Of a stretch of 64,000 nucleotides of DNA, positions 1-64,000 are shown in pieces. The DNA lies in contig NZ_NJIC01000036.1 in assembly GCF_013620825.1 (NCBI RefSeq), positions 1 to 64,000 of the forward strand. Direction: 5' to 3'. A model generated the notes under the pieces. The model worked only from the letters and a program-made list of their open reading frames with translations. It did no database searches and was not told the origin of the DNA. A program made the position numbers and the translations under genes. The stretch is from Rhodanobacter sp. PCA2 (GTDB lineage Bacteria > Pseudomonadota > Gammaproteobacteria > Xanthomonadales > Rhodanobacteraceae). How positions within the stretch are numbered: the first letter of the stretch is position 1; every line of letters begins with the position of its first letter.

Positions 1-1566
1 GTGCTGGATGCCGCCGACGTGGACGAGGCCATGCGCCAGTCCCTGCTCGCCGAATTCCATGCCGACATCCAGCAACCCTCGCCCGTGCTGGAGCACGACT
101 ACGCGAACGATCCGCGCCTCGAGGCGCTGGTCGAATTGCTCGACGCGCATCCGCAGGACAAGTTCCTGCTGATCTGCCGCAGCCAGGCCAAGGTGCTGGC
201 GCTGGAGGAAGCGCTGCGCACGCGCAGCGGCGCCGGCATCGCGCGCTTCCACGAGGGCCTGGGCATCGTGCAGCGCGACCGCAACGCGGCCTACTTCGCG
301 CAGCCCGACGGTGCGCGCCTGCTGCTGTGCTCGGAAATTGGCTCGGAAGGCCGCAACTTCCAGTTCGCGCACCGGCTGGTGCTGTGGGACCTGCCGCTGG
401 ACCCCGACCTGCTGGAACAGCGCATCGGCCGCCTCGACCGCATCGGCCAGACGCACGACATCAGCATCCACATCCTCGCCGTCGCCGACAGCGCGCAGCA
501 CGTGCTGGCGCGCTGGTACGACGAGGGCGTGGATGCGTTCCGGCTGAGCCCGGCGGACGGCCGCGAACTGCTGCGCCGCTACGGCGACACGCTGGCGCGG
601 CTGGCCGACCAGCATGCGCGCGGCGACGACGGCCGCGACCAGGAACTGGACGTGCTGCTCGCCGAGACGCGCGCCGCCCACGAGCAGATGGCCGAACTGA
701 TCCACGAAGGCCGCGACCACCTGCTGGAACTCGCCGCCAGCCGCGATCCGCACGCCGAGGAACTGGGCCAGGCGTTCCGCCGCGAGGACGAGGACCCGTC
801 GCGCGATGCGTTCGTGCAACGCCTGCTGGAAGCCTACGGCATCCACGCCGAGGAACTGGGCGGCAAGGTGCTGCTGCTCGATCCGCAATACCTCTCCACC
901 GACGCCCTGTCCGGCTTCGCCGAAGGACCGCTGTCGGCCACCTTCAGCCGCGCGGTGGCGCTGGCGCGCGAGGAACTGCCGCTGCTGCGGCTCGACCATC
1001 CGATGATCGCCGGCGCGCTGGACCTCGCGCTGTCCGGCGAACAGGGCAACGCCGCCTTCATGGTGGACGACATGCTGCCGCCGCGCAGCGCGCTGCTGCA
1101 GAGCGTGTTCGTGCTGGAGTGCGTGGCCGACCGCCGGCTCGATGCGGAGCGTTTCCTGCCCGCGCTGCCGATCACCGTCACCGTCGACACGAAGCTCGTC
1201 GAGCGCGAGGACTTCCAGCCCAGCGACACCGCGCTGCGCAAGGCCGCCGACCGCAACATCGAGGTGCCGCGCTACCGCAAGTTCCTCGCCAAGCTGGTAC
1301 CGCCGATGCTGGAGAAGGCCGAGCAGACGGCGCGCAGCCGCGCGCAGGCGATGATCGACGATGCGGTGGCGGCGGCCGGCGCCACACTGGACGCCGAACT
1401 GTCGCGCCTGCAGGCACTGCGCACGGTGAACCCGTCGATCAGTGCGGCGGAAATCGCCACCGTCGCCGCCGAACGCGATGCCCTGCTCGCCGCCCTGCCG
1501 CAGTCGCGGCTGCGGCTGGATGCGGTACGTTTCGTGGTGAGCGCGGATTTCCTGGCGCTGCGCTGA
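1..1566 (+). CDS. rapA: RNA polymerase-associated protein RapA, C-terminal part (5' truncated by window edge)
   Basis: The frame is open from the first base, so the N-terminal Tudor-like and SNF2 ATPase domains lie outside the window. The visible 521 residues begin in the second RecA-like helicase lobe: SEIGSEGRNFQ followed by LVLWDLPLDPDLLEQRIGRLD is the motif V-VI region with its arginine finger. The rest, rich in charged and helical sequence, matches the RapA-specific C-terminal domain. RapA is a Swi2/Snf2-type ATPase that binds RNA polymerase and helps recycle it after transcription. The gene ends with TGA at 1564-1566 and is followed by an intergenic repeat cluster. Identity is strong from the helicase motifs and the long RapA-type tail; a different SNF2 protein is unlikely. 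Confidence 0.9.
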   Translation: MLDAADVDEAMRQSLLAEFHADIQQPSPVLEHDYANDPRLEALVELLDAHPQDKFLLICRSQAKVLALEEALRTRSGAGIARFHEGLGIVQRDRNAAYFAQPDGARLLLCSEIGSEGRNFQFAHRLVLWDLPLDPDLLEQRIGRLDRIGQTHDISIHILAVADSAQHVLARWYDEGVDAFRLSPADGRELLRRYGDTLARLADQHARGDDGRDQELDVLLAETRAAHEQMAELIHEGRDHLLELAASRDPHAEELGQAFRREDEDPSRDAFVQRLLEAYGIHAEELGGKVLLLDPQYLSTDALSGFAEGPLSATFSRAVALAREELPLLRLDHPMIAGALDLALSGEQGNAAFMVDDMLPPRSALLQSVFVLECVADRRLDAERFLPALPITVTVDTKLVEREDFQPSDTALRKAADRNIEVPRYRKFLAKLVPPMLEKAEQTARSRAQAMIDDAVAAAGATLDAELSRLQALRTVNPSISAAEIATVAAERDALLAALPQSRLRLDAVRFVVSADFLALR

Positions 1567-1590
1567 CCGCGGAACCTCATCGCTGCTGAT

Positions 1591-1709
1591 TCGTCATCCC
1601 GGCACACTGGTGCTCGTCACCCCGGCGCACTTGTCGCTCGTCACCACGGCGCACTTGTCGCTCATCACCCCGGAGCACTTGTCGCTCGTCATCCCGGCGC
1701 AGGCCGGGA
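1591..1709. repeat. Five-copy 24-bp tandem repeat
   Basis: Copies start at 1591, 1614, 1638, 1662 and 1686 with a period of 23-24 bases. The core reads TCGTCACCCCGGCGCAC followed by TTGTCGC. The last copy runs directly into the palindromic dispersed element that follows, whose first bases (TCGTCATCCCGGCGCA) resemble the tandem unit. The array therefore looks like a local expansion of the left half of that element. No spacers, so it is not CRISPR. Confidence 0.8.
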
Positions 1710-1862
1710 TCCAGTGACTTCACAACCCCTCATTCCGGCGAACGCCGGAATCCAGTGACGCTACAAGCTCGTCATTCCGGCGCAAGCCGGAATCCAGCGA
1801 CTACGACGCCCATACAGACGCCGCGGCTGCTGGACCCCGGCCTGCGCCGGGATGACGGGCAT
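1686..1862. repeat. Cluster of palindromic GTCATTCCGGCG...GCCGGAATCCAG elements
   Basis: At least three head-to-tail copies (about 1686-1717, 1731-1755, 1769-1799) share the form GTCATYCCGGCG-n-CGCCGGRATCCAG. Each can fold on its CCGGCG/CGCCGG arms. A further copy in opposite orientation lies at about 1826-1860 (GGACCCCGGCCTGCGCCGGG then ATGACGGG). This is a type of dispersed extragenic element frequent in proteobacterial genomes. It fills the space between convergent rapA and fghA and may act as a bidirectional transcription barrier, which is inference. Confidence 0.75.
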
Positions 1863-1882
1863 AGGATGACGGGCAATATCAG

Positions 1883-2719
1883 TCAGCCCTTCATCGCCCG
1901 CGCATGCCAGGCGATGTGCTCGCCGATGAAGCTCGCGATGAAGTAGTAGCTGTGGTCGTAGCCGGGATGCAGGCGCAGGGTCAGCGGATGGTTCACCGCT
2001 GCGCACGCCTCGCGCAGCAGTTCCGGCCTGAGTTGCGTGGCGAGGAATTCGTCGGCCTCGCCCTGATCCACCAGCAGCGGCAGGCGTTCGCTCGCGGTCT
2101 TCAGCAGTTCCACGGCGTCGTACTGCGCCCAGCGCGAACGGTCCGGTCCGAGGTACGCGGCAAACGCCTTCTCGCCCCACGGCACCTGCGCCGGCGCCAC
2201 GATGGGCGCGAACGCCGACACGCTGCGGTAGCGCCCCGGGTTGCGCAGCGCGATGGTCAACGCGCCGTGGCCGCCCATCGAGTGCCCGCTGATGCCGCGC
2301 ACGCCATTGGTCGGGAACGAAGCCTCGACCAGCGCGGGCAACTCCTGCGCCACGTAGTCGTGCATGCGGTAGTGCGTGGTCCAGGGCTGCTCGGTGGCGT
2401 TGAGGTAGAAGCCCGCGCCCTGGCCGAGGTCGTAGGCCGGGTCGTCCGCCACGCCTTCGCCACGCGGGCTGGTGTCCGGCGCCACCACGATCACGCCATG
2501 CTCGGCCGCGTAACGCTGCGCGCCGGCCTTGGCGATGAAGTTCTGCTCGGTGCATGTGAGGCCCGACAGCCAGTACAGCACCGGCAGCCGTTCCTTCTCC
2601 GCCTGCGGCGGCAGGTAGACGGCGACGTTCATCGCGCAGCCCAGCACGGCCGAGTCGTGCCGGTAGACGTCCTGCCAGCCGCCGAAGCAGGCGCGGTGTT
2701 CGATGCGTTCGAGGTTCAC
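1883..2719 (-). CDS. fghA: S-formylglutathione hydrolase
   Basis: Alpha/beta-hydrolase of the esterase D family that hydrolyses S-formylglutathione to formate and glutathione, the last step of glutathione-dependent formaldehyde detoxification. The nucleophile elbow GHSMGGHGALT, the family N-terminus NLERIEHRACFGGWQ and the late GYDHSYYF histidine segment are all present. I chose the GTG start at 2719: GGAG lies seven bases upstream, and it gives 278 residues, the usual family length. The longer open frame to 2797 runs into a palindromic repeat and adds residues not typical of the family. It is the third gene of the frmR-adhC-fghA set. Confidence 0.93.
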   Translation of the reverse strand: MNLERIEHRACFGGWQDVYRHDSAVLGCAMNVAVYLPPQAEKERLPVLYWLSGLTCTEQNFIAKAGAQRYAAEHGVIVVAPDTSPRGEGVADDPAYDLGQGAGFYLNATEQPWTTHYRMHDYVAQELPALVEASFPTNGVRGISGHSMGGHGALTIALRNPGRYRSVSAFAPIVAPAQVPWGEKAFAAYLGPDRSRWAQYDAVELLKTASERLPLLVDQGEADEFLATQLRPELLREACAAVNHPLTLRLHPGYDHSYYFIASFIGEHIAWHARAMKG

Positions 2720-2739
2720 GTGGGATCTCCTTGGCTTTT

Positions 2740-2846
2740 CCTTCTCCCCTTGGGAGAAGGTGCCCGAAGGGCGGATGAGGGTACGGGCGAAGCACAACGC
2801 TTCGCCCGTACCCTCCCCCTACCCCTCTCCCGAAGGGAGAGGGGCT
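2740..2846. repeat. Palindromic repeat between adhC and fghA
   Basis: Contains TTCTCCCCTTGGGAGAA (about 2743-2759), an inverted pair around 2785-2815 (GGGTACGGGCGAAGC and GCTTCGCCCGTACCC) and CCCCTCTCCCGAAGGGAGAGGGG near 2823-2845. Related CTCTCCCC palindromes recur at 8423-8546. The element sits inside an operon, so it could form strong RNA stem-loops between the two cistrons and affect their relative expression (inference). Confidence 0.7.
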
Positions 2847-2852
2847 TGCAGG

Positions 2853-4281
<1,429 letters not shown>

Positions 4282-4294
4282 GGACGTTCGCCTT

Positions 4295-4314
4295 GTATAC
4301 CCCGGGGGAGTATA
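4295..4314 (-). promoter_or_regulatory. Probable FrmR operator / promoter region
   Basis: GTATACCCCGGGGGAGTATA is an imperfect inverted repeat with TATAC(T)CCCC half-sites, centred about 23 bases upstream of the frmR ATG. CsoR/FrmR-type repressors bind GC-tract palindromes flanked by TATA-like arms, which this resembles closely. TATACT on the minus strand (4314-4309) could be the -10 box, so a bound repressor would block RNA polymerase. I see no convincing -35. Confidence 0.75.
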
Positions 4315-4369
4315 GGCCAATCCGTCGCCGGAATCATGCTGCGTCCGGGCAGGCGAAAGGATGCGCATG

Positions 4370-4395
4370 AAAAAACGCACGGCCTGCGCCGTGCG
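4370..4395 (-). terminator. Rho-independent terminator of the amino acid permease gene
   Basis: On the minus strand an 8-bp GC-rich stem (CGCACGGC / GCCGTGCG, loop of four) is followed by six T. It starts 34 bases after the permease stop codon and separates that transcript from the frmR operon further along the same strand. Confidence 0.85.
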
Positions 4396-4428
4396 CTTCG
4401 GAGAAGCAGCGCCGAACCCGCGACGGAA

Positions 4429-5796
4429 TCAGGCGGCGTCCGAAGCAGCCGCCTGCCGCATGCGCCGCTCGATGCCGAACGCGTAATAGGCCACGGTGAG
4501 CAGCGCGATCCACGCCACGCCCACGTAGATCGCCACGCGGGTATCCGGACTGTAGGCCAGCATCACCCACACGAAAGCGAGGAAGGCGAGGCACAGCACG
4601 CTGGACAGCGGCCACACGCGCAGCCGGAACGCCAGCGGCTGCGCCTGGCGGCGGCGGAAGCTCCAGTGCGCCACCAGCACCATGCCCCAGGTCCACACCG
4701 TGTTGAACGCGAGGATGGACATCATCATGCCGAAGATGCGGCCCGGCACCAGGTAGTTCATCAGCACGCCGAACAGCAGGAAGGCCATGGTCACCAGCAC
4801 GCCGCGCACCGGCACGCCGTGCACGCTGGTCTTGCCCATCGCCGCGGGCGCCTGCCCCTTGCCGGCCAGGCTGTGCAGCATGCGGCTGCCGCTGAAGGTG
4901 GTGGAGTTGAAGCTGGACAACGCCGCGGTGATCACCACGAAATTGATCAGCCCCGCCGCGCCGGGGATGCCCAGCCGCGCGAAGGTGGTGACGAACGGGC
5001 TGCTGTTCGCGTCCAGCTCGTTCCACGGGTAGATCGCCATGATCACGAACAGCGAGCCGATGTAGAAGATCAGGATGCGCCAGATCACCGAGTTCACCGC
5101 GCGCGGGATGGTGCGCTCCGGCTGCGCGGCCTCCGCCGCCGCCATGCCGATGGTCTCGATGCCGCCGAAGGAGAACACCAGCACCGGCAAGGCCAGCACC
5201 ATGCCGGTGACGCCGTGCGGGAACCAGCCGCCATGCGTCCACAGGTTGGCCAGGCCCACCGGCTTGCCGCCGTTGCCCCAGCCCAGCCAGATCATCGCGA
5301 AGCCGCCGAGGATCATCGCCACCACGGTGAGCACCTTGATCAGCGAGAACCAGAACTCCAGCTCGCCGTACACCTTCACCGCCAGCAGGTTCAGGCCGCC
5401 GATCATCGCGACGCTGGCGAACGCCCAGATCCATTGCGGCGAGTCGGGGAACCACGCCTTCATGTAGATGCCCACCGCCGTGCTCTCGGCGATGCCCACG
5501 CCCATCATCAGGATCCAGTAGTTCCAGCCGGTGAGGTAGCCGGCGAACGGACCGAGGTACTTGTGCGCATAGGCGCCGAAGGAACCGGCGACGGGCTCGT
5601 GCGCCGCCATCTCGCCCAGCGCGCGCATGATGATGAAGATCATCGCGCCGCCGAACATGTAGGCGAACAGCACCGAGGGGCCGGCCAGCTTGATCGTGCT
5701 GGCCGAGCCGAGGAACAGCCCGGCGCCGATGCACATGCCCAGCGCCATGAAGGTGATGTGGCGCGGCGTGAGGCGGCGCTGCAGGTCTTGGCTCAT
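4429..5796 (-). CDS. Amino acid permease, APC superfamily (AAT type)
   Basis: A 455-residue inner-membrane proton-coupled amino acid transporter with about twelve hydrophobic helices. The first helix carries GMCIGAGLFLGS, the unwound glycine segment typical of APC carriers. FSFGGIETIGMAAAEAAQPERTIPRA matches the helix 6 region of the AAT subfamily (AnsP, ProY, CycA). Substrate cannot be assigned from sequence alone; proline, histidine or small neutral amino acids are possible. ATG at 5796. The gene lies 18 bases after the rhomboid gene, so the two may be cotranscribed, and it ends before a clear terminator. Confidence 0.88.
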   Translation of the reverse strand: MSQDLQRRLTPRHITFMALGMCIGAGLFLGSASTIKLAGPSVLFAYMFGGAMIFIIMRALGEMAAHEPVAGSFGAYAHKYLGPFAGYLTGWNYWILMMGVGIAESTAVGIYMKAWFPDSPQWIWAFASVAMIGGLNLLAVKVYGELEFWFSLIKVLTVVAMILGGFAMIWLGWGNGGKPVGLANLWTHGGWFPHGVTGMVLALPVLVFSFGGIETIGMAAAEAAQPERTIPRAVNSVIWRILIFYIGSLFVIMAIYPWNELDANSSPFVTTFARLGIPGAAGLINFVVITAALSSFNSTTFSGSRMLHSLAGKGQAPAAMGKTSVHGVPVRGVLVTMAFLLFGVLMNYLVPGRIFGMMMSILAFNTVWTWGMVLVAHWSFRRRQAQPLAFRLRVWPLSSVLCLAFLAFVWVMLAYSPDTRVAIYVGVAWIALLTVAYYAFGIERRMRQAAASDAA

Positions 5797-5814
5797 GGTT
5801 TCCCCGGTGGACGG

Positions 5815-6477
5815 TCAGCGCAGCAGTTGGCGCTTCGGCTTCAGCGGCAGGCGGCCGCGCCAGTACTGGATCATGACATAGCCGCCCACCATGCCGCCGA
5901 GATGCGCGAAATGCGCCACCCCGGCCTGGGTGCCGGTGACGCCCAGCACCAGTTCCACCGCCGCGTAGCCGATCACGAACAGCCACGCCGGCATCGGTAT
6001 CGGCAGGAAGATCAGGAAGATCTTCTCCCTCGGGTACAGCATGCCGAACGCGAGCAGCAGGCCGAACAGCGCGCCCGAGGCGCCCACGGTGGGAACGAAG
6101 GCGTGGGTGAAGTACTTCACCACCAGCAGCTGCGCCACGCCCGCCACGATCGCGCAGACGAAGTAGTACAGCGCGTAGTTGCGCGCGCCGAACGTGCGCT
6201 CGATCACCCCGCCGAACATGTACAGGCCGAACATGTTGAACAGGATGTGCTGGTAGCCGCCGTGCATGAACGCGTAGGTGACGAGCTGCCACGGCCGGAA
6301 GCCCACCGTGAGCACCTGGCCGCCCTGCACCTGGCCCACCACGTCCGGCCCCAGCGGCCACAGCGCGAAATGCTGCGACAAGGCCAGCGTGGTCTGGTCA
6401 TGCAGCAGCAGTTGCAGCGCGAACACCAGCACGTTGGCGATCAGCAGGTAGCGGGTGACCGGGGGGAGATTCGGCAT
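5815..6477 (-). CDS. Rhomboid family intramembrane serine protease
   Basis: A 220-residue membrane protein with six predicted helices. The catalytic serine sits in GASGALFGLL (Ser134) and the partner histidine in HLGGMVGG (His192). The MHGGYQHILFNMFGLYMFG segment is the conserved helix 2 stretch, and ERTFGARNY matches the family loop. Rhomboids cut transmembrane substrates within the bilayer; the substrate here is unknown. I took ATG 6477 (MPNLPPVTRYLL) over the upstream extension to 6549, which overlaps poor sequence. The next gene downstream is the amino acid permease. Confidence 0.92.
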   Translation of the reverse strand: MPNLPPVTRYLLIANVLVFALQLLLHDQTTLALSQHFALWPLGPDVVGQVQGGQVLTVGFRPWQLVTYAFMHGGYQHILFNMFGLYMFGGVIERTFGARNYALYYFVCAIVAGVAQLLVVKYFTHAFVPTVGASGALFGLLLAFGMLYPREKIFLIFLPIPMPAWLFVIGYAAVELVLGVTGTQAGVAHFAHLGGMVGGYVMIQYWRGRLPLKPKRQLLR

Positions 6478-6575
6478 GAAGGATTCCGGCGATGCCTGCG
6501 CGGCAAGGACAAGGCGACTAGCGTAGCGGTTGCGGCAGGGAGTGACCACGGGCCACCGGCAGGAACCGCGCCTGC

Positions 6576-6600
6576 GAAAAGGCCGCCCGTGGGCGGCCTT
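6576..6600 (-). terminator. Rho-independent terminator of the NlpC/P60 gene
   Basis: A 10-bp perfect stem AAGGCCGCCC / GGGCGGCCTT with a two-base loop. On the minus strand it runs into TTTTC. It starts 24 bases past the stop codon of the C40 peptidase gene. Confidence 0.8.
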
Positions 6601-6624
6601 GGTCGTGCGTGCGGACGGGCCCGA

Positions 6625-7479
6625 TCAGCCGTTGTGCGCCAGCGCCAGCATGCCATCGGGGCGCTTGGCGCCGACGAAATGGCGTGCCCAGTAGGCCTCT
6701 TCCAGGCTGGAGATCTGCACCGACTTGCCGTACGTCGGCGCGTGGATGAAGCGACCGTTGGAGATGTAGATGCCCACGTGGCTGACGCGATGGCGGCGAC
6801 CGCCGGTGTGGAAGAACACCAGGTCGCCCGGCTTCATGTCCGCGCGCTTCACCTTCAGGCCGGCGAGGAACTGCGAGGCCGAGTTGGCGGGCAGCTGCAC
6901 GCCGATCGCATGGGCGAACACGTAGCGCACGAAGCCGCTGCAATCGAAGCCGGTGGACGGGCTGCTGCCGCCGCGCACGTAGCGCACGTCGCGCAGGTTC
7001 ATCGCCAGCGCGACCAGCGCCCTGCGCAGGTCGGTGACGGTGTCGACATCGCTGTCGATCGGGTCGGCCGCCGGCTTGGCCGCCGTGGCCACGGCCGGCG
7101 CGAGAAGAACGCTGTGCCTGATGCCGAAGGCCGGCACCGGGGCGGCGCCGAAGCCTGCCAGGCCGGGCGAGGCCAGCGTAGGCATCGGGCTGAGGGCGGG
7201 CAGCGGGTTCAGGGCCAGCGGGGAAGCGAGGGTGCCGCCGGTAACCAGCGAGTAGTGGCTGTCGGCGGCGGTGCTGGCGACGGCGCGGGACTGCGGATGG
7301 GCGGACTTGCCGTGGCGCGAATGGTGGACGGTGTGGTGCGTCTGCGCGTGGCGGTGCTGGACGTGCTTCTTCTGGGCCGGGTGGCTTTTCTGGGTCTGGT
7401 GCGTGGTGGCAAAGGCGGGGGGGGCCAGCAGCAACATCGAAACAATTGCGGCAACACCGGTCAGTCGCTGGATTGGCAT
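6625..7479 (-). CDS. Exported NlpC/P60 (C40) peptidoglycan endopeptidase
   Basis: A 284-residue protein with a Sec signal peptide (helix VAAIVSMLLLAPPAFA, cleavage after about residue 25). A histidine-rich, low-complexity linker (residues about 27-65) follows, then a C-terminal NlpC/P60 domain. Catalytic residues are visible as Cys180 (GFDCSGFVRY), His234 (SHVGIYI) and His246 (FIHAP). Such enzymes cleave D-Glu-mDAP type bonds in cell-wall peptides, often during growth or division. ATG 7479 is preferred because it puts the hydrophobic core at the right distance; a GTG at 7500 is an alternative. The His-rich linker could bind metal, but that is speculation. A terminator follows. Confidence 0.9.
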   Translation of the reverse strand: MPIQRLTGVAAIVSMLLLAPPAFATTHQTQKSHPAQKKHVQHRHAQTHHTVHHSRHGKSAHPQSRAVASTAADSHYSLVTGGTLASPLALNPLPALSPMPTLASPGLAGFGAAPVPAFGIRHSVLLAPAVATAAKPAADPIDSDVDTVTDLRRALVALAMNLRDVRYVRGGSSPSTGFDCSGFVRYVFAHAIGVQLPANSASQFLAGLKVKRADMKPGDLVFFHTGGRRHRVSHVGIYISNGRFIHAPTYGKSVQISSLEEAYWARHFVGAKRPDGMLALAHNG

Positions 7480-7709
7480 CAGACAAAACCCCCAAACCAC
7501 TTATTCATGTGTCGCTTGCAAGGCAGGCGACGTGAGTAAGGGGTGAACTTACCAAGATGATTCCCGGGGGTTGTTGGATCGAGGTTAACTGAACTCTGTC
7601 GTTCGTAAACGCCGGTACTCCGATCACATTCCGGGGAACAGCAGATTTTTCCGAAACTTGCCGTCATGTTCCCGCCGGCCGGCCGGGAAAATGCCGGGTT
7701 TCCAGTCCG

Positions 7710-8414
7710 TTACAGGCCGCCCGGCGCCGGGCGGCGCCCGAAGATCGCCGTACCGATGCGTACTTCGGTGGCGCCCTCGGCGATCGCCAGCGGGAAATCG
7801 CCGCTCATGCCCATGGAGAGCTGCGGCAATATGTGCCCCCGCGCCTGGGCCGCATCGCGCAGCTCGCGCAACTGGCGGAAACAGGCACGGACGTGCTCCG
7901 CGTCGTCCGATTGGACCGCCAAGGTCATCAGGCCGCGCACGCGCAGCGTGTCGTAGCGCGCCAGATCGTCCAGGAAGCCAGGCAGGTCGGCGGCCGGCAG
8001 GCCGGATTTGCTCTCTTCCGCCGAGGTTTTCACCTGCACCAGCACGTCGATGGCGCGGCCTTCGAGCTGCAGGCGCCGGTGCAGCGCCTCCGCCAGTTCG
8101 GGGCGGTCCAGCGACTGCACCTCGCTGGCCAGCCGCGCCACGTCCCTGGCCTTGTTGGTCTGCAGGTGGCCGATCACCACCCAGGCGATGCCGCAGTCGG
8201 CCAGCGGGCCGGCCTTGTCGCGGATCTCCTGCACCTTGTTCTCGCCGAAGCGGCGCAGGCCCAGCGCCACCGCCTCGCGCACCACGTCGGCGCCAAAGGT
8301 CTTGCTGACCGGCAGGATCGAGACCTCGGCCGGATCGCGCCCGGCGGCGCGGCAGGCCTCGTCCACGCGGTGGCGGATGTCGGCCCAGTTGGCGGCGAGG
8401 TAGGTGTGATCCAT
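7710..8414 (-). CDS. YggS family pyridoxal phosphate homeostasis protein
   Basis: A 234-residue single-domain PLP carrier with the fold of the alanine racemase N-terminal barrel. The PLP lysine is Lys38 in PVSKTFG. Other family marks are RFGENKVQEI, WVVIGHLQTNK, VNTS-like VQVKTSAEESKSG and LSMGMSGDFPLAI, plus VRIGTAIFG at the end. Members buffer free PLP and affect amino acid metabolism and have no known enzymatic turnover. In many proteobacteria the gene lies next to pilT or proC; that neighbourhood is not seen here. About 230 bases without a recognisable feature separate it from the C40 gene downstream. Confidence 0.95.
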   Translation of the reverse strand: MDHTYLAANWADIRHRVDEACRAAGRDPAEVSILPVSKTFGADVVREAVALGLRRFGENKVQEIRDKAGPLADCGIAWVVIGHLQTNKARDVARLASEVQSLDRPELAEALHRRLQLEGRAIDVLVQVKTSAEESKSGLPAADLPGFLDDLARYDTLRVRGLMTLAVQSDDAEHVRACFRQLRELRDAAQARGHILPQLSMGMSGDFPLAIAEGATEVRIGTAIFGRRPAPGGL

Positions 8415-8422
8415 GTTTTCAA

Positions 8423-8546
8423 CCTCCTCTCCCCTGGGGGGAGAGGATTGAGGTGAAGGGTGGGGCTCGCGGAAAAGCCAGCTATATCAAACAACTTCGC
8501 CAGCCCGCCCCTCACCCCGGCCCTCTCCCCGGAGGGGAGAGGGGGG
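8423..8546. repeat. Paired CTCTCCCC palindromes
   Basis: Two palindromes, CCTCTCCCCTGGGGGGAGAGG at about 8428-8448 (21 bases including bulge) and CCCTCTCCCCGGAGGGGAGA at about 8521-8540, bracket some 70 bases that include TCACCCCGGCC-like and AGGTGAAGGGTGGGG-like halves. Same family as the element at 2740-2846. It lies between the M20 peptidase gene and yggS on the same strand. Confidence 0.65.
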
Positions 8547-8554
8547 AAGTCGTG

Positions 8555-9985
<1,431 letters not shown>

Positions 9986-10094
9986 CGGTGACTCCGGGCA
10001 GGGAAAAACGGGATTCTAGCAAGCCGCCGCCACCGGCCGATCCCGCGTCCCGCGACAGGGACTACACTGGCGCCCCGTTTCGCCCGGCTACGCC

Positions 10095-10559
10095 ATGATC
10101 CTGCCGCGTTACCACATCGCCCCGTCCCGCATCCCGGGGGCCGGCAAGGGCTTGTTCCTGGACGAAACCGTGGCGGCGGGCCGCATCATCAGCGCACCCG
10201 ACGCGATCGACCGCACGTTCCGCGAGGCCGAATTCGCCGAACCGGAACTTGGAAAGCTGAAATACGCCAGCGCGCGCTGGTTCGAGGACCGCTACACGGT
10301 CTCGCCCGACTGGCCGGACGAGTGCTACATCAACCACAGCTTCACGCCCAACGGCCTGTGGCACCTGGGCTTCGTGTTCGCCACCGCCGAACTGCCCCCG
10401 GGCAGCGAGATCACGGTGGATTACCGGCACCTGCTGCCGCCCGGCGAGGCCGAGGATTTTGCGGATGCGGCCACTGGTGAGACAATCGTCGGCTTGTCCT
10501 GGACCGAAAGCCTCGCTTCGAGCACCCGTGCCCTCGCTGTCCTGCTCAATGGCACGTGA
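10095..10559 (+). CDS. SET domain-containing protein
   Basis: A 154-residue protein that is essentially one small SET domain. SRIPGAGKGLFLDETVAAGRII is the N-terminal SET motif (quoted in part: GAGKGLF). INHSFTPN (residues 79-86) is the NHS pseudoknot motif that binds S-adenosylmethionine, and GSEITVDY (103-110) holds the catalytic tyrosine. SET proteins methylate lysines. In bacteria some modify their own proteins or host histones, but nothing here reveals the target, and there is no export signal. ATG 10095 follows a divergent promoter gap shared with the M20 gene. The next gene is a GNAT acetyltransferase 18 bases on, so two protein-modifying enzymes may be cotranscribed. Confidence 0.85.
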   Translation: MILPRYHIAPSRIPGAGKGLFLDETVAAGRIISAPDAIDRTFREAEFAEPELGKLKYASARWFEDRYTVSPDWPDECYINHSFTPNGLWHLGFVFATAELPPGSEITVDYRHLLPPGEAEDFADAATGETIVGLSWTESLASSTRALAVLLNGT

Positions 10560-10577
10560 CCTGCCTGCTGATTCCGC

Positions 10578-11120
10578 ATGATCGACATTCCCGTAATCGA
10601 GACGGCGCGCCTGCGCCTCACCGCGCTCACCGAGCGCCACTTCAACGACTACGCCGCGATGCTGGCCGACCCGGACAGCACCCGCTTCGTGGGCGACGGC
10701 CAGCCGCTGGACCGCACCAACGCCTGGCGCTCGCTGGCGATGCTGCTGGGCCACTGGCAGCTGCGCGGCTGCGGCATGTGGGCGCTGGAGCTGAAGGACG
10801 GCGGCAAGTTCGTCGGCCGCGCCGGCCTGATGTACCCCGAGGGCTGGCCCGACCTGGAACTGGGCTGGATGCTGAAGCCCGAACACCGCCACCACGGCTA
10901 CGCCACCGAAGCCGGCACCGCGGTGCTGGACTTCGCCTGGAACCAGCTGCATGCGCTGCGGGTGATCAGCCTGGTGCGCGTGGGCAACGAGGCCTCCGAC
11001 CGCGTGGCCGAACGCCTCGGCGGCGAGCATATCGACGACATGGATTTCTACGGCAGCGACACCCACGTGTTCGCCTACTACCCGCCGCATCGGGAAAGCC
11101 GCCGCGCCGCCTGCGGCTGA
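10578..11120 (+). CDS. GNAT family N-acetyltransferase (RimJ/RimL type)
   Basis: A 180-residue acetyltransferase. It begins with [19 protein letters not shown], the classic RimJ/RimL start. [19 protein letters not shown] is the acetyl-CoA pyrophosphate-binding loop, and [19 protein letters not shown] is the typical C-terminal segment. Such enzymes acetylate protein N-termini or small molecules; the substrate is unknown. ATG 10578 overlaps nothing and follows the SET gene by 18 bases. Confidence 0.9.
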
Positions 11121-11248
11121 GCCGTCGCCGGGGCGTGCCACGGCCCCCGGCCTGCGCCGGCCGGGCGGGCTCCCCCGCTAAGCTGGCGGACGGGTGGCGC
11201 ATGGCAAGCTGTGCCTCCCGGCCGCACCGTCCAAGGAATCCGAACCGC

Positions 11249-11935
11249 ATGCGCATCCTGCTGGCCGAAGACGATCCCTCCATTGCCGAAGGCATCTGCG
11301 CGTCCCTGCGCCACAGCAGCCACGCGGTGGACCACGTGGCCAGCGGCCAGCTCGCCGACGCGGCGCTGCGCGAGCACGACTACGAACTGGTGGTGCTGGA
11401 CCTGGGCCTGCCGCAACTGGACGGCAGCGAAGTGCTGCGCCGCCTGCGCGCCCGTGGCGCCAGCGCGCCGGTGCTGGTGGTGACCGCGCGCGACGGGCTG
11501 GACGAACGCATCCGCGTGCTCGACCTGGGCGCCGACGACTACCTGGTGAAGCCGTTCGCGCTCTCCGAATTCGAGGCGCGGGTGCGCGCGCTGCTGCGCC
11601 GCTCCAGCAGCCAGGGCGTGCCCGAACTGAAGCTCGGCCGCCTGCGGCTGGACCTGCCCGGCCACCGCGCCTGGCTGGACGAGACCCCGCTGGAACTCAC
11701 CGCGCGCGAATTCGGCCTGCTGGAAGCGCTGGCGCTGCGCGCCGACCGCGTCACCAGCCGCGCCCAGCTGATCGAGGCGCTGTGCAGCTGGGACGAGGAA
11801 CTGACCGACAACGGCCTGGACATCGCGATCCACCGCCTGCGCCGCAAGCTCGAAGGCAGCGGCACCGGCGTGCGCACGATACGCGGCCTGGGCTACCTGC
11901 TGGAGGAATCCGCCGGCGACGGCGGCCACGCATGA
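11249..11935 (+). CDS. OmpR/PhoB-family response regulator
   Basis: A 228-residue two-domain regulator. The receiver domain (1-120) has acidic residues at EDDP, the phosphorylated Asp51 in VVLDLGLPQ, the VTARDG switch threonine and Lys101 in YLVKPF. The C-terminal winged helix (about 130-220) has [13 protein letters not shown] and the DNA-binding stretch [13 protein letters not shown], ending [12 protein letters not shown]. The ATG at 11249 has AAGGA upstream; the in-frame extension to 10556 runs through the GNAT gene and is not coding. It overlaps the kinase gene by four bases (ATGA), so the pair is translationally coupled. The likely target is the adjacent efflux operon. Confidence 0.95.
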
Positions 11936-13365
11936 GCCACGCGCCGGCCCGCCGTCCCAGCCTGCGCCGGCGCCTGCTGGGCTTCCTGCTGATCCCGGTG
12001 GCGATCCTGCTGGTGCTGGACATCCTGCTCACCTACGGCGTGGCCCTGAGCTACGCCAACCACGTGCACGACCGCGACCTCGGCAACGACGCGCTGACGC
12101 TCGCCAAGATGATGGGCACCGAACAACTGGGCGGCGAACTCACGCCGCAGGCGCGCTTCCTGTTGCAGTACGACCCCACCGGCGAAGGCTATTTCAGCGT
12201 GGTCAGCCGCAAGCGCGGCCTGATCGCCGGCAACGAGCGCCTGCCGCAGGCGGCGGAGGCCCCGGCGGCGGGCGCGCCGCCCCGGTTGTTCGACACCCGC
12301 ATGGGCAACCGCCCGCTGCGCGCGGTCACGCTGACCACCGAGGCCGGCGGCCATCCCGACGATCCGCTGGTGATCACCGTGGCGGAAACCCTGCACGACC
12401 GCCACGCGCAGGCACGCAGCATCCTGCTGCTGGCCATCCTCACCCAGGCGCTGCTGATCGTCTGCGTGCTGTCGCTGGTGTGGCTGGGCGTCACCCGCGG
12501 CCTGCGCGTGCTCGATCCGCTGCCCCTGCGCCTGGCCCGCCGCAACCAGGAGCTGACCCCGATCGGCGGCCCGGACGTGCCGCAGGAAATCCTGCCGTTG
12601 ACCCGCACCATCGACGCGCTGTTCGCCCGCGTGCGCGGCATGCTGGCGCTGCACGACCGCTTCATCGCCGACGCCGCGCACCAGCTGCGCACGCCGCTGA
12701 CCGGGCTCAGCCTGCACGTGGAGCGCGCGCTGGCCGACCCCGATCCGGCGAACGTGCACGACGCGCTCACCCACATCCGCCGCCTCACCCAGCGCGCCGC
12801 GCGCACCACCGCGCAGCTGCTCGCGCTGACCCGGGCGCAGGCGCCGTCCACCGACACCGTCGAGCACGTGCCGCTGGAACTCACCCGGCTGATCCCCGAG
12901 GCGGTGATGCAGCGCGTGCACGAGTCGCTGGCCGCCGGTGTCGACCTCGGCTACCAGGGGCCTGAGCAGACGCTAAGCATCGACGGCCATGCTGCCAGCC
13001 TGCACGACCTGCTGGACAACCTCATCGACAACAGCATCCGCTACGCCGGTCGCGGCAGCACCGTCACCGTGAGCCTGCAGGCGCAGCCCGACGGCGGCGC
13101 CAGTCTCCTCGTCGAGGACAACGGCCCGGGCGTCCCGCCCGAGCTGCTGCCCCGGCTCAGCGAGCGTTTCTTCCGCGCGCCGGGAACCAGCGAGGAAGGC
13201 AGCGGTCTCGGACTGGCGATCGTGCAGCGCATCGCCGAGCGCCACCACGCCGAGGTGATCTACCAGCTCGGCGAGGAGCGCGGCCTGTGCGTGGAGGTGC
13301 GTTTCCCGCCGCCGCGGGTCCGCGACGGTGCGGCACCGCATCCCGACACGCCGCCGACGCGCTGA
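11932..13365 (+). CDS. Sensor histidine kinase (TctE/QseC-like)
   Basis: A 477-residue inner-membrane kinase. Transmembrane helix 1 is about residues 15-43, a periplasmic sensor of some 120 residues follows, helix 2 is about 163-187, then a short linker. HisKA has His250 in [10 protein letters not shown]. The ATPase domain has the N box [12 protein letters not shown]1 VEDNGPGVP and G2 [10 protein letters not shown]. The periplasmic part resembles the 2CSK_N domain of TctE-type kinases. The signal sensed is unknown; the efflux pump encoded 167 bases downstream suggests a toxic compound, lipid or metal stress. Confidence 0.93.
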
Positions 13366-13532
13366 CCGACAGGCCGCCGACTTACGGCATCAGCGCCCGG
13401 CCTGTATCCTTGTGCGCATGCGCACGGTCGTTATCCGCGCCCACCATCCATCTTCACCAGACCTGACCGTGGCCCTCATCCCCATCCACAACGCCGGACC
13501 CCGTCCCGGCCTCGCAGCAGGCGGTGGCCGGC

Positions 13533-14966
13533 ATGGCTGATCCGGCCACCGGACCGTTCCGCCGCTGGCGCACCACCTTGCTGGCCACCGCAGTCGCCCT
13601 CGCCGGCTGCTCGGTGGCGATGCCCAGGCTGGAGCCGCCCATCCCCGCGCAATGGCAGCACGCCATGGCCGCGCAGGCGGCCACGCCCACCGACCTGCAC
13701 AGCTGGTGGCGCGCATTCGACGATCCCGCCCTGGATGCGCTGGTGGACCAGGCGCTGGAGCGCAACCTGGACGTGGCGCAGGCGGTCGAACGGCTGCGCG
13801 CCGCGCGCACCCTGCAACGCCGCGAGGGCACGCGTTACCTGCCCGGGCTGCACGCACGCACCGAACAGACGATCGATCCCGACGCCAGCGCGTCGTATCT
13901 GGTCTCCGGCCTCGACGCCACCTGGGAGCTGGGCCTGTTCGGCCGCGCCCAGGGCACCCGGCGCGAAGCGCAGGCCGCCCTGGACGCCGGCGCCGCCGAC
14001 CTGCAGGCGGCGCGCGTGTCGCTGGTGGCCGAGGTGGTGCGCAACTGGATCGAACTGCGCGCCGCGCAGCAGCAGGAGCGCCTGTTGTCGCAGATCGGCG
14101 CCGCGCGCAGCCGCCAGCTCGAGCTGCTGCAGGTGCGCCAGCGCCTGCAACTGGCCCCGGCCGGCAGCGTGGACCAGGCGATGGCGGCCTCCGCGCAGGC
14201 GCAGGCCGCGCTGGCCGCGCCGCGCCAGGCCGTGGATGCCGCGGCGCAGCGGCTGGCCGTGCTGCTGGGCCAGAACCATCCCGACCCCGCATGGTTGCAG
14301 GCCGGCCCGCAGCCGCAACTCGGCGCATGGCAGTTGCCCGGCACGCCGGCCGACCTGCTGCGCACGCGTCCCGAGATCGCCCGTGCGGAAGCCGACGTGC
14401 TGCGCGTGGCAGGCGAACTGGGCGTGGCCCACGCCGACCGTTTCCCCAGCGTCGGCCTGGGCGCGTCGCTGATCTGGGCGACCGACCTCAACAACAACCG
14501 CTCGCACACCGTCTCCAACGGACTGTTCTCGGTGGGACCGCTGTTCGACATGCCGCTGTTCGACTGGGGCATGCGCGCCGCCGCCGAGCATGCCAAGTCG
14601 CATGAGCTGAAGGCCAGCGTCCTCGCCTACCGCCAGGCCGTGCTGCAAGCGGTGTCCGAAGTGGAAACCGCGCTGGGCACGCTGCAGCAACAGCGGCAGC
14701 GCGAGCAGCACAACCTGGAAGCCTGGCAGGCGCTGCAGCGCGTCGACGGCACGCTGCAGACCCGGGTGAAACTGAAGCTGGAAAGCCCGCTGGCGCTGGC
14801 CGACGGCCAGCTTGCAGCCGACCAGGCCGCGATCGAACTGGCCGACGCACGCGCCAGCCGCGGCCTGGCCTACGTGGCGCTGTTCAAGGCGCTGGGCGGC
14901 GCCCCGCTGCCGGCGGACGAGGCGCCCGGCTCCAAGCCTGAAAAATCCGCCGAGGCCGCGCACTGA
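13533..14966 (+). CDS. Outer-membrane efflux lipoprotein, TolC/NodT family
   Basis: A 477-residue outer-membrane factor. The signal peptide ends in the lipobox VALAGC, with Cys26 as the acylated residue. The mature protein has the duplicated helical pattern of TolC-family channels, with HSWWRAFDDPALDALVDQAL and LDAGAADLQAARVSL-like heptads and PADLLRTRPEIARAEADV in the second repeat, a NodT hallmark. It forms the trimeric exit duct of a tripartite pump. I took ATG 13533; a GTG at 13524 is possible. Its stop overlaps the start of the permease gene (TGATG), so outer-membrane factor, permease, ATPase and adaptor form one translationally coupled operon. Confidence 0.92.
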   Translation: MADPATGPFRRWRTTLLATAVALAGCSVAMPRLEPPIPAQWQHAMAAQAATPTDLHSWWRAFDDPALDALVDQALERNLDVAQAVERLRAARTLQRREGTRYLPGLHARTEQTIDPDASASYLVSGLDATWELGLFGRAQGTRREAQAALDAGAADLQAARVSLVAEVVRNWIELRAAQQQERLLSQIGAARSRQLELLQVRQRLQLAPAGSVDQAMAASAQAQAALAAPRQAVDAAAQRLAVLLGQNHPDPAWLQAGPQPQLGAWQLPGTPADLLRTRPEIARAEADVLRVAGELGVAHADRFPSVGLGASLIWATDLNNNRSHTVSNGLFSVGPLFDMPLFDWGMRAAAEHAKSHELKASVLAYRQAVLQAVSEVETALGTLQQQRQREQHNLEAWQALQRVDGTLQTRVKLKLESPLALADGQLAADQAAIELADARASRGLAYVALFKALGGAPLPADEAPGSKPEKSAEAAH

Positions 14967-16096
14967 TGGTCGCCCTGGCGCGCAAGACCCTGGTCTACGA
15001 ATGGCGGCGCTTCCTGCCGGCCATCCTCGCCGTGGGCTTCGCCGGCCTGCTGCAGCTGCTGCAGCTGGCGCTGGTGCTGGGGATCTTCGGCGCCACCAGC
15101 GTCTACATCACCCGCTCGTCCGCCGACGTGTGGGTCGGCTTCCCCGGCACGCAAAGCGTGGGCTCGGGCCGCTCGATCGATCCCAACGTGGAATCGCGCG
15201 TGCTGATGGACCCCGCGGTGACCCGCGTCGAACCGTACGAATGGATAGACGGCGACTGGCGCGGCGCCGGCAACACCGGCGGCGTGTCGGTGTTCGTCTC
15301 CGGCATCGATCCGTCCGCCCAGGGCCTGATGTTCTCCAAGGTGCTGCCGCCCGCGCTGCGCGCGCGGCTGGCCGAGCCGGACGCGGTGATCGTGGACCGC
15401 GCCGACATCGACAAGCTGGGCGTGAAGCTGGACCAGACCGCCACCATCAACGGCCACCGCGTGCGCGTGGTCGGCGTCGGCAGCGGCCTGCGCGGCCTGG
15501 GCGGCATCAACGTGATCGCCTCGCTGGACACCGCGCACCGGCTCGACGCCGACGACGCGGACAATGGCCCCACCTACTTCGTCGCCAAGCTGCGCGACCC
15601 GGCCCAGGCCGAGGCCGTGGCGACGCGCCTGCGCGGCGACGCCGCGTTCGGCCCCTACACCACGTGGAGCGCCGCCAACTTCGCCCGCATCTCGGTCACC
15701 TACTGGCTGTTCGACACCGGCGCCGGCGCGGGCGTGCTGTTCCTCGCCGGCATCGTGTTCCTGGTCGGCGCGGTGATCACCAGCCAGACCCTGGTCGGCG
15801 CGGTGCAGGGCTCGGTGCGCGAGTACGCCACGCTCAACGCGCTGGGCGTGGGCGTGGGCGCGCTGCGCAAGGTGGTGCTGGAACAGGCGTTCTGGGTAGG
15901 CGCGCTGGGCCTGATCGGCGCCACCGTGCTGGGCGTGGCGCTGCTGGTGCTGGCACGCAGCCAGGACGTACCGGTGGTGTTGGGGCCGGTGGCCGCAATC
16001 ACATGCATCACGCTGGTGATGGGCCAGGCCACCGTCTCGGGCATGGCGGCCATGCGCAGCATGCGCCGCATCGACCCGGCCACCTTGCTGAGATGA
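14966..16096 (+). CDS. ABC transporter permease (FtsX / MacB-like)
   Basis: A 376-residue permease with one N-terminal helix (about residues 15-40), a large periplasmic domain of about 210 residues and three C-terminal helices in an FtsX domain. This is the topology of MacB, LolC/E and DevC permeases. The periplasmic part contains VDRADIDKLGVKLDQTATI and VVGVGSGLRGLGGINV, which resemble DevC/HlyD-partner permeases. It works as a mechanotransmitter driven by the separate ATPase encoded next. The genes overlap at ATGA. The ending MRRIDPATLLR is typical of this family. Confidence 0.9.
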   Translation: MVALARKTLVYEWRRFLPAILAVGFAGLLQLLQLALVLGIFGATSVYITRSSADVWVGFPGTQSVGSGRSIDPNVESRVLMDPAVTRVEPYEWIDGDWRGAGNTGGVSVFVSGIDPSAQGLMFSKVLPPALRARLAEPDAVIVDRADIDKLGVKLDQTATINGHRVRVVGVGSGLRGLGGINVIASLDTAHRLDADDADNGPTYFVAKLRDPAQAEAVATRLRGDAAFGPYTTWSAANFARISVTYWLFDTGAGAGVLFLAGIVFLVGAVITSQTLVGAVQGSVREYATLNALGVGVGALRKVVLEQAFWVGALGLIGATVLGVALLVLARSQDVPVVLGPVAAITCITLVMGQATVSGMAAMRSMRRIDPATLLR

Positions 16097-16845
16097 GCGC
16101 CATGCCCCACACCGCCGCCACCACGCCAGGCACGCCGATCCTGCGGGCGGAAGGCGTGTGCAAGGCGTTCGAATCCGGCCGCCAGCACACCCAGGTGCTG
16201 GACCACCTGTCGCTGGCCATCGACCCCGGCGAACTGACCCTGATCTCCGGCCCCTCCGGCTGCGGCAAGAGCACGCTGCTGGCGGTGCTGAGCGGCTTGC
16301 AAAAGGTGGACAGCGGGCGGGTGTACGCGCTGGGCAGCGAACTGGGCCAGCTCGACCTGCGCGCGCTCGAAAATTTCCGCCTGCAGCACACCGGCTTCGT
16401 GTTCCAGGGCTTCAACCTGTTTCCCGCGCTGACCGCACTGGAGCAGGTGGAACTGCCGCTCACCCACATGGGCCTCTCCAGGCAGGAAGCGCGCGAACGC
16501 GCGCGCCACTCGCTGGAGGAAGTGGGCCTGTCCCACCGCGTCAAGCTGCGCCCCTCGGAACTCTCCGGCGGCGAGAAGCAGCGCGTGGCCATCGCCCGCG
16601 CGCTGGCCAAGGAACCCGAGCTGCTGTTCGCCGACGAGCCCACCAGCGCGCTGGACGCCGCGAACGGCCAGACCATCATCGACATCCTGCACACCATCGC
16701 CCGCACCCACGGCACCACCGTGCTGTGCGTGAGCCACGACCCGCGCCTGGTCGCCCACGCCGACCGCGTGCTGGCGATGGAAGACGGCCGCATTCTCAGC
16801 GACCGGCGCCCCGGCGCCGGCGCCCCCAAGGAATCTTCGCCATGA
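16093..16845 (+). CDS. ABC transporter ATP-binding protein (LolD/MacB/DevA group)
   Basis: A 250-residue nucleotide-binding protein. Walker A is GPSGCGKST, the Q loop is FVFQGFNLFPALTALEQVELP, the signature is LSGGEKQRVAIARALA and Walker B is LLFADEPTSALD, followed by the H-loop VSHDPR. The NLFPALTALENV-type Q loop and EPTSALD are marks of the LolD/MacB group that pairs with FtsX permeases. ATG 16093 overlaps the permease stop; a second ATG at 16102 is possible. Its last codons overlap the adaptor start at 16842, so the four pump genes are tightly linked. Confidence 0.94.
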   Translation: MSAMPHTAATTPGTPILRAEGVCKAFESGRQHTQVLDHLSLAIDPGELTLISGPSGCGKSTLLAVLSGLQKVDSGRVYALGSELGQLDLRALENFRLQHTGFVFQGFNLFPALTALEQVELPLTHMGLSRQEARERARHSLEEVGLSHRVKLRPSELSGGEKQRVAIARALAKEPELLFADEPTSALDAANGQTIIDILHTIARTHGTTVLCVSHDPRLVAHADRVLAMEDGRILSDRRPGAGAPKESSP

Positions 16846-17792
16846 CGCCGACCGCCACTCGTCCGTCTCCATCCGCGCGCCTCGCCGCGCTGCTGCGCCC
16901 TGCCGGCTTCGCGCTGGCCGCCGTGCTGCTGCTCGCCGCCTGCTCGAAGCATGCCGACCCGGCCGCCGCCGGCAACGCTGCGGCGCCCCGTTACGCGGCC
17001 GTGGCGCGCGGCCGCGTCGACATCGAGGGCGGCCTGCTCGCCCTGGCGATGCCGCGCGAGGGCGTGCTGGCCAGCGTCGCGGCGCGCGAAGGCGAGACGG
17101 TGAAGCAGGACCAGCTGCTGGCCGCGCTGGACACCCGCCCCGCCCAGCTCGCCGTGGACGCGGCAAAGGCACAGCTGGAGCAGGCGCAATCCCAGCTCAA
17201 GCTGCTGGACATCAAGCAGGCCGCGGCGAAGCAGCGCGCGCAGCGGCTCGCCGCCGCAGCCGCCGCCGGCGCCGGCGACGGCCAGAGCGCGGACGACGCG
17301 AACGAGGCCAGCAACCAGCTGGGCGCCGAACGCGACGCCAGCCAGGCCGCCGTGGACATGGCCGCCCAGAAACTGGCCGAGGCGAAATACGAACTCGCGC
17401 AGCGCAGCCTGCGCGCGCCGTTCGACGCCGTGGTGGTGCGCGTGCTGGCCCAGCCCGGCGCCAGCGTGTCGCCCGCCTCCGGCCCGCTGTTCACCCTGCT
17501 GCCGAACAAGCCCCGCATCGTGCGCGCCGAACTCAACGAAAGCTTCGTGGGCGCCGTGCACCCCGGCATGCGCGCCGAAGTGGTCGCGAACGACGACGCC
17601 GAGAATGCCCGCTGGACCGCCCGCGTGCTGCGCGTGGGCCAGGTCTACGGCCCCGCCACGCTGGAGAACGACCCGCAGATCCGCGCGAACGCGCGCACGG
17701 TGGAATGCGTGCTCGCCTTCGACCAGCCCGAGCAGCAGCTGCGCATCGGGCAGCGGGTGATTGTCAGGTTTTTGCCTGACGGTAAGGAGTGA
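16842..17792 (+). CDS. Periplasmic adaptor lipoprotein (HlyD / membrane fusion family)
   Basis: A 316-residue adaptor with a lipoprotein signal peptide (LLLAAC, Cys34). The order is a split barrel-sandwich (lipoyl) half (MPREGVLASVAAREGETVKQ), a helical hairpin (about residues 100-185) rich in Ala, Gln and Lys, the second lipoyl half (LRAPFDAVVVRVLAQPGASV) and a beta-barrel domain. It bridges the inner-membrane ABC permease to the TolC-type channel. It is the last gene of the operon, followed by the strong hairpins of the 17844-18697 repeat, which may end the transcript. Substrate class is not evident; DevBCA-like pumps export glycolipids, peptides or drugs. Confidence 0.92.
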   Translation: MTPTATRPSPSARLAALLRPAGFALAAVLLLAACSKHADPAAAGNAAAPRYAAVARGRVDIEGGLLALAMPREGVLASVAAREGETVKQDQLLAALDTRPAQLAVDAAKAQLEQAQSQLKLLDIKQAAAKQRAQRLAAAAAAGAGDGQSADDANEASNQLGAERDASQAAVDMAAQKLAEAKYELAQRSLRAPFDAVVVRVLAQPGASVSPASGPLFTLLPNKPRIVRAELNESFVGAVHPGMRAEVVANDDAENARWTARVLRVGQVYGPATLENDPQIRANARTVECVLAFDQPEQQLRIGQRVIVRFLPDGKE

Positions 17793-17843
17793 GGGTTTGC
17801 CGCTCGCGCGGCGCGAAGTCTTTCGCGTGGTGATTGTATAGAA

Positions 17844-18135
17844 CGGTTTCGTGCGCCCGTTGGGCGCCCGAGTTACTTCTCCTTTGCTTGTCCAAAGTAG
17901 AAGTAACCAAGAGGAAACGACACCCCGATGGCGCGCCCTCCAGGCATCCTGCCTTCCGGGTGCGGGGGCGGGTTGCGGGGTTTTTCGACAGCACATCCTG
18001 TGCTGGCGAAAAACTGGCTCGCATCCCTGCGAGCCATCCTGCGGACTTTCCTCCACCCGCCCGCCGCGCCATAGGGGCCCCGGTAAAGCAGCGCGCTCCC
18101 GGCGCGCAGAAGCAACAGCAGGGCACAGCCAGAGC
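17844..18135 (+). repeat. Hairpin-rich dispersed repeat, left copy of an inverted pair
   Basis: Reads CGGTTTCGTGCGCCCGTTGG, then a stem-loop at 17872-17907 (GTTACTTCT / AGAAGTAAC around a CTTGTCC-containing loop), then CAAGAGGAAACGACACCCCG, and further GC-rich palindromes such as GACAGCACATCCTGTGCTGG and GGCTCGCATCCCTGCGAGCC. It ends near GAAGCAACAGCAGGGC. The same modules occur in the same order on the opposite strand at 18408-18697. Short reading frames cross it but show no protein-like sequence, so I regard it as non-coding. Confidence 0.8.
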
Positions 18136-18407
18136 CATGAAGGTCTGGTCAATCGATTGCCTGCACGTCATTCCTGCGGCTTTCAACGGCCGAAGGGCCG
18201 GTCAAGCAGGAGGCGCTTCACAACAGCGAAGCTGGTCATCCAGCGCCTTGGTGTTCCGTGGCTTGCAGGCACTGGATGACTCGCTGCGCTCGCCCCTTCG
18301 GGGCCGCCCTGCGGGCGTTCTGCGCGCTTTGCGCTTGTCCAGCCTTCGCTGGGATGACGAGCAAAATCAAAAGCGAAGCGCAGCGATCTCGCGGCGCTTC
18401 GCCGTTG

Positions 18408-18697
18408 CCGTTGCTGTTGCTGTCGCTTCTGGCGCGCACGATGCGCGCCTGCTCTTCGGGGGCCCCTCGGCGGCGGTGAGTCGCGGACGATCGGGCCGCG
18501 CAGCGGGCGAGGCCATGGATGGCCTCGCCTTTTCGCGCGGGCAGGATGCCCGCTCGAAAAGCCCGGCCGCGACTCACGCACTTGCCGGGCAGGACGCTCG
18601 GCAAGCGCCGCCGCGGGGTGTCGTTTTCTCTTGGTTCCTTCTCTTTTGGACAAGCAAAAGAGAAGGAACTCGGGCGCCCAACGGGCGCACGAAACCG
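18408..18697 (-). repeat. Hairpin-rich dispersed repeat, right copy of an inverted pair
   Basis: On the minus strand it reads CGGTTTCGTGCGCCCGTTGG, then a perfect 15-bp stem GTTCCTTCTCTTTTG / CAAAAGAGAAGGAAC (18634-18669, six-base loop), then CAAGAGAAAACGACACCCCG, then GGCGAGGCCATCCATGGCCT and a tail of CAACAG-type triplets. It is a diverged copy of 17844-18135. The 270 bases between the copies hold GTCATTCC and GGGATGACGAG halves of the palindromic element seen at 1686-1862. The whole 17793-18767 stretch has no supportable gene. Confidence 0.8.
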
Positions 18698-18767
18698 CTT
18701 TAACGCCATGCGAGTGCCACGCGAATTCCGCGCGAATTCCGCCCGCAAACGCCGGCGGCCGCGCCGC

Positions 18768-19100
18768 CTACATCCCCCACAACGCCCGATCCAGGTTCGC
18801 GTCCAACCCGAACGCCGACAGCGCCACGCGCCCGTTCTTCACTTCCACGCCCTCGGCACGCAGCCGCCGCACCTGCTCGCGAAAGCCTCGGCTGCCCTTG
18901 GGCAGGGCGATCTCGCCGGAGGCGCGCAGCACGCGGAACCAGGGCAGTTCCATGCCGTCGGGCACCTCGCCCAGCAGCCTGCCGACCAGTCGCGCCCGGC
19001 CCGGCAGGCCGGCGCGGGCGGCGATGGCGCCGTAACTGGCCACGCGGCCGGGCGGGATCGCGGCGATGGCGGCGTAGACGCGGGCGTGGCTGTCTTGCAT
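18768..19100 (-). CDS. Alkyltransferase-like (ATL) DNA repair protein, MGMT family without active cysteine
   Basis: A 110-residue protein with the DNA-binding fold of O6-alkylguanine transferases: VYAAIAAIPPGRVASYGAIA and GLPGRARLVGRLL are the helix-turn-helix and recognition-helix region. Where MGMT has PCHR, this protein has PWFR (Pro53-Trp54-Phe55-Arg56), so the alkyl-accepting cysteine is replaced by tryptophan, as in bacterial ATL proteins (usually PWHR). ATLs bind O6-alkylguanine lesions without removing the alkyl group and hand them to nucleotide excision repair. ATG 19100. It stands alone beside the repeat region. A catalytic MGMT is ruled out by the missing cysteine. Confidence 0.9.
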   Translation of the reverse strand: MQDSHARVYAAIAAIPPGRVASYGAIAARAGLPGRARLVGRLLGEVPDGMELPWFRVLRASGEIALPKGSRGFREQVRRLRAEGVEVKNGRVALSAFGLDANLDRALWGM

Positions 19101-19180
19101 GGCGATAACGCGTGCTTGACCATGGCGAACGGCGGACGTGGCAGAGTATCAGGGCCATCGGCGAGTCACGAGGGTGTCCC

Positions 19181-19585
19181 ATGCACCACTTCGAAGCCGT
19201 GCGTTCCCATGTCGGCAGCCAGCACGGGCTGCGCCGGAACGATCCCTACCTGATCAGCTTCGACCTGACGCTGCCGCACGGCCGCCGCCAGGGTATCTAC
19301 CTGGCCGAACTGGAAGCCGAATCCGGCCGCCGCTACCTGCGCATCTCCACGCCGATCGGGCCGCTGGCCGGCACTGATCCGGAGCGTTGCCTGCGCTTCA
19401 ACTGGGCGCAGCGCTGCGGCTTTCTCGCCGTGGCCGACCTGGACGGCGCGCCCTGCCTGCACCTGTGCGAGAACCGCCCCTACGAGCTGCTGGACGAAGG
19501 CGAGCTGCACCGGGTGATCGTCGAACTGGGCCGGCTGGGCGACCAGCTGGAACAGCTGCTGGCGTTGCGTAGCGACACGTTCTAG
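19181..19585 (+). CDS. Conserved-looking hypothetical protein, possible secretion-chaperone-like fold
   Basis: A 134-residue soluble protein I do not recognise with confidence. GAGGGTG precedes the ATG at 19181. It reads as alternating strands in the first two thirds (NDPYLISFDLTL, GIYLAELEAESG, YLRISTPIG), then LRFNWAQRCGFLAVADLDG, then a C-terminal helix HRVIVELGRLGDQLEQLLAL. The pattern of a leading domain with LAVxDLDG, a proline-tipped strand and a closing leucine-rich helix recalls small YbjN / type III chaperone-like proteins, but this is a weak resemblance. Its stop codon overlaps the stop codon of the convergent pit gene by four bases. Confidence 0.7.
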   Translation: MHHFEAVRSHVGSQHGLRRNDPYLISFDLTLPHGRRQGIYLAELEAESGRRYLRISTPIGPLAGTDPERCLRFNWAQRCGFLAVADLDGAPCLHLCENRPYELLDEGELHRVIVELGRLGDQLEQLLALRSDTF

Positions 19586-20706
19586 CCAAGCAGGCGGGCG
19601 ATCACCACGAAGCACCAGGCGATCAGCGCGGTGACCGGCAAGGTGAGTATCCATGCCCACACCATGCGCTCGACCACCGACCACTTGATCGCGTTGGAGC
19701 GCTTGGCCGAGCCCACGCCCATGATCGCCGAGGACACCACATGTGTGGTGGACACCGGCAGGCCGAACGCCGAGGCCGTGAGGATCACGATGGCCGAGCT
19801 GCCCTCGGCGGCGAAGCCGTTGATCGGGTGCAGCTTCACCATCTTGTGGCCCAGCGTCTTGATGATGCGCCAGCCGCCGCCGGCGGTGCCGCCGGCCATG
19901 GTCAGCGCGCACACCACCGCCACCCAGGCCGGTACCGTGAAACCGCCGGCGGTGGATTCGTGGATGCGCAGGAAATGCAGCCACGCCGGCAACTGGTCGA
20001 ACTGCCCTGCGGCGGTGGCGCTGGCCAGCGCCAGCGCGATGATGCCCATGCTCTTCTGCGCGTCGTTCATACCGTGCGCCAGGCCCATCGCGCTGGCCGA
20101 GGCGATCTGCGCCTTGCCGAAGAAGCTGTTGACGAACGGCGTGCGGCCCAGCAGCCGCAACCAGCCGCCGCGGCGCGAGAACCAGGCCAGCAGCGCATAG
20201 AGCGCGCCCATCAGCAGGAAGCCGATCACCAGGCCCATGATCGGCGACGCCACCATCGGCACGACGACCTTGGGAATCACGCCCTTGCCCTGCCACCAGT
20301 GCAGGCCGTCGCGCGCCCACACCACCGCGTCGAAGCGGCCGCCGGCGGCGCCGATCGCCGCGCCGACCAGGGCGCCCACCAGCGCATGGCTGGAACTGGA
20401 CGGCAGGCCGCGCCACCAGGTGATCAGGTTCCACACGATCGCCGCCAGCAGCGCGCAGATCAGCAGTTGCGGCCCGGCCTCCACCACGCCGGTGTTGACG
20501 ATGCCGGCGGCGATGGTGGCCGCCACGGCCGTGCCCCACAGCGCGCCGATCAGGTTGGTCACCGCGGCCAGCAGCACCGCCTGCCCCGGCGTGAGCACCT
20601 TGGTCGCCACCACGGTGGCGATGGAGTTGGCGGTGTCGTGGAAACCGTTGATGTAGGTGAAGACGAGGGCGATCGCCACCACCACCACGACCAGTCCGAG
20701 GCTCAT
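19582..20706 (-). CDS. pitA: Inorganic phosphate transporter, PiT family
   Basis: A 374-residue inner-membrane permease with about ten helices. The duplicated PiT signature is visible as NGFHDTANSIATVVATKVL in the N-terminal half and HGMNDAQKSMGIIALAL in the C-terminal half. WWRGLPSSSSHALVGALVGAA and GLPVSTTHVVSSAIMGVG are the paired serine/threonine-rich loops. It is a low-affinity transporter driven by the proton gradient that takes up metal phosphate. It lies 10 bases downstream of the DUF47 gene on the same strand, the usual Pit/PhoU-like pair. Its stop codon overlaps that of the convergent hypothetical gene. Confidence 0.94.
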   Translation of the reverse strand: MSLGLVVVVVAIALVFTYINGFHDTANSIATVVATKVLTPGQAVLLAAVTNLIGALWGTAVAATIAAGIVNTGVVEAGPQLLICALLAAIVWNLITWWRGLPSSSSHALVGALVGAAIGAAGGRFDAVVWARDGLHWWQGKGVIPKVVVPMVASPIMGLVIGFLLMGALYALLAWFSRRGGWLRLLGRTPFVNSFFGKAQIASASAMGLAHGMNDAQKSMGIIALALASATAAGQFDQLPAWLHFLRIHESTAGGFTVPAWVAVVCALTMAGGTAGGGWRIIKTLGHKMVKLHPINGFAAEGSSAIVILTASAFGLPVSTTHVVSSAIMGVGSAKRSNAIKWSVVERMVWAWILTLPVTALIAWCFVVIARLLG

Positions 20707-20716
20707 GCAGGCAGCC

Positions 20717-21346
20717 TCAGGAGTTCTTCAGCACGATCGAATAGACGATGTTGCCGACGTCGCGGCACTTGTCGATCGCCTTCTCGATCAGCTCGAACAG
20801 GTCCTTGGCCAGCATCGCCTTCATCGCGTCGTTGCCTTCGACGTACAGCGTGCGGTACGGCGCGAGCAGCATGCGGTCGCCTTCCGACTCCAGCGTCTGC
20901 AGGCGGTCCTGCAGCTTCTTCACCGGGTCGATGCGCAGGCCGCGGCGCAGCTCGCCTATCATCTCGGCCACCACCCCGGTGGAGCGCTCCAGCACCCGGG
21001 CGCGCTGGGCGAAATCCACGGCTTCGAGGCGCTCGGCCACGATGTCGTAGCGCTCGGCGAACTTCTCCACCGCCTTGGGAATCTTGTACAGCGCCGAGTT
21101 CAGCGCCTCGATGTCCTCGCGGTCCAGCGCGGTCACGAAGGTGTTGACCAGTTCCTCGCTGATCTGCGCGGCCAGCGCCTTCTCGCGCGCCCGGGTGGCG
21201 GCGAACGCGGCCATCACCGGCACGTGGTCGGCCTGGGTGACCAGCGCATGCAGCGCCTCCGCGCTCTCGCGCGCCGCCTCGGCGCTCTGTTCCAGCAAGC
21301 CGTAGAACTTGTCGCCTTTGCCGAAGATCGTCTGCAGTGAAAACAT
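20717..21346 (-). CDS. DUF47 family PhoU-like protein, partner of the Pit transporter
   Basis: A 209-residue all-helical protein. FSLQTIFGKGDKFYGLLEQSAEAA is the DUF47 start, and FVTALDREDIEALNSALYKIPKAVEKFAERYD carries the acidic D-R-E-D metal-binding motif of PhoU-like helical bundles. The second half repeats the pattern (EGDRMLLAPYRTLYVEG). DUF47 proteins sit beside pit genes and are thought to regulate phosphate uptake. ATG 21346 has no strong ribosome-binding site, and a possible Pho box lies 22 bases upstream. Confidence 0.9.
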   Translation of the reverse strand: MFSLQTIFGKGDKFYGLLEQSAEAARESAEALHALVTQADHVPVMAAFAATRAREKALAAQISEELVNTFVTALDREDIEALNSALYKIPKAVEKFAERYDIVAERLEAVDFAQRARVLERSTGVVAEMIGELRRGLRIDPVKKLQDRLQTLESEGDRMLLAPYRTLYVEGNDAMKAMLAKDLFELIEKAIDKCRDVGNIVYSIVLKNS

Positions 21347-21367
21347 GCGGGTCAGCCCGGAAACCGA

Positions 21368-21385
21368 ATGACACTAATGTTACAG
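21368..21385 (-). promoter_or_regulatory. Possible Pho box upstream of the DUF47-pit operon
   Basis: On the minus strand CTGTAACATTAGTGTCAT has two 7-base halves (CTGTAAC and GTGTCAT) with the 11-base periodicity of the PhoB site CTGTCAT-N4-CTGTCAT, matching 5/7 and 6/7. No clear -10 box is found 11 bases downstream, and the site is very close to the start codon, so it may be coincidental or act in repression. Confidence 0.3.
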
Positions 21386-21525
21386 GACAGTTACCGCGCA
21401 CCGCAGCATGACCAGGTCCGAAACCGCCTCCGGCGGCCGTCGCGACCGCCACGCAGCGGCCATGGAGCGCCGTGCGGCACTGCCGCTAAACTTCGCTGCA
21501 TGCGCCCCTGCCCGCCATTCCCGCG

Positions 21526-22854
21526 ATGCTGACCGAAATCGCGTTCGTGTTCGTGCTCGCCCTCTGCAACGGCTTCTTCGCGCTGTCCGAGATGGCCCTG
21601 GTGGCGTCGCGCAAAAGCCGCCTGAAGCAGATGGCGCGCAGCAACCGGGGCGCCGCGGTGGCGCTGCGGCATGCCGAGAAGCCGGAATACTTCCTTTCCA
21701 CCATCCAGGTCGGCATCACCTTGATGATGCTGGTCACCGGCGCCGTGGCCGGCGACGCGCTGGGCACGCACATCGCCGCCCTGCTGCACGGCGGCCGCGC
21801 CGCGTGGCTGGAGCCTTATGCCCGGGTGATCGGCGTGGTGCTGGGCTTCGTGCTGATCTCCTTCATCCAGATCGTGGTGGGCGAACTGGTGCCCAAGCGC
21901 CTGGCGCTGTCCGCGCCGGAAAAGCTCTCCAGCGCGGTGGCGATCCCGATGCTGCTGCTGTCGCGCGTCACCGCCCCGTTCGTGTGGCTGCTCAACACCG
22001 CCAGCAGCCTGCTGCTGCGCCTCATGGGCGTGCGCAACCACGGCCATGCGGCCGCCACCGAGGAGGAGATCCGCCTGCTGGTGGCCGAAAGCGCCGAACA
22101 AGGCGTGCTTGACGCCGACGAGCACGCCATGGTCAACCGCGTGCTGCGCCTGGGCGACCGCAGCGTGGACAGCGTGATGACGCCGCGCGTGCGCATCGCC
22201 TGGCTGGACATGGCCGCGCCGCGCGAGGAGAACGTGGCGGTGCTGCGGCAGACGCCGTATTCGTGCTACCCGGTCTATCGCGACGACGAGAGCGAAGTGG
22301 TCGGCGTGGTCGAGGTGAAGCGCCTGCTGCAGGCATTCGCCGAAGGCCGCCCGCAGTTGTTCGACCACCTCGCCAAGCCGCTGTACGTGCCGGCCACCGC
22401 GCGCGCGTTCGACCTGCTGGAGGAATTCCGCGACGCGGAGACCCCGCTTGCGCTGGTGGTGGACGAGTACGGCGACATCCAGGGCCTGGTCACCGTCAAC
22501 GACCTGCTCGCCGCCGTGGTCGGCGCCAGCCAGCTGGGCCACGGCGGCGACACGGACGCGAACGCCCCCATCGTCCGGCGTGCCGACGGCAGCTGGCTGG
22601 TGGACGGCAGCCTCGCGAACGACGACTTGCGCGAACTGCTGCAGGTCGACCAGTTGCCCGGCGAGGGCGACCACGACTTCCGCACCGTCGCCGGCATGGT
22701 GATGGCCGCGCTGGGCCACATCCCGCAGGTCGGCGAGGTCTATGCCTGGCAGGGCATCCGCTTCGAAGTGGTGGACCTGGACGGCGCCCGCATCGACAAG
22801 CTGCTGGTCACCCGCACGCCGCCACCCGGCAACGCGGACGAGGCAGAAGGCTAG
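21526..22854 (+). CDS. CNNM/CorC family protein (DUF21-CBS-CBS-HlyC/CorC domain)
   Basis: A 442-residue inner-membrane protein often labelled hemolysin-family. Residues about 1-200 form the DUF21 domain with four hydrophobic helices (ALSEMALVASRKSRLKQMA is the family signature). A pair of CBS domains follows (about 215-335: VMTPRVRIAWLDM, YPVYRDDESEVVGVVEVK, LALVVDEYGDIQGLVTVND). The C-terminal CorC_HlyC domain ends with the FEVVDLDGARIDKL strand. CNNM/CorC proteins are implicated in magnesium (or sodium/magnesium) efflux; true haemolysin activity is unlikely. ATG 21526 lies in a 180-base gap divergent to DUF47-pit. Confidence 0.92.
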   Translation: MLTEIAFVFVLALCNGFFALSEMALVASRKSRLKQMARSNRGAAVALRHAEKPEYFLSTIQVGITLMMLVTGAVAGDALGTHIAALLHGGRAAWLEPYARVIGVVLGFVLISFIQIVVGELVPKRLALSAPEKLSSAVAIPMLLLSRVTAPFVWLLNTASSLLLRLMGVRNHGHAAATEEEIRLLVAESAEQGVLDADEHAMVNRVLRLGDRSVDSVMTPRVRIAWLDMAAPREENVAVLRQTPYSCYPVYRDDESEVVGVVEVKRLLQAFAEGRPQLFDHLAKPLYVPATARAFDLLEEFRDAETPLALVVDEYGDIQGLVTVNDLLAAVVGASQLGHGGDTDANAPIVRRADGSWLVDGSLANDDLRELLQVDQLPGEGDHDFRTVAGMVMAALGHIPQVGEVYAWQGIRFEVVDLDGARIDKLLVTRTPPPGNADEAEG

Positions 22855-22873
22855 CCACCCACGGTACGCCCCG

Positions 22874-22909
22874 AACCGCTCGCCGTCCGCCAGGCCGGAG
22901 TCGAAGGGC
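22874..22909. repeat. Degenerate CGAAGTCGAAGGG-type dispersed element
   Basis: Reads AACCGCTCGCCGTCCGCCAG then GCCGGAGTCGAAGGG. It matches the ends of the better copies at 24960-25002 and near 29310-29352. It lies between the convergent CorC and trmJ genes. Confidence 0.5.
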
Positions 22910-22963
22910 CGTACCGCCGGCCCTGCGTCGCCGCCCGGCGCGAACGACAGCGCCCGGCAGCGC

Positions 22964-23722
22964 CTACTTCTTCTCCCCCGCCAGCTGCGCCATCCGCTGC
23001 GCATCGGCGAGGATGCCGTGCAGCACGCGCAGTTCGCGCTGGTCCGGTTGCGCGCGCTGGAACAGCTTGCGCAGCCTCAGCATGATCGTGGTGGGCTCGC
23101 GGCCCTTGTGGAAATCGATGTCGTCCAGCATCTGCGCCAGGTGCGCGTAGAAGCGCTCCATCTGCGCCGCATCGGCCGGCGGCTCGTCATGCTCCGGCGG
23201 CGGCGCGGGCGCCGCGTCGCCGAGCATGGCCAGCCGCAGCTCGTAGGCCATCACCTGCACTGCCTGCGCAAGGTTCAGCGAACTGAAATCGTCCACGCTG
23301 GGGATGCGCACCATCGCGTGGCAGGTCGCAAGCTCCTCGTTCTCCAGCCCGGTGCGCTCGTTGCCGAACACCAGCGCCACCTGCTCGCCGCGCACGGCGG
23401 CGGCCAGCGCCTGCGCCGCCGCCTCGCGCGGCGACAGCTCCGGCAAGGTCACCCCGCGCCGGCGCGCGGACAGGCCCAGCGCGAAGCTCGTCCCGGCAAG
23501 GCCCTCGACCAGCGTCCCGTGCACCCCGGCCCCGGCCAGTACCTGCACCGCGTTCGCCGCCAGGGCATCGGCCTCGCGGTCGGGGAAACGCTGCGGCGCC
23601 ACCAGGTCCAGCCGCTCGAAACCCATGGTGCGGATCGCCCGCGCCGCGCCGCCGATGTTGCCCGGATGCGAGGTGCGCACCAGCACGAAGCGGAAAAGCG
23701 GGGCGAGTTCGAGCGGATTCAT
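22964..23722 (-). CDS. trmJ: tRNA (cytidine/uridine-32-2'-O)-methyltransferase
   Basis: A 252-residue SpoU/SPOUT-type RNA methyltransferase that methylates the 2'-O of nucleotide 32 in the tRNA anticodon loop using S-adenosylmethionine. Motif 1 is FVLVRTSHPGNIGGAARAIR, motif 2 LVFGNERTGLENEEL and motif 3 IPSVDDFSSLNLAQAVQVMAYEL, together forming the trefoil knot. The C-terminal helical tail (MERFYAHLAQMLDDIDF) is the dimerisation extension of TrmJ and separates it from TrmL. ATG 23722. It diverges from suhB across a 110-base gap, a common arrangement. Confidence 0.93.
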   Translation of the reverse strand: MNPLELAPLFRFVLVRTSHPGNIGGAARAIRTMGFERLDLVAPQRFPDREADALAANAVQVLAGAGVHGTLVEGLAGTSFALGLSARRRGVTLPELSPREAAAQALAAAVRGEQVALVFGNERTGLENEELATCHAMVRIPSVDDFSSLNLAQAVQVMAYELRLAMLGDAAPAPPPEHDEPPADAAQMERFYAHLAQMLDDIDFHKGREPTTIMLRLRKLFQRAQPDQRELRVLHGILADAQRMAQLAGEKK

Positions 23723-23832
23723 GGGCGCGGCCGGATGCGGGCGGACCGCCTAGGATACGGCAACACCCGCAGCGCACGGCCGGGCTCTGCTAGAATCGCC
23801 GGCCGCAATCCGCTCTTTCGACAGCCCAAGCC

Positions 23833-24636
23833 ATGACCCGACCCGCCATCACCATCGCGGTGCGCGCCGCGCGCGCCGCCGGCAACGTGATCCTGCGCTA
23901 CATGAATCGCATCGACGGCCTCACCGTCGTCGAGAAGCAGCGCATGGACTTCGCCTCCGAGGTCGACAAGCTGGCCGAGGCCGAGATCGTCAAGGAGCTG
24001 CGCCGCGCCTACCCCGACCACGCCATCATCGGCGAAGAGGGCAGCGCCGTCGGCAAGGGCCCGCTCACCTGGGTGATCGACCCGCTGGACGGCACCCACA
24101 ACTACCTGCGCGGCATCCCGCATTTCAGCGTCTCCATCGCCATGCTGGACAAGGGCGTGCCGGTCTACGGCGTGGTATTCGACCCGCTGCGCAACGAGCT
24201 GTTCACCGCCAGCAAGGGCGACGGCGCCTATCTCAACGACCGCCGCATCCGCGTCGGCAAGCGCGAGGACCTGGGCGGCGCGATGATCGCCACCGGCTTC
24301 CCCTACCGCCAGCGCAAGCACCTGGACGCCCAGCTCGCAATGACCCGCGCCCTGCTCGGCCAGGCCGAGGACATCCGCCGTTCCGGCTCCGCCGCGCTCG
24401 ACCTCGCCTACACCGCCGCCGGCCGCTACGACGGCTACTTCGAGATCGGCCTCAAGCCCTGGGACCTCGCCGCCGGCGTGCTGCTGGTGCACGAGGCGGG
24501 CGGCCGCTACGGCGACTTCGCCGGCCGCGACGGCATCCCGGAAAGCGGCAACATCATCGCCGGCAACCTCAACGTGGCGAAGGCGATGACCGACGTCATC
24601 GGCGCGCACGCCACGCCGGACCTGCTGAAGGCCTGA
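23833..24636 (+). CDS. suhB: Inositol-1-monophosphatase family protein SuhB
   Basis: A 267-residue lithium-sensitive phosphatase fold protein. Metal-binding motifs: [24 protein letters not shown] and, in the C-terminal part, [18 protein letters not shown]. The first residues [16 protein letters not shown] are typical of SuhB. Besides dephosphorylating inositol phosphates, SuhB in proteobacteria binds RNA polymerase and Nus factors in rRNA antitermination. ATG 23833. It is followed by the convergent DUF2164 gene 13 bases away. Confidence 0.94.
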
Positions 24637-24649
24637 GCGGCGCGCCGCC

Positions 24650-24904
24650 TCAGCGGCGGAACTCGGTCGGCCGCTCCAGCTGGTAGATCGCCTCGCCCAG
24701 CTCGTCCAGCTTGCCGGAGAGGATGGCCTGCGCGTCGTACAGGCCGCGGTTGTAGAAGTACGGGCCGATCTCGCCCGCGAAGAAATCCAGCAGGAATTCC
24801 GCATCAAAGCGGCCGATCTCCTGCTTCAGCTCCTCCGCGAAGTAGAGCTTGATCTTGCGCACGATGATTTCCTTCTCGTCGCTGCTGAACTGGATCTCGG
24901 GCAT
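24650..24904 (-). CDS. DUF2164 family protein
   Basis: An 84-residue cytosolic protein of unknown function, recognised by IQFSSDEKEIIVRKIKLYF, EIGRFDAEFLLDFFAGEIG and FYNRGLYDAQAILSGKLDEL. This family of about 80-90 residues is widespread in bacteria; no reaction is known. I took the ATG at 24904, since family members start just before the I-x-F segment; an ATG at 24919 is also possible. The longer frame to 25039 enters a dispersed repeat and is not favoured. Confidence 0.82.
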   Translation of the reverse strand: MPEIQFSSDEKEIIVRKIKLYFAEELKQEIGRFDAEFLLDFFAGEIGPYFYNRGLYDAQAILSGKLDELGEAIYQLERPTEFRR

Positions 24905-24959
24905 CGTTTTCACCACCATCTTTTCTGATTCGGCAGCGGCACTGTGCCAGCACTCGCAT

Positions 24960-25002
24960 CGTTCGTCCCGGGCGCAGGCCCGCAGGGCCGAAGTCGAAGG
25001 AT
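24960..25002. repeat. Dispersed CGTTCG...CGAAGTCGAAGG element
   Basis: Reads CGTTCGTCCCGGGCGCAGGC, CCGCAGGGCC, then GAAGTCGAAGG. Same layout as the copy at about 29310-29352. It lies in the 200-base gap between DUF2164 and hda, which otherwise holds nothing I can name. Confidence 0.55.
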
Positions 25003-25104
25003 GGCTTGCCGCAAGCGCCTCGACTTTGCTTGCCGTCATGGGCAGTACCCGGCATCAGCGGAGTTTCGGGCGGGGCATGGCCGCCGACCGGGCCGTCTTG
25101 CCGG

Positions 25105-25791
25105 CTATTTCAGCAACCCGCGCAGGAACGGAATCGTCACCCGCCGCTGCGCCGCCAGCGAGGCCTGGTCGAGCTTGTCGAGCAGGTCCAGCAGCGCGCC
25201 CAGGTCGCGGGTGTGGCGGGCGAAAAGCCAGTCCAGCACGGGGTCGTCCAGTTCGATGCCGCGCAGGCCGGCCTGGGCCTTGAGCACGGCGCGGCGCTCG
25301 GCGTCGTCCAGCGGCTTCAGCGCGAACCGGGTGCAGGCGCCGAGGCGCGAGCGCAGGTCGGGCAGGCCGAGGCCGAGTTGCTGGGGTGTGGTTTCGGCGG
25401 CGAACAGCAGGGCAGCGCCTTCGGCCCTGGCGCGGTTGTAGAGGTCGAACAGCGCGTGTTCGGCCGCGCGCTCGCCGGCGAGGGCGCCGAGGTCGTCCAG
25501 CGCCAGCAGTGCGCCGCCGGCGACGCCGCGGATCGCGGCGGCGCGGTCGGCGATGCGCGCCAGCGGCAGGTATTGCACGGCGCGGCCGGCTTCGCCGGCG
25601 GCTTGGCAGGCGGCCATCAGCAGGTGGCTCTTGCCGCTGCCCGCCGGCCCGTCGAGGTATACCCACGGCGCGCCGGGTTCGCGCGCCAGCGCCTCGACGG
25701 CGGCGAGCGCGGCGGCGTTGGCGCCGGCATGGAAATGTTCGAAGCGCTGGCGACGCGGCCAGCGCAGCGCGAGCGGGAGCTGCGGTATCAC
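25105..25791 (-). CDS. hda: DnaA regulatory inactivator Hda
   Basis: A 228-residue AAA+ protein homologous to domain III of DnaA. It starts [12 protein letters not shown], where QLPLAL is the clamp-binding motif Hda uses to reach the replication clamp. P-loop: YLDGPAGSGKSHLL. Walker B: LLALDDLGALAG. Sensor and arginine-finger regions follow (DLRSRLGACTRFALKPLDD). Hda stimulates ATP hydrolysis by DnaA after initiation. The GTG start at 25791 overlaps the stop of the upstream permease-like gene (GTGA), which fixes the start and indicates translational coupling. The much longer open frame upstream is the shadow of that gene. Confidence 0.94.
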   Translation of the reverse strand: MIPQLPLALRWPRRQRFEHFHAGANAAALAAVEALAREPGAPWVYLDGPAGSGKSHLLMAACQAAGEAGRAVQYLPLARIADRAAAIRGVAGGALLALDDLGALAGERAAEHALFDLYNRARAEGAALLFAAETTPQQLGLGLPDLRSRLGACTRFALKPLDDAERRAVLKAQAGLRGIELDDPVLDWLFARHTRDLGALLDLLDKLDQASLAAQRRVTIPFLRGLLK

Positions 25792-26981
25792 GGCTTCGCG
25801 GGCGGTTCGCGCGGCGGCGTTTCCACCACCGTTTCGGTCTTCACCGTGCCGGCGTCGGTGCTGACCGTCACTTCCACGTCGGTTTCCGTTTCGTGGATCG
25901 CGGGGTCCGCCTCGCCCTCCTCGGTGTACAGGTCGCTCTGGTGGTAGCGATCCACCAGGTAGCGCAGCAGCACCATCACCACCGAGGCCGCGGGCAGCGC
26001 CAGCAGCACGCCGATGAAACCGAACAGCTCGCCGCCGGCCAGCACGGCGAAGATCACCGCCACCGGATGCAGGCCGATCTTCTCGCCCACCAGCTTGGGC
26101 ACCAGCACGTAACCTTCCAGCAACTGGCCGACGATGAACACGGCGCACACGATCAGCACGTGCGTCCAGTCGCCATACTGCACCAGCGCGGCGATGATCG
26201 CGGCGCCGAAGCCGGTGATGAAGCCCAGGTAGGGCACGAAGCTGAGCAGGCCCGCGACCAGGCCGATCAAGACGCCCACCGAAAGGCCCGCGATCAGCGA
26301 CAGCGCGCCGCCGTAGAACACGCCCAGCGCCAGCATCACCAGCAACTGGCCGCGCACGAACGCGCCCAGCACCGCGTCCGATTCGCGCGCGAGGTAGGCG
26401 ATGGTGGGCTCGATCGAACGCGGCAGCACGCGGTCGATGCCGGCCACCAGGCGGTCCCAGTCGCGCAGCAGGTAGAACGCCACCACCGGAATCAGCACCA
26501 GGTTGGTGAGCCACAGCACCACGCCCAGGCCCGAGCGCGAGACCTTGCCCAGCACCTGGCCGGCGATGCCGCCCACCGAGCCTATGTGTTCCTTGATCGT
26601 GGCGATCATGCGGTCGCTGTCGAAGGTGCGCGGGTCCAGATGCAGCTTCGTCTGCAGCCACGGCCACGCGGTGTGCTCGGCCCAGTCCACGTAGCGCGGC
26701 ACGTTCTGGATCAGGTTCTCGATCTGGTGCGAGATCAGCGGGATCAGCAGCAGCAGCGCGCCGGCCAGCAGCAGCGACAGCACCAGGAACACGATGCTCA
26801 CCGCCAGCGTACGGCTCATGCGCATGCGTTCCAGCCGGTCGGCCAGCGGGTCGCCGAAATACGCCAGCATCGCCGCCACCACGAACGGCATCAGCATCGG
26901 CGACAGCCGCCACAGCAGGAAGCCGATGACCGCGAGTATCACCAGCAACTGCCAGCGGCGTTGGTTTTCCTGGGTCAGCAT
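25788..26981 (-). CDS. AI-2E family transporter (PerM-like)
   Basis: A 397-residue membrane protein with about eight helices and a cytosolic acidic tail rich in Glu, Thr and Val. Family marks: [20 protein letters not shown] near the start, [15 protein letters not shown] in the middle, [21 protein letters not shown] and [21 protein letters not shown]. Members range from AI-2 exporters to sodium/proton antiporters; the function of this branch is not established. ATG 26981 is the natural start (MLTQENQRR); the upstream extension to 27044 overlaps the end of the DUF2066 gene. The order DUF2066-PerM-Hda recurs in related genomes. Confidence 0.92.
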
Positions 26982-27006
26982 GAGGGCGTCCCGTGGCGCT
27001 TGCGCA

Positions 27007-27987
27007 TCAGTGCAGCCAGCGCAGGCTGGCATCCGTGCCCGCATGCGCCGGGCCGCTGATCAACCGCCCGCTGGCGGCGAGGTTGGCGGCCAGCGCATCG
27101 GCCGGCATCGCCGACTTCACCGCGAACAGCATGCCGTCGTTCTCCGCCCCCAGCGTGACCACGCCGCGCACCGAGGGATCGGCGCGCAGCACGTTGAGCA
27201 GGCCGGCGTAGTCCATCGCGCTCTTCAAGCCGCTTACCCACAGCTTCCCGTCGCTGACCGCGGCGCCGATCACGTTGAGCTGCCTGCCGATGCGCGCGGC
27301 CATGCCGTTGCCGGCGCCGGCCAGCAACGCGTCCTCGGTGGCGGCCTTGTCGTTCCAGTGCTGCGCCTTGCCGCCGGAGACCAGGGTCCAGTCGGCATCG
27401 CCGTCGTGCAGGCTGCCCAGCAGCACCAGGCCGGTGTGGTACTGCTGGTTGATCGCCGCCAGCGTGGCGGGGTCGGCGGCATCCACCTTGGCCGGGTCGG
27501 GCGCGTTCGCCGGATCCACGTAGGCCACGCCGTAGCCGCGCGCCGTGGCCGCAGCGGCGAGGCTGGCCAGCGCCGCCTTGTCCAGCAGCTGGCCGTCGCT
27601 GCCGCGCACCATCAACAGCACCGGCGGCTTGGCGCCCACGCTGCCCGCCACGCCCAGCGAGGAGACCAGGTGGCGCACCGCGCCGGGCTCGAAGTCCACG
27701 GCGAGGCTCATGCCGGGGGCGGCGCGGGCGTACTGGAAGTGGCGCACCAGCGAGGCGGCGTTCTTCAGCGCGTCGTCGTAACCCGGCTTGCCGCGCAAAT
27801 CCTGGCCGCCCGCCGCCCGCGCCAGCACCTGGCTGAGCGCGGTGGCGAACGCATCGCTGCGCTGGGTGTCGCTGGTATCGGGCACCGGCACGGTCACCGA
27901 ATACGGCGAGGCGCTCTGCGCGCGCAGCGCAGGCGGCGCGGCGAAGCCCAGCAGCAGGACGAGGGAGAACAGGCGCAGCAGACGCAT
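27007..27987 (-). CDS. Exported DUF2066 domain protein
   Basis: A 326-residue protein with a Sec signal peptide ([18 protein letters not shown], cleavage near residue 23). The DUF2066 domain follows: [40 protein letters not shown] and VRHFQYARA. The C-terminal half carries weak repeats rich in Ala and Gly. Function is unknown; it is probably periplasmic. Start at ATG 27987; ATG 28002 would add five residues. It is the first gene of the DUF2066-PerM-Hda set and is divergent from purM with a 165-base shared promoter region. Confidence 0.85.
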
Positions 27988-28152
27988 CGGGGACGGGCGC
28001 ATCGGCGGGACACTTGGGCGGGGGATACGGCGGAAGTCTGCCCAATCGCCCTGCCGGCGTCCATGCCGCCGGCCCCTGGACCGGTCCGCTTCCGCCCTGC
28101 CGCAGCCCCGCATGCCGTAGAATCACCGGTTTCCCCACCGCCGGTTCCCGCC

Positions 28153-29187
28153 ATGTCCGACGCCCTCACCTACCGCGCCGCCGGGGTCGATATCGACGCC
28201 GGCAATGCCCTGGTCGAACGCATCAAGCCGCTGGTGAAGCGCACCAGCCGTCCCGAGGTGATGGGCGGCCTGGGCGGCTTCGGCGGCCTGTTCAACCTGG
28301 GCGGCAAGTACAAGGAGCCGGTGCTGGTCTCCGGCACCGACGGCGTGGGCACCAAGCTCAAGCTCGCCCAGCAGTGGAACCGCCACGACACCATCGGCAT
28401 CGACCTGGTGGGCATGTGCGTGAACGACGTGCTGGTGCAGGGCGCCGAGCCGCTGTTCTTCCTCGACTACTTCGCCACCGGCAAGCTGGACGTGGACACC
28501 GCCGCGGCCGTCGTGGGCGGCATCGCGAAAGGCTGCGAACTGGCCGGTTGCGCCCTGATCGGCGGCGAGACCGCCGAGATGCCCGACATGTACCCGCCCG
28601 GCGAATACGACCTCGCCGGCTTCACCGTGGGCGCGGTGGAGAAGTCCGAACTGCTTTCCGGCGACGGCATCGTGGCCGGCGACGTGGTGCTGGGCGTGGC
28701 CTCCAGCGGCCCGCATTCCAACGGCTATTCGCTGATCCGCAAGATCCTGGAGCGCGCCGGCAGCCCGCTGGACCTCGACCTGGGCGGCACGAAGCTGGCC
28801 GACGCGCTGCTGGCCCCCACCACGATCTACGTGAAGCCGATGCTGGCGCTGCTGGCCGCCCAGGCCCACGCGATCCACGGCCTGGCCCACATCACCGGCG
28901 GCGGCCTCAAGGAAAACATCATCCGCGTGGTGCCCGACGGCCTCGGCCTCGCGCTGGACGCCGCCAGCATCGAACTGCCGCCGGTGTTCGACTGGCTGCA
29001 GCGCGAAGGCAAGGTGGCGCGCGAGGAAATGTGGCGCACCTTCAACTGCGGCGTGGGCTTCACCGTGATCCTGCCGCACGACGCCGTGGCGGCGGCCTCG
29101 GCCCTGCTGGCGAAGCACGGCCTCGCCAGCCGCGTGATCGGCGGGGTGGTCGAGGCCGCGGGCGACGAGCGCGTCCATATCGGCTGA
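28153..29187 (+). CDS. purM: Phosphoribosylformylglycinamidine cyclo-ligase
   Basis: A 344-residue AIR synthetase that closes the imidazole ring in purine synthesis (FGAM plus ATP to AIR). Motifs: [19 protein letters not shown] at the start, [46 protein letters not shown] and [11 protein letters not shown], all landmark PurM segments. ATG 28153. purN follows on the same strand after a 234-base gap filled by tandem repeats, so the two may share a transcript despite the insertion. Confidence is very high. Confidence 0.97.
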
Positions 29188-29220
29188 ACCCCATCGATGC
29201 CGCCCCCGACGTACTAGCCC

Positions 29221-29352
29221 CGGACTCCACCCACGCCATCCGCCTTGCACGCAGACCCGGACTCCACCCACGCCATCCGCCCTGCACGCAGACCCGAACC
29301 CCATCCGCACCGTTCGCCCTGAGCGCAGACCCGAAGGGTCGAAGTCGAAGGG
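29221..29352. repeat. 37-bp tandem repeat ending in a dispersed element
   Basis: Two copies start at 29221 and 29258 (core GGACTCCACCCACGCCATCC, then GCC(T/C)TGCACGCAGACC) and differ by one base. A third, diverged copy starts at 29295 and merges into CGTTCGCCCTGAGCGCAGAC and CGAAGGGTCGAAGTCGAAGG, the dispersed element also found at 24960 and 22874. It fills most of the 234 bases between purM and purN. Confidence 0.8.
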
Positions 29353-29421
29353 CCTCCCGACATCGCCCCCGGCATCGACCACCTGCGCCCGCGGCCAACG
29401 GCTTCAAGTCAACGAGCATCC

Positions 29422-30081
29422 ATGCACCCACCCTTGCGCATCGCCGTACTCGCCTCCGGTCGCGGCAGCAACCTCGCCGCACTGATCGCCGCGCGCGATG
29501 ACGGCACGCTGCCGGTGGAGTTCGTGCTGGTGGCCAGCGACAAGGCCGCCGCCGGCGCGCTGCGGTTGGCCGAGAATGCCGGCATCCCCACGCTGGCGTT
29601 GAACCCGAAGAGCTACCCCGACCGCCCGACGTTCGACCGCGAGCTGTTCGCCCGCATCGCCGCCAGCGGCGCCGATCTGCTGGTGCTGGCCGGTTTCATG
29701 CGGGTGATCGATGGCGCCGTGCTGGCGCCGTGGGCGGGCCGCATCGTCAACGTCCATCCCTCGCTGCTGCCGAAATACCGCGGCCTGCACACCCACCGCC
29801 GCGCGCTGGAAGCTGGCGATGCCGAGCACGGCGCCAGCGTGCACTTCGTCACCGCAGAACTGGACGGCGGCCCGCTGATCGCCCAGGCCCGGCTGGCCGT
29901 CGAGGCCGGCGACGACGAGGAAACCCTCGCCCGCCGCCTGCTGCCGCTGGAACACCGCCTGCTGCCGGCCGTGGTGGCGCTGCTGGCCGCACGCCGCCTC
30001 GCGCTGGGCGACTCCGGCGTGCTGCTGGACGGCCAGCCGCTGCGTGCCCCGCTGCGGCTGGGCGAACACGGCCTGCAGTGA
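29422..30081 (+). CDS. purN: Phosphoribosylglycinamide formyltransferase
   Basis: A 219-residue folate-dependent GAR transformylase of purine synthesis. IAVLASGRGSNLAALIA is the phosphate-binding start. LAGFMRVIDGAVLAPWAGRI and NVHPSLLPKYRGLHTHRRAL carry the active-site Asn-His pair, and ASVHFVTAELDGGPLIAQA holds the aspartate. ATG 29422. It lies downstream of purM and 35 bases upstream of the DUF3108 gene. Confidence 0.96.
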   Translation: MHPPLRIAVLASGRGSNLAALIAARDDGTLPVEFVLVASDKAAAGALRLAENAGIPTLALNPKSYPDRPTFDRELFARIAASGADLLVLAGFMRVIDGAVLAPWAGRIVNVHPSLLPKYRGLHTHRRALEAGDAEHGASVHFVTAELDGGPLIAQARLAVEAGDDEETLARRLLPLEHRLLPAVVALLAARRLALGDSGVLLDGQPLRAPLRLGEHGLQ

Positions 30082-30116
30082 CAAACGGTTCAGTTGGCGC
30101 CGGGCAGACTCGGCCG

Positions 30117-30821
30117 ATGAACCCGCGCACCGTCCTCGCCTGCACCGTCGCCCTGCTGCTGACCACCGGCAGCGCCCTCGCCGCCACCGTCCCGGCCGCG
30201 TTCACCGCCCACTACAAGGTCACCCAGGGCGGCCAGCCCATGGGCGAAGCCACCGTGACCCTGCGCCCCGGGGCGGACGGCACCTGGCTCTACCGCAAGG
30301 ACGTGAAGGGCACCGGCGGCCTCGCCGCCCTGCTCGGCGCCAGCACGCAGGAAACGTCGAGCTTCCGCTGGAAAGGCAAGGTGCCCGAGGCGATCGGCTA
30401 CGACTACCGCCTCGTCGCCGCCGGCAAGAACAAGCAGCGCCACCTGCACGTGGACTGGCCGAAGCAACAGGTGAGCGTGGACGAGGGCAAGGGCGTCAAC
30501 ACCTACCCCGCCCAGCCGGGCATGGTCGAGCGCAACACCTTGCCGCTGGCGGTGGGCCTGGCGCTGGCCGGCGGCGGCCGGCAGATCAGCCTGCCGGTGG
30601 CGGTGCGCCAGAAGGTGGAGACGGAAGACTTCAAGGTCGCCGGCAGCGAGACCGTCCAGGTGCCGGCCGGCAGCTTCAAGACCCAGCGCGTGGAACGCAG
30701 CGACGCCGCCCGCGAATTCAGCGCCTGGTACGCCCCCGGCCGCTACCCGCTGCCGGTGAAGCTGGCCCAGCACGATGGCGGCGACCTGGTGCTGGAGCTG
30801 GAAAGCTTCTCCCGCCCGTAG
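30117..30821 (+). CDS. Exported DUF3108 domain protein
   Basis: A 234-residue protein with a signal peptide (VLACTVALLLTTGSALA, cleavage near residue 23). The DUF3108 body is predicted beta-rich: FTAHYKVTQGGQPMGEATVTL, YRLVAAGKNKQRHLHVDW and VPAGSFKTQRVERSD. It is probably periplasmic, and its role is unknown. Family members often lie next to purN, as here. ATG 30117. It converges on the small membrane-protein pair, with only three bases between the stop codons. Confidence 0.88.
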   Translation: MNPRTVLACTVALLLTTGSALAATVPAAFTAHYKVTQGGQPMGEATVTLRPGADGTWLYRKDVKGTGGLAALLGASTQETSSFRWKGKVPEAIGYDYRLVAAGKNKQRHLHVDWPKQQVSVDEGKGVNTYPAQPGMVERNTLPLAVGLALAGGGRQISLPVAVRQKVETEDFKVAGSETVQVPAGSFKTQRVERSDAAREFSAWYAPGRYPLPVKLAQHDGGDLVLELESFSRP

Positions 30822-30824
30822 GCG

Positions 30825-31145
30825 TCACGCTGACGCGTAGCGGTCCAGCTCATGCGCGTGCTCGCGCAGCCAGCGGCGGGCGGCTGGCTGGGCCACGGCA
30901 TGGTCGTTGAACACACCGGCAAGCAAGATGCCCGGAATGGCGTACGCGGAGATCAACCATCCGGGCCACAGCAGATGTCCAAGCAGGATGGACAAACCGG
31001 CGAAGGCCAGCATCACCGCCAACCTCAGCCCCATCGAGTGCACGGAAAAACTGCGACTCCCTGCCTCGCGCCAGAGGCGCCGCCGCCGCGACCGGGACAC
31101 GCCGCGCAACTCGGGGATATCCCGCAGTCGCCAGTAGATCGTCAT
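30825..31145 (-). CDS. Small two-helix membrane protein, paralog of the upstream gene
   Basis: A 106-residue protein I cannot name. It starts [20 protein letters not shown], has a basic patch RRRRLWREAG, then two hydrophobic helices (about residues 40-58 and 63-83), then [18 protein letters not shown]. The neighbouring gene 31142-31492 has the same plan: YWRxRxIPEL start, two helices, [14 protein letters not shown] end. The two are clear tandem duplicates that have diverged strongly in the helices. Start and stop codons overlap (ATGA at 31142-31145), so they are coupled. Confidence 0.8.
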   Translation of the reverse strand: MTIYWRLRDIPELRGVSRSRRRRLWREAGSRSFSVHSMGLRLAVMLAFAGLSILLGHLLWPGWLISAYAIPGILLAGVFNDHAVAQPAARRWLREHAHELDRYASA

Positions 31146-31492
31146 CGGCGCACCGCGCCGGTAGCCCCGGCATCGCCGTCGTCCGTGCGGAACTCGTGCA
31201 GGTGTTCGCGCAGCCAGCGCCGGGCGCGCGGCTGCACGCAGAAGAATTCAAAAGAACCTCCGACCAGCCCCGCGGCCACCAGCACGACGAGCAGGCCCGC
31301 GAACGGATTCAGGTGCAGCGTGTCGTCGAGCTGCCTGGCGCCGACGTAGGCCAAAGCCCCGGCCGCCACGCAGGTCCACTGTATCCATCCCCGCCAGACG
31401 CGCCCCCGGGCCACCTGCCACCACTCGTGCCGGTCGGCGGGTTGCACTTCCTGCAGCTCGGGAATGTTCCTCGCCCGCCAGTAGTACCCCAT
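31142..31492 (-). CDS. Small two-helix membrane protein, first of a tandem pair
   Basis: A 116-residue protein without a family name I can give. It starts [20 protein letters not shown], has two hydrophobic segments (about 37-53 and 63-83) and ends with [20 protein letters not shown]. The conserved ends shared with its neighbour are probably cytosolic, with the helices forming a hairpin in the inner membrane (inference). It may be cotranscribed with murA, whose stop lies 27 bases upstream. That gap holds a fragment of the GGATTCGGG-type repeat. Confidence 0.8.
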
Positions 31493-31519
31493 GCGCCGCC
31501 CCCCGAACCCCGAATCCCG

Positions 31520-33110
<1,591 letters not shown>

Positions 33111-33255
33111 CGGGCTTCCACGAAAAGAGGGGCGCAACGCGGCATCGCGCTGGCTTGTGACGTTAAAATGCGAATATGCCATGGTAATGGAAATCCCCTG
33201 TCGCAGAAACGACAGCGGCCCCGTTCCGGCAGCCTCCGTTCCGCATCGAGCCGAC

Positions 33256-34266
33256 ATGAACCCACGCCCCGCCCCGCACGCCGCCATCGAACCGCAGCCC
33301 GACGCCGTCCTGCGCAGCGCCCGCGCGGTGATCGCCACCGAGGCGGCGGCGATCGCGGAACTGGGGCCGCGGGTCGATGCCGCGTTCGTGGAGGCCTGCC
33401 GGCTGATCCTGGCCTGCCAGGGCCGCGTGGTGGTCACCGGCATGGGCAAGTCCGGCCACGTGGCGCGCAAGATCGCCGCCACCCTGGCCTCCACCGGCAC
33501 CCCGGCGTTCTTCGTGCACCCCGGCGAGGCCAGCCACGGCGACCTGGGCATGATCCAGCCCGACGACGTGGTGCTGGCGCTGTCCTATTCCGGCGAAACC
33601 GACGAGCTGCTGTTCATCCTGCCGATGATCAAGCGCCAGGGCATCCCGCTGATCGCGCTCACCGGCAAGCCCGGCTCCTCGCTGGCCAGCCAGGCCGACG
33701 TGCACATCGACGGCAGCATCAGCAGCGAAGCCTGCCCGCTGGGCCTGGCCCCCACCACCAGCACCACCGCCGCGCTGGTGCTGGGCGACGCGCTGGCGAT
33801 CGCGCTGCTGGAAGCGCGCGGCTTCACCTCGGACGACTTCGCCCGCTCGCACCCGGCCGGCAGCCTGGGGCGCCGCCTGCTGCTCCGGATCAGCGACGTG
33901 ATGCACGGCGGCGACGACGTGCCGCGCGTGCCGCCCGACGCCAGCCTCACCGCCGCGCTGGTGGAGATGACCCGCAAGCACCTGGGCATGACCGCCGTGG
34001 TGGATGCCGACGACCGCCTGCTCGGCGTGTTCACGGACGGCGACCTGCGCCGCGCGCTGGACGACGAGGACGTGAACCTGCGCGGCGCCAGCGTGGCCGA
34101 ACTGATGACCCGCGGCCCCAAGACCATCGGCCCCGACAAGCTGGCCTCCGAGGCCGCCCAGCTGATGGAGAAGCACCAGATCCACGCCCTGCTGGTGGTC
34201 GACGGCGAGCGCCGGGTGATCGGCGCGCTGAACATTCATGATCTGCTCCGGGCGCGTGTTGTCTGA
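33256..34266 (+). CDS. kdsD: Arabinose-5-phosphate isomerase KdsD
   Basis: A 336-residue isomerase converting ribulose-5-phosphate to arabinose-5-phosphate, the first step toward KDO of LPS. The SIS domain (about 45-180) has GRVVVTGMGKSGHVARKIAA, HPGEASHGDLGMI and LSYSGETDEL. Two CBS domains follow (about 205-335: DVMHGGDDVPRVPPDASL and ELMTRGPKTIGPDKLASE). The SIS-plus-CBS plan separates it from GutQ fragments. ATG 33256 is chosen because family homology begins there; upstream in-frame starts near 33183 exist. It opens the KDO/Lpt run and is divergent from ibaG. Confidence 0.95.
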   Translation: MNPRPAPHAAIEPQPDAVLRSARAVIATEAAAIAELGPRVDAAFVEACRLILACQGRVVVTGMGKSGHVARKIAATLASTGTPAFFVHPGEASHGDLGMIQPDDVVLALSYSGETDELLFILPMIKRQGIPLIALTGKPGSSLASQADVHIDGSISSEACPLGLAPTTSTTAALVLGDALAIALLEARGFTSDDFARSHPAGSLGRRLLLRISDVMHGGDDVPRVPPDASLTAALVEMTRKHLGMTAVVDADDRLLGVFTDGDLRRALDDEDVNLRGASVAELMTRGPKTIGPDKLASEAAQLMEKHQIHALLVVDGERRVIGALNIHDLLRARVV

Positions 34267-34334
34267 TTCGCCTTGGTGAATCAGACCCATCAGGCAAGCC
34301 GCTCTTGATCCTGCCCCATCCAGAACCACGACCC

Positions 34335-34883
34335 GTGCCCACCTCCCACCTCTCCAACATCCCGCCCGATGTCCTCGCCCGCGCCGCGAAAATCCGCGTG
34401 GCCGCGTTCGACGTGGACGGCACGCTCACCGACGGTCGCCTGTGGTACGGCGAGGACGGCCACGAGGCCAAGGTGTTCCACGTGCACGACGGCCTGGGGC
34501 TGAAGCGGCTGCAGGCGAACGGCGTGCGGGTGGCGCTGATCACCGCGCGGATCAGCCGCCCGGTGGCGCTGCGCGCCGAGGAACTGGAGATCGCCCACGT
34601 CTACCAGGGCCAGGCCGACAAGCGCGCCTGCCTGCGGCAGTTGCTGGAGGCGCTGGATCTTGCGCCCGAACAGGCCGCCTTCATCGGCGACGACCTGCCC
34701 GACCTGCCGCCCATGCGCATCGCCGGCCTCGCCGTGGCGGTGGCGAACGCCCACCCGTGGGTGGCCGAGGCCGCGCACTGGCGGACCCGCCTGACCGGCG
34801 GCATGGGCGCGGCGCGCGAGGTCTGCGACCTGATCCTGCACGCGCAAGGCCTGGCCGCCGCGGAGCGGGAGCGCTGGCAGTGA
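34335..34883 (+). CDS. kdsC: 3-deoxy-D-manno-octulosonate 8-phosphate phosphatase KdsC
   Basis: A 182-residue HAD phosphatase that removes phosphate from KDO-8-phosphate. The nucleophile motif is VAAFDVDGTLTDGRLWYG; later motifs are ALITARIS, LDLAPEQAAFIGDDLPDLPP and VAVANAHPWVAEAA. Members form tetramers that lack a cap domain. I prefer the GTG at 34335; a TTG at 34305 would add ten residues, and no strong ribosome-binding site decides between them. Its stop overlaps the GTG of lptC (GTGA at 34880-34883). Confidence 0.95.
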   Translation: MPTSHLSNIPPDVLARAAKIRVAAFDVDGTLTDGRLWYGEDGHEAKVFHVHDGLGLKRLQANGVRVALITARISRPVALRAEELEIAHVYQGQADKRACLRQLLEALDLAPEQAAFIGDDLPDLPPMRIAGLAVAVANAHPWVAEAAHWRTRLTGGMGAAREVCDLILHAQGLAAAERERWQ

Positions 34884-35488
34884 TCGGCCGCCTGCGCCGC
34901 TGGCTGCGCGACCGCAAGCTGGCCAGCGCGATCGTGACCGTGGCGCTGGCCGCCGGCCTCGCCCAGCTGCTGCTGTGGTGGATGGAGCCGACGGCCAAGC
35001 CCAACGACTTCGTGGGGCCGCCGCGCTCCGGCTACACGCTGACCAACTTCAAGCTGTGGTCCTACAACCCGGAAGGCGCGCTCGCGTTCCGCATGCAGTC
35101 GCCGCACCTGGAGCGCCGCGAGGGCGACGACTCGCTGTACATCAACTCGCCGGTGTTCGACCTGTCCGCCAAGAAGCCCGGCGTGCCGGAATGGCACGGC
35201 CAGTCGCTGTACGGCTGGGTGGACAAGGGCGGCACCCTGATCAAGCTGCAGGGCCCGGTGACCATGCACCGCCCCGCCTGGGCCGACAATCCGCCCGCCG
35301 ACCTGGTCACCGCCGACGCCACCGTGTGGCCCAGGGAAAACCGCATGGCGACCGACGCCCCGGCGCAGATGACGCAGGGCGACAGTAGAATGAACGGGGT
35401 CGGCATGCGTGCCGACCTCAACGACAATCACCTGGAGTTGCTCGATGACAGCCACGGCTCGTTCCCGCCGCGCAAGCGCAAGTCGTAA
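34880..35488 (+). CDS. lptC: LPS export system protein LptC
   Basis: A 202-residue bitopic inner-membrane protein with one N-terminal helix (LASAIVTVALAAGLAQLLLW, about residues 14-33) and a periplasmic beta-jellyroll (residues about 60-190) with YTLTNFKLWSYNPEGALAFR and ATVWPRENRMATDAPAQMTQ. It passes LPS from LptB2FG to LptA. The GTG start overlaps the kdsC stop, and the 3' end overlaps lptA by 44 bases in another frame. Confidence rests on both sequence and the fixed kdsC-lptC-lptA-lptB order. Confidence 0.93.
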   Translation: MIGRLRRWLRDRKLASAIVTVALAAGLAQLLLWWMEPTAKPNDFVGPPRSGYTLTNFKLWSYNPEGALAFRMQSPHLERREGDDSLYINSPVFDLSAKKPGVPEWHGQSLYGWVDKGGTLIKLQGPVTMHRPAWADNPPADLVTADATVWPRENRMATDAPAQMTQGDSRMNGVGMRADLNDNHLELLDDSHGSFPPRKRKS

Positions 35489-35999
35489 GTTTGCCGCCGG
35501 CCTGTGCGCGGTGGCTGCACTGGCGCTGCTGCCCGCGCTGGCGCTGGCGAAGAAGTCCGATCGCCAGCAGCCGATGGCCTACCAGGCCAGGCACACGGAC
35601 GCCTACAACGCGCCGAACAGCGTGACCACGCTCACGGGCGGCGTGAAGATCACCCAGGGCACCCTGCTGATCACCGGCGACGAGGCCAAGATCCACCTGG
35701 ATGCCGACCAGCAGATCTCGCGCGTGGTGGTCACCGGCAAGCCGGCGCACATCCAGCAGCTGGACGAAGCGAACAACCTGATGACCGGCGACGCCGCCAC
35801 GCTGAACTACGACAACATCAACGGCATCGCCGTGCTCACCGGCAACGCGGCGGTGAAACAGCAGAACCGCGGCGAGTTCCACGGCGACAAGCTCACCTAC
35901 AACACCGACACCAGCCAGATCACCGGCGACTCGGCCGGCGACGGCCTGGTGCACGGCGTGATCCTGCCCAAGGCCAAGCCGGCCGCGGGCGGCAAGTAA
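35445..35999 (+). CDS. lptA: LPS transport periplasmic protein LptA
   Basis: A 184-residue periplasmic protein with a Sec signal peptide ([20 protein letters not shown], cleavage near residue 36). The OstA-type jellyroll includes [37 protein letters not shown] and TNNM-like [15 protein letters not shown]. It assembles head-to-tail into the bridge that carries LPS across the periplasm. The ATG at 35445 has GGAG upstream and lies inside the end of lptC, so the two genes are translationally linked. lptB starts two bases after its stop. Confidence 0.94.
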
Positions 36000-36001
36000 G
36001 C

Positions 36002-36721
36002 ATGCTGTCGGCCGAAGGTCTGCAGAAGAGTTTCAAGGCGCGCCAGGTGGTGCGCGACTTCGCCTTCTCCATCCGCGAAGGCGAGGTGGTGGGCCTGCTC
36101 GGCCCGAACGGCGCCGGCAAGACCACCTGCTTCTACATGGTGGTGGGCCTGATCGAGGCGGATGCCGGCACGATCAAGCTGGACAAGCAGGAGATCACCG
36201 GCCTGCCCATGCACATGCGCGCACGCCTGGGCATCGGCTACCTGCCGCAGGAGGCCTCGGTGTTCCGCCGGCTCAGCGTGGCGGACAACATCATGGCCGT
36301 GCTGGAACTGCGCGAGGGCCTCGGCGCGCAGGAACGCGACGCCGAACTGGAAAGCCTGCTGGACGAGCTGAAGATCGCCCACATCGCCGGCCAGAAGGGC
36401 ATCAGCCTGTCCGGCGGCGAGCGCCGCCGCGTGGAGATCGCCCGCGCGCTGGCCGCCAACCCGCGCTACATGCTGCTGGACGAACCGTTCGCCGGCGTGG
36501 ACCCGATCTCGGTGGGCGAGATCCAGCGCATCGTGCGCCACCTGCGCGAACGCGGCATCGGCGTGCTGATCACCGACCACAACGTGCGCGAGACGCTGGG
36601 CATCTGCGACCGCGCCTACATCCTCAACGAGGGCGAGGTGCTGTCGCGCGGCACCCCGGCCCACATCCTCGCCGACGAGAAGGTGCGCGAGGTCTACCTG
36701 GGCCGCGAATTCAAGCTGTAA
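36002..36721 (+). CDS. lptB: LPS export ABC transporter ATP-binding protein LptB
   Basis: A 239-residue cytosolic ATPase that powers LPS extraction. Walker [18 protein letters not shown] loop [19 protein letters not shown], signature [16 protein letters not shown], Walker [14 protein letters not shown] and H-loop [10 protein letters not shown] are all present. Q-E-A-S-V-F-R-R and EPFAGVDP are LptB-specific. ATG 36002. In most relatives rpoN follows directly; here a copper gene pair (36965-39548) lies between. Confidence 0.97.
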
Positions 36722-36964
36722 TTCGCGCACCCGCCCCTCGCGTGGCGACTCCCCGAAGCGCTGCGATGCCTGCGCGCCGAGGCAGGCACGTGGCGGCCCG
36801 CAACATCGTCGCCCTCGCCCGCAAACACGCCGTTTTCGCACACGCCTCCGCAAGCCTTGAACGACCGCGCCAGCGCGCCCCGCCGCTCGCGTGTCGCATT
36901 GCCGCAGCGACGGCTGGCGTCGTCGCCGCGGCGATACCATCGCTCCGGATACTGGGAGATCGAC

Positions 36965-37345
36965 GTGGTTCGCGGAAGCGCTCGGCACCGCCCGTTTGCC
37001 TGGCTGGCCATGCTCGCCATGGGCCTGCTGCTGGTGGCGCCCAGCATCTCCCGCCTGCTGCCCGCCGCACCCATGGCGATGGCGATGGCGGCCCCGCACC
37101 ACGGGCACGCCGACGGCGACCAACCGGACCCGCACGCCGGACACGGCGTGGACGTGTGCAGCTACTGCACGCTGATGTCGCACGGCGCGGTGGACAGCGG
37201 CACGGTGGCGTTCACCGTGCCAGCCGTGCCTGCGGCGGCGATGACCGTACGGCCCGCCGGGCGCCACATCGCGAACCTCGTCATCTGGCGCAAGCACGCG
37301 CGCGGCCCGCCCGCGCAGCCGATCGGCACCCGCGTCGTCGTCTGA
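36965..37345 (+). CDS. DUF2946 family protein (copper-associated, exported or membrane-anchored)
   Basis: A 126-residue protein. GGGAG upstream of the GTG at 36965 decides the start. An N-terminal hydrophobic helix (FAWLAMLAMGLLLVAPSISR) is followed by a Met- and His-rich stretch (PMAMAMAAPHHGHADGD) and the family motif VDVCSYCTLMSH with a CxxC pair. DUF2946 proteins recur beside TonB-dependent copper receptors, and the Met/His/Cys content suggests metal binding in the periplasm. It is 103 bases upstream of the copper receptor gene on the same strand. The exact role is unknown. The 243 bases before it show nothing I can name. Confidence 0.82.
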   Translation: MVRGSARHRPFAWLAMLAMGLLLVAPSISRLLPAAPMAMAMAAPHHGHADGDQPDPHAGHGVDVCSYCTLMSHGAVDSGTVAFTVPAVPAAAMTVRPAGRHIANLVIWRKHARGPPAQPIGTRVVV

Positions 37346-37448
37346 ACGACGCCTGCATTCCGATGCCGCCCGCCCCGTTCGCACCCGCCATCGCGCGTGC
37401 GGATGCATGCCGCTGCGGCTGCTGAAACGCATCCAGGATTTTCCAATC

Positions 37449-39548
37449 ATGTCAAAACATCCCCACGCGCCGGTCCCGGCGCGACGCGCGCTCGCGCTCG
37501 CCATGGGCCTCGCCCTGGCCGGCGCTGCGCAGGCGAACGATGCCGCCCCTGCCGGCGGCCAACCCGTCACGCTGGCGCCGGTGGTCGTCACCGCGGCCAT
37601 GCAGAGCGGCCCGCTCACCGTGACCATCGACCCCCGCCAGCCGGTCCAGCCGGTGCCGGCCAGCGACGGCGCCGATTTCCTCAAGAACATCCCGGGCTTC
37701 TCGGTGATCCGCAAGGGCGGCAGCAACGGCGACCCCATGCTGCGCGGCATGAGCGGCTCGCGACTGGGCTTCATGATAGGCGGCGGCATGATCGCCGGCG
37801 GCTGCCCGGGGCGCATGGACCCGCCCACGGCCTACATCGCGCCCTGGCTGTACGACCGCGTCACCATCGTCAAGGGACCGGAGACCGTGCTTTACGGCCC
37901 CGGCAATTCCGCCGGCGTCGTGCTGTTCGACCGCGACTACAAGCGTTACACCGAGCCCACGCTGGAAGGCTCCGGCAGCCTGCTGTTCGGCTCCTCCGGC
38001 CGCAACGACCAGAACCTGGACCTGCGCGCCGGCAACGCCAGCGGCTACGTCGGCGTCAGCGCCAACCACACGCATTCGCAGGACTACAAGGACGGCGACG
38101 GGCACCGCGTGCATTCGCAGTACGACCGCTGGAACGTCGACGCCACGCTGGGCTGGACGCCCAGCGACGACACCCGCGTGGAACTGACCGCCGGCACCGG
38201 CAACGGCAGCGCCGCCTACGCGTTCAGCGGCATGGACGGCTCGCGCTTCCTGCGCGAGAGCGCGGCCATCAAATGGACCCAGGAACACCTCACCAAGCAC
38301 TGGGACGAACTCGAAGTGCAGGCGTACATGAACTACGCCGACCACGTGATGGACAACTACACCCTGCGCCAGCCCGATCCGCGCAGCATGATGGCGATGC
38401 CGATGGCCTCGAACGTGGACCGCCGCACCCACGGCGGCAAGGTGATGGGCACCTGGCGCTGGGACGATGCGCTGGAACTGCAGGCCGGCCTGGACGGCTC
38501 CGCCAGCGTGCACAGCAACCGCATGGGCGGTCCGTTCGGCAGCCCCATGGGCTATTACAAGACCAAGCCGAGGGTCCGCGACGCCCGCATCCAGGACATC
38601 GGCGCGTTCGCCGAGGCCCGCTGGACGCTGACTCCCCGCGACCGGCTGATATCCGGCGCCCGGGTCGACCGCGCCGAGGTGCGCGGCTACACGCTGGCCG
38701 TCCCCGCCCCCGGCATGGGCGGCATGGGCGGCATGGGCACGACGTCCACGCAGGTCGCCGCCGATCGCTCCAGCACCCTGCCCGCGGGCTTCGTGCGCTA
38801 CGAGCACGATCTCGCCGACGCACCCACCACGCTGTACGCCGGCATCGGCCACGTCGAACGCTTTCCCGACTACTGGGAACTGTTCGGCCGGAACGCGCTG
38901 GGCACCCGCGCCGCCTTCCTGTCGCTACGCCCCGAGCGCACCACGCAGCTGGACGTGGGCATGCAGTACCACACCGACCGCCTGAAGGCCTGGGCGTCGG
39001 CCTATGCCGGCAACGTGGCGAACTTCATCCTGATGCACTACCCGGTCGGCGCCATGGGCACCGGCTACGCCAGCAACGTGAAGGCGCGCACCGCCGGCGG
39101 CGAGGCCGGCGCAAGCTATCTCCTCACCGACCACTGGAAGGCGGAAACCACGCTCTCCTACGCCTGGGGCCGCAACCGCAGCGAAGGCCGCCCGCTGCCG
39201 CAGATGCCGCCGCTGGAGGCGCGGCTGGGCCTCACCTACCAGGCGGCAGAGTGGTCCGTAGGCGCGCTGTGGCGGGTTGCGGCGGCGCAGCACCGCGTGG
39301 CCAGGGGCGAGGGCAACATCGTGGGCCAGGACCTCGGCCCCAGCGGCGGCTTCGGCGTGTTCTCGCTCAACGGCGCCTACCGCATCGACCGCCGCTACAC
39401 GCTGAGCGCCGGCATCGACAACCTGTTCAACAAGGCCTACGCCGAGCACGTCAACGCCGCCCCGGCCGCCCTCGCCGGCTACGTCAACACCGTGCGCGTG
39501 AACGAGCCCGGCCGCAGCCTGTGGATCAAGCTCGACGCCAGGTTGTGA
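37449..39548 (+). CDS. TonB-dependent copper receptor (OprC/NosA type)
   Basis: A 699-residue outer-membrane receptor with a Sec signal peptide (ALALAMGLALAGAAQA). The plug domain (about 40-165) has VTLAPVVVTAAMQSGPLTVT, the TonB-box region, and GGGMIAGGCPGRMDPPTAYI, the cysteine-containing copper-receptor signature. The barrel holds methionine clusters (SMMAMPMAS, PGMGGMGGMG, KVMGTWRW) and ends NEPGRSLWIKLDARL. This family takes up or binds copper ions. ATG 37449 is preferred over in-frame upstream starts because it begins the signal peptide. It pairs with the DUF2946 gene. Confidence 0.93.
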   Translation: MSKHPHAPVPARRALALAMGLALAGAAQANDAAPAGGQPVTLAPVVVTAAMQSGPLTVTIDPRQPVQPVPASDGADFLKNIPGFSVIRKGGSNGDPMLRGMSGSRLGFMIGGGMIAGGCPGRMDPPTAYIAPWLYDRVTIVKGPETVLYGPGNSAGVVLFDRDYKRYTEPTLEGSGSLLFGSSGRNDQNLDLRAGNASGYVGVSANHTHSQDYKDGDGHRVHSQYDRWNVDATLGWTPSDDTRVELTAGTGNGSAAYAFSGMDGSRFLRESAAIKWTQEHLTKHWDELEVQAYMNYADHVMDNYTLRQPDPRSMMAMPMASNVDRRTHGGKVMGTWRWDDALELQAGLDGSASVHSNRMGGPFGSPMGYYKTKPRVRDARIQDIGAFAEARWTLTPRDRLISGARVDRAEVRGYTLAVPAPGMGGMGGMGTTSTQVAADRSSTLPAGFVRYEHDLADAPTTLYAGIGHVERFPDYWELFGRNALGTRAAFLSLRPERTTQLDVGMQYHTDRLKAWASAYAGNVANFILMHYPVGAMGTGYASNVKARTAGGEAGASYLLTDHWKAETTLSYAWGRNRSEGRPLPQMPPLEARLGLTYQAAEWSVGALWRVAAAQHRVARGEGNIVGQDLGPSGGFGVFSLNGAYRIDRRYTLSAGIDNLFNKAYAEHVNAAPAALAGYVNTVRVNEPGRSLWIKLDARL

Positions 39549-39656
39549 CCGGGCTCTCGTCCGCGGCTCCGTGCGGCCCGGGTGCGCAAGCCGCCCGGGC
39601 TGCACGCAGCGGCGGCCGCGGGGTAGGATGGAGCCCACTTCATCCAAAAGGCCGGC

Positions 39657-41123
39657 ATGAAACCCGCACTGCAATTCCGCCTGCACCAGCAGCTCACCCT
39701 GACGCCGCAACTGCAACTGGCGATCCGCCTGCTGCAGTTGTCGCAGCTGGAGCTGGAGGCCGAGTTGCGGCAGCTTGCCGAAGGCAACCCGCTGCTGGAG
39801 TTCGCCGAAGAGAACGAAGACGAGGCCGGCGCCGGCGAAACCGCGCCGGAAACCGACTACGCGCCGCCGTCCGGCCCCGCCGAGGCGGCCGCCAACGACG
39901 TCGCCGACCGCGATGAGGGCGGCGACTGGTCCGACGACGGCGGCGGCAGCGTGGAGACGCCGATCGACTTCTCCAGCGGCAGCGGCAGCGGCAACAACTC
40001 GCGCGGCGACGAGGATTTCGAGCCGCAGAGCGCCGCGCCGGAAACCCTGCAGCAACACCTGCTGTGGCAGCTCAACCTCGCCGGCTTCAACCCGCGCCAG
40101 ACCGCGATAGCCACGGTGATGATCGACGCGCTCAACGCGGACGGCTATCTCGCCGAAGGCATCGAGGCGGTGCGCGCGGCGCTGCCCGGTCACCTCGCGG
40201 CCGACCTGGACGAGATCGAGGCGGTGCGCCGCCGGCTGCAGGGCTTCGATCCGGTGGGCGTGGCCAGCCTGGACCTGCGCGACTGCCTGCGCAGCCAACT
40301 GGAACAGTTCGACCCCGCCACCCCGCAGCGCGGCCTCGCGCTGGCCATCGTGGACGGCGAACTGGAGCTGCTGGCCCGCAACGACATCGCGAAACTCGCG
40401 CGCAAGCTGCACGCCGGCGAAGACGACACCGCGGCCGCGGCGGCGCTGATCCGCAGCCTGGACCCGCGCCCCGGCGCGGCGTTGGACACCACGCCGGTGG
40501 AGTACGTGGCGCCGGACGTCTACGCGGTGCGCGAGGGCAGCCGCTGGCAGGTGCGCCTGAACCCGGACGCCCAGCCCCGGCTGGGCCTGAACCAGCACTA
40601 CTGCAACCTGATCGCCCGCGCCCGCGGCGACGACGCGAGCTGGATGAAGGGCCAGCTGCAGGAGGCGCGCTGGCTGCTCAAGAGCCTGGAATCGCGCGCC
40701 GACACCCTGCTCAAGGTGGCCGGCGCCATCGTGCAGCGGCAGAGCGCGTTCCTGGACTACGGCCCCGAGGCGATGCACCCGCTGGTGCTGCGCGAGGTGG
40801 CCGAGGAAGTGGGCATGCACGAATCCACCATCTCGCGCGTCACCACGCGCAAGTACCTGCATACGCCGCGCGGCACGTTCGAGCTGAAATATTTCTTCTC
40901 CAGCGGCGTGTCCACCGAGGACGGCGGCAGCGCCTCGGCCACCGCGATCCAGGCGATGCTGCGCAAGCTGATCGACGCGGAAGACGTGCGCAAGCCGCTT
41001 TCCGACCAGGCGCTGGCGGAGGAGCTGAAGAGCAAGGGCATCCAGGTGGCCCGCCGCACCGTGGCGAAATACCGCGAGGGCCTGCGCATCCCCAGTTCCA
41101 GCGAACGCCAGCGCATCGGCTGA
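39657..41123 (+). CDS. rpoN: RNA polymerase sigma-54 factor
   Basis: A 488-residue alternative sigma factor recognising -24/-12 promoters. Region I is glutamine-rich (LQFRLHQQLTLTPQLQLAIR) and interacts with enhancer-binding ATPases. A long acidic region II follows (about 45-120), then the core-binding domain, the helix-turn-helix (REVAEEVGMHESTISRVTTR) and the RpoN box ARRTVAKYRE near the end. ATG 39657 with AAAAGG upstream. It leads rpoN-hpf-hprK-rapZ-PTS, the standard nitrogen/PTS regulatory cluster. Confidence 0.97.
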   Translation: MKPALQFRLHQQLTLTPQLQLAIRLLQLSQLELEAELRQLAEGNPLLEFAEENEDEAGAGETAPETDYAPPSGPAEAAANDVADRDEGGDWSDDGGGSVETPIDFSSGSGSGNNSRGDEDFEPQSAAPETLQQHLLWQLNLAGFNPRQTAIATVMIDALNADGYLAEGIEAVRAALPGHLAADLDEIEAVRRRLQGFDPVGVASLDLRDCLRSQLEQFDPATPQRGLALAIVDGELELLARNDIAKLARKLHAGEDDTAAAAALIRSLDPRPGAALDTTPVEYVAPDVYAVREGSRWQVRLNPDAQPRLGLNQHYCNLIARARGDDASWMKGQLQEARWLLKSLESRADTLLKVAGAIVQRQSAFLDYGPEAMHPLVLREVAEEVGMHESTISRVTTRKYLHTPRGTFELKYFFSSGVSTEDGGSASATAIQAMLRKLIDAEDVRKPLSDQALAEELKSKGIQVARRTVAKYREGLRIPSSSERQRIG

Positions 41124-41257
41124 GCGGGGAACTTGCCAGCCGGAAAAACGCTCCCATATCCGAAGCGAAGGATGATTGACGATGCGCCCCGGACCCGGTC
41201 CCGGGCGTGTCCATCCCGCCGCGAAACGCGGCACTGCACCACCAGAGGAGGCGTACC

Positions 41258-41581
41258 ATGCAATTCCAACTCAGCGGCCAGCAGATCGAAGTCACCCCCG
41301 CGCTGCGCGCCCACGTCGAATCCAGGCTGGACCGCCTCCATCGTCTGGACGACAAGCTGATCAGTCTGTCCGTGGTGCTCACGGTGGACAAGCTGCAGCA
41401 CCGCGCGGACGCCACGCTGGGCGTCACCGGCGCCTCCCTGCACGCCCAGGCCGCCGAGGCCGACATGTATGCCTCGATCGATGCGCTGTTCGACAAGCTG
41501 GTGAACCAGCTGCGCCGTCATCGCGAAAAGATCGCCAACAAGCACCAGCGCGCCGTGCGCGAGGAGCGCCAGTACGGCTGA
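41258..41581 (+). CDS. hpf: Ribosome hibernation promoting factor HPF/RaiA
   Basis: A 107-residue ribosome-binding protein. [51 protein letters not shown] and [20 protein letters not shown] follow the beta-alpha-beta3-alpha fold of short HPF. It binds in the decoding channel and promotes 100S dimers in stationary phase. The ribosome-binding site GAGGAG precedes ATG 41258. Its position directly after rpoN is typical. Confidence 0.95.
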
Positions 41582-41590
41582 TCGCCTGCC

Positions 41591-41617
41591 GCAGGCCGCC
41601 CGCAACGGGCGGCCTGC
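41591..41617. terminator. Strong hairpin after hpf (possible terminator or attenuator)
   Basis: An 11-bp perfect stem GCAGGCCGCCC / GGGCGGCCTGC with a five-base loop lies ten bases past the hpf stop. There is no T run after it, so it may stabilise the hpf mRNA end or partially separate rpoN-hpf from hprK rather than act as an intrinsic terminator. Confidence 0.45.
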
Positions 41618-41711
41618 CCTCCCTGCGGAAACATTCCGGCCGTCCAAGCTGGCACAATGGTTGCGCTGCCACCAGCCCCACGGGCGGCGCGCGACGCAAA
41701 GGACCGAAGGC

Positions 41712-42662
41712 TTGGACCGGCTCACCGCACGACAACTCTACGACGGCGTCAACGAGCGCATGGCGCTGCGCTGGCTGGCCGGCATGCGCGGGGAATCCCG
41801 CGCGCTGGAACCCGGCGCCGTGCAGGCGCGCCGGCCCTCGCTGATCGGCTACCTCAACGTCATCTACCCGAACAAGATCCAGATCATAGGTTCGGAGGAA
41901 CTGAACTTCCTCGACGGGCTGGACTCGCGCCAGCGCTGGGAAGCGATCCACAAGATCGCCGCCACCCGCCCGGTGGCGCTGATCGTCACCAAGGACCAGC
42001 CGGTGCCGCCGGACCTGCGCGAGGTGGCCGAGGAAACCGACACCCCGCTGTGGGTCAGCTCCAAGCGCGGCCACGAGCTGCTGACGTTCCTGCAATACCA
42101 CCTGGCGCGCCAGCTCGCGGCGAAGACCACGCTGCACGGCGTGTTCCTGGAAGTGTTCTCGATCGGCGTGCTGATCACCGGCGAGGCCGGCACCGGAAAG
42201 AGCGAGCTGGCGCTGGAACTGATCAGCCGCGGCCACCGCCTGGTCGCCGACGACGCCACCGAGTTCACCCTGATCGCGCCGGACGTGATCGACGGCAGCT
42301 GCCCGGAACTGCTGCAGGACCTGCTGGAAGTGCGTGGCCTGGGCGTGCTCAACGTGCGCGAGATGTTCGGCCACATGTCGGTGAAGCCGTCCAAGTACCT
42401 GCGCCTGGTGATCCACCTGAAGCCGCTGCGCGAGGGCGAGGAGATCGACGCGCTGACCCGGCTCACCGGCGACATCGGCCACCGCGAGGTGTTCGACGTC
42501 AAGGTGCCGAAGATCACCATACCGGTGGCGTCCGGACGCAACATCGCGGTGCTGGTCGAGGCCGCGGTGCGCAGCCACGCGCTGAAGAGCAAGGGCATCG
42601 ACCCCGCGCAGACCTTCATCGACCGCCAGGCGCACCAGTTGCGCCGACTGCCGCCATGGTGA
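41712..42662 (+). CDS. hprK: HPr kinase/phosphorylase
   Basis: A 316-residue bifunctional enzyme that phosphorylates Ser46 of HPr and reverses it. The N-terminal domain spans about 1-130. The catalytic domain has the P-loop [14 protein letters not shown] (about 157-170), ADDA with the acidic pair, and the HprK signature [17 protein letters not shown] chose the TTG at 41712, preceded by AAAGGA; the upstream frame to 41661 lacks support. It lies where enterobacteria carry ptsN, and it is followed after four bases by rapZ. Confidence 0.94.
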
Positions 42663-42666
42663 CCCC

Positions 42667-43569
42667 GTGAACGAAGAGCCAGCCGCGCAAAACAACCAGT
42701 TCTCGAACCCGCACGAAACGCACCTGATCGTGCTCACCGGCATGTCCGGCGGCGGCAAGACGGTGGCGCTGCGCGCGCTGGAGGACCTGGAGTTCTACTG
42801 CGTAGACAACCTGCCGCCCTCCCTGCTGCCGCAGCTGGTGAAGGCGGTGGGCCGAGGCGCCGGCCGGAGCCGGCGCATTGCGGTGGGCGTGGACGTGCGC
42901 AACCGCGGCGCCAGTTTCGAACAGATCCCCACGATACTTTCCACGCTGGCCAGCGCCGGCGTGCACCTGCACCTGGTCTTCCTCGACTGCCGCGACGAGG
43001 TGCTGCTCAAGCGCTATTCGGAAACCCGTCGCCGCCATCCGCTGGCCAAGCGCGGCATGTCGCTGGCCGACGCGATCGCCGAGGAGCGCCACCTGCTGCG
43101 CCCGCTGGCCGCGATCGCCGAGAAGGTGATCGATTCCAGCGAGCTCAACGTGCACCAGCTGCGCCGCCTGGTGGCCACCGGCTACGCGCAGGCCACCGAG
43201 GGCATGACGCTGATGTTCCAGTCCTTCGCGTTCAAGCGCGGGCTGCCGCTCGATTCGGATTTCGTGTTCGACGCGCGCTGCCTGCCCAACCCGCACTGGC
43301 AGCCGCGCCTGCGCCCGCTGTCCGGCAAGGACGCGCCGGTGCGCGAGTACCTCGAGAACGAACCGCTGGTCGGGGAATACCTCGCCGACACCACGCGCTG
43401 GCTGGACGCCTGGCTGCCGCGCTTCGAACAGGACGACCGCAGCTACGTCACCGTGGCGATCGGCTGCACCGGCGGCCGCCACCGTTCGGTCTACCTGGTC
43501 GAGCAGCTCGCCGCGCACTACCGCGCGACCCGCGAAGGCGTGCTCACCTTCCACCGCGAGCTGGACTGA
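42667..43569 (+). CDS. rapZ: RNase adapter protein RapZ
   Basis: A 300-residue protein with an N-terminal P-loop domain (LIVLTGMSGGGKTVALRALE) and a C-terminal RNA-binding domain with the conserved GCTGGRHRSVYLVEQLA segment and the DARCLPNPHW motif. In E. coli it delivers the small RNA GlmZ to RNase E and tunes GlmS, linking to cell-wall precursor supply. The GTG at 42667 is used; the first ATG would remove the P-loop. Next to hprK and the PTS genes, as expected. Confidence 0.95.
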   Translation: MNEEPAAQNNQFSNPHETHLIVLTGMSGGGKTVALRALEDLEFYCVDNLPPSLLPQLVKAVGRGAGRSRRIAVGVDVRNRGASFEQIPTILSTLASAGVHLHLVFLDCRDEVLLKRYSETRRRHPLAKRGMSLADAIAEERHLLRPLAAIAEKVIDSSELNVHQLRRLVATGYAQATEGMTLMFQSFAFKRGLPLDSDFVFDARCLPNPHWQPRLRPLSGKDAPVREYLENEPLVGEYLADTTRWLDAWLPRFEQDDRSYVTVAIGCTGGRHRSVYLVEQLAAHYRATREGVLTFHRELD

Positions 43570-43608
43570 GACGATGGCGCCACGACGCAACCCGCCGGGA
43601 ACGCAGCC

Positions 43609-44001
43609 ATGAGCGTGGGCGTGCTGCTGATGACCCACGAGGCGGTCGGCCAGGCGCTGATCTCCGCCGCGCACCACGTGATGCCGAAACTGCCGTTGCA
43701 GGTGGAAGCGGTGGAAGTGCCGCCGCAGTCCGACCCCGACGTGATGCGCACGCTCACCGCCCGCCATGCGCGCGAGCTGGACCAGGGCGAAGGCGTGCTG
43801 GTGCTGGCCGACCTCTACGGCGCCACGCCGTGCAACATCGGGCTGTCGCTGGGCTCGCTGGGCGTGCGCCTGCGCTGCGTCTCCGGCCTCAACCTGCCGA
43901 TGCTGCTGCGCGTGCTCAACTACGCGGAAAAACCACTGGACGAACTGGCCGAGATCGCGGCAAGCGGCGGCCGCGGAGGGATCTTCATCGACCATGCTTG
44001 A
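43609..44001 (+). CDS. PTS EIIA component, mannose/fructose type
   Basis: A 130-residue cytosolic EIIA of the mannose (AgaF/ManX) family. The phosphorylated residue is His10 in LLMTHEAVGQALI; VLVLADLYGATPCNIGLSL is the family core. There are no EIIB, EIIC or EIID genes here, so this EIIA probably serves regulation, not sugar import. It overlaps ptsH by eight bases and follows rapZ by 39 bases. Confidence 0.93.
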   Translation: MSVGVLLMTHEAVGQALISAAHHVMPKLPLQVEAVEVPPQSDPDVMRTLTARHARELDQGEGVLVLADLYGATPCNIGLSLGSLGVRLRCVSGLNLPMLLRVLNYAEKPLDELAEIAASGGRGGIFIDHA

Positions 44002-44263
44002 ACAAGAGATCGTGGTATCCAACAAGCTGGGCCTGCACGCGCGCGCATCGGCCAAGCTGGTGCAACTGGTGCAGGGGTTCAAATCCACCGTGATGCTGCT
44101 CAGCAAGGGGCGCGAGGTGAACGCGCAGAGCATCATGGGCGTGATGATGCTGGCCGCCGGCATCGGCACGCCGCTGACCGTGCGCGCCGACGGCCCGGAC
44201 GAGCAGGCCGCGCTGAATGCCGTGGTCGCGCTGTTCGAGCGCAAGTTCGACGAGGGGGCTTGA
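43994..44263 (+). CDS. ptsH: Phosphocarrier protein HPr
   Basis: An 89-residue carrier. His15 in KLGLHARASAKLVQL accepts phosphate from EI, and Ser46 in NAQSIMGVMMLAAG is the HprK target, so both regulatory sites are intact. ATG 43994 overlaps the EIIA gene. A repeat-filled gap of 142 bases separates it from ptsI. Confidence 0.95.
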   Translation: MLEQEIVVSNKLGLHARASAKLVQLVQGFKSTVMLLSKGREVNAQSIMGVMMLAAGIGTPLTVRADGPDEQAALNAVVALFERKFDEGA

Positions 44264-44267
44264 TGGC

Positions 44268-44398
44268 GATGGGATACGGGATACGGGATACGGGATACGG
44301 CAGAGCGGGCCGTGGCGGGGTCGGCTGCCGCGATAGCCGTGCGCATCCCGGTTTTGCGTATCCCGTATCCCCAATCCCGAATCCCGGCTCCGCAAGGA
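44268..44398. repeat. GGGATACGG heptad repeats between ptsH and ptsI
   Basis: Starts GGGATACGGGATACGGGATA and continues ACGGGATACGG (period 7). The complementary strand motif returns as GCGTATCCCGTATCCCCAAT and CCCGAATCCCGG at about 44357-44388, so the block can fold into a long imperfect stem. Same family as the repeat at 32784-32882. Confidence 0.75.
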
Positions 44399-44405
44399 GC
44401 CCGCA

Positions 44406-46136
44406 ATGAGACACGTCATGGCCGGCATGCTGGCTTCGCACGGCATGGCGCTGGGGCGGGCGCGGCTGGTGCAGCCCAGCCGCTACGCGGTGGACACGCG
44501 GCCGCTGGCCGAGCACGAGATCGCGGGCGAGCTGGAGCACCTGCACCGCGCGCTGGACATGGCGCGCCAGGAACTGCGCGAACTGCGCGGCAAGCTGCAC
44601 GGCGCGCTCGCACGCGAGGTCAACGAGTTCATCGACGCGCACAGCCTGCTGCTGGACGACGCCGAGATGCTGCGCGGCCTCGACGACCTGGTGAAGATCG
44701 GCCACTACCGTGCCGGCGCCGCGCTGAAGAAGCAGCGCGACAAGCTCGCCGCGGTGTTCGAGGCGATGGACGACCCCTACCTGCGCAGCCGCCGCGAGGA
44801 CATCGACCAGGTCATCGCGCGGGTGATCTCCGCGCTGCAGCGCCAGACCAGCGCGGAGGAGCGCAAGCTGGCCGCCCGCGTGGGCGAGATCCTGGTCGCC
44901 GACACCATCGCGCCCGCCGACATGGCCCAGCTCGCCGGCAACGGCCTGCTCGGCGTGGTCACCAGCTCCGGCAGCGCGTACTCGCACAGCGCGATCCTTG
45001 CGCGCAGCCTGGGCCTGCCGATGCTGGTGGGCGCACGCGACGCGCTGTCGCTGCTGCACGACGACGACCTGATCCTGCTCGACGCCGAACACAACGAGGC
45101 GATCGTGCACCCCACCGCGCAGGACCTCGCGCGCTACCGCGCCTGGCAGCGCCAAGCCGCCGCCGAAGGGCGGCGCCTCGCGATGCTGGCGAACGCACCC
45201 ACGCGCACCCGCGACGGCGTGGACGTCCGCCTGCTGGCGAACGCGGAAACGCCGGCCGACGTGGCGCTGGCGCGCGCGCGCGGTGCCGACGGCGTGGGCC
45301 TGTACCGCACCGAATTCCTGTTCCTGCGCCAGAAGGGCCTGCCATCGGAAGACGAGCAGTTCATCGCCTACCGCGACCTGGTGCTGGGCATGGGCGGCCT
45401 GCCCGTCACCATCCGCACGCTGGACCTCGGCGCCGACAAGGCCGATGCCGCTGGCCTGGTGATGCGCGGCGAGGAAAACCCCGCGCTCGGCGTGCGCGGC
45501 GTGCGGCTGTCGCTGCGCTACCCCGCCGTGTTCACCACCCAGATCCGCGCGATCCTGCGCGCCGCCTGCTACGGCCCGGTGCGCGTGCTGGTGCCGATGG
45601 TGACCCAGCCCGACGAACTGATCGCGGTGCGCACGCTGTTCAAGCTGGCGCGGCAGGAGCTGAAGCGCGAGAGCATCGACCTGCCGGAGAAGCTGCCGCT
45701 GGGCGCGATGATCGAGGTGCCCGCCGCCGCGATCAACGTGCGCGCCCTGCTGGAGCACGCCGACTTCCTCGCCATCGGCACCAACGACCTCGCCCAGTAC
45801 GTGCTCGCCGCCGACCGCGGCAACGATGCGCTGGACAACATCTACACGCCGCTGCAGCCCGCCCTGCTGCGCCTGCTCTCGCACGTGATCAGTTCGGGGC
45901 GACGCGCGAGGAAGCCGGTGAGCCTGTGCGGCGAGATCGGCGGCGACGTGCATTTCACCGCGATGCTGCTCGCGCTGGGCCTCAACGAGTTCAGCATGCA
46001 TCCCAGCCAGCTGCTGCAGGTGCGCGACCGCGTCGCCACGCTGGACCACGCCACGTTGCGCGGCCACGCCACCCGCCTGCTGCGCGCCTACACGCACGAG
46101 CACGTGGCCGAACTGCTGGCTGAACTGGCCGGCTGA
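44406..46136 (+). CDS. ptsI: Phosphoenolpyruvate-protein phosphotransferase (PTS enzyme I)
   Basis: A 576-residue EI. The phosphohistidine is His194 in SGSAYSHSAILARSLGLPML (canonical GGxTSHxAI, here SAYSH). The PEP-binding barrel has GVGLYRTEFLFLR, IRTLDLGADKADA and FLAIGTNDLAQYVLAADRG, and the C-terminal catalytic cysteine is in SLCGEIGGD. It starts phosphate flow from PEP to HPr. With hprK, EIIA and HPr but no permease, the set points to PTS-based regulation. ATG 44406 lies right after the repeat block. Confidence 0.96.
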   Translation: MRHVMAGMLASHGMALGRARLVQPSRYAVDTRPLAEHEIAGELEHLHRALDMARQELRELRGKLHGALAREVNEFIDAHSLLLDDAEMLRGLDDLVKIGHYRAGAALKKQRDKLAAVFEAMDDPYLRSRREDIDQVIARVISALQRQTSAEERKLAARVGEILVADTIAPADMAQLAGNGLLGVVTSSGSAYSHSAILARSLGLPMLVGARDALSLLHDDDLILLDAEHNEAIVHPTAQDLARYRAWQRQAAAEGRRLAMLANAPTRTRDGVDVRLLANAETPADVALARARGADGVGLYRTEFLFLRQKGLPSEDEQFIAYRDLVLGMGGLPVTIRTLDLGADKADAAGLVMRGEENPALGVRGVRLSLRYPAVFTTQIRAILRAACYGPVRVLVPMVTQPDELIAVRTLFKLARQELKRESIDLPEKLPLGAMIEVPAAAINVRALLEHADFLAIGTNDLAQYVLAADRGNDALDNIYTPLQPALLRLLSHVISSGRRARKPVSLCGEIGGDVHFTAMLLALGLNEFSMHPSQLLQVRDRVATLDHATLRGHATRLLRAYTHEHVAELLAELAG

Positions 46137-46151
46137 GGCACCCCGCGGCGC

Positions 46152-46859
46152 TCACGTCGACGCGAGCATGCTCCGGTAGTCGCGCGGCGGCATGCCCACG
46201 GTGGCCTTGAACTGGCGCGCGAACGAACTCTGGTCGGCGAAGCCGCAGGCCAGGCCGATCGCCGCCACGCTGTCCTCGCCCTGCAGCATGCGCATCGCCG
46301 CCTCGATGCGCAGCTTGGTCAGCACCTGCTGCGGCGTGAGCTGGAACACCCGGCGGAAATGCCGCTCCAGTTGCGCCACCGAAAGCTCGGCCAGCGCCGC
46401 CAGCGTCGCCACGCGGACGTTCTCCGCGTAGTGCTCCTGCAGGTGGGCGAGCACCCGGCGCAGGCGCAGGTAGGTCGGATGGCGGCCGTCCGGCTGGCCC
46501 AGGTCGCGCGAGATGCCGATCACGCCGCCGATGCCGCCGTCCTGGCGCAGCGGGCGCTTGAACGTCAGGCACCAGCCCGGCGTCCGGTTCGAAAAGATGT
46601 GCACCTCGAGCTGGTTCTCGATCACCTCGCCCTCCAGCACGCGCCGGTCCTGCGACGCGTACGAGCCGCCCAGGGTCGCGGGGAACAGTTCGGTCACGCT
46701 GCGGCCGATCACGTCCTCGCGGCGCTTGAGGCCCAGCCGGCGCACCAGGGTGAGGTTGGCGTGCGTGTAGCGTCCGGTGGCGTCCTTCACGAAGAACACC
46801 ACGTCGGGCAGCGCGTCGAACAGCGCCTCCAGCTCGTTCGCCGAAATTGTCGTTTCCAT
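46152..46859 (-). CDS. AraC-family transcriptional regulator with N-terminal PAS domain
   Basis: A 235-residue regulator. A PAS domain spans about residues 8-115 ([49 protein letters not shown]). Two helix-turn-helix motifs of AraC type follow (about 140-235: [20 protein letters not shown] and [20 protein letters not shown]). ATG 46859 (METTISANE). It is divergent from the hydroxyproline epimerase gene with 131 bases between, so it probably controls the hydroxyproline operon. The PAS domain may bind hydroxyproline or an intermediate; this is inference. It converges with ptsI. Confidence 0.9.
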
Positions 46860-46990
46860 CGCGGGGCTCCGACAGGACGCGGGGCGGGCGCATCGCCCGC
46901 CGCGGCACGCAGCCGGAGTATGCAGATTTCCGCATCCGTGGGCCACAAGCGGCCATAGACGCGCGGCGGCCGCGGCACCAGCATGGACCC

Positions 46991-47932
46991 ATGACTACGA
47001 TAGACGTGATCGACTCGCATACCGGCGGCGAACCCACCCGTGTCGTCATCGGCGGATTCCCCGACCTCGGCCCCGGCCCACTGCCTGAACAGCGCGAGCG
47101 CTTCCGTCGCGACTTCGACCGCTGGCGCAGCGCGATCGCCTGCGAACCGCGCGGTTCCAGCACCGTGGTCGGCGCCCTGCTGGTGCCGCCGCAGAGTGCG
47201 GACGCCTGCACCGGGGTGATCTTCTTCAACAACGTCGGCTACCTGGGCATGTGCGGCCACGGCACCATAGGCGTGGTGCGCACGCTGCAGCACCTGGGTC
47301 GCATCGGTCCCGGCCGCCACCGCATCGACACGCCGGTGGGCACGGTGGGCGCGGAGCTGCACGCGGACGGCCGCGTCACCATCGACAACGTGGAGAGCTA
47401 CCGCCATGCGGCGGGCGTGGCGGTGGACGTGCCGGGCTACGGCCGCGTCAGCGGCGACGTGGCCTGGGGCGGCAACTGGTTCTTCATCACCCGCGACACG
47501 CCGCTGCCGCTGGAGATCCGCCACCAGCGCGCGCTGACCACGTACACCGAGGCGATCCGCCACGCGCTGGAAGCGGCCGGCATCACCGGCGCGGACGGCG
47601 GCGAGATCGACCACATCGAGGTCAACACCGCCTCGCCGGTGGACGGCATGGACGGCCGCAACTTCGTGCTGTGTCCCGGCCTGGCCTACGACCGCTCGCC
47701 CTGCGGCACCGGCACCAGCGCCAAGCTGGCCTGCCTGGCCGCGGACGGCAAGCTCGCGCCTGGCGCCACCTGGCACCAGGAAGGCATCCTCGGCAGCGTG
47801 TTCGAGGGCCGCTACGCGCCAGGCGAACGCGGCGTGCGCCCGCAGATCACCGGCACCGCGTTCGTGGTGGCGCGCAGCACCTTGCTGTTCGACGACGCGG
47901 ACGCCTTCGCCTGGGGCAGCGGCGCGGAATGA
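46991..47932 (+). CDS. 4-hydroxyproline 2-epimerase (proline racemase family)
   Basis: A 313-residue cofactor-free epimerase that interconverts trans-4-hydroxy-L-proline and cis-4-hydroxy-D-proline. Both catalytic cysteines are present: Cys88 in [12 protein letters not shown] and Cys238 in [12 protein letters not shown]. The second cysteine argues against trans-3-hydroxyproline dehydratase, which lacks it. The start [15 protein letters not shown]-like [16 protein letters not shown] is typical. Genes for all later steps of the D-hydroxyproline route follow, which settles the substrate as 4-hydroxyproline rather than proline. It overlaps the next gene by four bases. Confidence 0.93.
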
Positions 47933-49041
47933 GCGGCAGCACGGCCACGTTCGACCTGATCGTCGTCGGCGCCGGCATCGTCGGCGCCAGTTGCGCCGAC
48001 GCCGCCAGCGCGGAAGGCATGCGCGTCGCCATCGTGGAACCCGGCCCGATCGGCGGCGGTGCGACGGCGGCGGCGATGGGTCATCTCGTGGCCATGGACG
48101 ACGATCCCGCCGAACTCGCGCTGGCCAGCTATTCGCTTGGACTGTGGGAAAGCTTCGCCGACCTGAAGGAAGCCGAATTCAGCCGCTGCGGCACGCTGTG
48201 GGTGGCTCGCGACGACAGGGAACTTGCCGCGGCCGCCGCACGCATCGCGCGCCTGAAAGCGGCGGACCGCGACGCCCGGCTGCTGGATGCCGCGAGTCTC
48301 CACGAACTCGAACCCGCGCTGGTCCAGGGCCTCGCCGGCGGCATGCTGGTGGAGCGCGAAGCCGTGGTGTATCCGCCGCGCGTGGCGAATCACCTGGTGC
48401 GCCGCGCGCAATCGCGCGGCACGCGATTGTTTGCCGGCCGCCGCGCGCAGGCGCTGTACCGCGGCGGCGTGCAACTCGACGACGATACGCGCCTGGGCGG
48501 CCCCGTGCTGGTCGCCACCGGCTGCGCGCTGCCCGACCTGTTGCCGATGCTGCCGATGCGCGCGCGCAAGGGCCACCTCGTCATCACCGACCGCTACCCG
48601 GGGCTGATCCGCCACCAGTTGCTGGAGCTGGGCTACGCCGACAGCGCGCACGGCGACGCGGACAGCAGCGTGGCGTTCAACGTGCAGCCGCGGCCGACGG
48701 GACAGATCCTGATCGGCTCCTCGCGCGAATTCCAGGCGAACGACGCCAGCGTCTCGCCCTCGATGGTGCAGCGCATGCTCGAACGCAGCTTCGCCTTCGT
48801 GCCGCGCCTGCGCGGATTGCAGGCGCTGCGCGTCTGGACCGGCTTCCGCCCCACCACGCCGGATGGACGTCCGTATCTCGGCGCCGTGCCTGGCGCGGTC
48901 GACCAGTGGGTGGCCGCGGGCCACGAAGGCCTGGGCGTCACCACCGCGCTGGGCAGCGCGAAGCTGATGATCGACCTGATCCAGGGCCGCCGGCCCGCCA
49001 TCGACCCCGCGCCGTACTCGCCCTGGAGGATGGCCGCATGA
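47929..49041 (+). CDS. FAD-dependent D-hydroxyproline dehydrogenase, DAO-type catalytic subunit
   Basis: A 370-residue D-amino-acid oxidase-like flavoprotein. The dinucleotide fold is [20 protein letters not shown], followed by [17 protein letters not shown]. The C-terminal FAD-contact segment is [20 protein letters not shown] and [19 protein letters not shown]. In hydroxyproline clusters this subunit oxidises cis-4-hydroxy-D-proline to pyrroline-4-hydroxy-2-carboxylate and passes electrons to the two iron-sulfur/flavin subunits encoded next. It overlaps both neighbours by four bases (ATGA). Confidence 0.88.
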
Positions 49042-49283
49042 GCGCCATGGTGCGGCTCACCGTGAACGGCCAGGCGGTGGAAGTGCCTGCCGGCGCCAGC
49101 GTCGCCGCCGCGGTGGCGCACGCGACGCAGCGCTTCCGCCGCTCCGTGCACGATGCGCCACGCGCGCCGCTGTGCGGCATGGGCGTGTGCTTCGAATGCC
49201 GCGTGAGCGTGGATGGCGTGGTCCATGTGCGCGCCTGCCTCACGCCTGCGGGCGAAGGCATGCAGGTGATTACCGATGCGTGA
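49038..49283 (+). CDS. Small (2Fe-2S)-binding subunit of D-hydroxyproline dehydrogenase (HcnA-like)
   Basis: An 81-residue plant-type ferredoxin-like protein. Four cysteines are Cys46, Cys51 and Cys54 (PLCGMGVCFECRV) and Cys67 (VRACLTP). VRLTVNGQAVEVPAGASVAA is the ubiquitin-like beta-grasp start. It resembles HcnA and the small subunits of octopine/D-hydroxyproline dehydrogenases, shuttling electrons between the two flavoproteins. It overlaps the next gene by eight bases. Confidence 0.9.
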   Translation: MSAMVRLTVNGQAVEVPAGASVAAAVAHATQRFRRSVHDAPRAPLCGMGVCFECRVSVDGVVHVRACLTPAGEGMQVITDA

Positions 49284-50568
49284 GCATTACGACGTCCTCG
49301 TGGCAGGCGCCGGGCCGGCCGGCCTGGCCGCGGCGCAGGCCGCGGTATCGCATGGCGCGCGGGTCGGCCTGCTCGACATGCAGGCGCGCCCCGGTGGACA
49401 GGTCTGGCGACACGACGTGCGCCTGCCCGCGGCGCCGGCCGCGCGGCAAGCCATCGAAGCCCTGCAAGGCGTCAAGCTGCTGGCGCGCCACAGCGTGGTC
49501 ACTGCCGAACCATCGGCGCTGCGCGTGGAAACGCCGACAGGTTCGGACTTGCTTTCGTTCGGCTCGCTGGTGCTCGCCACCGGCGCGCGCGAACTGCTAC
49601 TGCCGTTCCCCGGCTGGACGCTGCCCGGCGTGACCGGCGCCGGCGGCCTGCAGGCGCTGGCCAAGCAGGGCTGGCCGGTGGCCGGCAAGCGCGTCGTGAT
49701 CGGCGGCAGCGGACCGCTGCTGCTGGCGGCGGCGGATACGCTGCGCAAGCACGGCGCGCACGTGCTGGGCATGCACGAGCAGGCTTCCGCCGCCACGGTG
49801 CGCTCCTTCGCATGGCAGCTGCGCCGGTGGCCCGCCCGTGCCGCGCAGGCAGCCGGCCTGCGCCTGCGTCTCGCCGGCGTGCCGTACCGCTGCGGTTCCT
49901 TCGTGCGCGAAGCGATCGGCGGCGACGCCGTGCGCGGCGCCGTCATCGAAACGCCGCACGGCACGCGGCAGGTCGAATGCGACCTGCTGGCCGTGGGCTA
50001 CGGGCTGGTGCCCAACACCGAGCTGGCCGCGTTGCTGGGTTGCGCGCTCGACGAAGCGGACGCCCATCCGCGCGTGCGGGTCGACGCGCTGCTGCGCACC
50101 AGCGTGGCGAACATCCATGCCGCCGGCGAAGCCTGCGGCATCGGCGGCCTCGCGGTCGCGCGCATCGAAGGCGCGATGGCCGGCCACATGGCGGCCGGCG
50201 ATGTCGCGGCCGCCAGCGCACTGCTGCCGCGGCGCGACCGCGAACGGCGCTTCGGCGCCCTGCTCGCCCGGCATTTCACGCTGGACCCACGCCTGCGCGA
50301 GCTGGCCGACGAGCGCACCCTGGTCTGCCGCTGCGAGGACGTCGCGCTCGGCGCGCTGGCCGGCTACGACGACGCCCGCGCCGCCAAGCTCGCCACCCGC
50401 TGCGGCATGGGTGCCTGCCAGGGCCGCATCTGCGGCACGGCGCTGGCCGAACTGGGCCGCTTTCCACGCGGCGGCGCACGACCGCCGATCTTCCCCGCCC
50501 GCCTGGCCACGCTGGCCGGACTGGCCGACTTTTCCCCTGACGACGCACGACGAGGCAATCGACCATGA
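49276..50568 (+). CDS. FAD/NAD(P)-type oxidoreductase subunit with C-terminal BFD-like [2Fe-2S] domain (HcnB-like)
   Basis: A 430-residue flavoprotein. The FAD fold is YDVLVAGAGPAGLAAAQAAV and the second nucleotide fold is KRVVIGGSGPLLLAAADTLR. The C-terminal bacterioferritin-associated ferredoxin-like domain has Cys351 and Cys353 (LVCRCEDV), Cys376, Cys381 and Cys386 (RCGMGACQGRICG). This combination is typical of the alpha subunit of multi-subunit D-hydroxyproline, octopine or hydrogen-cyanide-type dehydrogenases. It overlaps the deaminase gene at ATGA. Confidence 0.9.
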   Translation: MREHYDVLVAGAGPAGLAAAQAAVSHGARVGLLDMQARPGGQVWRHDVRLPAAPAARQAIEALQGVKLLARHSVVTAEPSALRVETPTGSDLLSFGSLVLATGARELLLPFPGWTLPGVTGAGGLQALAKQGWPVAGKRVVIGGSGPLLLAAADTLRKHGAHVLGMHEQASAATVRSFAWQLRRWPARAAQAAGLRLRLAGVPYRCGSFVREAIGGDAVRGAVIETPHGTRQVECDLLAVGYGLVPNTELAALLGCALDEADAHPRVRVDALLRTSVANIHAAGEACGIGGLAVARIEGAMAGHMAAGDVAAASALLPRRDRERRFGALLARHFTLDPRLRELADERTLVCRCEDVALGALAGYDDARAAKLATRCGMGACQGRICGTALAELGRFPRGGARPPIFPARLATLAGLADFSPDDARRGNRP

Positions 50569-51470
50569 GCAACGCTTCCCTGTGGCACGGCGTGATTCCC
50601 GCCATCACCACCCCGTTCACCGCCGACGGCAAGGTCGACCACGACTTCCTTGCCACCCACGCGCGCACGCTGATCGACAGCGGCTGCAAGGGCATCGTGC
50701 CGCTGGGCTCGCTGGGCGAGGCGGCCACCCTGACGTTCGACGAGAAGCTGGCGATCATCCGCACCCTGGTGAAGGCGCTGGACGGCCGCGCGCCGGTGAT
50801 CCCCGGCATCGCCGCGCTGTCCACCGACGAGGCGGTGCGCCTGGCCCGCGAGGCCAAGGCGGCCGGCGCGGCGGCCCTGATGGTGCTGCCGCCGTACGTC
50901 TACTCCACCGACTGGCGCGAGATGGGCGCGCACCTGCGCGCGGTGATCGCGGCCACCGACCTGCCGTGCATGCTCTACAACAACCCGATCGCCTACAAGA
51001 CCGACTTCTCGCCCGAGCAGATCGCCGAGCTGGCGCATGCCTACCCCAACGTGCAGGCCGTGAAGGAATCCTCCGGCGACGTGCGCCGCTTTGCCGCCCT
51101 GCGTTCGCTGCTTGGTGATCGCCTGGTGCTGCTGGTGGGCATGGACGACGCGATCGTCGAAGGCGTGGCGATGGGCGCGCGCGGCTGGATCGCGGGGCTC
51201 GTCAACGCGTATCCGAAGGAGTCGGTGAAGCTGTTCGAGCTGGCGCGCGACGGCGGCGCCGACGCGGCCGCCGAGCTGTATGCCTGGTTCCTGCCGCTGC
51301 TGCGCCTGGACACCGTGCCGAAGTTCGTGCAGCTGATCAAGCTGGTGCAGGAAAAGGTCGGCCTGGGCAGCGAGCGCGTGCGCGCGCCGCGACTGGTGGT
51401 GGAAGGCGCCGAGCGCGAGGCCGCGCTGCGCGTGATCGACCACGCCATCGCCCACCCGCCGGTGCTCTGA
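50565..51470 (+). CDS. Dihydrodipicolinate synthase family protein, probable pyrroline-4-hydroxy-2-carboxylate deaminase
   Basis: A 301-residue TIM-barrel class I lyase. The Schiff-base lysine is Lys167 in VQAVKESSGDVRR, and Tyr138 sits in MLYNNPIAY. SGCKGIVPLGSLGEAATLTF is the DapA-like phosphate-loop segment. In this context it should convert pyrroline-4-hydroxy-2-carboxylate to 2-oxoglutarate semialdehyde plus ammonia. A true DapA role is unlikely given the operon. One base separates its stop from the next start. Confidence 0.9.
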   Translation: MSNASLWHGVIPAITTPFTADGKVDHDFLATHARTLIDSGCKGIVPLGSLGEAATLTFDEKLAIIRTLVKALDGRAPVIPGIAALSTDEAVRLAREAKAAGAAALMVLPPYVYSTDWREMGAHLRAVIAATDLPCMLYNNPIAYKTDFSPEQIAELAHAYPNVQAVKESSGDVRRFAALRSLLGDRLVLLVGMDDAIVEGVAMGARGWIAGLVNAYPKESVKLFELARDGGADAAAELYAWFLPLLRLDTVPKFVQLIKLVQEKVGLGSERVRAPRLVVEGAEREAALRVIDHAIAHPPVL

Positions 51471-51471
51471 G

Positions 51472-53070
51472 ATGGCTGCGCAACCCCTGCTGATCGCGGG
51501 CGACTGGCGACCGGCCACCGAGCTGGTCGCCAGCTTCCGCGCCGAGAACCCGGCCACCGGCAACGCCATCGGCGCGGAATATCCGGTCAACGGCGCGGCC
51601 GACGTGGAAGCCGCCATCGCCGCCGCCGCCGCGGTGGCGGACGAACTGGCGCGCACGCCGCCGGAACGGATCGCCGCCTTCCTCGAAGCCTACGCGGCCG
51701 GCATCGAACGCGACGCGGAAACGCTGGTCGCGCTCGCCCACGCCGAAACCGCATTGCCTGCGGAAACGCGACTGGCCAAGGTGGAGCTGCCGCGCACCAG
51801 CGGCCAGTTGCGCCAGGCAGCGCGCGCCGTGCGCAACTTCAGCTGGACGCAGCCGGTGATCGACACGGCAGCGGGCTTGCGCAGCCACCATGCACCGCTG
51901 CACAAGCCGGTGCTGGTGTTCGGGCCGAACAACTTCCCGTTCGCCTTCAACGCGATCGCCGGCAGCGATTTCGCCTCGGCGATCGCCGCGCGCAATCCGG
52001 TGATCGCGAAGGCGCATCCCTCGCACCCGGCCACCAGCGAGCGGCTGGCGCAGCTGGCGCACGCCGCGTTGCGCGAAGCCGGCCTGCCCGCGGCTGCGGT
52101 GCAGATGCTCTACCAGTTCGACTCCGCGCTCGGCCTGAAGCTGGCCGGCGATCCGCGACTGGGCGCCATCGGCTTCACCGGCAGCCGCGCCGGCGGGCTG
52201 GCGCTGAAAGCCGCTGCCGATGCCGCCGGCGTGCCGGCCTACGTGGAGTTGTCCAGCGTCAATCCGGTCTTCCTGTTGCCTGGCGCGCTGGCCGAGCGCG
52301 GCGCGGCGCTGGCGCAGGAATTCTTCAGCTCCTGCACGATGGGCAGCGGCCAGTTCTGCACCAATCCCGGCGTCGTGGTGGTACCGCGCAGTGACGACGG
52401 CGACGCCTTCGTCGCTGCCGCCGTGGCGCATTTCGGCAACGCCGCCGCGGGCGTGCTGTTTTCGCGCGGCGTGCTGGAACACCTCCAGCGCAGCGTGGAC
52501 ACCTTGCGCAAGGCGGGCGCCGATCTGCTCGTCGGCGGCGCCGCGGCAGGCCCGGGCCATCGCTACCAGCCGACCTTGCTGCAGGTGGATACCGCGCAAT
52601 TCCTGCGTGCGCCGCAGGCGCTGCAGACCGAAGCCTTCGGCCCGGTCAGCCTGCTGGTGCGCGTCGACGATGCCGCGCAGATGGCTGTGCTGGCGGCGGC
52701 GTTCGAAGGCAACCTCACCGGCACCTTGTACAGCGCCGCCGACGGCAGCGACGCGGCTGCATGGACCGCGGTTGCCGACGCCCTGCGTCCGCGCGTGGGC
52801 CGGCTGATCGGCAACCGCATGCCGACCGGCGTGGCGGTGAGCCCGGCGATGAACCACGGCGGCCCTTATCCCAGCACGGGCCACGCAGGCTTCACCGCGG
52901 TCGGCATGCCGGCGGCGATCCAGCGTTTCACCGCCCTGCACTGCTACGACCACGTGCCGGACGCGCAACTGCCGCCCGAACTGCGCGACCACAACCCCGG
53001 CGGCGTGGCGCGGCAGATCGACGGCCACTGGTGTGTCGACGATGTCGACGCACGGGGCACGACGGCATGA
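51472..53070 (+). CDS. 2-oxoglutarate semialdehyde (2,5-dioxovalerate) dehydrogenase, NADP-type ALDH
   Basis: A 532-residue aldehyde dehydrogenase. Cofactor fold: FGPNNFPFAFNAIAGSDFAS. Lys180 is in NPVIAKAHPSHP, the general base Glu259 in YVELSSVNPVFLLP and the catalytic Cys296 in GSGQFCTNPG. The GQFCTNPG context and length fit the type III 2-oxoglutarate semialdehyde dehydrogenases of hydroxyproline and pentose routes. It oxidises the last intermediate to 2-oxoglutarate for the TCA cycle. It overlaps the M24 peptidase gene by four bases. Confidence 0.92.
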   Translation: MAAQPLLIAGDWRPATELVASFRAENPATGNAIGAEYPVNGAADVEAAIAAAAAVADELARTPPERIAAFLEAYAAGIERDAETLVALAHAETALPAETRLAKVELPRTSGQLRQAARAVRNFSWTQPVIDTAAGLRSHHAPLHKPVLVFGPNNFPFAFNAIAGSDFASAIAARNPVIAKAHPSHPATSERLAQLAHAALREAGLPAAAVQMLYQFDSALGLKLAGDPRLGAIGFTGSRAGGLALKAAADAAGVPAYVELSSVNPVFLLPGALAERGAALAQEFFSSCTMGSGQFCTNPGVVVVPRSDDGDAFVAAAVAHFGNAAAGVLFSRGVLEHLQRSVDTLRKAGADLLVGGAAAGPGHRYQPTLLQVDTAQFLRAPQALQTEAFGPVSLLVRVDDAAQMAVLAAAFEGNLTGTLYSAADGSDAAAWTAVADALRPRVGRLIGNRMPTGVAVSPAMNHGGPYPSTGHAGFTAVGMPAAIQRFTALHCYDHVPDAQLPPELRDHNPGGVARQIDGHWCVDDVDARGTTA

Positions 53071-54275
53071 CGACGGCACGACAGATCGGCGGCCTCGACT
53101 TCGCCCAGGCGCGGGCGATGCTGGCGCCGTGGGCGGCACCGGCGGCGGCCATCGCCGGCGCCGAATACGAACAGCGGCTGGAACGCGCCCGGACCCTGCT
53201 GCGCGAACAGCGCGTCGATGCGCTGCTGATCACCGCCGGCGCCTCGCTGCGCTATTTCAGCGGGATCGGCTGGGGCGCCAGCGAACGGCTGCTCGGCCTG
53301 CTGCTGACGACGCACGGCGAGCCGCTGGTGATCTGTCCCGCGTTCGAAGCCGGCTCGCTGGCCCACGCGCTGCGCATCCCCGCCGGGCTGCGCTACTGGG
53401 AAGAGCACGAAGACCCGCAGGCGCTGGTCGCCGATGCGCTGCGCGAACGCGGCGCCGGCAGCCTCGCGCTCGATCCGGCCGCACCGGGCGTGGTGGCCGA
53501 ACGCCTGCGCGCGGCACTCGGCGGCAAGCCGGTGGTCGACGCCAGCGCCATCGTCGACGGCTGCCGCATGTGCAAGTCGCCGACCGAACTCGCCCTGATG
53601 GAACAGGCCACCGCCATGACGCTGCAGGTGCACCGGCTGGCCGCGGGACTGGTGCACGAAGGCGTCAGCAGTATCGAGCTGACGCGCTTCATCGACGACG
53701 CGCACCGTGCGCTCGGCGCCGACAACGGCTCCACCTTCTGCATCGTGCAGTTCGGCCACGCCACGGCGTATCCGCACGGCATCCCCGGCGAGCAGCGGCT
53801 GGCCGAAAACGAGCTGGTGCTGATCGATACCGGCTGCAGCGTGCAGGGCTACCAATCCGACATCACCCGCACCTACATCTTCGGCACGCCAACGACGGAG
53901 CAGGCGCGCATCTGGGCGCTGGAGCAGGCGGCGCAGCGCGCTGCCTTCGAGGCAGTGCGGCCTGGCGTGACATGCGCCGCCGTGGATGCCGCTGCACGCG
54001 CCATGGTGGAACGCGCCGGGCTCGGCCCCGATTACCGCCTGCCCGGCATCCCGCACCGCACCGGCCACGGCTGCGGCCTGAGCATCCACGAGACGCCTTA
54101 CCTGGTGCGCGGCAACGCCACCGAGCTGCAGCCGGGCATGTGCTGCAGCGACGAACCGATGATCGTGATCCCCGACCGTTTCGGCGTGCGGCTGGAGGAT
54201 CACTTCCATGTCACCGACGACGGCGCCGCCTGGTTCACGCCGCCGTCGCCCGCGATCGACCAGCCATTTGCCTGA
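53067..54275 (+). CDS. M24 family Xaa-Pro peptidase (aminopeptidase P / prolidase-like)
   Basis: A 402-residue pita-bread metalloprotease. All five metal ligands are present: Asp254 (VLIDTG), Asp265 (QSDITRTY), His334 (RTGHGCGL), Glu363 (CSDEPMI) and Glu377 (RLEDHF). The N-terminal creatinase-like domain covers about 1-165. Such enzymes cut bonds next to proline or hydroxyproline. No signal peptide, so it would act on imported peptides. Being translationally coupled to the hydroxyproline operon, its likely job is to free hydroxyproline from peptides. Confidence 0.92.
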   Translation: MTTARQIGGLDFAQARAMLAPWAAPAAAIAGAEYEQRLERARTLLREQRVDALLITAGASLRYFSGIGWGASERLLGLLLTTHGEPLVICPAFEAGSLAHALRIPAGLRYWEEHEDPQALVADALRERGAGSLALDPAAPGVVAERLRAALGGKPVVDASAIVDGCRMCKSPTELALMEQATAMTLQVHRLAAGLVHEGVSSIELTRFIDDAHRALGADNGSTFCIVQFGHATAYPHGIPGEQRLAENELVLIDTGCSVQGYQSDITRTYIFGTPTTEQARIWALEQAAQRAAFEAVRPGVTCAAVDAAARAMVERAGLGPDYRLPGIPHRTGHGCGLSIHETPYLVRGNATELQPGMCCSDEPMIVIPDRFGVRLEDHFHVTDDGAAWFTPPSPAIDQPFA

Positions 54276-54324
54276 GCGGCACACGCCGCCGACCTGCCTG
54301 CGAAAGCCATTGGGGACAACACAC

Positions 54325-56103
54325 ATGGGAAAGCTGTTCGCCACTCTTGGATGCGTCGTCGGCCTGGCCGCCGCCACCGGCACGGTGCACGCGGCCGACG
54401 ATGCCGCCAGCCGCTTCCACGCGATCTACACGCAGGAATGGGCGTGGCGCCAGGCCCAGTTCCAGGGCCAGGACGACGAGGACAGCCAGGGCGCGCCTGC
54501 CGACCACCTGCCCAGGGTCGACGCCGCCACCCAGACCATGCGCGAACGCTACTGGGCCGACGTGCTGAAGCAGCTCGATGCGATCAAGCCGACCGAGCTG
54601 CATGGCGAAGACGCGGTGAACTACGCGGTCTATCGCTTCCAGATCGAGACCCTGCTGGCCGACCAGCGTTTCCGCACCTGGGAAATGCCGTTCAACAGCG
54701 ACTCGGGTTTCTGGAGCGATCTCGGCTTCACCGCGCGCGCCAGCTTCACCACGCTGCAGCAGTACAAGGACTACATCGGCAAGCTGCGCGACATACCGCG
54801 CTACTTCGGCGAGGAAACCGACAACATGCGGCTGGGCCTGGCGCGCGGTTTCAGCCAGCCCAGGATCATCCTGCAGGGACGCACGCAGTCGATCGGCGAC
54901 GTGGCCGACGCGCCCGGCGAAGGCAACCTGTTCTACACCCCGTTCAAACACATGCCGGCGATCATTCCCGCCGACGAGCAGGCGCGCTTGCGCGCCGAGG
55001 CGCTGGCGGCGATCAAGGATGCCGTGGTTCCCGCGTACGCGAAGCTGCTGCGCTTCATGCAGGACGAGTACATCCCCAAGGCGCGCACCGGCATCGCCGC
55101 CGAGGACCTGCCCGACGGCAAGGCGTTCTACCAGTCGCAGATCCGCGAATACACCACGCTGGACATGAGCCCGGACGCCATCCACCAGCTCGGCCTCGAG
55201 CAGATGGCGATCATCCACCGGCAGATGCTGGACACGATGAAGCAGGCCGGCTTCAAGGGCAGCTTCGCCGACTTCCTGCATTTCCTGCGCACCGATCCGC
55301 GCTTCTACGCCAAGACGCCGGACGAGCTGCTCAAGGACGCGGCGTGGATCGCCAAGCAGGTGGACGGCAAGATCGGCGACTACATTGGCCACCTGCCCCG
55401 CCGCCGCTTCGCGATCGAACCGGTGCCGGCCGACCTCGCGCCGATCTACACCGGCGGCCGCGGCGGCCCGGGCATCTACCTGGTCAATACCTACAACCTG
55501 CCCTCGCGCCCGCTGTATTCGCTGCCGGCGCTGACCCTGCACGAGTCCTCGCCGGGCCATGCGCTGCAGATGCCGCTGGCGGCGGAGATGACCGGCCTGC
55601 CGGACTTCCGCCGCTATTCCTACATCTCCGCCTACGGCGAAGGCTGGGCGCTCTACAGCGAATACCTCGGCCAGGAGATGGGCATCTACCACACGCCCTA
55701 CGAGCAGTTCGGCTACCTGAGCTACCAGGCCTGGCGCGCCGCACGTCTGGTGGTGGATACGGGTATCCATCACCTGCACTGGACACGCGAGCAGGCGCAG
55801 GACTACCTGCGCGAAAACACGGCGCTGGCCGATCACGAGATCGAGACCGAGGTGGACCGCTACATCGCCTGGCCGGCGCAGGCGCTGTCCTATTACCTGG
55901 GCGAGATGGCGATACGCCAGGACCGCGAGCGCGCCGAGAAGGCGCTGGGTCCGAAGTTCGACATCCGCGCCTTCCACGACGCGGTGCTGTCCACCGGCTC
56001 GGTGCCGTTGCCGGTGCTGAACCGGCGCATCGACCAATTCATCGCCGACGGCGGCAAGTCGCCCTGGGCCGACGACAAGCACGGCAGCTGCAAATCGCCC
56101 TGA
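54325..56103 (+). CDS. Exported DUF885 family metallopeptidase
   Basis: A 592-residue protein with a signal peptide (LFATLGCVVGLAAATGTVHA, cleavage near residue 23). The metal motif is LTLHESSPGHALQ, an HExxPGH zinc site, with a downstream acidic motif AYGEGWALYSEYLGQEMG. DUF885 proteins are periplasmic or secreted helical peptidases of largely unknown specificity. ATG 54325 after a 49-base gap. Its place directly after the M24 gene and before an amino acid permease suggests it cuts peptides for uptake. A strong hairpin follows. Confidence 0.88.
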   Translation: MGKLFATLGCVVGLAAATGTVHAADDAASRFHAIYTQEWAWRQAQFQGQDDEDSQGAPADHLPRVDAATQTMRERYWADVLKQLDAIKPTELHGEDAVNYAVYRFQIETLLADQRFRTWEMPFNSDSGFWSDLGFTARASFTTLQQYKDYIGKLRDIPRYFGEETDNMRLGLARGFSQPRIILQGRTQSIGDVADAPGEGNLFYTPFKHMPAIIPADEQARLRAEALAAIKDAVVPAYAKLLRFMQDEYIPKARTGIAAEDLPDGKAFYQSQIREYTTLDMSPDAIHQLGLEQMAIIHRQMLDTMKQAGFKGSFADFLHFLRTDPRFYAKTPDELLKDAAWIAKQVDGKIGDYIGHLPRRRFAIEPVPADLAPIYTGGRGGPGIYLVNTYNLPSRPLYSLPALTLHESSPGHALQMPLAAEMTGLPDFRRYSYISAYGEGWALYSEYLGQEMGIYHTPYEQFGYLSYQAWRAARLVVDTGIHHLHWTREQAQDYLRENTALADHEIETEVDRYIAWPAQALSYYLGEMAIRQDRERAEKALGPKFDIRAFHDAVLSTGSVPLPVLNRRIDQFIADGGKSPWADDKHGSCKSP

Positions 56104-56110
56104 CGAAAGC

Positions 56111-56136
56111 GGCGCCGGCCGATGCCGGCCGGCGCC
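56111..56136. terminator. Strong GC hairpin after the DUF885 gene
   Basis: A 10-bp perfect stem GGCGCCGGCC / GGCCGGCGCC with loop GATGCC begins seven bases after the stop. No T run, so it may be an mRNA-stabilising or Rho-linked element rather than a classical terminator; the permease starts 50 bases further on. Confidence 0.4.
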
Positions 56137-56186
56137 AAGTCGACGCTCGCGTCATCACTTTCCACGCCACCGCCGGAGCGCGCCTC

Positions 56187-57755
56187 ATGCCATCGACGGG
56201 AAAATTCCATCGCCAGCTCAGCCTCACCGACCTGACCTTCATCGGGCTGGGCGCGATCTTCGGTTCCGGCTGGCTGTTCTCGGCCAGCCACGTCTCGGCG
56301 ATCGCCGGGCCGGCCGGCATGCTGTCCTGGCTGATCGGCGGCGCCGCCGTGCTGCTACTGGGCATCGTCTATTGCGAGCTGGGCGCCGCGCTGCCCCGCG
56401 CCGGCGGCGTGGTGCGCTACCCGGAGTATTCGCACGGGCTGCTGCTGGGCTCGCTGATGGGCTTCATCACCCTGATCGCGTTTTCCAGCCTGATCGCGAT
56501 CGAGACCGTGGCCTGCCGCCAGTACGCCGCGGCCTGGTTCCCCGCGCTGAGCCGCGATGCGGCGGGTAACCCCACCGTGCTGGGCTGGCTGGTGCAGCTC
56601 GCGGTGCTGACGCTGTTCTTCGCGCTCAACTATTCCAGCGTGAAGACCTTCGCCAAGGCGAACAACCTCATCAGCGTCTTCAAGTTCGTGGTACCGCTGC
56701 TGGTGATCGTGGTGCTGCTGGCGCACTTCCAGCCGGGCAACATGACTGCGCACGGCTTCGCCCCGAACGGCTTCGCCGGGGTGGAAGGCGCGGTTTCGGC
56801 GGGCGGCATCATCTTCGCCTACCTGGGGCTGACGCCGATCATCTCGGTCGCCAGCGAGGTGCGCGACCCGCAGCGCACGATCCCGATCGCGCTGATCCTG
56901 TCGGTGCTGCTGTCCACCGTGATCTACCTGCTGCTGCAGCTGGCGTTCCTGGGCAGCATTCCCCCGCACCTGCTGGACAAGGGCTGGGGCGACACCGGCA
57001 CGCTGTTCTCGCTGCCCTACCACGACATCGCGCTGACGCTGGGCATGGGCTGGCTGGCCACGCTGGTGGTCTGCGACGCGGTGATCTCGCCCAGCGGCAC
57101 CGGCAACATCTACATGAACGCCACGCCCCGGGTGGTCTACGGCTGGGCGCGCAGCGGCTCGTTCTTCAAGGTGTTCACGCGCATCGACGTCAGGTCCGGC
57201 ATTCCGCGCCCCGCGCTGTGGCTGACCTTCGCGCTGTCGATCTTCTGGACATTGCCGTTCCCCTCGTGGCAGGCGCTGATCAGCGTGGTGTCGGCGGCGC
57301 TGGTGCTGAGCTACGCGGTGGCGCCGATCACCGTGGCGGCGCTGCGCCGCAACGCGCCGGAGCTGCCGCGGCCGTTCCGCGTGCGCGCCCTGGGCGTGCT
57401 CGGGCCGGCCTCGTTCGTGATCGCCACGCTGATCGTGTACTGGTCCAGCTGGCAGACGGTGTCGTGGCTGCTGGGGCTGCAGCTCGTGCTGTTCGCGATC
57501 TACGTGCCGTGGAGGCTGTCCTCGCCCGACGGCCGCATGCGGCTGCGCCAGGAGCTGCGCTCGTCGTGGTGGCTGGTGGTCTACTACGCGCTGCTGATCG
57601 CGCTGTCCTGGCTGGGCACGTTCGGCGGCCGCGGCGTCATCGGCCATCCCTGGGATACCGCGGCCGTCGCCGTGGTCGGCGTGGTCATCTACTACTGGGG
57701 CGCCTCCACGGGCCTGCCCGCGCACCTGCTCGACCTGGGCAGCGACGACGACTGA
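56187..57755 (+). CDS. Amino acid permease, APC superfamily
   Basis: A 522-residue inner-membrane carrier with about twelve helices. The first helix has FIGLGAIFGSGWLFSA, the APC unwound glycine motif. GGIIFAYLGLTPIISVASEVRD is the helix 6 region with the acidic residue typical of amino acid/polyamine carriers. The N-terminus resembles YveA/AspT-like acid-amino-acid symporters more than AAT permeases. In context the cargo may be hydroxyproline, proline or short peptide-derived amino acids (inference). ATG 56187. Confidence 0.88.
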   Translation: MPSTGKFHRQLSLTDLTFIGLGAIFGSGWLFSASHVSAIAGPAGMLSWLIGGAAVLLLGIVYCELGAALPRAGGVVRYPEYSHGLLLGSLMGFITLIAFSSLIAIETVACRQYAAAWFPALSRDAAGNPTVLGWLVQLAVLTLFFALNYSSVKTFAKANNLISVFKFVVPLLVIVVLLAHFQPGNMTAHGFAPNGFAGVEGAVSAGGIIFAYLGLTPIISVASEVRDPQRTIPIALILSVLLSTVIYLLLQLAFLGSIPPHLLDKGWGDTGTLFSLPYHDIALTLGMGWLATLVVCDAVISPSGTGNIYMNATPRVVYGWARSGSFFKVFTRIDVRSGIPRPALWLTFALSIFWTLPFPSWQALISVVSAALVLSYAVAPITVAALRRNAPELPRPFRVRALGVLGPASFVIATLIVYWSSWQTVSWLLGLQLVLFAIYVPWRLSSPDGRMRLRQELRSSWWLVVYYALLIALSWLGTFGGRGVIGHPWDTAAVAVVGVVIYYWGASTGLPAHLLDLGSDDD

Positions 57756-57796
57756 GCGCCGCCCGGATTCCGCATGCCTTCCTTCGAGTAGCCACC

Positions 57797-60169
57797 ATGG
57801 ACCGTCGCCGTTTCCTGCAAGGCATCGCCGCAACCGGCGTCGCGGCCGGGCTGGCTGCCGCCTCCCGTCCGGGATCGGCTGCCGCAGCCGGCACGCATCC
57901 TTCACCGGCGAAGCCCGCGCCTCCGCCGGTGCGCGTGCCGCTGGCGCAGGCGTCGACGCAAGGCTGCCAGGCCGTGGCGCGTTTCGTCGACGACGCGCAA
58001 TCCTGGGACGTGCTGGAAGATTTCAGCCACCCGGACGGCGACCTGATCCTCGCCAGCGGCGACCTCGCCTGCGTGCTGCGCAAGCGCACCGAAGCCGCCT
58101 ACGACGAGGCGGAGACCGCCTACCTCGGCATGAAGCTGGCCGATATCGCGCGGGCCGAAGCCGACCTGCTGGCCGAACGCCTGCTGCGGCACGGCGAACC
58201 GGACGAACGGGAAGTGCGGCTTGCGGCGCCGCCGCCGGCCGCGCATCTGAACCCGGAGGACTACTACGGCCGCCTGCCCTGGACCACCTTCGTCGGCACC
58301 CGCCAGTGCGCCGACACCATGCCGGTGTATACCTCCGGCAGCACGCGCAGCTATCACGCCGACCAGGTATTCGCCGACCTGCACGATCCCATGCGGGTCG
58401 CGCATCGCCGCGAAGGATTGCTGGGCGGCTGGCTGCCCGCCGTGCACAAGGTGGCGCCGATCGACCAGGGGCGCTGGTACGACGTGCTGGTGTTCGCCGA
58501 CGTGGACGCCACCGACCGCTTCGTGGTGCAGACCTGGCATCGCACCGCACTCGTCGAACACGGCAGGCTCGGCCAGGTCTGCTACGGCCACAGCTATCCC
58601 GACTACCCGCCGCGGCGGGTGGCGCCGGATGCCGCCGCGTTCTATCGCGCGCTGCTGCGCTTCCACGATGAGTGGCAGCGCGAACTGGCCGATATCAGTC
58701 CAGCCACGCTGCCGGCGCCCGGCTGGGCCGACATGGCCCGCCACGCCTTCGCCCGCGAGCTGGTGGTGCGCCCGGGCGGCGACTATCCCAAGTACGGCGC
58801 GGTGGACCGCGACTACTACGGCAACGAATACGACGGCTTCCAGGACACCTTCACCAGTTCGCTGTACGCGAACCTGGAGTGGGGCCGCCATACGCAGGCC
58901 GCCGCAGTATTGGACGGCTATTTCACCGACTTCGTGCAGCCCGACGGCATGATCAACATGCGCGGCGCCGAGACCGGGCAGTTCGGCCTCACCCTCTCGC
59001 TGCTGGCGCGCTACCTGCACTACACCGGCGACCGCGCGCTGCTGGCCAGGCACCGCGACAAGATCGCGGCGACCGCGCAGCTCCTGCTGGAGCTGCACGA
59101 CGCCAGCCTGCGCCTGCCGCCGGACGATCCGGGCCACGGCCTGATCCACGGCTGGAACGAATCGGACGCCTGCCTGTTTCCCGATCCCCGCCTGTGGTGG
59201 AAACCGTACTACGCCAACAGCGCACTGGCCGCGCGCGGACTGGCCGACATCGCCGACGCATGGCCGCAGATCGCCGCTGCCGACGGCGCCGCCACGGCCC
59301 GCCGCTGGCGGGAGCGAGCCGACGCGCTGCGCGAGCAGACCGTGCGGACGCTGCGCGCCAACGTGCGCCACGACCTCGAGCCACCCTACGTCGGGCCGCT
59401 GCCCGGCGTGCGGCTCACCTTCCGCGAATCGCTGGCCCGCGAAAAGCCCAGCGAACAGCAGTGGCCGCACCGTGCCTACGCCGAGCTGCTGCAGGCCGAC
59501 GTGCTGCCCGACGAGCTGGCCCACCTCGTGATCGACTGCATGCGCGGGCATGGCGCCACCAGCATCGGCGTGGTGGCGAACATCGGACCGCCGGACGACA
59601 AGAGCCGCGACATCCTCGGCTTCATTTCCTACGGCTATGCGCAGCAGCTGCTGCGGCTCGACCGGATCGACGAATACCTGCTGTTCCTGTACGCGCACCG
59701 CCACCACGCGCATACGCCGGGCAGCTGGACTGCCGGCGAGGTATCGGACATCGGCGGCGGCATGCCGCTGTTCTGCATGCCCGCGCAAATGACCATACCG
59801 TTGCTGCTGCGCTGGATGCTGGTGTTCGAGGACAGCGCCGGCCGCACCCTGTACCTGGGCCGCGCCGTGCCGCGCGCATGGCTGGCCAGCCGCGAACCGA
59901 TCGGCATCGACAACGCCCCTACCCGCTGGGGCCGCACCGGCTTCCGCCTGCAGGCCGCGCAGGACGGCACGATCCACGGCACGGTCAACCTCCCCGGGCG
60001 AAGCGCGCCCGCGGAGACCTGGCTCAGCCTGCGGCTGCCGGCCGGCAAGCAGCTGGCCGACGTGGAACTCGACGGCCGGGCGGCAAGCGCCGATGATCGC
60101 CGCGGCGACGCCGTACGACTCCGCGGCACTCCCGGCCAGTCCATCCGCATCCGTGCCCGCTGCAGCTGA
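57797..60169 (+). CDS. Tat-exported six-hairpin glycosidase-like protein of unknown specificity
   Basis: A 790-residue protein. The twin-arginine signal MDRRRFLQGIAATG is clear. Residues about 60-300 look like a beta-sandwich domain. Residues about 310-690 have the (alpha/alpha)6 toroid style, with DGFQDTFTSSLYANLEWG, GYFTDFVQPDGMINMRGAET and LIHGWNESDACLFPDPRLWW, which recall GH15/GH63/GH78/GH95-type helical barrels. A small C-terminal beta domain ends at IRIRARCS. I cannot place it in a family. Acidic residues in DTFTSS and WNESD are candidate catalytic groups (speculation). It sits 41 bases after the permease gene and just before an alpha-galactosidase and a beta-L-arabinofuranosidase, so a role on the same glycan is likely. 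Confidence 0.75.
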   Translation: MDRRRFLQGIAATGVAAGLAAASRPGSAAAAGTHPSPAKPAPPPVRVPLAQASTQGCQAVARFVDDAQSWDVLEDFSHPDGDLILASGDLACVLRKRTEAAYDEAETAYLGMKLADIARAEADLLAERLLRHGEPDEREVRLAAPPPAAHLNPEDYYGRLPWTTFVGTRQCADTMPVYTSGSTRSYHADQVFADLHDPMRVAHRREGLLGGWLPAVHKVAPIDQGRWYDVLVFADVDATDRFVVQTWHRTALVEHGRLGQVCYGHSYPDYPPRRVAPDAAAFYRALLRFHDEWQRELADISPATLPAPGWADMARHAFARELVVRPGGDYPKYGAVDRDYYGNEYDGFQDTFTSSLYANLEWGRHTQAAAVLDGYFTDFVQPDGMINMRGAETGQFGLTLSLLARYLHYTGDRALLARHRDKIAATAQLLLELHDASLRLPPDDPGHGLIHGWNESDACLFPDPRLWWKPYYANSALAARGLADIADAWPQIAAADGAATARRWRERADALREQTVRTLRANVRHDLEPPYVGPLPGVRLTFRESLAREKPSEQQWPHRAYAELLQADVLPDELAHLVIDCMRGHGATSIGVVANIGPPDDKSRDILGFISYGYAQQLLRLDRIDEYLLFLYAHRHHAHTPGSWTAGEVSDIGGGMPLFCMPAQMTIPLLLRWMLVFEDSAGRTLYLGRAVPRAWLASREPIGIDNAPTRWGRTGFRLQAAQDGTIHGTVNLPGRSAPAETWLSLRLPAGKQLADVELDGRAASADDRRGDAVRLRGTPGQSIRIRARCS

Positions 60170-60206
60170 TCCATTCCCGCCGACCGCCACCGCCATCGAG
60201 GTTCCC

Positions 60207-61424
60207 ATGCGCCTGTACCGCACCGCACTACTCGCCGCCAGCCTGCTGGCCTGCAGCACCGCCATGGCCACGGCGCCACAGGCCCACGCGGCTACGGTCG
60301 CAGCCACGCCGCCGATGGGCTGGAACAGCTGGAACTTCTTCGCGGAGAAGGTCAGCGACGCCGACGTGCGCGCCGCGGCCGACGCGCTGGTCAACAGCGG
60401 CATGCGCGACGCCGGCTATGTCTACGTGAACATCGACGACGGCTGGCAGGGCGAACGCGACGCGCAGGGCACGATCCATCCCAACGCGCGCTTTCCCGAC
60501 ATGAAGGCGCTGGCCGACTACGTCCACGCCCGCGGGCTGAAGCTCGGCATCTACAGCTCGCCGGGCAGCAAGACCTGCGCCGGCTACACCGGCTCGCTGG
60601 GGCACGAGGCCCAGGACGCACGCACCTATGCCAGTTGGGGCGTCGACTACCTGAAGTACGACCTGTGCAGCTACATCGAGGACGTGATGCAGGCCAAGGC
60701 GCCGAACGATCCCGACCAGCAGATGCGGCTGATGATCGCGGCCTACCGCACGATGCACGATGCCTTGCGCACCGCCGGCCGGCCGATCGTGTTCTCGATG
60801 TGCCAGTACGGCTGGGACGCCTCGTGGGAATGGGCCGCCGGCCCGGACATCGGCGCCAACCTGTGGCGCACCACCGGCGACATCACGCCGGAATGGGACC
60901 GCATCTACGCGATCGCCTCGCAGCAGGCCGGCCTGGCCCGCTATGCGGGTCCCGGCCACTGGAACGACCCCGACATGCTGGAAGTCGGCAACGGCAAGCT
61001 CAACGACGCGGAAAACCGCGCGCACTTCAGCTGGTGGGCGATGCTGGCCGCGCCGCTGCTCGCCGGCAACGATCTCGCCCACATGCCGGCGCCGGTGAAG
61101 GCGGTGCTGACCAACAAGGCCGTGATCGCGATCGACCAGGACCCGCTGGGGCGGCAAGCCACGCGCGCCTACGCCGAGGGCGAGACCGAAGTGTGGACGC
61201 GTCCGCTCCAGGGCGGCGGCATGGCCGTCGCGATCTTCAACGTGGGCAGCGACCGCCATGCCGGCACGCATCCCTTCCACCTCGACCTCGCGCGGCTCGG
61301 CCTGCACGGCGCGCAGCAGGGTACCGATCTCTGGAGCGGCAAGCCGCTGACGCTGAGCGAACACATGCCGATCGCGCTGCGCCACCACGACGTGCTGATG
61401 GTGCGGATCGACCAGCCGCATTGA
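60207..61424 (+). CDS. Exported alpha-galactosidase, GH27
   Basis: A 405-residue enzyme with a Sec signal peptide (LLAASLLACSTAMATAPQAHA, quoted in part: ALLAASLLACSTAMA). The mature start TPPMGWNSWNFF is the GH27 signature. The catalytic nucleophile is Asp152 in YLKYDLC, and the acid/base is Asp225 in WRTTGDI; WNDPDMLEVGNG is the substrate loop. GH27 enzymes release terminal alpha-galactose (some beta-L-arabinopyranose). Next to a beta-L-arabinofuranosidase and a hydroxyproline operon, serine-linked galactose of extensin is a possible substrate (inference). Confidence 0.94.
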   Translation: MRLYRTALLAASLLACSTAMATAPQAHAATVAATPPMGWNSWNFFAEKVSDADVRAAADALVNSGMRDAGYVYVNIDDGWQGERDAQGTIHPNARFPDMKALADYVHARGLKLGIYSSPGSKTCAGYTGSLGHEAQDARTYASWGVDYLKYDLCSYIEDVMQAKAPNDPDQQMRLMIAAYRTMHDALRTAGRPIVFSMCQYGWDASWEWAAGPDIGANLWRTTGDITPEWDRIYAIASQQAGLARYAGPGHWNDPDMLEVGNGKLNDAENRAHFSWWAMLAAPLLAGNDLAHMPAPVKAVLTNKAVIAIDQDPLGRQATRAYAEGETEVWTRPLQGGGMAVAIFNVGSDRHAGTHPFHLDLARLGLHGAQQGTDLWSGKPLTLSEHMPIALRHHDVLMVRIDQPH

Positions 61425-61551
61425 AGCCCCAGGCCGTGCCGCCCGCATGGCGTCACGCATGTCGCGGCGGCTTCGCGCCATTCCGTATGGCCGTCCGTTC
61501 AATTCGCACTACCACAAGAACTATGCAGGATTCCGCACGCCAATTCGGCAA

Positions 61552-61570
61552 TTGACACAAGACGGCTTGT
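61552..61570 (+). promoter_or_regulatory. Possible promoter and operator upstream of the GH127 gene
   Basis: TTGACA at 61552-61557 overlaps the inverted repeat ACAAGACGGCTTGT (61557-61570). It lies 97 bases upstream of the GH127 start. No good -10 sequence is visible at the expected spacing, so the promoter call is weak. Confidence 0.25.
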
Positions 61571-61666
61571 CCACATGACGGCAGGATGAAAGCGTGCATC
61601 GGGGGATGCGCGCATTCGCGCCAGGGGTTGCTCCGCTGGCGACATCCAGGCTTTCGGGGATCGGGC

Positions 61667-63631
61667 ATGTCAGACGACGCGGGATATCGCAGGCAGTTTC
61701 TCAAGGGCGCGGCCACGGCGCTGGCGTCCGCCATGCTGGCGCCCAGGGCGCTCGCCTTCGCTCCCGACGTGGCCGATCCGCCGCCTTCCGCCACGGTCGC
61801 CGGCGCCGCCCCGGCCTCCCGCGAACAGCCTGTCTACCGCATGCAGGGTTTCCCCCTGAACCAGGTACGCCTGCTCGACGGCGAGTTCGCCACCGCGGCC
61901 GCCGCCAACCTGCAGTATCTGCGCAGCCTGCCGGTGGACCGGCTGGCGCACAGCTTCCGCGTGCAGGCCGGCATCGCCTCGCACGCCGCACCGCTGGGCG
62001 GCTGGGAAAAACCGGACTGCGAATTGCGCGGCCATTTCAGCGGCGGCCATTACCTGTCCGCCGTCGCGCTGGCCTGGGCCAGCCACGGCGACCGGACGCT
62101 GAAGGAACGGGGCGACCAGCTGGTCGCGGCACTCGCCGCCTGCCAGCAGGCCAACGGCTACCTCAGCGCATTCCCCGAAAATTTCTTTGACCGCCTCAGC
62201 CGCGGCCAGAAGGTGTGGGCGCCGTTCTACACCATCCACAAGATCCAGGCCGGCATGCTCGACATGTACCTGCATGCCGGCAACCAGCAGGCGTTGCAGG
62301 TCGCCACCGGCATCGGCAACTGGGTCGTGCGCTGGCTCAACGGCTTCTCCGACGACGAGATCGCGCACATCCTGAAAGTGGAATACGGCGGCCTCAACGA
62401 ATCGATGTACGAGCTGTACGCCGTCACCGGCAACGACCGCTACCTCGACGCCGCGCACCGCTTCGACCAGGCCTCGCTGTTCGTCCCGCTGGCGGCCCAT
62501 CGCGACGAGCTGCAAGGCCTGCACAGCAACACCCAGGTGCCCAAGATCATCGGCGCGGCACGACGCTACGAGCTGACCGGCGAACCGCGACACCGGCGCA
62601 TCGCCGAATTCTTCTGGGAAACCGTCACCCGGAACCGCACCTACGCCACCGGCGGCTCCAGCAACGACGAGTTCTGGAAGACCGGGCCGGGCGACCTCAA
62701 GGGGCAGCTCGGGCTCTACAGCGCCGAATGCTGCGTCGCCTACAACCTGCTCAAGCTCACCGATCACGTCTACCGCTGGAGCGGCGACCCGCGCGCCTTC
62801 GACTACTACGAGCGCACGCTCTACAACGCGCGCCTGGGCACCCAGGACGACGACGGCATGAAGCTCTACTACTACTCGCTGCGTCCGGGCGGAGCGAAGG
62901 TGTTCAACACGCCCACCGATTCGTTCTGGTGTTGCACCGGCACCGGCGCCGAGGAGTTCGCGCGCTTCAACGGCAGCATCTATTTCCGCGACGGGCAGGA
63001 TCTCTACGTCAACCTGTTCATCCCCTCCGAACTGGAATGGCCGCAGCAGAAACTGACCCTGCGCCAGGAAACCGCTTTCCCGCGCGAGCCGCGCACCCGC
63101 CTCAGCCTCAAGCTGGGCGCACCGGCCCGCTTCGCCCTCAACCTGCGCGTGCCCGAATGGATCGGCCCCGATGCCAGGGTGCGTCTCAACGGCGAAGCCC
63201 TCGACGTGTTCGCCTCGCCCGGCAGCTACCTGACCCTGCAACGCGAATGGCACGACGGCGACCGCATCGAACTCGAACTGCCGATGCGGCTGCGCAGCGT
63301 GGCCCTGCCGGGCGACGACAGCCTGCGCGCGATGCTGTACGGACCGCTGGTGCTGGCGGCGCGCCTCGGCAGCCATGGCCTGACCCATGCCATGCAGTAC
63401 ACCGGCATGTGGGCCACGCCCGATCCCGAACCCAAGCCGGAACCGGCGCCCCGGATCGCGTCGGACAAACCGGACGACACCGGCTGGATGCGCATCGTGT
63501 CGAAAGACGAACTGCGTTTCGAAGCCACCACCCGCCAGGGCACCGTTGCCGTGGCGCCGCTGAACAGGATTCAGGGCGAGCGCTACGCGGTGTACTGGCA
63601 AAACGCATCGGACGCATCCGACAGCAGTTGA
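61667..63631 (+). CDS. Tat-exported beta-L-arabinofuranosidase, GH127/GH146 (DUF1680) family
   Basis: A 654-residue glycosidase. The Tat signal YRRQFLKGAATALASAM starts near residue 7. The zinc-cysteine active site of the family is present: Glu354 and Cys356 in YSAECCVAYNLLKL and Cys422-Cys423 in FWCCTGTGAEEFARFNGSIY, with cysteine as the expected nucleophile. The (alpha/alpha)6 barrel is followed by two beta domains. In Bifidobacterium and Xanthomonas, relatives remove beta-L-arabinofuranose from hydroxyproline-linked chains of plant extensin. ATG 61667 is chosen since it begins the Tat peptide. The DUF1680 family identity is clear; the exact linkage is inference. Confidence 0.92.
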   Translation: MSDDAGYRRQFLKGAATALASAMLAPRALAFAPDVADPPPSATVAGAAPASREQPVYRMQGFPLNQVRLLDGEFATAAAANLQYLRSLPVDRLAHSFRVQAGIASHAAPLGGWEKPDCELRGHFSGGHYLSAVALAWASHGDRTLKERGDQLVAALAACQQANGYLSAFPENFFDRLSRGQKVWAPFYTIHKIQAGMLDMYLHAGNQQALQVATGIGNWVVRWLNGFSDDEIAHILKVEYGGLNESMYELYAVTGNDRYLDAAHRFDQASLFVPLAAHRDELQGLHSNTQVPKIIGAARRYELTGEPRHRRIAEFFWETVTRNRTYATGGSSNDEFWKTGPGDLKGQLGLYSAECCVAYNLLKLTDHVYRWSGDPRAFDYYERTLYNARLGTQDDDGMKLYYYSLRPGGAKVFNTPTDSFWCCTGTGAEEFARFNGSIYFRDGQDLYVNLFIPSELEWPQQKLTLRQETAFPREPRTRLSLKLGAPARFALNLRVPEWIGPDARVRLNGEALDVFASPGSYLTLQREWHDGDRIELELPMRLRSVALPGDDSLRAMLYGPLVLAARLGSHGLTHAMQYTGMWATPDPEPKPEPAPRIASDKPDDTGWMRIVSKDELRFEATTRQGTVAVAPLNRIQGERYAVYWQNASDASDSS

Positions 63632-63865
63632 ATGCGTGACGCGTCGATCGCCCCCGCGATGGACGCATCCATGGAACGAACCGAAGGGGCGGGCAACCGC
63701 CTCCGGGAGCCCGTGTGCCCGTCGGCAGGTATCGCCATGCAACAGGCCGGCACGGACACAGCGCCACCACCCGTAGCGCAAGGCCGGTTGCACCGCTCCA
63801 GCCTGCGCCATCCACACACCACGCCGCCCTTCATCCCGCGGCCCACCACGCGAGGACCTCACACC

Positions 63866-64000
63866 ATGGAATCCACCGTCCGCCTGCCCGATCGCGCACC
63901 TTGTCGACGCTCCACGCTGATTGCCCACGCCGTTCGTCTTGCGCTTGTGCTCGGCCTGGCGGGCGGCAGCCTCGTCTTGCACGCGGAGGATGCCGGCACC
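63866..64000 (+). CDS. Start of an exported protein, probably a TonB-dependent receptor (3' truncated by window edge)
   Basis: GAGGA precedes the ATG at 63866. The 45 visible residues hold a basic start and a hydrophobic stretch (LALVLGLAGGSLVLHA) followed by EDAGT, the usual end of a signal peptide. Xanthomonad TonB receptors of carbohydrate loci often begin this way, and the place after a GH127 gene fits. No receptor domain is visible, so this is a guess. The 234 bases before it show no other gene. Confidence 0.55.
   Translation, partial: MESTVRLPDRAPCRRSTLIAHAVRLALVLGLAGGSLVLHAEDAGT

Follow-up and report, generated by a model that had tools for sequence, protein, structure and literature searches.

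Hydroxyproline-rich glycoproteins (HRGPs) are a major protein component of plant walls, and to our knowledge little is known of their mineralisation by bacteria. Bacterial operons for hydroxyproline (Hyp) catabolism, as in Pseudomonas, encode an epimerase, a D-Hyp dehydrogenase, LhpC and a ketoglutarate semialdehyde dehydrogenase. In TonB-linked carbohydrate or polysaccharide utilisation loci, exported glycosidases lie beside a TonB receptor. Sugar removal from HRGPs has been described in Xanthomonas euvesicatoria, where GH146, GH121 and GH43 enzymes (XeHypBA1, XeHypBA2 and XeHypAA) degrade Ara4-Hyp stepwise (PMC6085000; GH146 name from PMC10850190) and the GH146 acts mainly on Ara-Hyp (PMC10850190, PMC6085000). 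That study covers these three enzymes plus a single peptidase encoded next to them, and reports no role for them in pathogenicity (PMC6085000). There, Nakamura et al. (2018) asked why HRGP arabinosidases occur in a bacterium that is unable to use arabinose and whose mutants stay pathogenic, and considered that the enzymes may now be useless (PMC6085000).

A joined hydroxyproline and glycosidase locus

The window analysed here is a stretch of 64,000 nucleotides from a contig of Rhodanobacter sp. PCA2 (NZ_NJIC01000036.1). A plus-strand cluster running from 46,991 to contig position 66,769 joins a Hyp half, with the full route from trans-4-hydroxyproline to 2-oxoglutarate, two peptidases and a permease, to a sugar half made up of three exported proteins of glycosidase type and a TonB receptor. 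Genes were modelled with a codon-usage script, so that starts are approximate; together with open reading frames (ORFs) and Pfam domains, this model recovered every gene of the original prediction from 46,991 onward, intact and in the predicted order. From HypE through the M24 peptidase, neighbouring genes abut or overlap by 4–8 bases, and the GH146 gene is set off from its neighbours by 242 and 315 bases. A PAS-AraC family regulator on the minus strand (46,152–46,859, longest ORF to 46,946; Pfam PAS_4 and HTH_18) diverges from the Hyp operon and is kept as its divergent neighbour in many relatives.

The first gene encodes the trans-4-hydroxyproline 2-epimerase HypE (46,991–47,932; script start 47,006, with the ATG at 46,991 fitting the family), which retains both cysteine motifs, MCGHG and PCGTG, presumably catalytic. 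Its best PDB match, 4juu (E 1e-152), is the structure of X. campestris 4HypE (PMC4113996), and its NCBIfam score (PRK13970, 441.4 bits) lies slightly below the cut-off of 442. Three subunits assigned by context to a D-hydroxyproline dehydrogenase follow: a DAO-type FAD subunit (47,929–49,041), recognized from its ORF and from NCBIfam D-amino-acid oxidase types below their cut-offs, with a homologue (L021:295-1398) that matches Pfam DAO at E 1e-64; a [2Fe-2S] small subunit (49,038–49,283; Fer2_4, E 9e-22); and an FAD/NAD(P)-binding subunit (49,276–50,568; Pyr_redox_2, E 4e-30). An LhpC-type pyrroline-4-hydroxy-2-carboxylate deaminase of the DHDPS superfamily (50,565–51,470; Pfam DHDPS, E 4e-63) and a probable alpha-ketoglutarate semialdehyde dehydrogenase (51,472–53,070; Aldedh, E 8e-49) come next. 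Because every NCBIfam match of LhpC, and all 25 listed for the aldehyde dehydrogenase (these by far), fall below cut-off, both functions were taken from operon context. Domain families and gene order thus place the epimerase, the D-Hyp dehydrogenase, LhpC and the semialdehyde dehydrogenase together, bearing out the claim of a full route to 2-oxoglutarate. The half continues with an M24 Xaa-Pro peptidase (53,067–54,275; Creatinase_N and Peptidase_M24; NCBIfam PepQ-like, below cut-off), an exported DUF885 peptidase (54,325–56,103; E 3e-154) and an APC-superfamily amino acid permease (56,187–57,755; AA_permease_2, E 7e-48). The DUF885 protein carries an HESSPGH motif in alignment with PDB 3o0y, and each of its best 39 matches (identity at least 66%) comes from an lhpC locus.

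The sugar half opens with a Tat-exported six-hairpin protein (57,797–60,169). It has no match in a Pfam scan save a sub-threshold TAT signal, and a PDB sequence search came back empty even at E 10. Its AlphaFold2 model (pLDDT 87, pTM 0.90) is helical in its middle part, with strands towards either end; the six-hairpin (alpha/alpha)6 superfamily is defined by an (alpha/alpha)6 barrel between N- and C-terminal beta-sandwiches. Foldseek returned 81 matches at E ≤ 0.001 (best 2.5e-8, with TM-scores of at most 0.47 among the best 50 of the 81), including GH78, GH116, GH121, GH127, GH146 and cellobiose phosphorylases. When its profile was compared with four Xanthomonadaceae GH121 rows, the probability was 0.8%, and assignment to GH121 was rejected. 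The protein may found a new glycosidase family.

The exported GH27 alpha-galactosidase-type enzyme (60,207–61,424) matches Melibiase_2 (E 3e-63) and Melibiase_C over their cut-offs; its best PDB matches are alpha-galactosidases, with GH27 beta-L-arabinopyranosidases weaker. The next gene (61,667–63,631, longest ORF from 61,586; Beta-AFase-like_GH127_cat, E 3e-112) encodes a Tat-exported protein closest in the PDB to 5opj (E 2e-100), which we take to be BT0349, and to 8k7y (E 1e-59), the GH146 Bll3HypBA1. Against GH127 the best matches are far weaker (4qjy, E 1e-24; HypBA1 3wkw, E 1e-9), so that of the label 'GH127/146-type' the arabinofuranosidase family stands and membership narrows to GH146. 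In alignment with 5opj, the zinc-site residues E381 and C383 (AECC) and C449-C450 (FWCC; numbering of the 681-residue ORF) and the acid/base Glu of NDEFW are in place; their roles are known from Bll3HypBA1, classed like BT0349 in GH146 (PMC10850190). With the HypE motifs also kept, active-site residues are intact, as had been claimed, and by its family features the GH146 protein is a predicted beta-L-arabinofuranosidase. Only the start of the TonB-dependent receptor lies in the window (63,947–64,000 by the codon model; ORF from 63,632). What had been called a possible receptor start is a receptor, complete in the contig to 66,769 (L002:3632-6769; Plug and TonB_dep_Rec_b-barrel on L002:3632-6766), and the locus continues beyond the window edge.

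Conservation of the linkage

Across 233 genomes of the family, with the window's own genes counted, 24 of 26 close GH146 homologues, in seven genera, lie within 12.6 kb of lhpC, as do 16 of 18 six-hairpin homologues. This neighbourhood comparison had been set beforehand as a refuting test, and the sugar half was almost never found apart from the Hyp half. The reverse does not hold: 44 of 71 genomes with lhpC have neither GH146 nor six-hairpin gene, so the expectation that the halves stay together is correct for the sugar half only, and the frequent solitary Hyp operon counts against an HRGP function. Of the two unlinked GH146 homologues, one reflects a contig break; the other (genome G203) adjoins L-arabinonate-dehydratase-like, AraD1 and ketoglutarate-semialdehyde-dehydrogenase-like genes in an arabinose-oxidation locus, and indicates that GH146 can serve arabinose use, which likewise counts against the HRGP reading. 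The 24 linked loci carry the six-hairpin gene only (11), GH27 only (5), both (3, window included) or neither (5), and three lack the TonB receptor, a variability that also counts against the HRGP reading. In genera g14 and g20, the latter including named Dyella, the sugar module separates the permease from a Glu/Leu-dehydrogenase gene (L015, L023, L027, L030, L033), which lies directly 3' of the permease in Hyp-only relatives (L052, L054-L056). A GH35-like/DUF5597 gene adjoins the locus in several relatives. The recurrence of the same gene set in relatives points to more than chance.

Among 36 six-hairpin stretches from genomes of Xanthomonas and relatives, a TonB receptor is present in 34, GH121 and GH43 in 21 and GH146 in 15; GH121 was confirmed against PDB 6m5a (E 7e-212). 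The six-hairpin gene, which the original prediction left uninterpreted, has as neighbours in Xanthomonas homologues of enzymes known to act on Hyp-arabinosides (PMC6085000). In 29 of the 36, lhpC is found on the same strand 8–24 kb upstream; the contigs of the other seven end first, and the upstream Hyp operon was read directly in three (L141, L145, L146). In X. euvesicatoria itself (L097), a TonB receptor and a six-hairpin gene of the same families as the window's sit beside GH121-GH43. Together with the family linkage, this neighbourhood supports the claim that the sugar and amino-acid halves serve one substrate. The halves are also joined in other gene orders in Sphingomonadaceae and Acidobacteriota, two phyla: an Acidobacteriaceae locus (L137) reads six-hairpin, GH27, unknown ORF, HypE, LhpC, aldehyde dehydrogenase, GH146, GH51, and further rearranged versions occur in Acidobacteria (L117), Sphingomonas (L132) and Stakelama (L080). 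At the six-hairpin loci, Hyp genes are absent from the examined stretch, sometimes a short one, in 26 of 29 Acidobacteriota and four of six alphaproteobacteria, and none lie near the six-hairpin gene of Shewanella (L113), which counts against the HRGP reading as well. The Hyp genes of Granulicella (L135) are some 25 kb away from its six-hairpin gene, and Asticcacaulis (L138) has a 41% lhpC match at nearby coordinates.

Probable substrate and reward

What was observed is the set of genes, their key motifs, their conserved linkage and the lack of the two arabinose routes tested; from this, we consider it quite probable that the locus serves the utilisation of plant HRGPs, most likely of the extensin type. 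Exported enzymes would clear the Hyp-rich backbone of its shielding sugars, with GH146 removing beta-L-arabinofuranose from Hyp, GH27 probably alpha-galactose from serine, and the six-hairpin protein another Hyp-linked or serine-linked sugar. The TonB receptor would take up glycopeptide fragments, the DUF885 peptidase would cut the exposed peptide, and the permease would bring its products in. The Xaa-Pro peptidase would then release Hyp for conversion by HypE, the three-subunit dehydrogenase, LhpC and the aldehyde dehydrogenase to 2-oxoglutarate. The order of these steps and their regulation we likewise infer.

A genome search found no AraA in the window genome, whose IlvD/Edd-type dehydratases are IlvD and Edd only, with no arabinonate dehydratase of that type. 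Since both L-arabinose routes tested are absent, Hyp, a source of carbon and nitrogen, is the likelier reward. A HypAA-type GH43 was not found in six family genomes searched, nor GH121 in 61, the latter search having no positive control; no enzyme is therefore assigned to the alpha-linked fourth arabinose, which counts against the proposal. With neither tested arabinose route nor GH43/GH121 partner matched, the 'complete use' first proposed is overstated.

That two unrelated operons merely touch, one for Hyp and peptides and one for pectic arabinan or arabinogalactan with arabinose as nutrient, appears highly improbable. The GH146 BT0349 does act on arabinan-derived oligosaccharides and sits in a pectin locus (PMC10850190, in the part available), and the gaps around GH146 and the G203 locus point the same way, but 24 of 26 linked homologues over seven genera, the union of the two halves in differing arrangements in two phyla and the lack of both tested arabinose routes in the window genome argue against it. 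Very unlikely, too, is that the glycosidases serve host interaction, by weakening extensin cross-links or masking elicitors, with Hyp catabolism an incidental clean-up. The X. euvesicatoria GH121-GH43 operon depends on HrpX and is induced in plants, yet the triple deletion remains pathogenic (PMC6085000); moreover, Luteibacter, Dyella, Rhodanobacter and Acidobacteriota have the six-hairpin gene as well, and genes for catabolism and import are joined to those of the glycosidases.

The main substrate could instead be another HRGP (arabinogalactan protein, solanaceous lectin or small Hyp-arabinosylated peptides), a possibility that we hold doubtful. It would suit the GH35-like/DUF5597 neighbour of several relatives and the Hyp-linked galactans typical of arabinogalactan proteins (PMC8012813, available part). 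Against it stand the preference of the Xanthomonas GH146 for Ara-Hyp, the description of serine alpha-galactose, the expected GH27 target, for extensin motifs (PMC8012813, same part), and the scanned window-locus proteins, which include no arabinogalactan-backbone enzyme. Extensin is the likely substrate among Hyp-rich glycoproteins.

Under utilisation of extensin-type HRGPs, the conserved neighbourhood offers an answer to the X. euvesicatoria puzzle: sugars would be cut away to make Hyp available as food. That other bacteria show the same pairing suggests that the cell gains the amino acid rather than the sugar. The neighbourhood further points to a class of substrate for the six-hairpin glycosidase-like family, exported DUF885 peptidases and DUF5695. 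The broadest version we regard as evenly balanced: an undescribed, widespread HRGP system in at least two phyla that cuts sugars to unlock Hyp peptide, with the six-hairpin protein as a new GH family, and that explains the Xanthomonas enzymes.

Comparison with known systems

The locus shares with that of X. euvesicatoria a GH146 (Ara-Hyp-active there), a TonB receptor and a six-hairpin gene, and with Xanthomonas an upstream Hyp operon; it differs in that the window genome has no match to GH121 or HypAA-type GH43. The HypBA1/HypBA2/HypAA system of Bifidobacterium longum also strips beta-arabinose from the Hyp of plant HRGPs; there, as far as the available parts of the sources go, the sugar is the nutrient and enters by an ABC importer (PMC7263609, PMC6085000), whereas the window locus has Hyp catabolism attached and both tested arabinose routes are absent. 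For Latescibacteria, an in-silico study likewise proposed that GH127 enzymes and peptidases attack extensin; the available portion gives a sugar-centred, genome-wide inventory and mentions neither a route for Hyp catabolism nor a joined locus (PMC4454575). All steps of the bacterial Hyp operon are shared, with HypE closest to X. campestris 4juu, and to these the window locus adds peptidases, a TonB receptor and glycosidases that are exported. Its genes for degradation, import and catabolism are co-located and conserved; a utilisation locus is defined by their co-regulation as well. Exported glycosidases lie beside a TonB receptor, as in TonB-linked utilisation loci, and are paired in the window locus with the catabolism of an amino acid rather than a sugar.

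Organization of the gene set

The single same-strand gene set that the original prediction saw beginning at position 46991 is present, and runs on to contig position 66769 as 13 co-directional genes (codon-usage gene model and Pfam). The window makes up the opening 64 kb of its 93-kb contig, in a 3.9-Mb genome that is 99.99% complete. The order is HypE, three D-Hyp dehydrogenase subunits, the deaminase LhpC, aldehyde dehydrogenase and an M24 Xaa-Pro peptidase, followed by DUF885, an APC permease, the Tat six-hairpin protein (57797-60169), GH27, GH146 and a TonB receptor. Within the first seven genes, HypE to the M24 peptidase, neighbours abut or share 4-8 bases; the DUF885, permease, six-hairpin and GH27 genes follow after 49, 83, 41 and 37 bases, respectively, and the GH146 gene after 242. 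A PAS-AraC regulator gene diverges upstream of the trans-4-hydroxyproline (Hyp) operon. Just upstream of the regulator lies a PTS-type gene group (43609-46136), ending in a PEP-utilising enzyme, that looks unrelated to the locus.

HypE retains both cysteine motifs and has as its nearest structure 4juu from X. campestris, one of the 4HypE structures deposited with PMC4113996. The protein initially called GH127/146-type proved on sequence matching to be a GH146 member, not a GH127 enzyme. Judged by eye, DUF885 and GH27 carry predicted Sec-type export signals and the six-hairpin protein and GH146 carry predicted Tat-type signals; the Pfam TAT model matches the six-hairpin protein below cut-off. 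A promoter and terminator scan returned no promoter-like site and three terminator-like sites on the plus strand, all within genes. Scanning the window for PIP-box-like sequences gave no signal (11 matches against 8.75 expected), and a BLAST comparison of the FAD subunit gene with plasmids gave 94 partial matches, none reaching 80% coverage.

Linkage of the sugar and hydroxyproline genes

The sugar module (six-hairpin, GH27, GH146 and TonB receptor genes) was traced through 233 Rhodanobacteraceae genomes, the window genome included, with lhpC as marker of the Hyp operon. Relatives' genes were called by a codon-usage script and named by BLAST clusters, one representative per cluster being scanned against Pfam. 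lhpC was found in 71 genomes, a GH146 match in 28 and a six-hairpin match in 18. At a threshold of at least 59% identity, 26 of the 28 GH146 matches are close homologues; the other two, in G140 and G141, match at 39% identity and are distinct genes that sit on other contigs. The neighbourhood comparison proposed with the original prediction places the sugar half almost always beside the Hyp half: 24 of 26 close GH146 genes lie within 12.6 kb of lhpC, as do 16 of 18 six-hairpin genes within 10.5 kb. The exceptions are genome G231, where both genes are split from lhpC across contigs; G203, which has GH146 and no lhpC; and G160, an 80%-complete assembly with a six-hairpin gene and no lhpC match.

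Because 44 of the 71 lhpC genomes have the Hyp operon without the sugar module, the module counts as an optional addition to that operon. In two genera (g14, and g20, which includes Dyella) it is inserted between the permease gene and a Glu/Leu-dehydrogenase gene, which in Hyp-only relatives directly follows the permease; in G020 it is encoded next to the Hyp genes in the reverse orientation. A TonB receptor gene occurs in 21 of the 24 linked loci, within the stretch read; receptor, GH27, GH146 and six-hairpin genes are absent from all 17 Hyp-only loci read (of 44). The 24 linked loci contain the six-hairpin gene only (11), GH27 only (5), both (3, window included) or neither (5). That the six-hairpin and GH27 proteins might be interchangeable alpha-galactosidases is a weak lead, since all GH27-only loci fall in one genus (g14) and an acidobacterial locus (L137) has both.

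A second, distant DUF885 gene (~35% identical in Rhodanobacteraceae) often stands in tandem with the first, in stretches L016, L017, L032, L037 and L039 and in 7 of 36 from Xanthomonadaceae, which suggests split peptide specificities. A single-subunit DAO-type dehydrogenase forming one BLAST cluster occurs at L132:16501-17664, L080:3268-4053, L017:14220-15470 and L059:920-2143; none of these four loci showed the three-subunit D-Hyp dehydrogenase.

Rearranged versions occur in other groups. In Acidobacteriaceae L137, six-hairpin, GH27, a 209-residue ORF, HypE, LhpC, aldehyde dehydrogenase, GH146 and GH51 follow one another on one strand; L117 holds HypE, a DAO subunit, LhpC, aldehyde dehydrogenase, DUF885, six-hairpin, S9 peptidase and DUF5695. 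In Sphingomonas L132 and Stakelama L080, HypE, LhpC and the single-subunit dehydrogenase surround six-hairpin and GH146 genes. Among listed six-hairpin loci, Hyp genes fall within the stretch in just 3 of 29 from Acidobacteriota and 2 of 6 from Alphaproteobacteria; Granulicella L135 has its Hyp genes on the contig of the six-hairpin gene, ~25 kb distant, and Shewanella L113 showed none near that gene. DUF5695 (PF18951, ~870 aa), which may be a further enzyme acting on this substrate, shares the six-hairpin stretch in 11 of the 29 acidobacterial loci and in Stakelama (L105, L109, L112, L114, L117-L120, L122, L130, L133 and L080).

The six-hairpin protein

This protein matches no Pfam family (window:57218-60169 and 57797-60166 scanned) and no PDB sequence, and the idea that it is a divergent GH121 was rejected by sequence comparison. 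Scanning one genome per species gave 150 relatives, of which the 80 listed loci span Xanthomonas, Stenotrophomonas, Pseudoxanthomonas, Rhodanobacteraceae, Sphingomonadaceae, Asticcacaulis, Shewanella and Acidobacteriota. The window protein was aligned with 67 of 87 available homologues, 20 rows from well-represented groups being left out. The tree of these 68 proteins roughly tracks taxonomy, with Shewanella beside Rhodanobacteraceae, and the carboxylates invariant in all rows include E455, D457 and E648 (790-residue protein numbering). AlphaFold given 16 close homologues yielded a poor model (pLDDT 65); with the 68 rows AlphaFold2 yielded a confident one (pLDDT 87, pTM 0.90), in which N-terminal strands, a helical middle and C-terminal strands succeed one another. 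Foldseek retrieved distant enzymes only, including GH78 rhamnosidases, cellobiose phosphorylases, GH116, GH121, GH127 and GH146, with TM-scores of at most 0.47 among the matches listed. The protein is a plausible candidate for the founder of a new glycosidase family.

The six-hairpin gene shares its locus with GH146 in 14 of the 24 linked family loci and, among listed stretches, in 15 of 36 from Xanthomonadaceae, 13 of 29 from Acidobacteriota and 4 of 6 from Alphaproteobacteria, with or without GH121 and GH43. On the strength of this recurrent proximity to GH146, its likelier target would be a beta-L-arabinofuranose linkage within the Hyp glycan, with serine-linked galactose the less likely candidate.

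Probable substrate and reward, and known systems

The best-supported reading is that the locus, through putative activities, would strip and consume plant hydroxyproline-rich glycoproteins (HRGPs), putatively extensin, for a gain of Hyp and peptide nitrogen. It draws on which genes are present, their motifs, linkage that is conserved and recurs, a link to characterised enzymes and the absence of the two arabinose routes looked for. AraA is absent from the window genome by a search that recovers it in E. coli and in four further controls; among 61 genomes searched it occurs in three, all from other families of the order. The IlvD/Edd-type dehydratases of the window genome are IlvD and Edd only. 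Lacking both AraA and an extra dehydratase of this type, the genome is unlikely, as judged on these two L-arabinose routes, to have arabinose as its main reward. G203 (L036, 482-18929) illustrates how a locus for living on arabinose would be built in this family: there, a GH146 close to the window's stands with GH27 genes and no Hyp operon. Its neighbours include genes like L-arabinonate dehydratase (858 bits, cut-off 882) and ketoglutarate-semialdehyde dehydrogenase (480 bits, cut-off 770), an AraD1-family gene, a sugar porter and galactonate dehydratase, which together resemble an oxidative L-arabinose/galactonate-type pathway. G203 also shows that the presence of GH146 alone does not prove a role in using HRGPs.

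The link to characterised enzymes comes from X. euvesicatoria, whose GH43, GH121 and GH146 enzymes degrade Ara4-Hyp, a Hyp-linked arabinose chain, stepwise (PMC6085000), XCV2724 having been assigned to GH146 (PMC10850190). In L097 from this species GH121 is confirmed (6m5a match, E 7e-212), and GH146 is near by locus tag only, because the stretch stops after GH43. Across the 36 listed Xanthomonadaceae or order-level six-hairpin stretches, a TonB receptor gene is nearby in 34, GH121 in 21, GH43 in 21 and GH146 in 15. In 29 of the 36 genomes lhpC precedes the six-hairpin gene by 8-24 kb, on the same strand, and the remaining 7 contigs run out before 8 kb of upstream sequence; same-contig status was taken from coordinates and read directly in L141, L145 and L146. 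Upstream in X. hortorum L141 are GH35-like, S9 dipeptidyl-peptidase-type, permease and DUF885 genes and a complete Hyp operon. The authors of PMC6085000 were puzzled that the enzymes are kept though L-arabinose is unusable and the triple mutant still pathogenic, and proposed that these may have lost their use; the Discussion of that paper mentions one prolyl peptidase nearby and not the Hyp operon.

Between permease and six-hairpin gene, stretches L068-L104 from Xanthomonas and relatives recurrently carry a GH35-like/DUF5597 gene (25 of 36 listed stretches), an S9 dipeptidyl-peptidase-type gene, a kumamolisin-type S8/S53 protease, DUF5694 and a ~98-aa ORF. Xanthomonas shows two states: six-hairpin, TonB receptor and GH146 without GH121 or GH43 in the stretch (L076, L079, L089, L092, L094, L095, L102, L103), versus GH121 and GH43 present (L082, L083, L096); X. 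arboricola has both.

A HypAA-type GH43 was not found in six family genomes (X. hortorum was positive in the same search), and GH121 had no match in 61 genomes in a search run without a positive control; the alpha-1,3-arabinose of Ara4-Hyp is therefore a gap in the window genome. Among the open-access papers searched, none was recognised as combining HRGP deglycosylation and Hyp catabolism at a single locus. The parts of the locus are of known kinds, the six-hairpin protein excepted, and we file it as a variant of utilisation loci that joins deglycosylation to Hyp catabolism.
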